Shown piece after piece: positions 1 to 39,527 of a DNA stretch of 39,527 nucleotides. The position numbers were made by a program, and so were the translations under genes. Numbering within the stretch: the first letter of the stretch is position 1; each line of letters begins with the position of its first letter. Location of the stretch: the NCBI RefSeq assembly GCF_030705415.1, contig NZ_JAUZED010000014.1:9565-49091 (forward strand). The letters run 5' to 3'. A model generated the notes under the pieces. That model searched no databases. It was not told where the DNA came from and saw nothing but the letters and a program-made list of their open reading frames with translations. This stretch comes from Curtobacterium sp. A7_M15 (GTDB lineage: Bacteria > Actinomycetota > Actinomycetes > Actinomycetales > Microbacteriaceae).

Positions 1-3
1 CCT

Positions 4-35
4 GCGGGGGGGGGCTGCCCCGGGGGCCCCCCCGC
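4..35 (-). terminator. GC-only hairpin downstream of the drug exporter gene
   Basis: Nine-base arms at 4-12 and 27-35 are perfect complements (GCGGGGGGG / CCCCCCCGC). The hairpin begins about 30 bp past the exporter stop codon, where a terminator would sit for the minus strand. There is no T-tract. It lies at the very edge of the window in poly-G sequence, so base-calling error is possible. Confidence 0.4.
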
Positions 36-63
36 CGCCGGCGCCCCGGGCCTCACCACGGTG

Positions 64-2604
64 CTAATCGGCTGAGTGACGCCCGTGTCCGTGCTCGTGC
101 TCGTGCTCATCGGACCCGGAGGCGCGGCTCGTCTCCGCGGCGTCGGCACCGGTGGTGTCGGTGGTCGCGTCCGTCGCCGTCCGGCCGGCGGTCGACCCCG
201 GATCGGCGTCGACGGGGCTCGGCGCCGCGTGGGCCGCACGGGTCCGGATCGCACCCGTGGTGGTCGGCGGCTCGTCGACCGGCGCGGCGGCGGAGTGCGC
301 GCCGTGCGTGGTCGCGTCGGGCAGCGGTGCGCGGGTGCCGTCGAGGGCGACGGTGGAGACCCCGCCGGTCGCTCCTGCGGATCGAGCCGTGGACTGCGCG
401 GCACCGACCCCGACCGCCGACCCGGCCGAGCGGGGCTGCGACACCACGTCCGGTGACGTCGGCACGACCGCCATCGAGCCGGTGTCCGGCGAGACCAGTG
501 ATCCCGTGCGAGCGGCAGCGTGCTGTGCGTCCACGGTCAGCCGGTCCGGGTCGTCGGAGGCCCGCTCGTCGTCCGCCCGCGCGCTGTCCGCCTGTTCCTG
601 CAGCGCCGAGACCTTGCGGAGCGGCGGCACGCGGAAGAACCAGGTCAGCACGAAGGCGAGCAGGATCACGGCGAGGCCGACGTAGTAGACGACCACCGCG
701 GAGTTGCTGAACCCTACGAGGAACGGCCGGGTGAGACGCTCGTCCGCGCCGTTGAGGAACGACGTGTCGCTCGTCGACGAGCTGGTCGAGGAACTCGCGC
801 TCGAGTCACCCTTCTTCAGCTGCGTGATGAGGGTCGGAGCGACCTCGTCCACGACGTTCTCGCGCTGCGTCCGGTTGGAGTAGTCGACCTGTACAGAGCC
901 GTCGACCACCTCGGCCTTCGCCTTGGACGCGACCGCCTCGAGCGCCTGCTGTTCGGCCTGCGGCTTCGCGGCCGCGACCTGCTGCGCGATGACGCTGTCG
1001 GCGGCCGAGGCGGGGACCGTACCGGCCGCAACCTGCTGCTGGACGGCCGCGGTGACCTGCTTCGTCACGGCGGCGTCCGCGGCCTGCTTCGCCTGGCTCA
1101 CACCCTTGTCGAGGCCGTCCTGGACGTTCTTCTGCACAGGGTCGACGATCTTGTTCCAGATCTGGTCCATCACGCCCTTGTTGTCCGAGGCGTTCGCGAC
1201 CGACGGGGTGAGCGCGGCGTTCAGGGCGCTCTTCAGGTCGCCCTCGTTCTGCATCGCCGTCGTGATGTTCGTCGGCATGAGGGTGAACAGGACGGAGAGC
1301 AGAACGGCCGTGCCCATCGTGCCGCCGATCTGGCGGAAGAACGTGGCGGCGCTCGTCGCGACGCCGATGTCCCGGGGGCTGACGGAGTTCTGCGCCGCGA
1401 GGGTCAGGGTCTGCATGAGCTGACCGAGTCCGAGGCCGATGCCGAACATGCCGAGCATGAGGAACCAGAGCGGGCTGTCCGCGGTGAGGAACGTCAGGAC
1501 GGTGAAGCCGATCGCGGTGAACGCGGTCCCGGTGATCGGGAAGACCTGGTAGCTGCCGGTCCGCGAGATGATCTGACCGGAGGCGATCGACGAGATCATC
1601 AGACCGAGCACCATCGGGAGCATCGAGAAGCCGGACTCGGTCGGCGTGACGCCCTTCACGATCTGCAGGTACAGCGGGATCGTGAGCATCGCGCCGAACA
1701 TGCCGAAGCCGACCAGCACCGACAGGACCGCCGACATCGAGAACACGCGCGAACCGAACAGCTTGAGCGGCAGGATCGCGTCGTCGCCCATCGCACGCTC
1801 GACGAGGACGAACGCGACGAGGCCGACCGCGCCGATGGCGTAGCAGGCGAAGGCGCCGGGGGAGCTCCAGCCCCACTCGCGGCCCTGCTCGGCGATGAGG
1901 AGCAGCGGCACGAGGGTCACGATGACGAGCGTCGCGCCCCACCAGTCGATCCGGGGCTTGCCGCGGTCGCCGAACTTCGGCAGGTGCAGGAACGTCAGCA
2001 CCATGACGAGCGCGATGATGCCGATCGGCACGTTGATCAAGAACACCCAGCGCCACCCGGCGATGAACAGCAGCTGGTCCGCGCCGGCGAAGACACCGCC
2101 GACGAGCGGTCCGATGACACTCGAGATCCCGAAGACCGCCAGGAAGTAGCCCTGGTACTTGGCGCGCTCGCGCGGAGCGAGCATGTCGCCCATGATGGCG
2201 AGCGGCAGGGACATCAGACCGCCGGCGCCGAGGCCCTGCAGTGCGCGGAAGCCGGCGAGCATGAGCATCGACGTCGAGAACGACGCGAAGAAGGACCCGA
2301 CGATGAAGATGCCGATCGCGGTCAGGAACAGCGGACGGCGCCCGAAGATGTCGGAGAGCTTGCCGTAGATCGGCGTCGTGATCGTGCTCGCGATGAGGTA
2401 GGCCGTGGTGACCCAGGCCTGCTGGTCGAGGCCGTGGAGGTCGTCGCCGATCGTTCGGATCGCGGTCCCGACGATCGTCTGGTCGAGGGCACCGAGGAAC
2501 ATGCCCGCCATGAGGCCGTAGATGACCAGCAGGATCTGCCGGTGGTTCATCACGGCGTTGGACGAGGTGGTGGGTGCCGCGGGTGCGGTCGCGGTCTGGG
2601 TCAT
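64..2604 (-). CDS. DHA2-type MFS drug exporter (EmrB/QacA-like, 14 TM) with large extracytoplasmic insert and His-rich tail
   Basis: An 846-residue proton-driven multidrug exporter. The N-terminal ~440 residues have the DHA2 pattern: motif GALDQTIVGTA in TM1, motif A-like GKLSDIFGRRPLF after TM2, and further hydrophobic segments. After TM13 (about residue 445) comes a ~180-residue Ala/Gln-rich, coiled-coil-prone insert, then TM14 (about 640-660). A ~185-residue low-complexity cytoplasmic tail ends in DEHEHEHGHGRHSAD. Family members are usually about 500 residues, so insert and tail are extra. The ATG at 2604 is chosen because the hydrophobic core starts soon after it, GGGAG lies about 9 bp upstream, and a dyad sits just upstream. 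The open frame continues further upstream but as Arg-rich shadow sequence. Family assignment is certain; substrate is unknown. Confidence 0.93.
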   Translation of the reverse strand: MTQTATAPAAPTTSSNAVMNHRQILLVIYGLMAGMFLGALDQTIVGTAIRTIGDDLHGLDQQAWVTTAYLIASTITTPIYGKLSDIFGRRPLFLTAIGIFIVGSFFASFSTSMLMLAGFRALQGLGAGGLMSLPLAIMGDMLAPRERAKYQGYFLAVFGISSVIGPLVGGVFAGADQLLFIAGWRWVFLINVPIGIIALVMVLTFLHLPKFGDRGKPRIDWWGATLVIVTLVPLLLIAEQGREWGWSSPGAFACYAIGAVGLVAFVLVERAMGDDAILPLKLFGSRVFSMSAVLSVLVGFGMFGAMLTIPLYLQIVKGVTPTESGFSMLPMVLGLMISSIASGQIISRTGSYQVFPITGTAFTAIGFTVLTFLTADSPLWFLMLGMFGIGLGLGQLMQTLTLAAQNSVSPRDIGVATSAATFFRQIGGTMGTAVLLSVLFTLMPTNITTAMQNEGDLKSALNAALTPSVANASDNKGVMDQIWNKIVDPVQKNVQDGLDKGVSQAKQAADAAVTKQVTAAVQQQVAAGTVPASAADSVIAQQVAAAKPQAEQQALEAVASKAKAEVVDGSVQVDYSNRTQRENVVDEVAPTLITQLKKGDSSASSSTSSSTSDTSFLNGADERLTRPFLVGFSNSAVVVYYVGLAVILLAFVLTWFFRVPPLRKVSALQEQADSARADDERASDDPDRLTVDAQHAAARTGSLVSPDTGSMAVVPTSPDVVSQPRSAGSAVGVGAAQSTARSAGATGGVSTVALDGTRAPLPDATTHGAHSAAAPVDEPPTTTGAIRTRAAHAAPSPVDADPGSTAGRTATDATTDTTGADAAETSRASGSDEHEHEHGHGRHSAD

Positions 2605-2621
2605 GTGGAGGGTCTCCCGGA

Positions 2622-2644
2622 AACTTTGCGCTGGCTGCAAAGTT
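2622..2644 (-). promoter_or_regulatory. Operator-like palindrome upstream of the drug exporter
   Basis: A perfect inverted repeat AACTTTGC-N7-GCAAAGTT starts 18 bp before the exporter ATG. It is AT-rich against a ~70% GC background. A dyad of this size between gene and promoter is typical of TetR- or MarR-family repressors of drug exporters (inference). No such regulator gene is adjacent in the window. Confidence 0.65.
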
Positions 2645-2816
2645 ACATCTGCCGCAAGGTGAAGGGTCGCGCCGGAGCGGGTTCCTGAGTGGATCGGCAG
2701 CACCGGCACCGGTTTCGGTGGCGTCCGTGGGGTCGCCCACGCGCGGGCGCCCGACGCCGTCACAGTACGCCTGCGTGCGCCGGGCGGTGCCCGTTCGGTT
2801 CGTTCCGCGTGGAGCC

Positions 2817-4436
<1,620 letters not shown>

Positions 4437-4589
4437 GCGTCCATCCTGGCATCGCGCCGATCGGCGTGCCCAGGAACGCCGAGCCTGTGGACGACGAACG
4501 TGCCTGTGGACGAAGAGCGAGCGGCCGTCCGCACCGGGGAGAAAGGGGGACACCCCGGGTGGACGACCGCTCGCGGTCTGGGGACGGCG

Positions 4590-4835
4590 TCAGGCCGTGC
4601 GGAACGAGCCCGTCGCGGTGCGCAGCGAACCGGTGGCCGTGCGCGTCGAGGACGACGCCGTGCCGGGCCGACGGAACTGCGTGTCGACGAAGCGCCCGAG
4701 CGCACGCCCGATGCCGGTGCCGGTGTAGCTCCCGACGGGCCGCCAGGCGGCGTTCACCGCGTAGGCGCCGAGTTCGTCGCGGTTCTCGAGGCCGGTCACG
4801 TAGGCGCCGCCCAGGGGGTTCTGACGGTTCTGCAT
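4590..4835 (-). CDS. Small uncharacterised protein (81 aa) with Thr/Ser/Arg heptad repeat tail
   Basis: An 81-residue protein beginning MQNRQNPLGGAYVTGLEN; I do not recognise a family. The first ~55 residues look folded with no membrane segment. The C-terminus is a short tandem repeat, RTATGSL/RTATGSF/RTA, encoded by tandem ~21-bp units. The start at 4835 is preferred over one 13 codons upstream because AGGAG lies five bases before it. A good promoter (TTGCTT-N17-TAGTGT) lies at 4914-4942. Third codon positions are G/C-rich as in neighbouring genes, supporting real coding. Function unknown. Confidence 0.65.
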   Translation of the reverse strand: MQNRQNPLGGAYVTGLENRDELGAYAVNAAWRPVGSYTGTGIGRALGRFVDTQFRRPGTASSSTRTATGSLRTATGSFRTA

Positions 4836-4913
4836 GGATGCTCCTCGTCGTCGTGCCGAGGGGTCGTCGGTCACCGGGCCGGCGACCGCGACGTCGTCGG
4901 CTTGATGTCCTCC

Positions 4914-4942
4914 ACACTAGCCGCTTCTTTTGCATGAAGCAA
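4914..4942 (-). promoter_or_regulatory. Sigma70-type promoter of the 81-aa protein gene
   Basis: On the minus strand, TTGCTT (complement of 4937-4942) and TAGTGT (complement of 4914-4919) are separated by exactly 17 bp. The TSS would be about 70 bp upstream of the gene. It overlaps a TTTTGC-N5-GCAAAA dyad at 4928-4944 that could be an operator or simply a consequence of the nearby T-tract. Confidence 0.6.
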
Positions 4943-4965
4943 AAAAAGGATTGCTCAGGCGAGCA
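4941..4965 (-). terminator. Intrinsic terminator with T-tract after the methyltransferase
   Basis: Read on the minus strand, TGCTC-GCCT-GAGCA forms a 5-bp stem overlapping the methyltransferase stop codon. It is followed after four bases by seven T residues (A-tract 4941-4947 on the plus strand). A T-tract is unusual in sequence this GC-rich, supporting a real terminator for the three-gene minus-strand operon. Confidence 0.6.
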
Positions 4966-5617
4966 GCTCGCAGAAGGTCCGGCCCTCGGCGGTCCAGCTC
5001 TGCTTCGCGACGAGACCGACCCGTTCGGCATGGTCGAGCAGGGCGTCGACGCCCACCTCGGCCCACGGGAACCCCGCGCTCTGGTGGCCGTCGGCGTCCA
5101 CCACGCGAGCGGTGTACACCCGGTCCGCCGTGCGGTCGACGTGGGTCTCGACGACGATCCGGCCCCCGACGCGCACGATGTCGCGGCACCGGGCGAGCAG
5201 GGCCCCCGGGTCGCCGCCGATGCCGATGTTCCCGTCGATCACGAGTGCGGTGTCCCAGTGGCCCTCGTCGGGGACGGTGTCGAAGACCGAGCCCTGGATC
5301 GCCGTCCCGCCGGAGCGGCGGGCGATCGCGACGGCGTCGGCCGACACGTCCACGCCGAGCGAGGGGATGCCGAGCGTGCGTGCGGCGACGAGCATCCGCC
5401 CCGGTCCGCAGCCGATGTCGATCACGGGTCCGTCCGCGCCGTCGAGGAGCGAGCGGTCGATGCGGTCGGCCGCGGCACTCCACCGGCCGACGTCGAGCGT
5501 CACCGCGCGGTCCGGTCGCGACGTGTCGGTCAGCCGGATGCGACCGTCGGTGCGGAGCGCACGAGCGTACGGCTCGCCGCCGCCGGCCCCGAAGGAGACG
5601 GGTGCTTCCATGGTCAT
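4955..5617 (-). CDS. Class I SAM-dependent methyltransferase
   Basis: A 220-residue soluble methyltransferase. The SAM-binding motif I, VIDIGCGPGRML, is near residue 65, followed by an acidic strand end (GVDVSADAV), a conserved ALVIDGNIGIGGDP region near residue 125, and VGGRIVVETH. The C-terminal half carries no transmembrane segment. The start at 5617 overlaps the upstream DUF2064 stop by 4 bp (ATGA), so the two are translationally coupled and presumably act in one pathway. The target is unknown; context suggests a glycosylated small molecule or lipid rather than protein or RNA (inference). It is the last gene of the operon, with a T-tract terminator at its stop codon. Confidence 0.88.
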   Translation of the reverse strand: MTMEAPVSFGAGGGEPYARALRTDGRIRLTDTSRPDRAVTLDVGRWSAAADRIDRSLLDGADGPVIDIGCGPGRMLVAARTLGIPSLGVDVSADAVAIARRSGGTAIQGSVFDTVPDEGHWDTALVIDGNIGIGGDPGALLARCRDIVRVGGRIVVETHVDRTADRVYTARVVDADGHQSAGFPWAEVGVDALLDHAERVGLVAKQSWTAEGRTFCELLA

Positions 5618-6246
5618 CGGAGTGCCCCCGTGGTCTCGGCCTGCAGCGCGGCGGCGAACGTGGAGTCGGGCACCAAGGCGGCCACGCGCTCGGCGTCCGG
5701 CACGGTGTCGACGTCGAGCAGGACCCCGAGGGTGCCCACGTCGAGCCCGGCCCCCGTCAGGCGTGCGAACTGGACCGCGCCGGTGTCGTCCTGCGACATC
5801 GGCACGCCGCGGAGCAGGTCGCCGTCCGGTTCGCGCAGGTAGAGGGACCAGAAACCGCCGTCCTCGGCCGGACCGAACCAGGCGTCGCGGTGGGGTTCGT
5901 CGAACACCGGTGCGACGTCCGCCGCGCCGAACTGCGGCGTGTCCATGCCGACGAGCAGGGTCGGACCCGCGACCGCGTCGAACAGGGCGCCGAGCCGCTC
6001 GTCGAGGCCGCCCGTGGTCTGGTGGACGACGTCGAAGCCCTCGGCCCCGGTCGGCAGCACGGTGCCGTCGTAGAAGAGCACGCGGCGCGCTGCGGGCAGC
6101 GCGCGGACGGTCGCGAGCGTGTCGGCGAGGCTCGCGGCGGCGACCCGCGCGGCACCCTCGGGGGTGAGCGCGGGCGTCAGGCGGGTCTTGACCCGGCCGG
6201 GCAGGCACTCCTTCGCGACCACGGCGACGGTGATGTCGGTCGTCAT
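5614..6246 (-). CDS. DUF2064 / TIGR04282-type nucleotidyl- or glycosyltransferase-like protein
   Basis: A 210-residue protein of the DUF2064 (TIGR04282, 'arsenosugar biosynthesis glycosyltransferase') family, a GT-A-like fold. Visible features: N-terminal VAVVAKECLPGRVKTRLTP (nucleotide-binding K-x-R region), VGMDTPQFGAADV (the family's GxDxP motif) and GPAEDGGFWSLYLR. The start at 6246 overlaps the glycosyltransferase stop by 4 bp and the stop overlaps the methyltransferase start by 4 bp, making a tight three-gene operon. The family name reflects cyanobacterial neighbours. No arsenic genes are seen here, so an arsenosugar role is not supported; an activated-sugar role is plausible. Confidence 0.85.
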   Translation of the reverse strand: MTTDITVAVVAKECLPGRVKTRLTPALTPEGAARVAAASLADTLATVRALPAARRVLFYDGTVLPTGAEGFDVVHQTTGGLDERLGALFDAVAGPTLLVGMDTPQFGAADVAPVFDEPHRDAWFGPAEDGGFWSLYLREPDGDLLRGVPMSQDDTGAVQFARLTGAGLDVGTLGVLLDVDTVPDAERVAALVPDSTFAAALQAETTGALR

Positions 6247-6980
6247 GAGTGGACCTCCTCGGACGGGGTGGGACCGGCCACGTGCCGGACCGGAGCGGGT
6301 GCGATGACGGTGGGTCGCGCCTCCCGGCGGTACTCGCGCAGCAGACGCGACATGTCCTTGACGGCGTTGACGGTGCCGCGGAGCGTGCCGGTGACCTTGC
6401 TGTCGCCGATGCGCTGTGCGTACCCGATGTCGGACTCGTCGACGCGCCACCCGGCGGCGTGTGCCGCGAGGACCATCTCGAGCGGGTAGCCGCTGCGGCG
6501 GTCCCGCAGGTCGAGGGCGACCAGGTCCGCGCGTCGCATCACCCGCATCGGGCCGAGGTCGCGGAGTCGGTACCCGGTCGCGCGACGCATCAGGACCGCG
6601 AGCACCCGGTTCGCGAACCGGGCGTGCGGAGCCCAGGCGCCGGGGGTGGTCGGCACACGGCGGCCGAGCGCGAGGTCGGTGTGTCCGGTGGCCACGCGGG
6701 CGACGAGCGGGACGAGCTCGGCCGGGTCCATCGAGGCGTCGGCGTCGCAGAAGGCGACGTACTCGGCGGTGGCGGCGGCGACGCCGGCGGCGCAGGCCGA
6801 GCCGAACCCCTTCACCGGTTCCGTCACGACGAGGGCGCCGTGCGCCCGGGCGACGTCGGCGGAGCCGTCGGTCGACCCGTTGTCGACGACGATCGCGCGG
6901 TAGCCGCGCGGGAGTCGGCCCAGGACCTCGGGGAGGGCATCGGCCTCGTCGAGACAGGGGAGGATGACGTCGACGTTCAT
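6243..6980 (-). CDS. Family 2 glycosyltransferase (DPM1-like)
   Basis: A 245-residue GT2 enzyme, GT-A fold, likely transferring a sugar from a nucleotide donor to a lipid or small acceptor at the cytoplasmic face. Seen: VILPCLDEADALPEVL at the N-terminus, VDNGSTDGS, and the metal-binding acidic cluster CDADASMDP. There is no C-terminal membrane domain, unlike polyprenyl-phosphate transferases of the GtrB type. Start choice is uncertain: ATG 6980 (used), ATG 6989 and ATG 7082 are in frame, and none has a strong Shine-Dalgarno. The domain begins right at 6980. It is the first gene of the operon with the DUF2064 protein and methyltransferase, and is separated from the co-oriented epimerase by a 500-bp repeat region. 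Confidence 0.87.
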   Translation of the reverse strand: MNVDVILPCLDEADALPEVLGRLPRGYRAIVVDNGSTDGSADVARAHGALVVTEPVKGFGSACAAGVAAATAEYVAFCDADASMDPAELVPLVARVATGHTDLALGRRVPTTPGAWAPHARFANRVLAVLMRRATGYRLRDLGPMRVMRRADLVALDLRDRRSGYPLEMVLAAHAAGWRVDESDIGYAQRIGDSKVTGTLRGTVNAVKDMSRLLREYRREARPTVIAPAPVRHVAGPTPSEEVHS

Positions 6981-7234
6981 GTCGCCCATTCGGTGCGGAG
7001 CGTCGGAACGACTGGTGTCGGCTCCCGCCGCGCGCGTCGGCGGGTCAGGGCGGTCGGTCTCGAGGGCCGGCTGTCGTTCCATGCCTCTGACACAACACGC
7101 AACAATCGGACGGGGTACAGGATCGGCGTCCCCCGATGGACGATCCGCGCACTCCCGGGATCGGGATACCCCCGACCGGGGGACATGCGGGTGGGGCGTC
7201 CTGTGGACGCGGCCACCGGGGTGGGGTGAGGGCA

Positions 7235-7277
7235 TGGAGGCGCGGTGTCGGTCTCGGGGACCGGCGCCGCGCCTCCA
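7235..7277. repeat. REP-like hairpin, copy 1 (GGAGGCGCGG / CCGCGCCTCC)
   Basis: Arms TGGAGGCGCGG (7235-7245) and CCGCGCCTCCA (7267-7277) are perfectly complementary, with a nested CGGTC/GACCG stem in the loop. The core GGAGGCGCGG/CCGCGCCTCC recurs in the inverted repeat at 22662-22707, so this is a dispersed extragenic palindrome rather than a single terminator. Confidence 0.65.
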
Positions 7278-7292
7278 GACGGTCGCCTCCGC

Positions 7293-7340
7293 GCTCGCCC
7301 GCTCGCCTGCTCGCCCGCTCGCCTGCTCGCCCGCCCGCCT
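7293..7340. repeat. 16-bp tandem repeat, three copies
   Basis: Unit GCTCGCCCGCTCGCCT occurs at 7293-7308 and 7309-7324 identically, and at 7325-7340 with one change. Each unit is itself two near-identical octamers. The array lies directly beside REP-like hairpins. Copy number may vary between strains. Confidence 0.75.
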
Positions 7341-7347
7341 GCTCGTT

Positions 7348-7402
7348 GAGCGGGCGAGAAACGTCCCGTTCGCGGCCGCGGTGCGGCCGCTTCTGCCCGC
7401 TC
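7348..7402. repeat. Compound inverted repeat with paired NotI sites
   Basis: Outer arms GAGCGGGC (7348-7355) and GCCCGCTC (7395-7402) are extended inward by AGAA/TTCT. The centre holds two copies of the self-palindrome GCGGCCGC (7372-7379 and 7383-7390) separated by GGT. It could fold as a large hairpin on either strand. Confidence 0.6.
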
Positions 7403-7410
7403 GCCGAACG

Positions 7411-7442
7411 TGAGCGGCGGGTCGTGCCCGCCATGCCGCTCA
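7411..7442 (-). terminator. Hairpin downstream of the epimerase gene
   Basis: TGAGCGGC (7411-7418) and GCCGCTCA (7435-7442) form an 8-bp stem with an inner GGG/CCC pairing, 40 bp beyond the epimerase stop on the minus strand. No T-tract. It may terminate the phosphorylase-epimerase transcript or be another member of the local palindrome family. Confidence 0.45.
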
Positions 7443-7481
7443 GCCCGCGCGGCGTGTTCTGCCCGCTCGGGGCCGCACCGG

Positions 7482-8552
7482 CTACTGCACCGCGGCGCGC
7501 AGCGGCGCCGACTGGAACTCCCGCATCCCCTGCTCGAAGTCGACCTCGGCGCGCCACCCCAGCTCGGCGGCGATCCGGTCCGACGACGCCGTCACGTGCC
7601 GGACGTCCCCGAGCCGGTACTCGCCCGTCACGACCGGCTGCGGCCCGTCCGGGCCGGCGATCGCGGCCGCCATCTCGCCGATGGTGTGCACGATGCCGGA
7701 GCCGACGTTGTACGCACGGAAGGTCTCCGCCGGGAGCTCCGCCGTCGCGCCGATCGACGCGAGGTTCGCGCCGGCGACGTCGTCCACGTGCACGAAGTCA
7801 CGTCGCTGGCGGCCGTCCTCGAAGACGCGGGGTGCCTCGCCGCGGGCGAGCGCCGAGCGGAAGAGCGAGGCGACGCCGGCGTACGGCGTGTTCGCGGGCA
7901 TGCCCGGCCCGTAGACGTTGTGGTAGCGCAGGGCGACGGCACGGCCGCCGGTCGCCCGTGCCCACGAGGAGGCGAGGTGCTCCTGCGCCACCTTGGTCTG
8001 CGCGTACACGTTGCGGGGGTCGAGTGCGGCGGACTCGTCGATCAGGCCGGGCACGAGCGGTCGGCCGTCCGGACCGATCGGGTCGAACTCGCCGGCGTCG
8101 AGGTCGGCACGGCGTCGGGCCGGCGGGCGGACGGGCTCGCCGGCGGCGGTCGTGTAGGCCCCCTCGCCGTAGACGACCATCGAGCTCGCGACCACGAGCC
8201 GGCCGATGCCGTGGCGGTCCATGCCGGCGAGGACGTGCGCGGTACCGGCGTCGTTCGTCGAGACGTAGTCCGGCGCGTCCTGGAAGTCGACGCCGAGACC
8301 GACCTTCGCGGCCTGGTGGCACACCACGTCCACGCCGTCCAGGGCCGCGTCGAGGGCGACCCGGTCGCGGACGTCGCCGTGCACGAACTCGATGCCCTGC
8401 TGCTGGTGGGCGGTCACGACCCCGGCGGGGTCGCCGTGCACGTCGTCGCGCAACGAGTCGAGCACGCGGACCTCGTGGCCCTCGGCGCGGGCACGGCGGA
8501 CGATGGCGGAGCCGATGAAGCCGGCGCCGCCGGTCACGAGCAGGCGGGTCAC
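7482..8552 (-). CDS. NAD-dependent epimerase/dehydratase (extended SDR)
   Basis: A 356-residue sugar-nucleotide epimerase/dehydratase-type protein. Seen: Rossmann motif VTGGAGFIGS at the N-terminus, VCHQAAKVG, catalytic serine segment VASSMVVYG, and YxxxK as NVYAQTKVAQE. RDFVHVDDVAGA and AYNVGSG are typical of UDP-glucose 4-epimerase relatives. An insert of about 45 residues between the Ser and Tyr segments (after YGEGAYTTAAGEP) is longer than in classic GalE. The GTG start at 8552 overlaps the phosphorylase stop by 4 bp, so it depends on coupling. Substrate is not determinable from sequence; the company of GT2, DUF2064 and methyltransferase genes suggests modified-sugar synthesis. Confidence 0.9.
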   Translation of the reverse strand: MTRLLVTGGAGFIGSAIVRRARAEGHEVRVLDSLRDDVHGDPAGVVTAHQQQGIEFVHGDVRDRVALDAALDGVDVVCHQAAKVGLGVDFQDAPDYVSTNDAGTAHVLAGMDRHGIGRLVVASSMVVYGEGAYTTAAGEPVRPPARRRADLDAGEFDPIGPDGRPLVPGLIDESAALDPRNVYAQTKVAQEHLASSWARATGGRAVALRYHNVYGPGMPANTPYAGVASLFRSALARGEAPRVFEDGRQRRDFVHVDDVAGANLASIGATAELPAETFRAYNVGSGIVHTIGEMAAAIAGPDGPQPVVTGEYRLGDVRHVTASSDRIAAELGWRAEVDFEQGMREFQSAPLRAAVQ

Positions 8553-9427
8553 GCGGTGGCCCGCTTCGCTGCGAGGGCGTCCGCGCTCGCCCCGGCCGGC
8601 ACGAGCTCGCGCGGCGTGTAGTCGTCCGGGACCGCCGCGACGATCGAGCCGATGGCACGGACGATCACCTCGTTCGCCCGCGCGAGCCGCTCCATGACCA
8701 TGCCGTGCGTGACCGGTGCCTCACCAGCCCCCGCCGCCGCCTCTTCCTCGGTCGGAGCGAGTCCGGCGTCGGCGTCGGTCACGAACGAGAGGTTCACCGT
8801 GCCGATGCCGAGCTCGGCGGCCAGGGGGACCTCCGGCGTCATCGTCATGTTGATCGTGTGGCCGCCGGCCTCGCGCATCCAGATCGACTCCGCACGCGTC
8901 GAGAACCGCGGCCCCTGGATCACCACGCAGGTGCCCGTCGGCCGGAACGGCACGTCGAGACGCTCGAGCGCGCCGATCGCGACCCGCCGGAGCACGGGGT
9001 CGAACGGGTCCGCGAAGGACAGGTGCTGGACCGCGTCCTCGAAGAAGGTGTCCGCGCGGCCCCACGTGCGGTCGATGAGCTGGTCGGTGACGACGAAGGT
9101 GCCCGGGGCGTAGTCGGGGTGCAGTCCGCCGACGGCGCTCGACGACACGACGGCGCGAACGCCGAGCGACCGCAGCGCCCACAGGTTCGCCCGGTGGTTG
9201 ATGCGGTGCGGGGCGACGGAGTGCGCCCGGCCGTGGCGGGTGAGGAACGCCACGCGCTTGCCGGCCATGGTGCCGATGCTGATCGGGCTCGACGTGGGGC
9301 CGAACGGGGTGTCGACGTCGACCTCGTCCGCGGTGCCGGGTTCGAACAGCTCGTAGAGCCCCGACCCCCCGATCACCCCGATGCGCGTCTCGTCCACAGC
9401 TCCGGTCGTGGTCACGTCGTTCTCCAC
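8549..9427 (-). CDS. mtnP: S-methyl-5'-thioadenosine phosphorylase
   Basis: A 292-residue cytoplasmic enzyme of the PNP/MTAP phosphorylase family that cleaves methylthioadenosine to adenine and 5-methylthioribose-1-phosphate in methionine salvage. Seen: phosphate loop IGVIGGSGLYEL, TRHGRAHSVAPHRINHRANL, SAVGGLHPDYAPG, the family signature GPRFSTRAES, NMTMTPEVPLAAELGI, and the base-specificity segment VTDADAG. The two acidic residues of TDxD favour methylthioadenosine over guanosine/inosine (family knowledge). The GTG at 9427 has GGAGG four bases upstream and is the supported start. It heads a minus-strand pair with the epimerase and diverges from moeA across 107 bp. Confidence 0.93.
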   Translation of the reverse strand: MENDVTTTGAVDETRIGVIGGSGLYELFEPGTADEVDVDTPFGPTSSPISIGTMAGKRVAFLTRHGRAHSVAPHRINHRANLWALRSLGVRAVVSSSAVGGLHPDYAPGTFVVTDQLIDRTWGRADTFFEDAVQHLSFADPFDPVLRRVAIGALERLDVPFRPTGTCVVIQGPRFSTRAESIWMREAGGHTINMTMTPEVPLAAELGIGTVNLSFVTDADAGLAPTEEEAAAGAGEAPVTHGMVMERLARANEVIVRAIGSIVAAVPDDYTPRELVPAGASADALAAKRATA

Positions 9428-9534
9428 AGGTCCTCCGAATGGTCCTCGGCGCGTTCTGCGCGCTGGTTACGCTACTGGGACCGCCCCCGGCCGGACCGGG
9501 AGCGGACACACTTCTCACCTGTTCGGAGGCGCAC

Positions 9535-10761
9535 GTGCGAACGATCGGTCAGCACCGTGACGAGATCGCGGCCCTGGTCGCGCCGGTGCTGTCCGCCAGA
9601 CGCTCCGCCGTCACGGAGGCGCGGGACGTCGACGACCTCGCCACCGGGGCCGGCGGCGGACGGGGGTACCGCGAGCTCGCGCGTGCCGTCGTCGCACCCG
9701 TGCCGCTCCCACCGTTCGACAACAGCCAGATGGACGGCTTCGCCGTCCGGGCGTCCAACGCCGGTCGCGCGCTGCGGGTGGTCGCCCCGATCCCGGCGGG
9801 GACGATGCCCCCGGCGCTCGAGCCCGGTTCCGCTGCGCCGATCATGACCGGGGCGCGCATCCCGTCGGGTGCCGATGCGGTGTTCCCGGTCGAGGCCACC
9901 GACCCCGGGGCGTTCCCCGCGGCGTTGGCGCTCGCCGAGGTGACGGTGCCGGACGACCTCGCCCCGGGGACGTTCGTCCGGGCGACCGGCACCGACCTGC
10001 CGGGCGGGGGTGAGCTGGCTCCTGCCGGTGCCGCAGTGACGCCCGCACTGCTCGGCACCCTCGCCGCCGCCGGAGTGACGACGGTCGACGTCGTCCGGCC
10101 GCTCCGGGTGCTCGTCGTGTCCACCGGCTCCGAGCTCCAGGGCGCCGGGGACGCCACCATCGGCGACGCCAACGGGATCGCGCTGCGGGCGGCCCTCGCC
10201 GAGGTGGGGGTGCTCGCGCGCTCGGTCCGTCTGTCCGACGACGAACCGACGTTCGTCGCGGCCATCGCCGCGGCGGTGGGGGACTGGGCCGACCTCGTCC
10301 TCACCACCGGCGGCATCAGCGCCGGGGCGTACGAAGTCGTGCGGCAGGCCCTCGAGCCGCGCGGACTCACCGTCACGTCGGTCGCGATGCAGCCCGGCGG
10401 ACCGCAGGCGTTCGGGACGGTCGAGCTCGCCGGGCGTCCGGTCCCCGTGGTGTCCTTCCCCGGCAACCCCGTGTCCGCCCTCGTCTCGTTCGAGGTGTTC
10501 CTCCGCCCGGTGCTGGCGGCGGACGCCGGGATACCCGACCGCGCAGCCGAGGTGGTGCCCGCTGCCGATGGCGCGACCTCCCCGGAGGGCAAGCACCAGG
10601 TCCGCCGGGGCCGGGTCGACGACGGCCGCGTGCACTTCGTCGGTGGGCCCAGCTCGCACCTGCTCGCGCACTACGCCGCCGCCACGCACCTCGTCCACGT
10701 CCCGATCGGCACCACCTCGGTGGAGCCAGGTGACCCACTGACCGTCTGGAGCCTCCGATGA
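9535..10761 (+). CDS. moeA: Molybdopterin molybdenumtransferase MoeA
   Basis: A 408-residue enzyme inserting molybdate into adenylated molybdopterin, the last step of Mo-cofactor synthesis. Seen: N-terminal PLPPFDNSQMDGFAVR, MTGARIPSGADAVFPVE, MPT-binding TTGGISAGAYEVVRQAL, and SFPGNPVSALVSFEVFLRP. Length is standard. The GTG at 9535 is chosen because GGAGG lies five bases upstream (9525-9529); an earlier in-frame ATG at 9439 would add a non-homologous 32-residue leader. TACGCT at 9468-9473 is a possible -10 box. First gene of the moeA-moaC-mogA-moaE operon; its stop overlaps the moaC ATG by 4 bp. Confidence 0.95.
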   Translation: MRTIGQHRDEIAALVAPVLSARRSAVTEARDVDDLATGAGGGRGYRELARAVVAPVPLPPFDNSQMDGFAVRASNAGRALRVVAPIPAGTMPPALEPGSAAPIMTGARIPSGADAVFPVEATDPGAFPAALALAEVTVPDDLAPGTFVRATGTDLPGGGELAPAGAAVTPALLGTLAAAGVTTVDVVRPLRVLVVSTGSELQGAGDATIGDANGIALRAALAEVGVLARSVRLSDDEPTFVAAIAAAVGDWADLVLTTGGISAGAYEVVRQALEPRGLTVTSVAMQPGGPQAFGTVELAGRPVPVVSFPGNPVSALVSFEVFLRPVLAADAGIPDRAAEVVPAADGATSPEGKHQVRRGRVDDGRVHFVGGPSSHLLAHYAAATHLVHVPIGTTSVEPGDPLTVWSLR

Positions 10762-11249
10762 CCGAACCAGCACCCGTCGCCGACGAGCTCTCGCACGTCC
10801 GCGCCGACGGCACCGCCCACATGGTCGACGTCTCCGGGAAGGACGTCACCGCACGGTCCGCGGCCGCGACCGCGACGCTCGTCACCCGACCCGACGTCGT
10901 CGCCCGCATCCTGGACGGCTCGCTGCCCAAGGGCGAGGTCATCGGCACCGCCCGGATCGCGGCGATCATGGCGGTGAAGAAGACCTCCGACCTCATCCCG
11001 CTCTGCCACCCGCTGCCGATCGCCGGGGTCGAGGTCGACATCACCGGGGCCGACGACCGCGTCCTCGTCGAGGTGTCCGTCCGCACGACCTCGCGGACCG
11101 GCGTCGAGATGGAAGCGCTCACCGGCGCGAGCGTCGCGGCCCTGACCGTGTACGACATGGTGAAGGCCGTCGACCGCGCGGCCATGATCACCGACGTCCG
11201 GGTGCTCGAGAAGCACGGCGGACGCTCGGGGGACTGGAGCAACCGATGA
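10758..11249 (+). CDS. moaC: Cyclic pyranopterin monophosphate synthase MoaC
   Basis: A 163-residue enzyme acting with MoaA (not in this window) to make cyclic pyranopterin monophosphate from GTP. Seen: MVDVSGKDVTAR, KTSDLIPLCHPLPI (active-site Cys-His segment), GVEMEALTGASVAALTVYDM and the C-terminal KHGGRSGDW. Length is standard. ATG overlaps the moeA stop and its own stop overlaps mogA, both ATGA. Confidence 0.96.
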   Translation: MTEPAPVADELSHVRADGTAHMVDVSGKDVTARSAAATATLVTRPDVVARILDGSLPKGEVIGTARIAAIMAVKKTSDLIPLCHPLPIAGVEVDITGADDRVLVEVSVRTTSRTGVEMEALTGASVAALTVYDMVKAVDRAAMITDVRVLEKHGGRSGDWSNR

Positions 11250-11758
11250 CCTCGCAGCCGACCAGGGGCCGGGCGGCCGTCGTGGTGGTGTCGACCCAGG
11301 CGTCCGCCGACCCCGCGCTCGACCGGACGGGTCCCGTCATCGCGAGCTGGCTCCGCGAACGCGCCTTCACCGTCCCCGAGCCGGTCATCGTGCCCGACGG
11401 TGGTCCCGTCGCCGAGACCGTCTCCGCCGAACTCCTCTCCGACGCCCGCGTCGTGATCACCACGGGCGGGACCGGCGTCACCCCCACCGACCGCACGCCC
11501 GAGGCGATCGCACCGCTCATCGACCTCGAGCTCCCCGGCATCACGGAGGAGATCCGTCGCCGCGGTCTCGCCGGAGCAGGACCGACCGCCCTGCTCAGCC
11601 GGGGCATCGCCGGGATCGCCGGCGGCGGCACGCTGGTCGTCACGCTCCCGGGATCCCGTGGCGGTGTCGCCGACGGACTCGCGGTCCTCGACGGGCTGCT
11701 CGACCACGTCCTCGCCCAGGTGTCGGGTGAGGGACACGCACCGAGGAGTGCCTCGTGA
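11246..11758 (+). CDS. mogA: MogA/MoaB family molybdopterin adenylyltransferase
   Basis: A 170-residue protein that adenylates molybdopterin before metal insertion by MoeA. Seen: ARVVITTGGTGVTPTDRTPEAI, the MPT-binding signature, then LPGITEEIRRRGL and LPGSRGGVADGL at the C-terminus. The N-terminal strand is AAVVVVSTQASA. MogA and MoaB cannot be cleanly told apart by eye; either way the role is the same step. Start and stop overlap its neighbours by 4 bp (ATGA, GTGA). Confidence 0.92.
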   Translation: MTSQPTRGRAAVVVVSTQASADPALDRTGPVIASWLRERAFTVPEPVIVPDGGPVAETVSAELLSDARVVITTGGTGVTPTDRTPEAIAPLIDLELPGITEEIRRRGLAGAGPTALLSRGIAGIAGGGTLVVTLPGSRGGVADGLAVLDGLLDHVLAQVSGEGHAPRSAS

Positions 11759-12198
11759 CCGACCTCGCGACGGCAGACGACCGGGTCGTGGTGGCCGACG
11801 TCGTCGACCGCTCGATCACCGTCGACGAGGTCTCGGCCGTCGTCGCCACCGACCAGGACGGCGCGGTCGTCACCTTCGCCGGGGTCGTCCGCGACCACGA
11901 CGGCGGCAAGGGCGTGACCGCGCTCGAGTACGAACGGCACCCGAGCGCCGGTGCGGTCATCGCCGAGGTGGCCCGCGCGATCGCGGACGCCCACCCCGAG
12001 GTCCGCATCGCGGTGCTGCACCGGGTCGGCGGGCTCGGCGTCGGGGACGTGGCGCTCGCTGCGGCCGTGTCGTCCCCGCACCGGGCCGAGGCGTTCGCTG
12101 CCTGCGGTGCGCTCGTCGACCTCGTGAAGGAGCGGGTGCCGATCTGGAAGCACCAGCGGTTCACCGACGGTTCCGACGAGTGGGTGGCCGCCCTCTGA
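11755..12198 (+). CDS. moaE: Molybdopterin synthase catalytic subunit MoaE
   Basis: A 147-residue large subunit of molybdopterin synthase, which with the thiocarboxylated MoaD (absent here) adds the dithiolene sulfurs. Seen: VTFAGVVRDHDGGKGVTALEYE, HRVGGLGVGDVALAAAVSSPHR, and active-site lysines in LVKERVPIWKHQ. The GTG start overlaps mogA by 4 bp. Last gene of the operon; the next gene starts 34 bp on and is unrelated. Confidence 0.95.
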   Translation: MTDLATADDRVVVADVVDRSITVDEVSAVVATDQDGAVVTFAGVVRDHDGGKGVTALEYERHPSAGAVIAEVARAIADAHPEVRIAVLHRVGGLGVGDVALAAAVSSPHRAEAFAACGALVDLVKERVPIWKHQRFTDGSDEWVAAL

Positions 12199-12232
12199 CA
12201 GATCCTCAGTCGATCTGGTTGCATCGGTGGCG

Positions 12233-12877
12233 ATGACCGACACCGCAGCACGGGCCGGAGCCCGATGGGCGCTCGCCGACGAGCAGGCACGGATCGTGCT
12301 CGACGCGCGGCCGCCCCGCCGTCTGTCGATCGCGGCTGTGGTCGTCGTGGTCGCGGCAGCCGTCATCGGGCTGGCCGTCGTGGCGCTCGTCTCCCCGCTG
12401 GACTCCGACGGACGCGTGGCGACGACGGCCGCCGGCGCCGTGATCGGTCTCGCAGTCGTCATCGTCGACGCGAGTCGGACGTACCGATCGAGGCGACATC
12501 CGGAGCGGCTCCCGGTCACCAGAGCACTCTCGGGACGTGAGCGGCACGCGATCGACCGGGTCGTCCGCGGTCGTCTGGTCGCTCCGGACGAACGACTGGG
12601 CATCGTCCATGCGGCTGCGGTCCAGTCGAGCAGTGGTCGTGCGCTGCTGTCCACCGGTGGCTTCCTCGTCCTCCTGACCTCGACCGCGGTCGCGGGCGGC
12701 TTCCCGTGGCCGCTCTACGTCGCCGCCGCGTTCGCCGCCGCGATCGCGTTCGGGTTCGCCGTCCGTGACGTCGTCGTCGCACGTCGGTACCTCGATGGCC
12801 ACCCTGTGGAACTCCGCAGCGGACCGTTGCCGGATCGCAACCGCGCCACGCGTTCGGGGCGTAGCGCCGGTTCCTAG
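12233..12877 (+). CDS. Uncharacterised membrane protein, 4 predicted TM
   Basis: A 214-residue protein with two pairs of hydrophobic segments: about residues 32-55 and 63-80, then about 139-160 and 163-180. Between them is a soluble loop rich in Arg (RYRSRRHPERLP and GRERHAIDRVVRG). No catalytic motif is recognised. The start could be GTG 12227 or ATG 12233; the ATG is preferred, but neither has a strong ribosome site. It follows moaE by 34 bp and may be read through from the Mo-cofactor operon, but nothing links it functionally. Confidence 0.75.
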   Translation: MTDTAARAGARWALADEQARIVLDARPPRRLSIAAVVVVVAAAVIGLAVVALVSPLDSDGRVATTAAGAVIGLAVVIVDASRTYRSRRHPERLPVTRALSGRERHAIDRVVRGRLVAPDERLGIVHAAAVQSSSGRALLSTGGFLVLLTSTAVAGGFPWPLYVAAAFAAAIAFGFAVRDVVVARRYLDGHPVELRSGPLPDRNRATRSGRSAGS

Positions 12878-12899
12878 CCGATCCATAGACTCCGGGACC

Positions 12900-13298
12900 A
12901 TGAGCGTGCTGTTGTACGGGGCCGGCGTGGTCCTGCTGGTCTTCGCCCTGATCGACATCCTGACGAAGACCGACGACCAGGTCCGGGGGCTGCCGAAGTT
13001 CGCGTGGGTGCTCCTCGTGATCCTGGTCCCCGTCGTCGGCAGCATCGTCTGGTTCGCCATCGGACACGACTGGGCTCCGGGCGAGCGGAACCACGGCCGG
13101 TACCTCGAGCCCACACGCCACGAGGACCGGTACGCCACGCTCGGCGAGGCTCGGAACGCGCACGGCGACAAGCGGGTGAGCGGCACGGAGCAGGAGCTCG
13201 CCGAACTCGAGCGTGAGATCGAGTACTGGGAGGCGCAGGCGCGCCTGAAGCGGGCGAAGGAAGCCGCTGGCGAGGGTGAGCCGACCCCGGGTACGTAA
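12900..13298 (+). CDS. PLDc_N-domain small membrane protein
   Basis: A 132-residue protein whose first ~55 residues match the phospholipase-D nuclease N-terminal (PLDc_N) domain: two TM helices flanking DILTKTDDQVRGLPKFAWV, ending VGSIVWFAIGH. The C-terminal ~75 residues are charged and predicted coiled coil (TEQELAELEREIEYWEAQARLKRAKEAA). There is no HKD catalytic motif, so it is not a phospholipase; such proteins are usually unassigned membrane anchors. TAGACT (12886-12891) lies eight bases before the ATG, indicating a leaderless transcript independent of the upstream gene. Confidence 0.85.
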   Translation: MSVLLYGAGVVLLVFALIDILTKTDDQVRGLPKFAWVLLVILVPVVGSIVWFAIGHDWAPGERNHGRYLEPTRHEDRYATLGEARNAHGDKRVSGTEQELAELEREIEYWEAQARLKRAKEAAGEGEPTPGT

Positions 13299-13325
13299 GG
13301 GTCCGAGCCTCTCCACCTGAACTGT

Positions 13326-13343
13326 AAAGTAAATAAAGTAAAT
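13326..13343 (+). promoter_or_regulatory. AT-rich tandem 9-mer at the ATPase promoter
   Basis: Two exact head-to-tail copies of AAAGTAAAT stand directly upstream of the ATPase gene, an AT island in very GC-rich DNA. It probably contains the -10 region and could also be a binding site for a regulator or the ATPase itself (inference). Confidence 0.5.
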
Positions 13344-13359
13344 ACGGTTTGGAGAGGGC

Positions 13360-14553
13360 ATGACCGAGCAGACGATCGACCGTCCCCGCAGCCCGTTCAA
13401 TCCAGGATACGGCCGTCAGCCCTTGGTGTTCGGCGGGCATGAGCGGGAGATCGAAGAACTCACGCGAGTGTTCACCACGCTCGACTTCGGGGAGAACCAC
13501 TCGATCCTCATCGCGGGACTTCGTGGTGCCGGAAAGACGTCGATGCTGACGTTGCTCCAACACGCGGCCACCGATGCGGGCTGGCTCGTCATCAGCGACG
13601 ACGCCAGCTCCGGGTTGATGGAGCGAGTCATGGAGACGACGATCCCTTCACTGATCAATGCACTGGATACTGGGACGAAGGGCCGACTGACAGGTCTGGG
13701 CATCTGGGAGTTCAACGCGGCGTGGGAGTACCAGGACCGTCGTCGCGAGGTGAAGCCGCTCCTCCGCAACGACCTGGTCGCGTTGTCGAACGCGATCGAC
13801 AACCGCGGGATCCTGATCACGATCGACGAGGTGTCCTCGGGCCGGGTTCGGCTTCGTGAACTCGCCAAGTTCGCGCTCCAGGTGTCACACGCGCTGACGG
13901 ACGGCGCGAACATCATGATCGCGTTCGCCGGGATTCGGATCGACCTCGATGAACTGCTGAAGCAGGAACACGCCACGTTCCTGCGGCGCTCGCGCGACCT
14001 GACCTTCGAGCGACTCGACCCGCACGCAACGATGGCGGTGCTCCGCGAGACGGCCGAGGTCGGAGGCCGAGCTGTCGCTCCCGACGCCCTGCGCCGTCTG
14101 GCCGAGATCGCGCAGGGGTATCCCTACTTGATCCAGCTGGTCGGAGACTACGCCTGGCGGGCTCGCGTCGAAGCTCCCACGATCGAGCTCGAGGACGCCG
14201 AAGTCGCATTCGAGAAGGCGATCAAGGCGGTGATGAACCGCGTGATCAGCAAGGTCTACCTCGACCTCTCGGACAAGGACCGCGAATTCGTGAGGGCGAT
14301 GACGATGGCGCTCGTGGACGGTCGAGCGAAGATGTCGCGGATCGTGGCGCTCATGGGCGAGTCGGACCAGTACGTCCAGGTCTACAAGCGACGGCTCATC
14401 GACACCGGCTACGTCCAGCGCGCAGGCCACGGCTTCGTGAGCTTCACGCTGCCCTACCTCGACCAGTACATCCGGAGCCTCATATCGGATGATCTCCCGG
14501 ACGATCGCGAGGCGGCTGATGACTGGGCGGACTTCCCGGCGCCCCAGATCTGA
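13360..14553 (+). CDS. Lone AAA/STAND-type ATP-binding protein
   Basis: A 397-residue single-domain P-loop ATPase of the archaeal-ATPase/Orc1-like type. Walker A is GLRGAGKTS (about residue 54), Walker B ILITIDEVSS (about 150), and FAGIRIDLDELL looks like sensor 1. A lid region with LAEIAQGYPYLIQLVGDYAW follows, then a C-terminal winged-helix-like part (about 300-375; KMSRIVALMGESDQYVQVYKRRL), ending in an acidic tail. ATG 13360 has GGAGAGG just upstream. Codon choice is less GC-biased than in its neighbours, a hint of acquisition. It has no obvious partner gene. The winged-helix tail suggests DNA binding; a defence or stress role is possible but unproven. Confidence 0.82.
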   Translation: MTEQTIDRPRSPFNPGYGRQPLVFGGHEREIEELTRVFTTLDFGENHSILIAGLRGAGKTSMLTLLQHAATDAGWLVISDDASSGLMERVMETTIPSLINALDTGTKGRLTGLGIWEFNAAWEYQDRRREVKPLLRNDLVALSNAIDNRGILITIDEVSSGRVRLRELAKFALQVSHALTDGANIMIAFAGIRIDLDELLKQEHATFLRRSRDLTFERLDPHATMAVLRETAEVGGRAVAPDALRRLAEIAQGYPYLIQLVGDYAWRARVEAPTIELEDAEVAFEKAIKAVMNRVISKVYLDLSDKDREFVRAMTMALVDGRAKMSRIVALMGESDQYVQVYKRRLIDTGYVQRAGHGFVSFTLPYLDQYIRSLISDDLPDDREAADDWADFPAPQI

Positions 14554-14633
14554 GCGACAACACCAACGTTCGCGACCTGCCGGAGCTGAGCCGCGCCTCC
14601 TGGGCCCGCCGTCCGCTGGCGGACGTCGCTGTC

Positions 14634-14675
14634 GAACGACAAGATCGTCGTCGCACGACAACGGGGATGTCGTTC
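14634..14675. repeat. Inverted repeat in the ATPase/ABC-F intergenic gap
   Basis: GAACGACA (14634-14641) is mirrored by TGTCGTTC (14668-14675), with further ACGACAA copies between. It lies in the 205-bp gap after the ATPase stop. Could be a terminator or operator; the loop is long (26 bases), so support is weak. Confidence 0.3.
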
Positions 14676-14758
14676 CGAGTCGGACCCAGCCCCGGACCCC
14701 ACATGCCCGCCACCCCGCCCCGCACACTGCACCCCGCCATGCCGCCTACCCTTGTCGG

Positions 14759-16630
14759 GTGGCTCATCTCCTCGGCGCCGAGAACCTGCATCTCGAGTTC
14801 CCCACCCGTGTCGTCTTCGACAGCGTCACCCTCGGCATCGACGAGGGTGACCGCATCGGCGTCGTCGGCCGGAACGGCGACGGCAAGTCGACCCTCCTCG
14901 CCCTGCTGTCCCAGCGCCTCGAACCGGACGGCGGCCGCGTCACGCACCGCCGCGGCCTGACGGTCGGGTACCTCGACCAGCGCGACGTCCTGCCCGAGGG
15001 CGAGACCGTCGGCAGTGTCGTCGTGGGCGACCTGCAGGAGCACGAGTGGGCCGGGGATCCGAAGATCCGCGACATCATCGGCGGCCTCGTGTCGGACATC
15101 CCCTGGGACGTGTCCGTCGACGAACTGAGCGGTGGCCAGCGCCGCCGCGTCGCCCTCGCGAGGCTGCTCGTCGGCGACTGGGACGTCCTGTTCCTCGACG
15201 AGCCGACGAACCACCTCGACGTCGAGGGCATCCAGTGGCTCGCCGAGCACATCAACCGTCGGTGGTCCGCGAACCAGGGCGGCCTCGTCGTCGTGACGCA
15301 CGACCGCTGGTTCCTCGACGCGGTCTCGACCGACACGTGGGAGGTCCACGACGGCATCGTGGAGCCCTTCGAGGGTGGCTACGCGGCCTACATCCTCCAG
15401 CGCGTCGAGCGTGACCGGCAGGCGGCCGCGTCCGAGCAGCGCCGGCAGAACCTGGCCCGCAAGGAGCTCGCCTGGCTCCGCCGTGGCGCCCCGGCGCGCA
15501 CGAGCAAGCCGAAGTTCCGCATCGACGCGGCGAACGCCCTCATCGACGACGTGCCGCCGATCCGCGACACCGTCGCCCTCGCGAAGACCGCCACCGCGCG
15601 GCTCGGCAAGGACGTCGTCGACCTGCTCGACGTGAGCGTCTCGTTCGACGGCACCCAGATCCTCGACCGCGTCGAGTGGCGGATCGCGCCGGGGGAGCGC
15701 ACGGGCATCCTCGGCCCGAACGGTGCCGGCAAGTCGACGCTCCTCAGCCTCGTCTCCGGCCGTCTGCAGCCCACGAGCGGGCGTGTGAAGACGGGCAAGA
15801 CCGTGCAGGTCGCCGTCCTCGACCAGCAGCTCGCCGACCTCGCGCAGTTCGCCGACGACCGCGTCCGCGAGGTCGTCGCCCGCAAGAAGACGAGCTACGT
15901 CGCGGACGGCAAGGAGATGACGCCGTCGCAGCTCCTCGAGCGGCTCGGCTTCACGTCGGCGCAGCTGTCGACGCCCGTGAAGGACCTCAGCGGTGGGCAG
16001 AAGCGCCGCCTGCAGCTCATGCTCATCCTGCTCGACGAGCCGAACGTCCTCATCCTCGACGAGCCCACGAACGACCTCGACACCGACATGCTCGCCGCGA
16101 TGGAGGACCTGCTCGACACCTGGCCGGGCACCCTCCTCGTCGTCAGCCACGACCGGTACCTGCTCGAGCGCGTGACGGACCAGCAGTACGCCGTCCTCGG
16201 CGGGCACCTCCGGCACCTGCCGGGCGGTGTCGACGAGTACATGCGGCTGCGTGCGGCCGGCACCGGCGGCGGGACCGCGTCAGCGGCTGCCGCCGCGTCT
16301 GCCGGGAGGCCCGACACCGCCGGCGGGACCGGCTCGGCCGGTCCCGTGGCCGGTTCCACTGCCGCGGTCGGCTCCGGTGCGTCGGCTGCGGCTGCCTCGG
16401 GCCTCTCGGGCGCGGAGCGCCGCACCGCCGAGAAGGAGATGTCGGCGCTTGACCGCAAGATCGCGAAGGTCGGCGACGACCGGAAGAAGCTGCTCGACCG
16501 GTTCGCGTCGCACGACCAGTCGGACTACGCCGGCCTCGGGGAGCTGCAGGCACAACTGACCGCGCACGAGGCGGAGATCGAGCAGCTCGAGGAACGCTGG
16601 CTCGAGCTCGCGGACCAGCTCGGGGTCTGA
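14759..16630 (+). CDS. ABC-F family ATPase (Uup-like)
   Basis: A 623-residue soluble protein with two ABC cassettes and no membrane domain. Cassette 1: Walker A GRNGDGKST, signature LSGGQRRR, Walker B VLFLDEPTNHLD. Cassette 2: GPNGAGKST, LSGGQKRR, VLILDEPTNDLD. A Gly/Ala/Ser-rich linker (about 500-545) leads to a C-terminal coiled coil (about 550-620), the arrangement of Uup-type members. ABC-F proteins bind the ribosomal E site and relieve stalling or antibiotic inhibition; the exact subtype cannot be fixed by eye. The GTG at 14759 is preceded only by TACCCT-N6, so the mRNA should be leaderless; longer upstream frames lack conserved sequence. It ends 6 bp from the convergent VOC gene. Confidence 0.93.
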   Translation: MAHLLGAENLHLEFPTRVVFDSVTLGIDEGDRIGVVGRNGDGKSTLLALLSQRLEPDGGRVTHRRGLTVGYLDQRDVLPEGETVGSVVVGDLQEHEWAGDPKIRDIIGGLVSDIPWDVSVDELSGGQRRRVALARLLVGDWDVLFLDEPTNHLDVEGIQWLAEHINRRWSANQGGLVVVTHDRWFLDAVSTDTWEVHDGIVEPFEGGYAAYILQRVERDRQAAASEQRRQNLARKELAWLRRGAPARTSKPKFRIDAANALIDDVPPIRDTVALAKTATARLGKDVVDLLDVSVSFDGTQILDRVEWRIAPGERTGILGPNGAGKSTLLSLVSGRLQPTSGRVKTGKTVQVAVLDQQLADLAQFADDRVREVVARKKTSYVADGKEMTPSQLLERLGFTSAQLSTPVKDLSGGQKRRLQLMLILLDEPNVLILDEPTNDLDTDMLAAMEDLLDTWPGTLLVVSHDRYLLERVTDQQYAVLGGHLRHLPGGVDEYMRLRAAGTGGGTASAAAAASAGRPDTAGGTGSAGPVAGSTAAVGSGASAAAASGLSGAERRTAEKEMSALDRKIAKVGDDRKKLLDRFASHDQSDYAGLGELQAQLTAHEAEIEQLEERWLELADQLGV

Positions 16631-16636
16631 TCCCGT

Positions 16637-17077
16637 CTACTCGGTCGGCCGTGCGTCCGCGGGCGCGCCGCCGCCGGGGTTCGCGACGACCTCCCACAGG
16701 TGCCCGTCCGGGTCCCGGAAGAAGCCGGACCACATGCCCCACGGGCGGGTGTACGGCGGCGCGAGCATCGTCGCCCCGGCAGCCCGCGCTCGTTCGAGGA
16801 ACGCCTCGGCGTCGGCCTGGCTCTCGACGAAGTGCCCGATCGTGCTGCTCGGCGCGGTCGCCAGGGCGACGCCGGAGTCCTTCGCCAGGTCGTCACGGCC
16901 GTAGACGCTGACGATGAGTCCGTCGTCGAGCGTGAACATCGCGGTGGTGCCGCCCGCTTCGGTGTCGGTCGCGGGGTACTCGGTGCCGATCACCCCGCTG
17001 CCGTCGATCCCGAGCAGGGCGCGGTAGAACTCCGCCGAGCGTGCGACGTCGGCGACGGCCAGGGTGATCGCGTGCAT
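16637..17077 (-). CDS. VOC-fold (glyoxalase/bleomycin-resistance-like) protein 1
   Basis: A 146-residue single-domain member of the vicinal-oxygen-chelate superfamily. Seen: MHAITLAVADVARSAEFYRALLG at the N-terminus and FFRDPDGHLWEVVANP at the C-terminus, the paired beta-alpha-beta-beta-beta modules, with HLWEV giving the usual metal-ligand Glu. The substrate is not deducible. The ATG at 17077 follows TACCCT by seven bases on the minus strand (leaderless pattern). It may be cotranscribed with the MarR gene 34 bp upstream, though it seems to have its own promoter. Confidence 0.87.
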   Translation of the reverse strand: MHAITLAVADVARSAEFYRALLGIDGSGVIGTEYPATDTEAGGTTAMFTLDDGLIVSVYGRDDLAKDSGVALATAPSSTIGHFVESQADAEAFLERARAAGATMLAPPYTRPWGMWSGFFRDPDGHLWEVVANPGGGAPADARPTE

Positions 17078-17111
17078 GCGCCGGAGGGTACCCGCGCGTA
17101 CGACGGTCGGG

Positions 17112-17606
17112 TCAGTCCCCGAGTCCGAGGATGAGTCGTCGGAGCAGCCCCGACAGCTGGTCCTGCTCCGTGTCCGAGACCCCGGCGAGGATGGCACGCT
17201 CGGCGGCCAGCAGGTCAGCGATCGCGGCGTCCACCGCTGCGCGGCCCTCGGTGGTCAGCGACACGAGGATGCCCCGGCCGTCCTTCGGGTCGGTCCGCCG
17301 GGCCACGAGCCCGCGGGCCGCCAGCCGGTCCACCCGGTTCGTCATCGTGCCGCTCGAGACCAGTGTCTGCTGCAGGAGCGTCTTCGGGCTGAGCTCGTAG
17401 GGCTCGCCGGCCCGCCGCAGCGCCGACAGGACGTCGAACTCCCACGGCTCGACGTCGCTCGCGTCGAACGCCGCCCGTCGGGCGCGGTCGAGGTGACGGG
17501 CGAGGCGGTCGACGCGGGACAGGACCTCGAGCGGGCCGAAGTCCAGGTCGGAGCGCTCGCGACCCCACGCCGCGACGATCCGGTCGACCTCGTCTTCCTG
17601 CGGCAT
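17112..17606 (-). CDS. MarR family transcriptional regulator 1
   Basis: A 164-residue winged-helix regulator. Seen: helix-turn-helix LSPKTLLQQTLVSSGTMTNRVDRLAARGLVARR and wing DPKDGRGILVSLTTEGRAAV, with flanking dimerisation helices. CAAGAT six bases before the ATG suggests a leaderless transcript. It lies 60 bp downstream of the quinone-reductase-like gene in the same direction, so MarR ligand sensing may control that enzyme or the VOC gene (inference). Confidence 0.92.
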   Translation of the reverse strand: MPQEDEVDRIVAAWGRERSDLDFGPLEVLSRVDRLARHLDRARRAAFDASDVEPWEFDVLSALRRAGEPYELSPKTLLQQTLVSSGTMTNRVDRLAARGLVARRTDPKDGRGILVSLTTEGRAAVDAAIADLLAAERAILAGVSDTEQDQLSGLLRRLILGLGD

Positions 17607-17666
17607 CCCACCATCTTGGCGGATGCGGGCGGTGCACGGCCAGCCGCCGCGGCTCGTGCCCGGGGA

Positions 17667-18569
17667 TCAGTCGAACGTGAGCACGATCTTGTCCCGGGTC
17701 TCGCCGGACTCGAGGAGCCGGTGGGCCTCGGCCGCCTCGCGGACGGGCAGGGTCAGACGTCGCTTGAGACGGAGGTCCCCGGAGGCGAGCAACGGCATCG
17801 TGACCGCGAGCGCGTCCGGTGCGCGGTCGGGGCTCGGGTGGGACAGCACCGCGCCCGACGGAGCGACCTCCGGACCGCCGACGAGGGTGACGACCCTGCC
17901 GGGGTCACCGACCACGGACACCGCCTCCGTCAGGCCGCCGCGACCGGCAGCGTCGATGACCGCGTCGACCGTGGAGCCGACGCGCTCGAAGACTCCGGGG
18001 CCGGACACGACGAACTCGCCGCCGAGGTCGCGGACGAGCGCGGCGTCGTGCTCCCTCGCCACACCGACGACCCGGATGCCCCCGGCACGTGCCAGCTGCA
18101 CGACCATGCTCCCGACCGCGCCGGCGGCACCGAGCACGACGAGCGTCTCCCCGGGCTCCACACCGACGGTGCGCATCGTGCCGACCGCGGCGTCGGCCGC
18201 GGCGGGCAAGGCGGCCGCAGCGTCCCACGGCACCGAAGCGGGCTTCGGGTACCAGACCGGTGTCGCGACGAGTTCCCCGTACCCGCCCTGTGACGGCAGC
18301 AGCGCGGCGACCTCGTCGCCGACGTGCGCCTCGGCACCGGCTTCGACCGCTTCCACGACACCGGCCGCCTCGAAGCCGAGGACGTCCCCGGGGCGCTGCG
18401 GGAACACCGACGTGAGGTCGCCGGCGCGGATGTGCAGGTCGGTCGGACCGACCGCCGCTGCCCGGACGCGGACGAGGACCTCGCCGGGGCCGGCCGTCGG
18501 CGGTTCCACGGAGCGCCACTGCAGGACCTCCGGACCGCCGAAGGCCGAGATCACGATCGCGTTCGACAT
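17667..18569 (-). CDS. Quinone-oxidoreductase-like MDR family protein 1
   Basis: A 300-residue NADPH-dependent medium-chain reductase of the zinc-free quinone oxidoreductase type. Seen: N-terminal GROES-like domain with VLVRVRAAAVGPTDLHIRAG, GDVLGFEAAGVVEAVEAG, then Rossmann VVLGAAGAVGSMVVQLA. Zinc-site cysteines are absent. The ATG at 18569 has AGGAGAAGG ten bases upstream; the longer open frame upstream is not conserved sequence. Its promoter at 18617-18662 carries one of the shared TGTCC-N7-GGACA elements. Likely role: reduction of quinones or other electrophiles, with MarR regulator 1 downstream. Confidence 0.9.
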   Translation of the reverse strand: MSNAIVISAFGGPEVLQWRSVEPPTAGPGEVLVRVRAAAVGPTDLHIRAGDLTSVFPQRPGDVLGFEAAGVVEAVEAGAEAHVGDEVAALLPSQGGYGELVATPVWYPKPASVPWDAAAALPAAADAAVGTMRTVGVEPGETLVVLGAAGAVGSMVVQLARAGGIRVVGVAREHDAALVRDLGGEFVVSGPGVFERVGSTVDAVIDAAGRGGLTEAVSVVGDPGRVVTLVGGPEVAPSGAVLSHPSPDRAPDALAVTMPLLASGDLRLKRRLTLPVREAAEAHRLLESGETRDKIVLTFD

Positions 18570-18616
18570 GCTGCACCTTCTCCTGGACCTGGTGGGGACT
18601 GCTCCCCCGTGCCTGC

Positions 18617-18662
18617 ACCGTAGGCAGCCCCGGGACGCCGAGCGTGTCCGTGGCGCGGACAC
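18617..18662 (-). promoter_or_regulatory. MDR protein 1 promoter with TGTCC-N7-GGACA dyad
   Basis: The -10 box TACGGT (minus strand, complement of 18617-18622) is preceded after 22 bp by a dyad at 18645-18661, TGTCC-N7-GGACA, extended to GTGTCC/GGACAC. The same element and spacing occur at six other promoters in the window. Confidence 0.7.
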
Positions 18663-18728
18663 CCTGCTCGGGAGTGCGCCGTCGGACTCGTCGGTCGTGG
18701 GAGGATGGTCCGGCGCCTCCGTGCGCGT

Positions 18729-18800
18729 TCCGCCTTGGTGTAATGGCAGCACGACGGCCTTTGGTGCCGTTAGGTCCGGGTTCGAATCCTGGAGGCGGAG
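18729..18800 (+). tRNA. tRNA-Gln (anticodon UUG)
   Basis: A 72-nt cloverleaf: acceptor stem TCCGCCT/AGGCGGA (perfect 7 bp), D arm, anticodon stem ACGGC/GCCGT with loop CTTTGGT (anticodon TTG), and T arm CCGGG-TTCGAAT-CCTGG with one G-T pair. Discriminator G; CCA is not encoded. No integrase or repeated 3' end is seen nearby. Confidence 0.96.
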
Positions 18801-18810
18801 CTCTCGCGCG

Positions 18811-19764
18811 TCAGCGCACCGCCCGGAACGTGCTCCGGTACCGCGACGGCGTCGTGCCCAAGGCTGCCGACAGGTGACGTCGGAGCGACGTACCCGTCGC
18901 GTACCCGACCGAGGCGGCTATGCCGTCGACGTCCAGGGTCGTCGTCTCGAGGAGTTCTCGGGCTGCGGTGAGTCGCTGTTGGGTGAGCCACCGCAGGGGC
19001 GTCAGCCCGGTCTCGTCGAGGAACCGGCGGGCGAACGTCCGCTCGCTCATGTGCGCGTGCTCTGCCAGCGCGCGGACGCTCAGTGGTTCCTGCAGCCGGC
19101 CGAGCGCCCAGTCGCGCGTCGCTGACGTCGACTGATCGCTCGCGTTCGGCACCGGCCGCTCGATGAACTGCGCCTGACCGCCGTCCCGGTGCGGCGCGAC
19201 GACACAGCGACGGGCAGCGCGGTTCGCGAGTTCGGACCCGTGGTCCTCGCGGATGAGGTGCAGACAGAGGTCGATGCCCGCCGCGGCGCCGGCCGACGTG
19301 TGCACCCGGCCGTCGCTCGTGAAGAGCACGTCCTCGTCCAGCTCGACGTCCGGGAACCAACCGCGGAAGAGCGGGGCGCACTGCCAGTGGGTCGTCGCCC
19401 GGCGGCCGTCGAGGACGCCTGCCGCGGCGAGGGTGAAACCGCCCGTGCAGATCGAGACGATCCGTGCTGTGTCGGGGACCGCCGCGAGTGCATCCGTGAC
19501 GGCGCGCGGCAGCTCCCGCTGCAGCGAGTACGGCTCGACCGGCGCGATGATGACGGTGTCGGCGTCTGCGAGTGCCTCGGGCCCGGCGGACGGGGCGATG
19601 TCGAACCCGGCGTTCGTCCGGATCGGCCCGCCGTCCGGTGTGCAGAGGACCACCTCGTAGGCGTCGTCGGCGGCACCGAAGACCCGCGCCGGCATCCCGG
19701 CCTCGAACGGGTACGCGCCGTCCTGCGCGAGGACGACGACGCGGTGCGCGGACGCAGTGTGCAT
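18811..19764 (-). CDS. GlxA-type AraC family regulator (DJ-1/PfpI + double HTH)
   Basis: A 317-residue regulator. The N-terminal ~180 residues form a DJ-1/PfpI-like class I amidotransferase fold with the nucleophile-elbow segment SICTGGFTLAAAGVLDGRRATTHW. The C-terminal ~100 residues hold two AraC helix-turn-helices (LSVRALAEHAHMSERTFARRF and GIAASVGYATGTSLRRHL). Such proteins usually activate or repress adjacent catabolic or redox genes. It diverges from the NADP-dependent reductase gene across 70 bp. TACGAT six bases before the ATG marks a leaderless promoter. Its stop is 10 bp from the tRNA-Gln end. Confidence 0.92.
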   Translation of the reverse strand: MHTASAHRVVVLAQDGAYPFEAGMPARVFGAADDAYEVVLCTPDGGPIRTNAGFDIAPSAGPEALADADTVIIAPVEPYSLQRELPRAVTDALAAVPDTARIVSICTGGFTLAAAGVLDGRRATTHWQCAPLFRGWFPDVELDEDVLFTSDGRVHTSAGAAAGIDLCLHLIREDHGSELANRAARRCVVAPHRDGGQAQFIERPVPNASDQSTSATRDWALGRLQEPLSVRALAEHAHMSERTFARRFLDETGLTPLRWLTQQRLTAARELLETTTLDVDGIAASVGYATGTSLRRHLSAALGTTPSRYRSTFRAVR

Positions 19765-19834
19765 GGCGGGATCGTACCGGAACTTGACAGAACTGCCGTT
19801 GGTCGGTGCGCAGGTGCTCCCTAGCGTGGATCGC

Positions 19835-20767
19835 ATGGCAGAGACGATGTTCGCGATCACCCAGGACGAGCTCGGCGGACCGGAGGTCCTCCGCGGCGTC
19901 GAGGTCGGTCGACCCGTGCCCGGGGTGGGAGAGGTGCTGGTACGGGTCCGCGCCGCGGGCGTCAACCCGGCCGACCACATGTACCGCCAGACCGGCGCGT
20001 TCGGGGCGCACCCGCCGTTCACGCTGGGCTGGGACGTCTCGGGCACCGTCAGTGCGGTCGGTCCGGGCGTCACGGTCCTCGCGCCGGGCGACGAGGTGTT
20101 CGGGCTGCTCCCGTTCCCGAAGGGCGCCGGCGCCTACGCCGAGTACGTGGTCGCACCGACCCGTGCCCTCGTCCCGAAGCCGGACGCGCTGACGCACCCC
20201 GAGGCGGGCGCCCTGCCGCTCGCCGGGCTGACCGCCTGGCAGTCCCTCGTCGAGACCGCCCACGTCACCAGCGGCACGCGGGTGCTCGTCACCGGGGCGA
20301 CCGGGGGAGTGGGGCACCTCGCGATCCAGATCGCCGCCGCCCTCGGCGCCGAGGTCACCGCGCTCGCCTCGACCCCGAACGTCGATGCCGCACGCTCCTA
20401 CGGGGCGGCGCGCGTCGTGGACTACCGCACGACCGACGTCGCGACCGTGGTGGCCGACCTCGACGTCGTGATCGACGTGCTCGGCGGGGACTTCACCGCG
20501 ACGGCGGTCGGCGTGGTGCGTCCCGGCGGGACCGTCGTCACGATGATCCCGCAGATCGCAGACTCGACCCGGACCGCTGCCGCCGAGCGAGGGGTCCGGC
20601 TGGCCGGGCTCCTCGTCGAGGCCGACCGCCTCGGACTCCTCGAGCTGGTCCGGCTCGTCGAGGCGGGTCGGCTCCGCCCGACCGTGTCGGCGACCTACCC
20701 GTTGGCCGAGGCCGCCACCGCGCACCGCGACGGCGGCGGGTTCGGCAAGACCGTCCTGCTCCCCTGA
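19835..20767 (+). CDS. Quinone-oxidoreductase-like MDR family protein 2
   Basis: A 310-residue zinc-free NADPH-dependent reductase. Seen: VLVRVRAAGVNPADHMYRQ, GWDVSGTVSAVGPGV, Rossmann VLVTGATGGVGHLAIQIAAALG, and the C-terminal GGFGKTVLL typical of the family. Leaderless promoter: TTGGTC (19799-19804), 17 bp, TAGCGT (19822-19827), seven bases, ATG 19835. Divergent from the GlxA/AraC regulator, its probable controller, and followed 23 bp later by a small NTF2-like gene. Unlike MDR protein 1 it lacks the TGTCC-N7-GGACA element. Confidence 0.92.
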   Translation: MAETMFAITQDELGGPEVLRGVEVGRPVPGVGEVLVRVRAAGVNPADHMYRQTGAFGAHPPFTLGWDVSGTVSAVGPGVTVLAPGDEVFGLLPFPKGAGAYAEYVVAPTRALVPKPDALTHPEAGALPLAGLTAWQSLVETAHVTSGTRVLVTGATGGVGHLAIQIAAALGAEVTALASTPNVDAARSYGAARVVDYRTTDVATVVADLDVVIDVLGGDFTATAVGVVRPGGTVVTMIPQIADSTRTAAAERGVRLAGLLVEADRLGLLELVRLVEAGRLRPTVSATYPLAEAATAHRDGGGFGKTVLLP

Positions 20768-20790
20768 CCACCACGAACGAAGGAACCGAG

Positions 20791-21165
20791 ATGTCCACGA
20801 ACACCGAGACCGTGACCGCCTTCTACACGCGCGCCTTCAACGACGGCGAGCCGGAGGCCGCTGCTGCAGCGGCGATCGGCGACAGCTACGTGCAGCACAA
20901 CCCGGGGGCGCCGGACGGCGTGCCGGCGTTCGTCGCGTACGTGCACTCGATGCGCGAGCGGTTCCCCGAACTCCGCCTCGAGGTGAAGCGCACGATCGCC
21001 GAGGGTGACCACGTCGTCACCCACAGCGCCTTCCACCTGACCCCGGGCGACCGCGGTATGGCCGTCGCCGACATCTGGCGGCTCGAGGACGGCAAGATCG
21101 TCGAGCACTGGGACGTGATGCAGCAGGTCCCGGAGCAGTCGGCGAACACCAACACCATGTTCTGA
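20791..21165 (+). CDS. NTF2/SnoaL-like protein
   Basis: A 124-residue single-domain cone-fold protein of the SnoaL/ester-cyclase-like group. Seen: FYTRAFNDGEPEAAAAAAIGDSYVQHNP at the N-terminus and VADIWRLEDGKIVEHWDVMQ at the C-terminus, the family's signature strand pair. It could be an isomerase, cyclase or ligand-binding partner. GAAGGAAC upstream of the ATG is an adequate ribosome site. With a 23-bp gap it is almost surely cotranscribed with MDR protein 2. Confidence 0.88.
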   Translation: MSTNTETVTAFYTRAFNDGEPEAAAAAAIGDSYVQHNPGAPDGVPAFVAYVHSMRERFPELRLEVKRTIAEGDHVVTHSAFHLTPGDRGMAVADIWRLEDGKIVEHWDVMQQVPEQSANTNTMF

Positions 21166-21214
21166 AGCAGCGCCGGGGGCCGTGCCAAACCGTGAGGCGG
21201 TGTGGGCCCCAGCC

Positions 21215-21259
21215 TGTTCCCCACCGGGACACGTCCGCGATCCGGCACCTCCGTACGGT
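21215..21259 (+). promoter_or_regulatory. Hydratase-like gene promoter with TGTTC-N7-GGACA dyad
   Basis: A dyad at 21215-21231 (TGTTC, seven bases, GGACA) ends exactly 22 bp before the -10 box TACGGT (21254-21259). One mismatch to the shared element TGTCC-N7-GGACA. Confidence 0.6.
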
Positions 21260-21287
21260 CGACGACACCAACCGAACGGAGCTCCTG

Positions 21288-22106
21288 ATGTCCCCTGTGC
21301 AGTTCACCCGTGAGTCACCCGCGGTCGGACGCGTCGTCGTCTCGGATCCGCCCGTCGGCCTGATGACCGGTGCGACCGTCCGCGGTCTGGCCGACGTCGT
21401 CGCGCAGCTCGTTGACGACACGAGCATCAAGGTGGTCGTCTTCGAGAGCAGCACCGACGACTTCTTCCTGAACCACTTCGACCTCGCGCGGATCGACGAA
21501 TTCCCCGGTGGGGAGGCCTGGCTGGACCTCGTCGTCGCGCTGTCCGAGGCCCGGTACGTCACGGTCGCGGTGATCCGCGGGCGCACGCGCGGCGGTGGCA
21601 ACGAGCTCGCCCTGGCACTCGACCTGCGGTACGCGAGCCGAGAACGCGCTCGGTTCGGCCAACCCGAGGTCGGCACGGCGGTCGTCCCCGGTGGCGGCGG
21701 GACGGAGCGCCTGCCGCGACAGATCGGACGCGACCGTGCGCTCGAGGTCATCCTGACCAGCGCGGACTACGACGCCGACACCGCCGAACGCTGGGGCTGG
21801 GTGACCCGTGCGCTCGACGACGACCGACTCGACGAGCACGTCGCCGGCATCGTCGCGCGCCTCGCGTCGTTCGACGGTGACGCGCTCGCCACCGCGAAGG
21901 CGATGGTCGCCCGCGCTGCCCTGCCGCCGCGATCGGATCTCGAGCTCGCGTACCGGACCTTCCAGGAGCGGATGGTGAGCCCGTCGTACCTGGCCCGGGC
22001 GGCGGGCGGATCCGCTCCCCTCGAGGACGACCGGCTGCTCGCCGCGGAGCTCGACCTCGGTACCGTGATCGGCGAAGCCGCACGACGACGAGCCGGCGGC
22101 GCCTGA
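21288..22106 (+). CDS. Enoyl-CoA hydratase/isomerase family protein
   Basis: A 272-residue crotonase-fold protein. Seen: IKVVVFESSTDDFFLNHFDLARI (first oxyanion-hole region, atypical), GRTRGGGNELALALDLRYASRERARFGQPEV (second oxyanion-hole Gly and one candidate catalytic Glu), and GTERLPRQIGR. Glu positions seem partly conserved, but the first loop lacks the usual CAGAD sequence, so acyl-CoA substrate and reaction are open. ATG 21288 has GGAG seven bases upstream; the longer frame from 21192 crosses the promoter. It stands alone and ends 5 bp from a convergent VOC gene. It belongs to the putative TGTCC-N7-GGACA regulon. Confidence 0.88.
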   Translation: MSPVQFTRESPAVGRVVVSDPPVGLMTGATVRGLADVVAQLVDDTSIKVVVFESSTDDFFLNHFDLARIDEFPGGEAWLDLVVALSEARYVTVAVIRGRTRGGGNELALALDLRYASRERARFGQPEVGTAVVPGGGGTERLPRQIGRDRALEVILTSADYDADTAERWGWVTRALDDDRLDEHVAGIVARLASFDGDALATAKAMVARAALPPRSDLELAYRTFQERMVSPSYLARAAGGSAPLEDDRLLAAELDLGTVIGEAARRRAGGA

Positions 22107-22111
22107 GCCCG

Positions 22112-22573
22112 TCAGCTGAGACGCACCGTCTCGTCGAGCCACGGGGACCCGTGGTCTGCCTCGAGCTCGGGCCCGTGCGTCTGCCTCGTGTACAGCCGCA
22201 GCGCCGTGCCGTCGGGGTCGGGCACGACCATGAGCCACGCCTGGATCCCGGTCAGCACGGGGGAGTGCGCCACGCCGAGCTCGTCGAGGTATCTGCCCCA
22301 CTCCTCGAGGTCCGCGACCCCGGGGATCAGCATCGTGATCGGGTCGAAGCCCCGTTGCAGGAGCGCCCGCACGGGGTGCAGCCGCAGCTCCAGGAGGGTG
22401 CCGAGAGCGGGGACGCGGCAGATCACGGCGAACAGCTCACCGCTCGGACGGAAGTGGTCCGCCTCGGGGATCCGTTCGGCCCCGAGCGCGCGCTCGTAGA
22501 ACGCCAGCGAAGCGTCGAGGTCCGAGACCGGGACCTTCAGGTGGTGGATGCCGTCGATCGGTGGTCGCTGCAC
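22112..22573 (-). CDS. VOC-fold protein 2
   Basis: A 153-residue vicinal-oxygen-chelate protein. Seen: IDGIHHLKVPVSDLDASLAFYERALGAE at the N-terminus (metal-ligand His candidate) and WLMVVPDPDGTALRLYTR at the C-terminus, where the usual final Glu ligand is replaced (ALRLY), so metal binding may be altered. GTG 22573 has AGGAGGAG six bases upstream. A strong TGTCC-N7-GGACA promoter element precedes it. It diverges from the MarR2 operon and is convergent with the hydratase-like gene. Confidence 0.87.
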   Translation of the reverse strand: MQRPPIDGIHHLKVPVSDLDASLAFYERALGAERIPEADHFRPSGELFAVICRVPALGTLLELRLHPVRALLQRGFDPITMLIPGVADLEEWGRYLDELGVAHSPVLTGIQAWLMVVPDPDGTALRLYTRQTHGPELEADHGSPWLDETVRLS

Positions 22574-22611
22574 GATCTGCTCCTCCTGGCCGCGTCTGCG
22601 GCCGCGTCGGC

Positions 22612-22656
22612 ACGCTACTGCGATCGGCGGGGCCGATCCTGTCCCCGAGACGGACA
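22612..22656 (-). promoter_or_regulatory. VOC protein 2 promoter with perfect TGTCC-N7-GGACA dyad
   Basis: On the minus strand the -10 box TAGCGT (complement of 22612-22617) is preceded after 22 bp by a perfect dyad at 22640-22656. Among the seven sites this and the MDR protein 1 site are the cleanest. Confidence 0.7.
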
Positions 22657-22661
22657 CGTCG

Positions 22662-22707
22662 GCGGACGGGAGGCGCGGTGCGGGCCCGACCCGCGCCTCC
22701 CGTCCGC
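22662..22707. repeat. REP-like hairpin, copy 2 (17-bp perfect stem)
   Basis: Arms at 22662-22678 and 22691-22707 are perfectly complementary over 17 bp with a 12-base loop. The inner core GGAGGCGCGG/CCGCGCCTCC equals that of the hairpin at 7235-7277. It lies between two divergent promoters, where a terminator would make no sense, supporting a dispersed extragenic palindrome. Confidence 0.7.
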
Positions 22708-22725
22708 TCCTGGTCGCGTCGGGAA

Positions 22726-22743
22726 TACCTGACGCGTCAGGTA
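22726..22743 (+). promoter_or_regulatory. 18-bp perfect palindrome, likely MarR2 operator
   Basis: TACCTGACGCGTCAGGTA is an uninterrupted 18-bp palindrome ending 12 bp before the MarR2 GTG. MarR proteins typically autorepress through such sites, so this likely controls the whole MarR2-SDR-FAD operon. Confidence 0.75.
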
Positions 22744-22755
22744 GTTGGACCCACT

Positions 22756-23265
22756 GTGCGACAGCGACTGACCGACCGACAACTGGACACGTGGCAACGG
22801 CTCCAGGTGGTGACGGAGCGGCTGCGCCGCCGCGTCGGCGCGGACCTGCGCGGGCGAGCCGACCTGTCGGAAGCGGAGTTCACGGTGCTCGCACACCTGG
22901 TCGACACGGGTGGAGACGCGCGTCCGACGACGTGCGCGTCGGCGATCGGCTGGGACTCCAGCCGGCTCGCCCACCAGCTCCGTCGGCTCGAGCGCCGTGG
23001 ACTCGTCGAGCGGCACGGCGGACTCCGGGACGCGCGGGGATCGTCGATCGTCATCACCGGCTCCGGTCGGTCCGCCCACCGAGCGGCCGTCGGAGCACAC
23101 CTCCGTGCCGCGGCGACGTGGTTCGGGGACGCGCTGGACGACGAGACGCTGGCCGGCCTTGACCGCGCACTGCGCGCGCTCGAGGAGCACATGCGCCGCA
23201 CGGACGGCGACGGACCGGACGACGGACGTCCGGAACAGTACGAGAACGAGGAGCACGGACGATGA
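22756..23265 (+). CDS. MarR family transcriptional regulator 2
   Basis: A 169-residue winged-helix regulator. Seen: DLSEAEFTVLAHLVDTGGDARPTTCASAIGWDSSRLAHQLRRLERRGLVER (HTH) and a wing with DARGSSIVITGSGRSAHR, flanked by long dimerisation helices. The GTG at 22756 is chosen because the 18-bp palindromic operator lies immediately upstream and coding homology starts after it. The stop overlaps the SDR ATG by 4 bp (ATGA), so it is the autoregulated first gene of a three-gene operon. Confidence 0.91.
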   Translation: MRQRLTDRQLDTWQRLQVVTERLRRRVGADLRGRADLSEAEFTVLAHLVDTGGDARPTTCASAIGWDSSRLAHQLRRLERRGLVERHGGLRDARGSSIVITGSGRSAHRAAVGAHLRAAATWFGDALDDETLAGLDRALRALEEHMRRTDGDGPDDGRPEQYENEEHGR

Positions 23266-24035
23266 GCAGCATCGACACCTGGACGACACCCACGGCGGAC
23301 CTGACCGGATCGACGGTCGTCGTGGTCGGCGGGAGCGGCGGCGTGGGGGAGGGCGTCGTGCGGTCGACGCTCGCGGCGGGCGCGACCGTGATCGCGACCG
23401 GACGTGACGGCGCGCGACTCGACGCCCTCGCGGCGCGGCTGGCGACGGCCGGCCTCCCCGGTCACCTGCACACACGGGTCCTCGACGCGATGCGTCCCAC
23501 CCTGGACGGCGACGTGGCCGCGATCGCCCACGAGTTCGGAGCGTTCGACGGCGTGGTCGTCTCGCTCGCGTCCTGGGGAGACCAGGGGCGGAAGCCTGCG
23601 CTGGCACTCGACGACGACGAGTGGCAGCGGCTGCTGGACGGCAACCTGACGAGCGTGTTCCGGGTCTTCCGCGCGTTCCTGCCCGAGATCTCCGCATCCG
23701 GGGTGCTCATGCAGTTGAACGGCATGAGCGCCGACATCCCGTTCCCCGGCAGCGCAGGCGTCGCCCTGAGCGCCGCCGCGACGAAGTCCCTGTCCTTGAC
23801 GCTCGACGCGGAGCTCGGGGGCCGCGGCCCCCGCATCGTGCAACTCGTGCTCGGCGTGATCCGCACCCGTGCACGGCAGACGGCGGGGATCGACGATCCG
23901 CGCTGGATCGACGCCACCCAGGTCGGCGACCACGTCGCACACCTGGTCGCGGGGAGCAGCCCGCTCGCCCGCACGCCCCTGCAGTACTTCACCGATCGAG
24001 CCGAGGGTCCGCGTCCCGGGTCCTCGACGCGCTGA
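23262..24035 (+). CDS. Short-chain dehydrogenase-like protein lacking the catalytic Tyr
   Basis: A 257-residue Rossmann protein of the classical SDR type. The cofactor motif is VVVGGSGGVGEGVV (a TGxxxGxG variant) and an Arg at IATGRDGARL suggests NADP. In the active-site helix the normal YxxxK is replaced: the segment reads AGVALSAAATKSLSL, keeping Lys but with Ala where Tyr should be. A Ser candidate is in QLNGMSADIP. It may be a non-catalytic or altered SDR, or use another acid. It sits between MarR2 (4-bp overlap) and the FAD oxidase (11-bp gap). Confidence 0.88.
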   Translation: MSSIDTWTTPTADLTGSTVVVVGGSGGVGEGVVRSTLAAGATVIATGRDGARLDALAARLATAGLPGHLHTRVLDAMRPTLDGDVAAIAHEFGAFDGVVVSLASWGDQGRKPALALDDDEWQRLLDGNLTSVFRVFRAFLPEISASGVLMQLNGMSADIPFPGSAGVALSAAATKSLSLTLDAELGGRGPRIVQLVLGVIRTRARQTAGIDDPRWIDATQVGDHVAHLVAGSSPLARTPLQYFTDRAEGPRPGSSTR

Positions 24036-24046
24036 ACCGAGGAACC

Positions 24047-25324
24047 ATGGAGATCGTCCGACCCGCCGATCGCGGGTACGCAGCCCTGCAGCACGTCTAC
24101 TCGAGCACCGGCCGACCGGGATCGATCCTGCTCCCGGAGACCACGAGCGAGGTCGCCGAAGCCCTCGGGATCGTGCGGGCGTCGGGTGGCCCCTTCGCGG
24201 TGCGCAGCGGCGGCCACGGCATCAGCAGCATCGCCACGAACACCGGTGGCGACGTCATCGACCTGCGAGCCCTCGCGTCGATCGAGCACCGGGGCGGACG
24301 GTCGGTCCGGATTGGTCCCGGTGCGCGCTGGGGCGCGGTCGCGTGGTCACTCGCCCCGCACGGACTGGCGATCAGCTCCGGCGACTCGGGTGACGTCGGG
24401 GTCGGCGGCCTCGCCACGACCGGTGGCATCGGGCTGATGGGCCGCGCGCACGGCCTCACCATCGACAGCCTGCGCTCCGCGGAGATCGTGACGGCGGACG
24501 GGATCGCGCGACGCGTCTCCGCCGACGAGGAGCCGGACCTGTTCTGGGCGGTCCGCGGCGCTGGCGCGAACTTCGGGATCGTCACCTCGTTCGACTTCGA
24601 GGCCTCTGAGACCGCGGACGTCGTGCAGACCACGGCCGTGTACCAGCCGCGTGACCTCGCCGCGTTCCTCCGGGAATGGGGCCGGACCGTCGAGTCAGCG
24701 GCGCGCGAGGTGTCGGCCTTCCTGTACATGGGCGCGGGGCCGACGCCCGTCGCGCAGGCGACGATCGTGTACGCCGGCGACGACGTCGACGCGGCGACAC
24801 CCGAGATCGAGCGGTTCCTGCGGCTCCCGGGGCTCTCGGGACAGCGGGCGGTGGTGACGCCGTACGCGGCGGTGCCCCTGACGAGTGGCGCACCGCACAC
24901 CGGACAGCAGCGCGCCTCCACCCACACCGGACTCGCCGCGCACCTCGACGAGGACCTGTCCGAGCGGATCGCGACCATGCTGCGGAGCGCCGGCGCGGAC
25001 ATGGTCCAGATCCGTTCGGTCGGCGGCGCGATCAACGACGTGGACCCGGCGGCCACCGCGTACGCGCACCGGCACCAGAACTTCTCGGTGACCGCCGTCT
25101 CGGTCCGGGGCGGGACTGCGTTCCACGACGCCTGGGAGCCCGTGCACGCCCTGATGGACGGCATGTACCTGAGCTTCGAGAGCGACCACGCCCCGGGCGC
25201 GGTCGCCGAGGCGTTCCCGCCCGCGACGCTCACGCGCCTGCGGGACCTCAAGGCGCGCTGGGACCCCGACGACCTGTTCGACCAGAACTTCGACGTGTCC
25301 GAGCAGCGGGTCCGGCTCAGCTGA
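24047..25324 (+). CDS. FAD-binding oxidase, berberine-bridge-enzyme (VAO) type
   Basis: A 425-residue flavoprotein. Seen: FAVRSGGHGISSIATNTGGDVIDLRAL, where the SGGH His is the usual 8-alpha-histidyl FAD attachment point; GVGGLATTGGIGLMGRAHGLTIDSL, in which the Cys used for bicovalent flavin in BBE enzymes is absent; LFWAVRGAGANFGIVTSF; and a C-terminal BBE-like end WDPDDLFDQNFDV. It oxidises alcohols, sugars or phenolic/alkaloid-like molecules with O2. No signal peptide is seen, so it is cytoplasmic. ATG 24047 has GAGG six bases upstream. Third gene of the MarR2 operon; its last 8 bp overlap the convergent regulator gene. Confidence 0.92.
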   Translation: MEIVRPADRGYAALQHVYSSTGRPGSILLPETTSEVAEALGIVRASGGPFAVRSGGHGISSIATNTGGDVIDLRALASIEHRGGRSVRIGPGARWGAVAWSLAPHGLAISSGDSGDVGVGGLATTGGIGLMGRAHGLTIDSLRSAEIVTADGIARRVSADEEPDLFWAVRGAGANFGIVTSFDFEASETADVVQTTAVYQPRDLAAFLREWGRTVESAAREVSAFLYMGAGPTPVAQATIVYAGDDVDAATPEIERFLRLPGLSGQRAVVTPYAAVPLTSGAPHTGQQRASTHTGLAAHLDEDLSERIATMLRSAGADMVQIRSVGGAINDVDPAATAYAHRHQNFSVTAVSVRGGTAFHDAWEPVHALMDGMYLSFESDHAPGAVAEAFPPATLTRLRDLKARWDPDDLFDQNFDVSEQRVRLS

Positions 25325-26144
25325 ACTCGACCGCACCCGCGATGCGCTCCGTGAGTTCGGCGAGTGCCGCGGCGCTGTCGGAGCCCGGGACGGCGTGGTA
25401 GGCGCAGAGCAGGTACCCCGGCGTGTTCGGCACCACGAACGTCTGGTGGCGGAGGGCGACCTGGCCGTACCCCTCGACGAAGGGTCGGACGTCGCCGTCG
25501 TAGTACGGGTCGACCTCGTGGCGCTCCCAGAGGCCGCGGAACACCGGGTCGAGCGTCGCCAGCCGCGTCGCGGTCTCGTGGAGCCGCGGGTCGTACGGGT
25601 GGCCGTAGAACCGCATGCGCCGAACGGTCCGGTCGGCGAGTGCGGGCCAGGTCGGGAGCGCCCGCACCTCGGGGAACGTGAAGACCACCTCGGGGATGCT
25701 CCTGCCGACCTCGAGCCCGAGCGGGACCACCCATCGCGCGAGGGCGTTCGAGAGCACGACCTCGTGGCGGGAGTTGATGATGTACGCCGGTGTGTTCGGC
25801 CAGGAGTCGAGGATGGCGGACATCGCCTCGACGGACACCGCCGCCTCGGCAGCCGCCACGTCGAGTGGCTGGACCGTGCTCATCCGCAGCAGGTGCTGCA
25901 GGCCGGCGTCGTCGAGCCGCAGCGCCCGGGCCAACGCGTGGAGGACCTGGTCGGAAGGGGCGCGGTCGCGGCCCTGCTCCAGCCGCAGGTAGTACTCCTG
26001 ACTGATCCCGGCGAGCCCGGCCACCTCGTCGCGACGGAGCCCCGGTACGCGGCGGCGCGTGTGCGAACCGACCCCCACGTCCTCGGGGCGGGTCGCGGCC
26101 CGACGGGCGCGGAGGTAGTCGCCGAGGGGTGTCGTCCGTGCCAT
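25317..26144 (-). CDS. XRE regulator with MmyB-type ligand domain, copy 1
   Basis: A 275-residue transcription factor. An N-terminal XRE helix-turn-helix (about residues 6-85; LRRDEVAGLAGISQEYYLRLEQGRDRAPSDQ) is followed by an MmyB-like ligand-binding domain (about 105-270; NTPAYIINSRHEVVLSNALARW, VFRGLWERHEVDPYYDG, FVVPNTPGYLLCAYHAVPG). The family commonly sits beside oxidoreductase genes and responds to small molecules or fatty acids (family knowledge). ATG 26144 has GAGGA upstream. It is divergent from the SRPBCC/MBL fusion gene, whose promoter contains a TGTCC-like dyad, making this protein a prime candidate binder. A close paralogue lies at 29910-30761. Confidence 0.93.
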   Translation of the reverse strand: MARTTPLGDYLRARRAATRPEDVGVGSHTRRRVPGLRRDEVAGLAGISQEYYLRLEQGRDRAPSDQVLHALARALRLDDAGLQHLLRMSTVQPLDVAAAEAAVSVEAMSAILDSWPNTPAYIINSRHEVVLSNALARWVVPLGLEVGRSIPEVVFTFPEVRALPTWPALADRTVRRMRFYGHPYDPRLHETATRLATLDPVFRGLWERHEVDPYYDGDVRPFVEGYGQVALRHQTFVVPNTPGYLLCAYHAVPGSDSAAALAELTERIAGAVEFS

Positions 26145-26222
26145 GCCAGTCCTCGTCTCTCCGGGTGTCGTCGCGCCGCTCGTCCACATCCAAGCGCATC
26201 GCGGCGACGACACGGTGCTGGC

Positions 26223-26267
26223 TGCCCCCGACGGGGACACCCTCGCGTCACCCGGGACCCGTAGCGT
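26223..26267 (+). promoter_or_regulatory. SRPBCC/MBL fusion promoter with TGCCC-N7-GGACA dyad
   Basis: The dyad at 26223-26239 ends 22 bp before TAGCGT (26262-26267). One mismatch to TGTCC-N7-GGACA. It lies between the divergent MmyB-type regulator gene and its target. Confidence 0.6.
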
Positions 26268-26290
26268 CGGCTCGGTGCGGAGGGAGATTC

Positions 26291-27625
26291 GTGCACGATC
26301 CACCGATCCGCCGGGCGCACGTCACCGTCGCCGCCCGCTTCCACAGCTCGCCGAGCACGACCTGGTCCCACTTCGTCGACTCCGAGGACGCGCACGTCGG
26401 TCCCGGCGGCACGGCCGAGGTGCTCGTGCCCGGCACGAGCCGGTGGATCCGCCGGCTCCCCGGTGACCTCGGTGTCGTGGAGGAGCGGATCCGCACCGAG
26501 GACGGCGTCCTCGCCTACCGGGCCCGCATGCCCGGAGGTTCGGCGGTCGACGACGTGGACGGGGTCGTCCGCGTGTCGCAGGAGGCGGAGGGGAGCCTCG
26601 TGACGTGGACGACCGAGGCGATCACCGATCCGTCCACCGCCGAGCGCGAACGTGTCCGGTCGTGGCTGGCCGACCGGCTCCGGAGCGCCGGTGGCACGGT
26701 CCTCTCGCCGCTCACCATGGACGTGTGGCTGGGCGGGTACCGGGACGTCGCACGCGCCCGCCTCGACGGGACAGGCACCGCGACGTGGTCGCCCACGACG
26801 GCGACCCTCGTCTCCGGTGAGCGCGACGCCGTCCTCGTCGACGCCCTGATGACCGCGGAGGAGGCCGACGCGCTGGTCGAGTGGATCCGGGCCAGCGGGA
26901 AACGGCTCCGGACCGTCGTGGTCACACAGGGTCAGGCGGACCACTTCTTCGGGCTCGACCGGGTCCTGCGGGCCTTCCCGGACGCGGTGGCGACCGCCGT
27001 CGCCGACGTCGCCGGACGCGCGCGCGAGCAGACCGGAGCCGTGCACCGCTGGGAGTCGTTGTTCCCGGGGCGGCTCCCCGGTTCGCTCACGGCACCCGAC
27101 CCGGACCCGGCCGGGGTCGTCGACCTCGAGGGCCACGCCCTCCAGCTGTACGACGTGGGACGGATCGGCGACCGGCCGACGAGCGTCGTGTCGGTGCGGG
27201 ACCTCGACGCGGTCATCGGCGGCGACCTCGTCTACAACCGGGTGCACCCGTGGCTCATCGGCACCGACGCGGACGCCCGTCGGAACTGGACGCGGGCACT
27301 CGACCTCGTCGAGGTGCTGCGCCCGGCGTGGGTGGTCGCGAGCCACCGGCACCCGGGCGCCCGCTCCGACGCTGCGCGTCCGCAGGTCGTCGCGCTCCGT
27401 CGGTACCTCGACGACGTCGAGACGGTGCTCGCGCACCACACCGATGCGTCCGGCTTCGTCCGCGAGATGCTGCATCGCTGGCCGAGGTACGGCAACCGGT
27501 CCACGCTGGAGGCCTCGGCGGTGGCGCTGTACGTGGAGGGTCCTCCGCCGTCGCCGGACGAGCTGCCGGAGCTGCTCCCGCGTCGTCCGCAGAGCGAGAG
27601 CGACGAGACGACGGACCTCGACTGA
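26291..27625 (+). CDS. SRPBCC domain fused to a metal-ligand-poor metallo-beta-lactamase-fold domain
   Basis: A 444-residue two-domain protein. Residues about 8-135 resemble an SRPBCC/polyketide-cyclase-like ligand-binding domain. Residues about 140-400 align with a known MBL-fold hydrolase family (SPTTATLVSGERDAVLVDAL at entry). The metal motif THxHxDH reads T212-Q-G-Q-A-D-H218: both early His are Gln. The later GH(T) position is Arg291 (DVGRIGDRPTS). D217, H218 and a late His in VASHRHPG remain. It is therefore probably metal-poor or a pseudoenzyme. The GTG at 26291 has AGGGAG four bases upstream and TAGCGT 23 bp before. The start is 146 bp from the divergent MmyB-type regulator. Confidence 0.85.
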   Translation: MHDPPIRRAHVTVAARFHSSPSTTWSHFVDSEDAHVGPGGTAEVLVPGTSRWIRRLPGDLGVVEERIRTEDGVLAYRARMPGGSAVDDVDGVVRVSQEAEGSLVTWTTEAITDPSTAERERVRSWLADRLRSAGGTVLSPLTMDVWLGGYRDVARARLDGTGTATWSPTTATLVSGERDAVLVDALMTAEEADALVEWIRASGKRLRTVVVTQGQADHFFGLDRVLRAFPDAVATAVADVAGRAREQTGAVHRWESLFPGRLPGSLTAPDPDPAGVVDLEGHALQLYDVGRIGDRPTSVVSVRDLDAVIGGDLVYNRVHPWLIGTDADARRNWTRALDLVEVLRPAWVVASHRHPGARSDAARPQVVALRRYLDDVETVLAHHTDASGFVREMLHRWPRYGNRSTLEASAVALYVEGPPPSPDELPELLPRRPQSESDETTDLD

Positions 27626-27667
27626 GCGCCCGTGCAGGTTACGCTGTCCACGACCGGGAGGAGCGTC

Positions 27668-29881
27668 GTGGGTGGCACGGACCTCGCAGCGCGGCTCCGG
27701 ACACTGCGGCTGGCAGCCGGGATGACGCTCGAGACACTCGCCGAACGGTCGGGCGTGAGCGTCCGGGGGATCAGCGACATCGAGCGCGGTCGCAGTCGGC
27801 ATCCGCAGCCCCGCACGATCGAGGCGCTGGTGCTCGGGCTCGGGCTCGACGAGGCGGCACGGCGATGGCTCCGGGCGCCGCTGGTGGGTGCCGGCTCCGG
27901 TGCCGGACCGGACACCGGGCGCACGGACTTCCGCCCACCCCGCGTGGCGGACTTCACCGGCCGCTCGGACGAACTCGAACGACTCGTCGCGGGCCTCGAC
28001 CGGCCGTCCGGCCCTCCGGTCGTCGTGGTCTCCGGACCGCCGGGCATCGGGAAGACCGCGCTCGTGACCGAGGCGATCGGACGGGCGGCCGGCGCCGAAC
28101 GCCGCGTCTTCGTCGACCTCGCCGGACACGGCCGACCGGCGACGACCGCGCTCGAGGTGCTCCAGCGCGTCCTCCGGCAGTGCGACCCGGACGATCCACC
28201 GGGCACGCTCGGCGCGGCAGCGGCACGGTGGTCGGAGCTGTGCACGACCGAACGGGTGCTGGTGCACCTCGACAACGTCTCGAGCGAGGACCAGGTCCGA
28301 CCCGTGCTCGTCGAGGGGCGGTCGACCGTCGTCGCGACCTCGCGTCGGACGCTCGCCGGTCTCGACGCGGACCGGATCGTCCTCGGCGTGCTCGGACCGG
28401 AGGACGGCCGTCGACTGCTCGAGCGCATCGTGCCCGCCGAACAGCGCGATCCCGCCGCGGTGGACGAACTCATCACGCTGTGCGACGGGTTCCCCCTCGC
28501 GCTCCGCGTCGCCGCGAACCGCATCGCGAGCCGTCCCGCGACGAGCGCCGCAGACCTCGTCGCGCGCCTCCGCTCGGCCGACCGCAGGCTCACGCTGCTC
28601 GTGGCCGGCGACGTCTCGGTCGCGGCGGCGATCGCGGTCTCCTACGACGACCTCGACCCGGGCACCGCAGCCGTGTTCCGGGCGACCGCGGCGCTCGACG
28701 GCGTCACGTTCGGGGCGGACGTCGTCGCGGCGGCGCTCGGCGCAGACCCGGACGAGATCGAGTCGCGCCTCGAGGGACTGGTCGACCTGGGCCTCGTCGA
28801 ACCCCGGGGTGCGCGCTACCGCGTCCACGACATCATCCGTCTGTTCGCGCGCGAGCGGCTCCGCGAGGACCCCCGGGCCGAGGCCGCTGCGGGGGAGCGG
28901 CTCACGCGGTGGTTGCTCGGCCGGCTCCTGGCAGCCGGGTCGGTGTTCGTGGTGCCCGGCCGGGCACCCGTCGCGCAGCCCGACGCCGACCAGGACGTCG
29001 CCCGCGACTGGATCCTCGGCGAGGTCGACCACTGGTGGCCGGCGTACCGCCGCGCCGCTGCGCTGGGGTGGCACGAGACCGTGATCGAGCTCACGGCCGT
29101 CCTGCAGTGGTTCGCGAACCTCTGGCCGGACTGGGGACGCTGGTACGAGCTCGACCTCGTGGCACAGCGCGCGGCCGACGCCCTCGCGGACGATGCCGTG
29201 CGCTCACGGGTCGCGGGGCACCTCGCCTGGGCGGCGCACATCGAGCTCGGGGACCACGACCTGGCCGCGCAGCACGCGGACGAGGCACTCGCCGCGGCCG
29301 AACGGGCCGGGGCGCCCGACCTCGTCGCCTGGGGGCACTACCACGTCGCCTGGAGCGCACTCGAGCGCGGGGACCCCGTCGCGGCCGAAGCACACGCGCT
29401 CACCGCGGTCGCGGGGTTCGAGCGCGAGGACGACCCCGTCTTCCTGCACCAGGCTCGCGGGATGCTCGGCCTCGCCCTGCAGACCCAGGGCCGGTACGAC
29501 GAAGCGGTCACCGCGCTCCGAGCGGCGGTCGACGGCATCGTGGAGGGCCTCGACCCCGTCGATGAACGCGTCCGGTACGCGCAGGCGCTCGCCCGCGCGG
29601 CGCTCGCCTCCACGCTGCTCGAGGCCGGCGCGCCGGGAGAGGCGCTCGAGGTCCTCGACGCTGCGCTGCGGACGCTGCCGGACGACACCGGGACGTCCAT
29701 CGGCCTGCTGCTCCGTTCGCGGGCTGCGGTGCTCGTGGAACTGGGGCGCCCCGAGGAAGCGCTGGCCGACGTGGAGCGCGCGCTGCACGCCCTGCCTGCG
29801 CGTGTCCGTCCGGCACGACTGGACCCACTGCACCGGGAACTGTCGGCGCTCCGCGACACGCTCACCGATCCGGCCGACTGA
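27668..29881 (+). CDS. HTH-NB-ARC-TPR (STAND) regulator, copy 1
   Basis: A 737-residue signal-transduction ATPase. Residues about 5-70 are an XRE-like HTH (LETLAERSGVSVRGISDIERG). About 100-370 form the NB-ARC ATPase with Walker A SGPPGIGKT (about 122), Walker B VLVHLDN, GLPL-equivalent GFPLALRVAA and winged-helix VHDIIRLFARERL. About 440-735 are TPR-like repeats. STAND proteins switch on through ligand-driven oligomerisation; many act as transcription regulators in actinomycetes. GTG 27668 has GGGAGGAG (27656-27663) upstream and TACGCT at 27640-27645. Its close paralogue starts at 30883, so the pair arose by duplication. Confidence 0.9.
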   Translation: MGGTDLAARLRTLRLAAGMTLETLAERSGVSVRGISDIERGRSRHPQPRTIEALVLGLGLDEAARRWLRAPLVGAGSGAGPDTGRTDFRPPRVADFTGRSDELERLVAGLDRPSGPPVVVVSGPPGIGKTALVTEAIGRAAGAERRVFVDLAGHGRPATTALEVLQRVLRQCDPDDPPGTLGAAAARWSELCTTERVLVHLDNVSSEDQVRPVLVEGRSTVVATSRRTLAGLDADRIVLGVLGPEDGRRLLERIVPAEQRDPAAVDELITLCDGFPLALRVAANRIASRPATSAADLVARLRSADRRLTLLVAGDVSVAAAIAVSYDDLDPGTAAVFRATAALDGVTFGADVVAAALGADPDEIESRLEGLVDLGLVEPRGARYRVHDIIRLFARERLREDPRAEAAAGERLTRWLLGRLLAAGSVFVVPGRAPVAQPDADQDVARDWILGEVDHWWPAYRRAAALGWHETVIELTAVLQWFANLWPDWGRWYELDLVAQRAADALADDAVRSRVAGHLAWAAHIELGDHDLAAQHADEALAAAERAGAPDLVAWGHYHVAWSALERGDPVAAEAHALTAVAGFEREDDPVFLHQARGMLGLALQTQGRYDEAVTALRAAVDGIVEGLDPVDERVRYAQALARAALASTLLEAGAPGEALEVLDAALRTLPDDTGTSIGLLLRSRAAVLVELGRPEEALADVERALHALPARVRPARLDPLHRELSALRDTLTDPAD

Positions 29882-29909
29882 CCGGGGCTCCCGGTGGGGC
29901 GTTCGGCCG

Positions 29910-30761
29910 TCAGACGGCGACGCTGCGACGTCCGGTGGGGGCCGCGACGTCGTTCCGGAGGGCCGCCAGCGCCCGCGCGCCGTCCGTCCCGGGGGTCGCG
30001 TGGAACGCGGTCAGCACGAACCGCTGGGGGCCAGGGACCTCGAGGGTCTGACACGTGAGGGTCACCCGACCCTGCCCGTGCACGTCCTGTTCGAGCGCTC
30101 CGTTCAGGTACGGACGGGCATCGTGCCGCGCCCACAACCGCCGGAACTCCGCGTCGCGGACCGACAGCGTGCCGACGATCTCCTGGAGGCGCCGGTCGCG
30201 TGGGTCGCTCCCGTAGCGCAGCGTGGCCGCGGTCCGTTCGGCGGCCTCGGGCCAGTCGGGCATCAGGGCTCGGCCCACCGGTGAGAACACCGCCAGCGGC
30301 AGGTTCACGCCGGGCGCCAGTCCGCCCCCGGTCATCGCGCGCGCCAGCGGGTTCACGACCAGCACGTCCTGGTTGCCGTCCATCACGTAGGCGGGCGTCT
30401 CGGTCCACTGGTCGAGGAGACCGCCGAGGGTCTCCATGACCCGGGGCGGCGTCGTGCGGTCGCCGGCCCGGGCCTCTCCGGTCTGGATCCGGACCAGGCG
30501 GTCCATGTGGTCGACGGCGTCCTGGTCCAGACGGAGCGCGCGGCCCAGTGCGTGCAGCACCTGGTCCGACGGTTGGCGGTCGCGGCCCTGCTCGAGTCGG
30601 AGGTAGTACTCCTGGCTGATCCCGGCACGCCGGGCCACCTCGTCCCGTCGCAGGCCGACCACCCGTCGCGGTGTCGACGACACGATGCCGACGTCCTGCG
30701 GTTGCACGAGTGCTCGTCGGGCGCGGAGGTACTCACCCAGGGGTGTGATCGCAGTCGGCAT
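29910..30761 (-). CDS. XRE regulator with MmyB-type ligand domain, copy 2
   Basis: A 283-residue paralogue of the regulator at 25317-26144: HTH LRRDEVARRAGISQEYYLRLEQGRDRQPSDQ near the N-terminus, then an MmyB-type domain (TPAYVMDGNQDVLVVNPLARAM, AEFRRLWARHDARPYLNG, QTLEVPGPQRFVLTAFHATPG). The HTH recognition helices of the two copies are nearly identical, so they likely bind similar DNA, while ligand domains diverge. ATG 30761 has GAGGGAG upstream. It is divergent from STAND regulator 2 (121-bp gap) and convergent with STAND regulator 1 (28-bp gap). Confidence 0.93.
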   Translation of the reverse strand: MPTAITPLGEYLRARRALVQPQDVGIVSSTPRRVVGLRRDEVARRAGISQEYYLRLEQGRDRQPSDQVLHALGRALRLDQDAVDHMDRLVRIQTGEARAGDRTTPPRVMETLGGLLDQWTETPAYVMDGNQDVLVVNPLARAMTGGGLAPGVNLPLAVFSPVGRALMPDWPEAAERTAATLRYGSDPRDRRLQEIVGTLSVRDAEFRRLWARHDARPYLNGALEQDVHGQGRVTLTCQTLEVPGPQRFVLTAFHATPGTDGARALAALRNDVAAPTGRRSVAV

Positions 30762-30812
30762 GGCATCGCTCCCTCTCGTCCTCGCTGCAACGCCGTCACC
30801 GGTGCTGCATGA

Positions 30813-30824
30813 TGTCCGATGACA
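30813..30824. promoter_or_regulatory. Short dyad between regulator copy 2 and STAND copy 2
   Basis: TGTCCGATGACA has TGTC/GACA arms four bases apart, in the 121-bp divergent gap. It resembles half-sites of the TGTCC-N7-GGACA element with shortened spacing, but it is not the same element and no clear -10 box follows at the shared distance. Weak candidate. Confidence 0.3.
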
Positions 30825-30882
30825 GCCCACCAGGCACCCGGTGCGGGCACCATGCAGAACGCAGGCAGGAATCGAGGACGAC

Positions 30883-33141
30883 GTGCAGGAACCACCCCAC
30901 GGCGAGCTCCTCAGACGGCTGCGGACCACGGCGGGCCGGACGCTCGCCGAGCTCGCCGCAGCAGCGCACGTCGGCGTCCGGACCCTGAGCGACATCGAGC
31001 GGGGGGTCGCGCGGCGCCCGCAGCGCGCGACGATCGAGGCGATCGCGTCGGCGCTCGGTGCGACGGCGGCCGAACGCGCAGCGCTGCTGTCGATCGGGCG
31101 AGCGGATCCTGCGACACCCGAGAGCGCGCCGGACGTCGTCGTCGACTTCACCGGCCGCGGCCGCGAACTCAGCAAGGTGCTCGACCACCTCCGGGACGAC
31201 CGGCCCGGGATCGTGCTCGTGTCCGGCGGCCCCGGCATCGGCAAGAGCACGTTCGCGGCCGAGGCGTTGCGCGTCCACGGCGTCCCGTGGGTGCACGTCG
31301 ACCTCGCCGGGCAGACGACCTCGCCGCTCTCGGCGCTCGACGTCCTCCGCCGCCTCGTCACCCGAGCCACGGACGGCGCCGAGGAAGCGCCCGCCGTCCT
31401 GGACGCCGCGGCAGCTCGCTGGCGCGGGATCAGCGCGGACCACCCGCACGCGGTGCTGCTCGACGACGCCGCCAGCGAGGCGCAGGTGCGTCCGGTGGTC
31501 GAAGCGGCGGCGCCGGGGACCCCGGTGATCGTGACGAGCCGGAGCCCGCTGGCCGGTCTCGACGCCGGACTCCGCGTCCAGGTCGACCCCCTGCATCCCG
31601 TCGACGCCCACTCGCTGCTGGAGCGGATCGTGCCGGACGCCGCGGACGACCCGGCGCTGGCAACGGTTGCCGACCAATGCGCGGGGATCCCGCTGGCACT
31701 CCGGATCGCCGGCAGCCGCATCGCGGCAGGCGTCGACGACGTCCACGGCTTCCTCGGTGCGATGCGCGCCGAGGAGCGACGGCTCGGCGCCCTCCGCCAC
31801 GGTGACCGCTCGGTCGAGTCCGCGTTCGCCGTCTCGTACGAGCGTCTGCCGGTCGCCACGGCGCGGCTGTTCCGGTCGCTCGCGGTGATCGACGGGACGA
31901 GTTTCGACGCCCGGACCGGCGGCGCGGCCCTGGGCCTCGACGACGTGACCGCCGAGGACGCCCTCGAGGACCTGGTCGACCTGGGGCTCGTCGAGCCCCG
32001 GGGCGGCAACCGGTACCACGTGCACGACCTGCTCCGCGCGTTCGGCGCCGACCGCATCGTCGCCGAGGACGGTCCCGGTACGCCCCGGGCGCTGCGGGAG
32101 CGACTGCACGGGACGGTCCTCGGCGTGCTGGGTCGAGCCGCACGGCTGTTCGCCTCCGAGTCCGTCCGCGGGGGCCGGGCCGAGCCGGAGTTCGGCGACC
32201 CGACTGCGGCGAGGCGGTGGATCACCGCCGAGGTGGACCACTGGTGGGCGGCGTTCCGTGCTGCGGTGTCGGACGGCCGGCACGGCGAAGTCGCCCGGAT
32301 CGCGACCGGACTCGAGTGGTTCTCGAACCTGTGGCCCGCGTGGGGCCACTGGTACGAGCTGTTCGGCGATGCGGTCGACGCCGCGCACACGGTCGGCGAC
32401 CGGGCATCGGCAGCACGCCTGCTCGGCCTGCAGACGTGGGCCGCGCTGATGGAGCGGGGAGACCGCGCGGGCGCGCTCGAACTCGCCACGAGGGGCCTCG
32501 CGGACGCCCGCGAGGCCGACGACGACGCCGTGTCCGCGAGCGCCGAGTACCACGTCGCATGGGCGTACCTGGCACTCCGCCAGCCGGAGCGCGCGCTGCC
32601 GCACATCGACGCGGCGATCGACGGGAACACGAGGACCGGCGACGACGCCGCACTCGTGCAGTGTCGCTCGATGGCGGGCGCGGCGCTCCACCTGCTCGGC
32701 CGACACGACGAGGCGATCGCCGCGTTCCGGGCGGTCCTCCGCGACCTCGACCGGGTCGGGGGCGGCGACCCCGGAGCGGTGTTCACCCGGGTCGTGGCGC
32801 TCGAGGAGATCGCGAAGTCGGCGAACGCGCTGGGGCGGTGGGACGAAGCCCGCGAGGCCGCGGACGAGGGCTTCGATGCCGCCTCGGAGATGTCGTGGGA
32901 CACGGGTGCTGCTCGGGCGCTGCGACAGCGTGCCGAGGCGCTGCTCGGTTCCGGCGAGACGGAGCGGGCCCGACGCGACGCCGAGCGAGGGATGGCCCTG
33001 GTCGACGCCGACCGGGCGGACGCCCAGGCCGGCGCGGTGCTCGGCGAGCTGCGTGAGCTGCTCGATCGGGCCGACGGCGGGACGCCGGGAGTCGAGTCTG
33101 TCCGCAGTGGGGACAGGCTGGCGGCACCGCCCGCCGACTAG
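30883..33141 (+). CDS. HTH-NB-ARC-TPR (STAND) regulator, copy 2
   Basis: A 752-residue paralogue of the protein at 27668-29881. HTH about 5-70 (RTLAELAAAAHVGVRTLSDIERG), NB-ARC about 95-370 with Walker A SGGPGIGKST (about 115), Walker B AVLLDDA, GIPLALRIAG, and VHDLLRAFGADRI. TPR-like repeats run from about 450 to 735, sharing motifs such as WFSNLWPAWGHWYEL with copy 1 (WFANLWPDWGRWYEL). The GTG at 30883 has AGGA upstream and begins the conserved HTH; an earlier in-frame ATG at 30853 adds nothing conserved. The promoter dyad for the following ABC exporter lies inside its last 15 codons. Confidence 0.9.
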   Translation: MQEPPHGELLRRLRTTAGRTLAELAAAAHVGVRTLSDIERGVARRPQRATIEAIASALGATAAERAALLSIGRADPATPESAPDVVVDFTGRGRELSKVLDHLRDDRPGIVLVSGGPGIGKSTFAAEALRVHGVPWVHVDLAGQTTSPLSALDVLRRLVTRATDGAEEAPAVLDAAAARWRGISADHPHAVLLDDAASEAQVRPVVEAAAPGTPVIVTSRSPLAGLDAGLRVQVDPLHPVDAHSLLERIVPDAADDPALATVADQCAGIPLALRIAGSRIAAGVDDVHGFLGAMRAEERRLGALRHGDRSVESAFAVSYERLPVATARLFRSLAVIDGTSFDARTGGAALGLDDVTAEDALEDLVDLGLVEPRGGNRYHVHDLLRAFGADRIVAEDGPGTPRALRERLHGTVLGVLGRAARLFASESVRGGRAEPEFGDPTAARRWITAEVDHWWAAFRAAVSDGRHGEVARIATGLEWFSNLWPAWGHWYELFGDAVDAAHTVGDRASAARLLGLQTWAALMERGDRAGALELATRGLADAREADDDAVSASAEYHVAWAYLALRQPERALPHIDAAIDGNTRTGDDAALVQCRSMAGAALHLLGRHDEAIAAFRAVLRDLDRVGGGDPGAVFTRVVALEEIAKSANALGRWDEAREAADEGFDAASEMSWDTGAARALRQRAEALLGSGETERARRDAERGMALVDADRADAQAGAVLGELRELLDRADGGTPGVESVRSGDRLAAPPAD

Positions 33142-33144
33142 CCT
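33099..33144 (+). promoter_or_regulatory. ABC exporter promoter with perfect TGTCC-N7-GGACA dyad
   Basis: The dyad at 33099-33115 ends 23 bp before TAGCCT (33139-33144), itself six bases from the GTG start. The whole promoter is embedded in the 3' end of STAND regulator 2, and the -10 box overlaps its stop codon. Confidence 0.7.
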
Positions 33145-33150
33145 GCGACG

Positions 33151-33894
33151 GTGCGAGGAGACACCGAGGACCCGCCCGTCGTCCGAGCCCGGGACATCGA
33201 GCACGCCTACCCCGGTCGCGAGGCCGTCCCCGTCCTGCGCGGAGTGTCGCTCGACGTCCGCCGCGGCGAGATGCTGGCGGTCGTCGGCCCGAGCGGCTCC
33301 GGGAAGAGCACGCTGCTCGCGTGTCTCTCGGGGCTCGAGCGCCCGCTCCGGGGCGCCGTGGAGATCGAGGGCACCGACATCGGCTCGCTCTCGCGACAGC
33401 GTTCGGCGCGGTTCCGCCGCGGTCGGGTCGGCTTCGTCTTCCAGTCGTACAACCTGATCCCGGCCCTCACCGCCCGTGAGAACGTCGCGCTGCCGGCACG
33501 CCTGGCGAAGCGTCCCGCGGACCGCAGGACGGTCGACGCCGCACTGGACGCCGTCGGGATGCTCGGCGACGCGCACCGGTACCCCGACGCGATGTCCGGC
33601 GGGCAGCAGCAGCGCGTGGCGATCGCGCGGACGCTCGTCGCCCGGCCCCGGGTCCTCTTCGCCGACGAGCCGACCGGGGCGCTCGACACCGTGGCCGGTG
33701 GCGCGGTGCTCGACCTGTTGCGCCAGACCGCCTCGGGCGAGCGGTCGGTCGTCATGGTGACGCACGACCTCGCGGCAGCGGCGCGTGCCGACCGCGTGGT
33801 CGTCCTGCGGGACGGCGTCGTCCACGCCGAGTTGGTCGCACCGGACGTCGACGCGCTCTTCGACGCGGTCGAACGCGCGGCGGCCCGCGCATGA
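33151..33894 (+). CDS. ABC transporter ATP-binding protein (MacB/LolD-like)
   Basis: A 247-residue ATPase subunit. Seen: Walker A VVGPSGSGKSTLL, Q-loop VGFVFQSYNLIPALTARENV, signature MSGGQQQRVAIARTL, Walker B VLFADEPTGALDTV, H-loop VMVTHDLAAAARAD. This is the MacB/LolD/BceA group that powers FtsX-type permeases. The transcript is leaderless (TAGCCT-N6-GTG). The stop overlaps the permease ATG by 4 bp. The start is 10 bp after the STAND regulator 2 stop. Likely an exporter of peptides, lipids or antimicrobials. Confidence 0.95.
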   Translation: MRGDTEDPPVVRARDIEHAYPGREAVPVLRGVSLDVRRGEMLAVVGPSGSGKSTLLACLSGLERPLRGAVEIEGTDIGSLSRQRSARFRRGRVGFVFQSYNLIPALTARENVALPARLAKRPADRRTVDAALDAVGMLGDAHRYPDAMSGGQQQRVAIARTLVARPRVLFADEPTGALDTVAGGAVLDLLRQTASGERSVVMVTHDLAAAARADRVVVLRDGVVHAELVAPDVDALFDAVERAAARA

Positions 33895-35225
33895 TCCTCG
33901 CCCGGCTGGCGGCGGCGGACCTCCGCACGTCGTGGCGCGTCTGGTCCGGCCTGTGCGCGGTGTGCGCGGTGGCCGCGGTGGCCGGCAGCGTCCCCGGCGT
34001 GCTCGTGGTCGGTGGCCTGCGCACCCCGGGCGTCCGGGGGCTGGCGCTGCTGTCCATCGCCGGGACGACCGCCGCGTTCGGACTCGTCGCGATCCTCGTG
34101 GTCGTGTCCGCCGTGGCGCGGCTCACCGCAGGACTCCTCGTGCGGACGTACGCCCTCTGGCAGCTCGCCGGCGTGACTCCCGGAGGGGTCAGGGTGACGG
34201 TGCTCGTGCAGACAGCACTCGTCGCCCTGCTCGGCGCCGTGGTCGGAGTGGCCGCAACGGGCGTCGTCGTCCCGGCCACCGTCGGTGCAGCCCTGGCCGG
34301 TGCTTCCGGGCTCGACGGCGTCCGGGTGGCCACTTCCCGGCTCGAGGCCTTCTCCGTGATCGCATCGACGGTCGTCGCCGCTGTCGTCGCCGGACTCGCG
34401 GGGAGCCGGCGCGCCGCCGCGACACCGGCGCTGCTCGGTGCCGGACCGGGGACGGACGGACACCGGCCGCCGATCCTCCCTGCGGCGGTCGCGGCGCTGC
34501 TGACGGCGCTCGCGGCGAGCATGCTCGCCGGACTCCCGGCTTCGGTCCCGCACGGTGCGGCGCCCGCGCTCCTGATCGGTCCGGGGCTGGTGGCGGCGGT
34601 CGCCGTCCTCGGAAGGTGGGTCGGCACGCCCGTCGTGCGACTGTGGACGGCGGTGGTCCCGGCGAACGCCTGGGTGTCCTTCGGTCTCGCACGGGCCGCG
34701 GTCCGGCGGGCCGCAGCCCGGAGCGACACGACGCTCGCCGCACTCCTGGTCGCCGTGGCACTGCCGACCGCGCTCGTCGGTGGCCAGCGGACCGCGGGCA
34801 CCGCGACCGGCGGTGACGCGACCGGGAGCGGCTCCGCGGTGACGACGGTCCTCGTCCTCAGCGGACCGGTCCTGCTCGCGGCCGTCGGAGCCGCAGCGAC
34901 GGCGGCGATGGCGTCCCGGGACCGGGCGCGCGAGCGCGAGCAGCTGCTGGCGGTGGGCGCGACCCCGGCGCTGCCGGTCGGTGTGGCAGCGCTCGAGGGC
35001 GTGGTCCTCGGGGTGAGCGGCACGCTCGTCGCAGCGGCCACGGTTGCCCTCTCCGTCACCGCGGAGTGGGGAGTGCTCGCGGGGCAGTACCCGTCGACCA
35101 GGCCGGTCCTCCCAGTCGGGCTCCTGCTGGCCATCGGTGGCTCGTGCACGGCACTGGTCGTCCTGACGTCCATCGTGCCCGCCCTGCCGGGGTGGACGCG
35201 GGAGCGGAACACCCCGCGCGACTGA
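33891..35225 (+). CDS. FtsX-like ABC transporter permease
   Basis: A 444-residue integral membrane protein with about ten hydrophobic segments, arranged as two FtsX-like repeats; TYALWQLAGVTPGGVRVTVLVQTALVALLGAVVG and REREQLLAVGATPALPVGVAALEGVVLGV are the paired coupling-helix/TM signatures. It lacks a large periplasmic MacB domain. It forms the transporter with the ATPase encoded just upstream (4-bp overlap). Cargo is unknown; the micro-genes downstream at 36034-36317 are possible but unproven cargo or partners. Confidence 0.9.
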   Translation: MILARLAAADLRTSWRVWSGLCAVCAVAAVAGSVPGVLVVGGLRTPGVRGLALLSIAGTTAAFGLVAILVVVSAVARLTAGLLVRTYALWQLAGVTPGGVRVTVLVQTALVALLGAVVGVAATGVVVPATVGAALAGASGLDGVRVATSRLEAFSVIASTVVAAVVAGLAGSRRAAATPALLGAGPGTDGHRPPILPAAVAALLTALAASMLAGLPASVPHGAAPALLIGPGLVAAVAVLGRWVGTPVVRLWTAVVPANAWVSFGLARAAVRRAAARSDTTLAALLVAVALPTALVGGQRTAGTATGGDATGSGSAVTTVLVLSGPVLLAAVGAAATAAMASRDRAREREQLLAVGATPALPVGVAALEGVVLGVSGTLVAAATVALSVTAEWGVLAGQYPSTRPVLPVGLLLAIGGSCTALVVLTSIVPALPGWTRERNTPRD

Positions 35226-35293
35226 GCGCGACGACCCACGCGTCCGGCGACCGTGCGCCGCACCGCCGGCAGTTCGACCGGACCGCGGGATGG

Positions 35294-35339
35294 TGTCCCC
35301 GGCGGGAGCACGATGCCCTCGGCGCGGGAGCCGTACGCT
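35294..35339 (+). promoter_or_regulatory. Orphan ligand-domain gene promoter with TGTCC-N7-GAGCA dyad
   Basis: TGTCC at 35294-35298 and GAGCA at 35306-35310, seven bases apart, end 23 bp before TACGCT (35334-35339). The right half-site is degenerate (3 of 5), but spacing and the N7 sequence CCGGCGG closely match the site at 26223 (CCGACGG). Confidence 0.5.
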
Positions 35340-35345
35340 CCGTCC

Positions 35346-35894
35346 GTGAGCACGGACGACTCGGCCGACCATCCACGAGCGCTGCTCGGCAGGCTCCTGC
35401 TGCCGTGGCGGACGGTCCCCGCCGTCGTCTACGACCGACACCTGACCGTCCGTGTGGCGAACGCGTTGGCCGGAGCCGTGCACCCGACGTTCCGGCCCGG
35501 AGAGAACCTCGCGCGGGCCGCGTTCCTGCGGACCGCGGGCGACAGCACGTTCCGCGCATCGCCGGAGCCGCCGGACACGGTCCCGCTGGCCGCGCGCGTC
35601 GTCGCGGAGCTGCGGCGCACCCTCGACGAGCACGACGAGGACCGCGGGTACGTCGAACTGGTCGGCGAACTCGCGGCCCGGAGCGAGGCCTTCGCCCGGC
35701 TCTGGGCGGACCCGGTCGCCGCCGAGCCGGCTGGGGTCGTCCGCTTCGACAACCCGGTGGTGGGTCGCGTGGCACTCGCCCACCACCGGTTCGCGGTGCC
35801 CGGTCCGGCGGGCGACACGTTGCTGCTGTGGCGTGGCGCGGACGAGGAGTCCGCTCGCCGCCTGACGAGCCTCGCCGACACCCTGGTCGACTGA
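35346..35894 (+). CDS. Stand-alone MmyB-type ligand-binding domain without HTH
   Basis: A 182-residue protein matching only the ligand-binding half of the MmyB-type regulators in this window: TVPAVVYDRHLTVRVANALAGAV, RSEAFARLWADPV, VGRVALAHHRFAVPGPAGDTLLLWRG. No helix-turn-helix precedes it. The GTG at 35346 follows TACGCT by six bases, so the short form is the intended product, not a truncated pseudogene. It could heterodimerise with, titrate or feed ligand to the two full-length regulators (inference). It sits 120 bp after the ABC permease. Confidence 0.85.
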   Translation: MSTDDSADHPRALLGRLLLPWRTVPAVVYDRHLTVRVANALAGAVHPTFRPGENLARAAFLRTAGDSTFRASPEPPDTVPLAARVVAELRRTLDEHDEDRGYVELVGELAARSEAFARLWADPVAAEPAGVVRFDNPVVGRVALAHHRFAVPGPAGDTLLLWRGADEESARRLTSLADTLVD

Positions 35895-35945
35895 ACGCCG
35901 GTCCGGGCCGCGACGAGCGGCACGGCCACCTGCCCCTACGGGGGA

Positions 35946-35991
35946 TGGTCCCCGGGGGGACACGTGCGGAGCAGACCACCGGCCGTAGCGT
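35946..35991 (+). promoter_or_regulatory. Micro-gene promoter with degenerate dyad ending in GGACA
   Basis: The left half is TGGTC (35946-35950, 3 of 5 matches) and the right half GGACA (35958-35962) is perfect. It ends 23 bp before TAGCGT (35986-35991). An overlapping GTCCCC/GGGGAC dyad at 35949-35961 may be the real recognition unit. Confidence 0.5.
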
Positions 35992-36033
35992 CGTCGGTGT
36001 CGCGACGACGTGACCCGATCGAGGAGACCTGCG

Positions 36034-36162
36034 ATGACGATCTCGTTCCCGCCCCTGCCCGCCGTGCTGCACGTGGGAGCGGGAGCCGCCAGCCCGACGC
36101 TGCAGACGCTGCTCCTGCCCGTGCCGACGCCCGTGACCGAAGTGCCCGGGGTCCGGCGGTGA
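36034..36162 (+). CDS. Micro-gene 1: 42-aa Pro/Val/Leu-rich peptide
   Basis: A 42-codon gene starting MTISFPPLPAVLHVG and ending in VPGVRR. Rich in Pro, Val, Leu and Ala, with no Cys, Lys or Trp. Support for coding: GGAG about eight bases before the ATG, an upstream promoter (TAGCGT at 35986-35991), 39 of 42 third codon positions G or C, and a GTGA overlap with the next gene. No family is recognised. It could be a secreted or leader peptide, a small regulator, or a modified-peptide precursor; no modification enzyme is nearby. Confidence 0.6.
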   Translation: MTISFPPLPAVLHVGAGAASPTLQTLLLPVPTPVTEVPGVRR

Positions 36163-36317
36163 ACGCGCTGCGGACGGTGCTGCACGTGCTCCGGGCGGAT
36201 CCGGACCAGTGGCGCCGACGGGGGCTGCGCTCACCCCGTGAGATCGCCGTCCTGGTGGCGGAGCGGTCGCTCCCCGACGACCCGTCGTACGGCGACTTCT
36301 TCGTCCCGTCCCCGTGA
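36159..36317 (+). CDS. Micro-gene 2: 52-aa basic/acidic peptide
   Basis: A 52-codon gene starting at GTG 36159, overlapping micro-gene 1 by 4 bp (GTGA), so translationally coupled. The product begins MNALRTVLHVLRADPDQW, has a basic middle, and ends DDPSYGDFFVPSP. About 48 of 52 third positions are G or C. The same frame stays open back to 35964, but that extension is low-complexity and would cross the promoter. Both micro-products share an xVLHVxxA segment. A strong terminator follows 11 bp after the stop. Function unknown. Confidence 0.65.
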   Translation: MNALRTVLHVLRADPDQWRRRGLRSPREIAVLVAERSLPDDPSYGDFFVPSP

Positions 36318-36328
36318 CCCCCACGTCG

Positions 36329-36358
36329 AACGGCCCGGCCCCTCGGGGCCGGGCCGTT
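36329..36358. terminator. Strong bidirectional hairpin terminator
   Basis: A perfect 13-bp stem (36329-36341 with 36346-36358) and CTCG tetraloop, with AA/TT at the stem base. It lies between micro-gene 2 (plus) and the convergent aldo/keto reductase (minus) and probably stops both transcripts. Confidence 0.85.
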
Positions 36359-36372
36359 CCGCTTCCCGAGCG

Positions 36373-37230
36373 TCAGGCAGCGCCGTCGAGCACCGCGACG
36401 TCGAGCGGGGACAGGACGACGGACGCCGCCCGGACGTTCTCCTCGAGGTGGTCGACGCTGGACGTCCCGGGGATCGGCAGCACGTTCGGGGCGTGCTGGA
36501 GCAACCACGCGAGGGCCACCTGCGACGGTGTGACACCGGCCCGTGCGGCCATGGCGCCGAGCGCTCCGGCCCCGCGCGTCAGCCCGCCGGTCGCCAGGGG
36601 GAACCACGGGATAAAGCCGATGCCGAGCTCCGCGGTGACCCGGACGAGGTCCTCCGAGGAACGCTCGACCAGGTTGTACAGGTTCTGCACCGTGGCGATC
36701 GGCACGATCCGCTGCGCGGCGAGGAGCTCGGCGACGCTCACCTCGCTGAGCCCGACGTGCCGGATCAGGCCCTGTGCACGGAGTGCTGCGAGGGTCCCGA
36801 GCTGCTCGTCGAGCGGGACACGCGGGTCGATCCGGTGCAGCTGGTACAGGTCGATCCGCTCGAGTCGTAGTCGGCGGAGGCTCCCCTGCACGGCGGCGCG
36901 CAGGTGTTCCGGACGACCGTCGACGATCCATTCGCCTCGTGGACCCCGGACGAACCCGCCCTTCGTCGCGATGACGACATCCGATCGGTACGGCGCCAGC
37001 GCCTCGCCGATGAGCCGTTCCGCGACCTCGGGCCCGTAGGCGTCCGCGGTGTCGACGAGCGTCACGCCGAGCTCGACGGCACGACGGAGCACTGCGCGGG
37101 CACCCTCGACATCGCGGGACGGGCCGAAGGCGTTCCGCCCGGCGAGCTGCATCGAACCGAAGCCGAGTCGGGCGACGGGCAGGTCACCGCCGATCAGGAA
37201 GGAGCCGGCGGTGGGCATGGGCGTGGTCAT
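36373..37230 (-). CDS. Aldo/keto reductase
   Basis: A 285-residue TIM-barrel NADPH-dependent carbonyl reductase. The catalytic tetrad is visible: Asp and Tyr in VDTADAYGPEVAERLIGEAL, Lys in VIATKGGFVR, His in LYQLHRIDP. The C-terminal coenzyme-site segment is VLPIPGTSSVDHLEENVRAA. Physiological substrate is unknown. ATG 37230 has AGGA six bases upstream; a second in-frame ATG lies at 37218. It follows the TehA-MFS fusion gene by 40 bp in the same direction and is probably cotranscribed. Confidence 0.94.
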   Translation of the reverse strand: MTTPMPTAGSFLIGGDLPVARLGFGSMQLAGRNAFGPSRDVEGARAVLRRAVELGVTLVDTADAYGPEVAERLIGEALAPYRSDVVIATKGGFVRGPRGEWIVDGRPEHLRAAVQGSLRRLRLERIDLYQLHRIDPRVPLDEQLGTLAALRAQGLIRHVGLSEVSVAELLAAQRIVPIATVQNLYNLVERSSEDLVRVTAELGIGFIPWFPLATGGLTRGAGALGAMAARAGVTPSQVALAWLLQHAPNVLPIPGTSSVDHLEENVRAASVVLSPLDVAVLDGAA

Positions 37231-37270
37231 GGTCGTCCTGTTGGTCAGTGCGGAAGGTCGAGGGGGCGGT

Positions 37271-39436
37271 TCACGCGGTGTGGACGGCCGTGCGTTCCCG
37301 GCGGGACCGCGCGGTCAGGCCGATCCCGGCGGCGACGGCGGCGATCGCCACGAGCGCGGCGTACGCGGCGCCGACCCCGGCGAGTCCGACGGACCCGGTG
37401 AAGAACCCGGCGACGAGCACCGGGACTCCGTAGGCGGCGTAGGCGACCAGGTAGACGGCGGCGAAGAGCCCGCCGCGCGTGGCGTTGTCGGCGAGCGGTC
37501 CGAGGATCCGTAGGGACGAGCCGAACGCAGCGCCCTGGCCCGCGCCGCCGATGACGGCGGCCACGATCAGGAGCGGGAGGTCCGCCGAGAGGATCGCGGT
37601 CCCGGCACCGATCGCGCCGAGCAGCAGGAGTGCCGCGCCGACCGCGGTGGCGATCCTGGCCGGGGCGCGTGAGAAGAGCATCCCGGCGACCGCGGCGGCG
37701 GCCGGCTGCAAGGCGATGACGGCTGCGCTGGCCGTCCCGCCGTCGATACCGAACACCCCGTCGTCGAGTCGCGGTCCGAGCCCGAGGAACAACCCGGAGA
37801 ACATCCAGCCCGCGACCGTCAGCGGCGCGAGGACGGCGAACCACGCTCGGGCCGCCCCGGGGACCGCGAGCACGGGCCGCAGGGACGCGAGCGCCCCGGC
37901 GTGCCGGTCTGCGGTCTCGTCGGCGGCGAGGACCGCGGCGATCCCCACGAGGAGGACGACCCCGAGCGTCAGGAAGACGGCGGCGGTGGGGTCGGGAGCG
38001 AACTGCGCGGCGATCCCACCGCCGAACGCCCCGAGCGCGAGTCCGCCGACGGGAGCGGCGCTCGTCAGGACGGTCATCGTGCGACGGTGCCGCTCGCTGG
38101 ACAGTTCGATGATGGCCGCCGTGAACGTGCTGGTGGCCGCGCCGGTGGCGACCCCCTGCACGGCCCGGGCCGCGATCACCCACCCGATCGAGTCCGCGAG
38201 CAGGAACAGGACGCTCGCGATCAGCATGAGGACGAGGGCCGCCGCCAGGACCGGTCGGCGCCCGATGTGGTCGGACAGCCGTCCGGCGACGAGCAGCGTC
38301 CCGAGCAGGGTGACGGCGTACACCGTGAACGCCGTGGTCAGCTGCCAGTCGGGGAATCCCCACGCCGACTGGTACACGACGAAGAGCGGGCTGCCGGCAC
38401 CCGCGCCGAACGCCACGGCGACGGACGCGACGACGACGCCGATCAGGGCGAGCCGACGGTACGAGGAGGAGCTCCGGCGCGAGCCGTCCGCCTCGGATCG
38501 GCGGAGCAGCCCCAAGGAGCGGACCGCGATGCTGCCGACGATGCCGGACGCGACCGCGACGACGATCCAGGCGAGGACGGTGCCGAGGACGCCCAGGTCC
38601 GCGATGGAGAGCAGTCGCACCGCGTACGTGGCGCTCGCCGCGGTCGTGAACGTCATGGCCCAGAACCCGATCGCGAACCCGCTCCGGGCGTAGCGGCGCA
38701 CGAGGAGGGCGTGGGGGAGCAGGAAGGCGACCATGGTGCCGGCGAGGGCGGTGTGGACGAGGGAGGGCGCGCCTCCCGTCATGGTCCACCAGGCGTTGCC
38801 GGCGACCGCCGGCGGCGCGGACAGGATGGCCAGCGTCGGCAGCAGCGGTGCCGGCACTGCGGGGCCGGTCGCGAAGCGGGCGATGAGCACCGAGCCCACG
38901 AGCAGCCAGAACAGCACCCCGGTCGCGAAGTACCCGAGCGCCAGGTCGTGGTGGCCGATCGCGGCGAGTGCCTGCGCGCTCAGGAGGGAGGCGGCCACGG
39001 TCGGGAGCAGGTAGCCCCCGTGCAGGGCACCGGCGTCGCGGGGGGAGGTCAGCAGGTCGGTGACGAACCAGGCACCGAAGGCCGTGGTGAGTGCCAGCAT
39101 CAGCCACACGCCGACCGCACCGGCGACGGGCGCCCAGGTCGCGAGGTGGGCCGCGAGCAGCGAGCCCACGGCGGGGACGAGCGCGGCGAACGGTCCGAGG
39201 ACGGGGTGGCGGAGGTCGGCGGCGATCGCGCGGACACCGCCGGGGCGGCGGAGGTACCGGACGATGGTGACGATCCAGGCGATCGCTGCGGCGGCCCAGA
39301 GGACCTCGCCGACGGCGGTGGGCGCACCGAGCAGGGCCGCGGCAGCCGTCCAGGTGCCCGCCAGTCCGGCGGTGCCGAACGCGATGCCGAAGGTGTTGAG
39401 GGGGAGTCTCGGGCGCTCCGTGGCCGTGGTGTTCAT
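37271..39436 (-). CDS. TehA/SLAC1-type channel fused to an MFS transporter
   Basis: A 721-residue polytopic protein with about 22 hydrophobic segments. Residues about 12-325 resemble the TDT family (TehA tellurite-resistance/SLAC1 anion channel, usually 10 TM; LPLNTFGIAFGTAGLAGTW, HPVLGPFAALVPAVGS, GALHGGYLLPTVAASL). A short Ser/Arg-rich linker (about 325-345) leads to a complete 12-TM MFS carrier (about 345-705) with motif A-like VAGRLSDHIGRRPVL and AARAVQGVATGAATSTF. The frame is uninterrupted. ATG 39436 has AGGAGG five bases upstream. The two halves are normally separate proteins. Substrates unknown. Probably cotranscribed with the aldo/keto reductase. Confidence 0.85.
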   Translation of the reverse strand: MNTTATERPRLPLNTFGIAFGTAGLAGTWTAAAALLGAPTAVGEVLWAAAAIAWIVTIVRYLRRPGGVRAIAADLRHPVLGPFAALVPAVGSLLAAHLATWAPVAGAVGVWLMLALTTAFGAWFVTDLLTSPRDAGALHGGYLLPTVAASLLSAQALAAIGHHDLALGYFATGVLFWLLVGSVLIARFATGPAVPAPLLPTLAILSAPPAVAGNAWWTMTGGAPSLVHTALAGTMVAFLLPHALLVRRYARSGFAIGFWAMTFTTAASATYAVRLLSIADLGVLGTVLAWIVVAVASGIVGSIAVRSLGLLRRSEADGSRRSSSSYRRLALIGVVVASVAVAFGAGAGSPLFVVYQSAWGFPDWQLTTAFTVYAVTLLGTLLVAGRLSDHIGRRPVLAAALVLMLIASVLFLLADSIGWVIAARAVQGVATGAATSTFTAAIIELSSERHRRTMTVLTSAAPVGGLALGAFGGGIAAQFAPDPTAAVFLTLGVVLLVGIAAVLAADETADRHAGALASLRPVLAVPGAARAWFAVLAPLTVAGWMFSGLFLGLGPRLDDGVFGIDGGTASAAVIALQPAAAAVAGMLFSRAPARIATAVGAALLLLGAIGAGTAILSADLPLLIVAAVIGGAGQGAAFGSSLRILGPLADNATRGGLFAAVYLVAYAAYGVPVLVAGFFTGSVGLAGVGAAYAALVAIAAVAAGIGLTARSRRERTAVHTA

Positions 39437-39461
39437 GCTGCCTCCTGCGGTGGTGCGCTGT

Positions 39462-39478
39462 AACCATCCAGAGTGGTT
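39462..39478 (-). promoter_or_regulatory. Operator-like dyad upstream of the TehA-MFS fusion
   Basis: AACCA-N7-TGGTT, 25 bp upstream of the ATG and overlapping the likely promoter. This is the position and size expected for a TetR/MarR-type repressor site. The regulator would lie beyond the window end. Confidence 0.55.
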
Positions 39479-39499
39479 GCGTATTCCGGCGTCGCCGGA

Positions 39500-39527
39500 G
39501 ACGGTCGGGGGGGGCGCGGGGGGGGCC
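39500..39527. other. Poly-G low-complexity contig end
   Basis: Runs of nine and eight G residues interrupted by CGC close the window. Like the poly-G/C at the left end, this is a likely assembly or sequencing break rather than biological sequence; base-level accuracy is doubtful. Confidence 0.6.

Follow-up and report, generated by a model that had tools for sequence, protein, structure and literature searches.

A dyad at fixed distance from -10 boxes as putative operator of an MmyB-type activator in Curtobacterium

What binds a 17-bp dyad that recurs at an almost constant distance from -10 boxes within one stretch of the Curtobacterium sp. A7_M15 genome, and how far does its regulon reach? 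A first-pass annotation of this stretch (the window, 39,527 nucleotides analysed as a whole) had proposed a local regulon of seven promoters carrying TGTCC-N7-GGACA or a near match, and all seven sites were reproduced at their positions and on their strands (Table 1). Spacing of 22 or 23 bp to a TAnnnT hexamer held at every site, the -10 hexamers were TAGCGT, TAGCCT, TACGGT and TACGCT as annotated, and the description of three perfect sites, two with one mismatch and two degenerate ones agreed with our count (0, 1, 0, 1, 0, 2 and 2, scored against TGTCC-N7-GGACA). The preceding open reading frame (ORF), 30841-33141, contains at its 3′ end the site at 33099, which is 35 bp ahead of the ABC gene start; no Pfam match was found for the ORF at 33891-35225, so its role as exporter permease is presumptive.

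Table 1 Putative operators and genes in the window
Feature	Position	Strand	Details
Operator dyad TGTCCGCGCCACGGACA	18645-18661	-	0 mismatches; gap 22; -10 TACGGT 18617-18622
MDR reductase gene	17667-18569		Behind site 18645-18661 (-)
Operator dyad TGTTCCCCACCGGGACA	21215-21231	+	1 mismatch; gap 22; -10 TACGGT 21254-21259
Crotonase-fold gene	21288-22106		Behind site 21215-21231
Operator dyad TGTCCGTCTCGGGGACA	22640-22656	-	0 mismatches; gap 22; -10 TAGCGT 22612-22617
VOC gene	22112-22573		Behind site 22640-22656 (-)
MmyB1, HTH_31 + MLTR_LBD regulator	25317-26144	-	Domains from Pfam; best candidate binder
Operator dyad TGCCCCCGACGGGGACA	26223-26239	+	1 mismatch; gap 22; -10 TAGCGT 26262-26267
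SRPBCC/MBL fusion gene	26291-27625		Divergent from MmyB1; behind site 26223-26239
STAND protein 1, HTH_31-NB-ARC-TPR	27632-29881	+	
MmyB2, HTH_31 + MLTR_LBD regulator	29910-30761	-	Recognition helix identical to MmyB1
STAND protein 2, HTH_31-NB-ARC-TPR	30841-33141	+	
Operator dyad TGTCCGCAGTGGGGACA	33099-33115	+	0 mismatches; gap 23; -10 TAGCCT 33139-33144
ABC exporter ATPase gene, leaderless	33151-33894	+	PF00005; behind site 33099-33115
Permease-like ORF of ABC exporter	33891-35225	+	
Operator dyad TGTCCCCGGCGGGAGCA	35294-35310	+	2 mismatches; gap 23; -10 TACGCT 35334-35339
HTH-less MmyB sensor gene, leaderless	35346-35894	+	Behind site 35294-35310
Operator dyad TGGTCCCCGGGGGGACA	35946-35962	+	2 mismatches; gap 23; -10 TAGCGT 35986-35991
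Micro-gene pair	about 36034-36162 and 36159-36317		Behind site 35946-35962

The dyad alone, allowing ≤2 mismatches, was not enriched in the window (27 observed versus 24.6 expected). Its exact form occurred three times in the 3.83-Mb genome, each time within the window (18645, 22640 and 33099), and when dyads with ≤2 mismatches were paired with TANNNT at gaps of 5–40, every pair in the window fell at 22 (four) or 23 (three), against a mean of 0.12 pairs at these gaps, and a maximum of 2, in 100 Markov-1 sequences of window length. The genome-wide scan that the first-pass annotation had proposed, run here with gap 22, TASSGT and ≤3 mismatches, placed the window's four gap-22 sites as the top 4 of 88 counted matches, with 0, 0, 1 and 1 mismatches. 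Five Curtobacterium genomes together yielded 55 pairs of a dyad (≤2 mismatches) with TANNNT, of which 43 had a gap of 22 or 23 and none a gap of 21 or 24; an exact dyad in the G029 cluster (L042) had no TANNNT at any gap from 5 to 40. Confinement of the exact dyads to the window, the fixed gap and the pairs at distant MmyB loci described below together rule out chance as the origin of the motif.

On contig C223, which is probably the neighbour at the right end of the window, a full gap scan found four of five dyad/-10 pairs at 22 or 23, with the remaining one at 17. The predicted regulon in the source genome thus comprises at least 11 sites, including these four, and a regulon restricted to the window is ruled out: the proposed local cluster holds, but not its size of seven promoters.

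Conservation at orthologous promoters was found for five of the seven sites; the MDR and VOC promoters, for each of which one relative allowed the comparison, did not keep theirs, the orthologues in G034 (MDR) and G063 (VOC) being without a site within 3 mismatches. G001 and G029 also have sites ahead of MDR genes; these genes are paralogous rather than orthologous to the MDR gene of the window. Sites were kept at the SRPBCC/MBL orthologues of G001, G029, G034 and Promicromonospora citrea, at the ABC orthologues of G001, G029 and G063 (the start codon lying 6 nt past the -10 box in all four genomes), at the orphan ligand-binding domain (LBD; the HTH-less sensor) orthologues of G001, G029 and G034, and at the crotonase orthologue of G034; genomes with a corresponding site numbered four for MBL, four for ABC, four for the orphan LBD and two for crotonase. 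Allowing 3 mismatches, none was found at the orphan-LBD copy in G063. For the micro-gene promoter, three genomes had the site at ≤2 mismatches and G029 had it at 3, its place in G001, G034 and G029 being upstream of the orthologue of the second micro-gene; among small genes, the frame chosen automatically was in some cases wrong or questionable (for example, G001 2132864 and 2127752). The two weaker sites (35294 and 35946) had been flagged as possibly due to chance, a caution that their presence at orthologous promoters (orphan LBD in four genomes, micro-genes in three plus G029) does not bear out, and we reject the view that they are noise.

The arms of the putative operator are 6 bp long, giving TGTCCC-N5-GGGACA. 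Arm identity across nine promoter groups was 90%, a value inflated because the dyad itself was the criterion by which sites were selected, and one of the nine groups (DUF302) includes G001 and G063 members for which orthology of the downstream gene is unestablished. Positions that played no part in selection were nevertheless symmetric about the centre (positions 6/12, C35/G39; positions 8/10, G29/C29; n = 43), which points to a dimeric protein. Directly 3′ of the dyad, in the -35 region, lies a conserved asymmetric CGC(T): the unselected bases +1 to +4 past the dyad were 79% identical over 62 pairs, compared with 35–39% in the flanks. GGGACA-CGC(T)-N18/19-TASCGT has a direction and a rigid spacing, and so might be what an alternative sigma factor recognizes instead of an activator site plus -10 box; we consider this highly improbable, because the unselected positions are symmetric and because, in several genera, sites accompany MmyB and orphan-LBD genes.

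We favour an MmyB-type XRE activator as the protein that binds these dyads, and consider this reading probable; MmyB1 is the most likely candidate, with MmyB2 as a possible co-regulator. Both proteins combine an N-terminal XRE-type HTH (PF13560; 3.2e-12 for MmyB1 and 8e-12 for MmyB2) with a C-terminal MmyB-like ligand-binding domain (PF17765; 1.7e-28 and 6.7e-35, respectively). The first-pass annotation had named this pair as the best candidates, and the comparative evidence supports that choice, but not as equals. MmyB1 shares its upstream region with the divergent MBL-fold fusion gene, and it is the better candidate because the dyad is present in that divergent region in 7/7 orthologues examined (G000, G001, G029, G034, G063, P. 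citrea and P. thailandica), with the 22-bp promoter in six. In G063, the exact dyad beside MmyB1 has TACCCT at gap 15 and no -10 box at gap 22 or 23. MmyB2 is instead divergent from a STAND gene, and no such promoter was found in its own divergent region. As regards a fold shared with MltR (3pxp), the single sequence match among solved structures at E ≤ 1e-3 was the phage-type immunity repressor 8bny, over the HTH, and an AlphaFold model of MmyB1 built from five sequences had a mean pLDDT of 53.5.

The two HTH_31-NB-ARC-TPR (STAND) proteins could bind the dyads instead, as both are encoded in the block and at least one orthologue occurs in the corresponding regions of G001, G029, G034 and G063. 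However, both Promicromonospora loci (L095 and L096) have MmyB1 and sites, and the roughly 10.8 kb searched at them gave no STAND match, on which ground we reject STAND proteins as sole binders. The recognition segments of the STAND proteins are also unlike those of MmyB1 and MmyB2, and we give this assignment very little credence.

How would an MmyB protein act from this position? The 22/23 gap puts the dyad centre at -43/-44 and its last base at -35/-36, numbering that assumes a -10 box at -12 to -7, as implied by leaderless starts. A TTGACA-like -35 element (≥4/6 match) was found at 0/47 sites, compared with about 10% of 302 TASSNT hexamers, and ATG or GTG lay exactly 6 nt past the -10 box at 16/47 sites compared with 36/302 hexamers, a control set that includes the sites themselves; many of these promoters thus appear to be leaderless. 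The CGC(T) element, the lack of a TTGACA-like -35 and the many leaderless starts are new here. An operator near -42 that abutted the -35 region, together with a poor -35 element, is what we found and what characterizes class II promoters, and this geometry is consistent with the earlier proposal of a site placed just upstream of -35, at constant distance, for an activator. Phage lambda cI activates P_RM in this way from OR2, its XRE-type HTH dimer sitting on a 17-bp operator just upstream of -35; the likeness is one of class II geometry, with no sequence relation of the operators claimed, and cI, unlike MmyB-type proteins, is without a PAS-like ligand domain.

The same MmyB-type proteins could conversely be repressors that obstruct RNA polymerase at -35 and come off on binding a ligand. 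Repressors also occupy positions abutting -35, and an XRE-family repressor of C. glutamicum, MsrR, controls divergent promoters according to the available text of PMC7532634. We consider repression unlikely: with no -35 element at any of the 47 sites, the promoters would seem to need help to fire, such rigid spacing is typical of activators, and PMC10717218, in the part available to us, calls MmyB a positive regulator.

The preferred reading, activation by an MmyB-type protein, was also examined out of sample. At 52 distant MmyB loci, ten pairs had a gap of 22 or 23 and two had other gaps, compared with one and six, respectively, at 41 comparison loci, which had been fetched for a dyad and included three with an MmyB match (L020, L021 and L032). 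No site was found at three of six Promicromonospora/Herbiconiux loci (L101-L103) or at the majority of the 52 distant loci, so the putative operator holds for only part of the MmyB family; when the regions ahead of distant MmyB genes were searched for dyads with no preset sequence, the signal was weak and mixed.

The orphan MLTR_LBD protein (182 aa) is an MmyB-like sensor domain with no HTH. Relatives at E ≤ 1e-15 were present in 54 of 398 Microbacteriaceae genomes, and among the best 30 such loci, scanned over 260 bp upstream with ≤3 mismatches, 13 carried a site at 22 or 23 bp (11 in other genera; two of the 13, L163 and L168, from near-identical loci of one genus) and two had pairs at other gaps, HTH absence being judged by pattern match on the open frame. 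An HTH-less MmyB sensor gene under the putative operator is part of a wider Microbacteriaceae pattern, and this recurrent partner suggests a feedback layer.

Read together, the operator, its spacing and conservation, the missing -35 element and the co-occurrence with MmyB genes suggest the following mechanism. A dimer of MmyB1 would bind the 17-bp TGTCCC-N5-GGGACA and touch the sigma factor at the CGC(T) -35 region, replacing the missing element, with activation triggered by a small molecule, probably hydrophobic, that the MmyB ligand domain detects. Predicted targets are oxidoreductases, hydrolases, a VOC protein, the MBL fusion and ABC/MFS exporters, a set that looks like detoxification and efflux, and the HTH-less sensor, itself a target, could damp the response by binding ligand or forming inactive heterodimers. 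That this circuit is general within part of the MmyB family, combining a ligand-sensing XRE activator, a dyad at -43/-44, -35-less promoters and a recurrent HTH-less sensor target that feeds back by ligand sequestration or inactive heterodimers, is a tentative proposal to which we give nearly even odds. If true, fixed operator and promoter geometry would make MmyB regulons readable from sequence, and half-site bases varying with the recognition helix would amount to a readable operator code for the family.

MmyB-type regulators number more than 1,000 (PMC3406030, in part), and we saw no operator consensus for them in the open-licence PMC literature. As in the accessible portions of PMC3406030 and PMC10717218, MmyB and MmyB-like (MltR) factors pair an XRE-type HTH with an MmyB ligand domain, and such regulators are often divergent from their target, with MDR/SDR or beta-lactamase-type neighbours. 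Pseudo-palindromic ‘B-boxes’ are suggested there for MmyB; here, unlike those systems, one putative operator stands at fixed distance in at least 11 cluster promoters, the B-boxes being compared by description only. SLCG_7083 of Streptomyces lincolnensis (223 aa, similar to PF17765), whose loss alters gene expression, resembles the orphan LBD in that the available part of PMC10717218 describes no HTH, but that part describes neither an operator nor an MmyB partner. Upstream palindromes of XRE regulators have been computed as 223 motif clusters (PMC12565409), and TGTCC and GGACA are absent from the main text of that source, whose motif table is a supplement.

In G009 (L022), an exact dyad with a -10 box at gap 22 lies ahead of a nusG-like frame, probably by chance.

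All seven dyads (TGTCCC-N5-GGGACA, scored as TGTCC-N7-GGACA) that the first-pass annotation had placed before genes for an MDR reductase, a crotonase-fold protein, a VOC protein, an SRPBCC/MBL fusion, an ABC exporter, an orphan ligand-binding domain (LBD) and a micro-gene pair were present exactly as described. The window held no excess of the dyad at up to two mismatches over shuffles (27 versus 24.6), and the argument therefore draws on exact copies, fixed spacing and conservation. The genome scan proposed with that annotation found the exact dyad three times in the 3.83-Mb genome, each time inside the block, and the block's four sites with a gap of 22 bp to the −10 box took ranks 1–4 among 88 genome-wide matches (gap 22, TASSGT, up to three mismatches). 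None of the genome's 12 one-mismatch dyad loci (L004–L015) had a −10 box at 22 or 23 bp.

Spacing was counted in the window and the corresponding regions of four relatives in the genus (G001, G029, G034 and G063), with TANNNT sought at gaps of 5–40 bp. Here 410 dyad instances (up to two mismatches) gave 55 pairs with TANNNT, 43 of them at 22 or 23 bp (window, 7; G001, 12; G029, 10; G034, 10; G063, 4) and 12 spread across the other 34 gaps; none lay at 21 or 24 bp. Among 30 exact-dyad loci of other genus members (L016–L045, the first per genome, L042 belonging to the G029 cluster), a −10 box at 22 or 23 bp occurred once, ahead of a nusG-like frame. This site (L022, from G009; TACGGT at gap 22), in a locus with no MmyB match, is probably due to chance.

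The whole element reads TGTCCC-N5-GGGACA-CGC(T)-N18/19-TASCGT, the CGC(T) 3′ of the dyad being asymmetric (C 35, G 39, C 29 and T 24 of 43). With the −10 box placed at −12 to −7, the dyad is centred on −43/−44 and reaches to −35/−36. No TTGACA match of 4/6 (spacers 16–19) was found in 47 promoters (the 43 plus those of C223, another contig of this genome), compared with about 10% of 302 TASSNT hexamers from the same regions. ATG or GTG stood exactly 6 nt past the −10 box in 16/47 promoters versus 36/302 hexamers (the sites being among the 302), which suggests leaderless transcripts at those 16.

Conservation at orthologous promoters, also raised by the first-pass annotation, extends to five of the seven window promoters but not to MDR and VOC: the one orthologue of each in the regions read (G034 and G063, respectively) has no site within three mismatches. 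Sites precede the same gene kind in four genomes each for the MBL fusion, ABC exporter and orphan LBD, and in two for the crotonase; several alpha/beta hydrolase genes are also preceded by sites. The window's genome, G001 and G034 all have the micro-gene site; G029 has it with three mismatches. The LBD copy in G063 has no site within three mismatches, and no MBL match occurs in the 54 kb read there. Over 62 pairs of corresponding promoters, identity was 79% for the four bases past the dyad, 51% for its centre and 35–39% for the flanks; the arms were 90% identical, but they were selected for. All four regions match STAND1 (an HTH_31-NB-ARC-TPR protein), MmyB2, ABC, LBD, AKR and MFS. The order of these matches is similar in both G001 and G029, with greater scatter in G034.

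AGISQEYYLRLEQGRDR is common to MmyB1 and MmyB2, which join an XRE-type HTH to an MmyB-like ligand domain. An MmyB1 orthologue at 67% identity or above occurs in 5/66 genus genomes, the window's own counted. In all seven MmyB1 orthologues examined, the dyad lay within the divergent region, and six also had the 22-bp promoter; G063 is the exception, with TACCCT 15 bp from the dyad. Sites adjoin MmyB1 orthologues (69–70% identity) of Promicromonospora citrea and P. thailandica, where no STAND match lies within ~10.8 kb, and an MmyB2-like gene of Herbiconiux moechotypicola; six loci from these genera held seven pairs at 22/23 bp and three at other gaps, three loci having no 22/23 site. At 52 loci of distant MmyB genes (~37–47% identity) there were ten pairs at 22/23 bp and two elsewhere, versus one and six at 41 comparison loci, three of which contain an MmyB match. 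This comparison argues that the promoter geometry belongs with part of the MmyB family, beyond the cluster alone.

The two STAND genes are interleaved with the MmyB genes and both are matched in all four relatives, the G063 match to STAND2 being only 39.7% and overlapping that to STAND1. For another MmyB clade of the genus (L061–L067), the promoter of the MmyB genes themselves holds a different operator type, GAGAAC-N4-GTTCTC, 18–21 bp from TATCCT/TAGCGT. In L074, L075 and L076, from a clade with an ISADYY helix, TGRCCGGGGCRGGGCCA, an apparent half-site variant, lies 23 bp from the −10 box on the divergent side.

Coordinates of features discussed in the text.
Feature	Sequence	Position	Strand	Remark
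tRNA-Gln (TTG)	window	18729-18801
MmyB1	window	25317-26144	−
STAND1	window	27632-29881
MmyB2	window	29910-30761	−
STAND2	window	30841-33141
Orphan LBD	window	35346-35894	+	182 aa
Contig end	window	39437-39527		G-rich
Micro-gene	L050	6490-6648		~50 codons, leaderless
Micro-gene	L053	2957-3103		~50 codons, leaderless
Micro-gene	L055	7759-7914		~50 codons, leaderless
Micro-gene	L046	near 4110		C223 copy; ~50 codons, leaderless
Exact dyad	L022	near 1501		before nusG-like frame

Targets in the window and relatives encode MDR/SDR-type and FMN oxidoreductases, hydrolases, VOC, HbpS-like, PEBP-like and MBL proteins, and exporters, a set that suggests a response to a small molecule acting as toxin or signal. 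Likewise, MmyB regulators described in PMC3406030 neighbour SDR/MDR and beta-lactamase-type genes. Leaderless micro-genes share the operator; those of three relatives have a common LAS-(I/L)-xL-xR-(I/L)-L core and no Pfam match, and the C223 copy is known from its leaderless start alone.

The orphan LBD protein aligns to the ligand domain of MmyB1 and MmyB2 and has no HTH. Its search matched 54/398 Microbacteriaceae genomes at E≤1e-15, the lower-ranked matches possibly being full-length MmyB proteins. Loci were fetched for the 30 best matches, one per genome, and the coding strand was scanned over 260 bp of upstream sequence (up to three mismatches). None had an in-frame HTH signature; 13 had the dyad at 22/23 bp from a −10 box and 17 did not, and other gaps from 10 to 40 gave two pairs in all. 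Eleven of the 13 came from other genera, and in several distant loci (L061, L113, L114, L128 and L138) the site beside the MmyB gene directly precedes an LBD match. Together, these loci indicate that an HTH-less sensor copy under the dyad operator is a recurrent part, which may damp the response.

This kind of system is already known. No operator consensus for MmyB-type proteins was found in open-licence PMC literature (the motif table of PMC12565409, a 2025 survey of XRE palindromes, lay outside the comparison), and the relevant passages of PMC3406030 mention MmyB B-boxes without sequence letters. As far as we have seen, three elements are new: the operator, the rigid geometry of the promoters and the HTH-less partner under operator control.

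On C223 there are four more sites at 22/23 bp, before two hydrolase genes (the first alpha/beta), the micro-gene and a gene weakly similar to DUF302; a fifth pair there has a gap of 17 bp. When aligned, the end of C223 falls at G001 position 2129269, ~77 bp before the window's last gene (MFS) starts to match, so the cluster probably continues on C223 beyond the window's right end. The window's contig stops shortly after the MFS gene start, with C223 as its likely neighbour. At the left cluster edge, a short distance upstream of the regulon's first promoter, the tRNA-Gln gene is a possible island attachment site.
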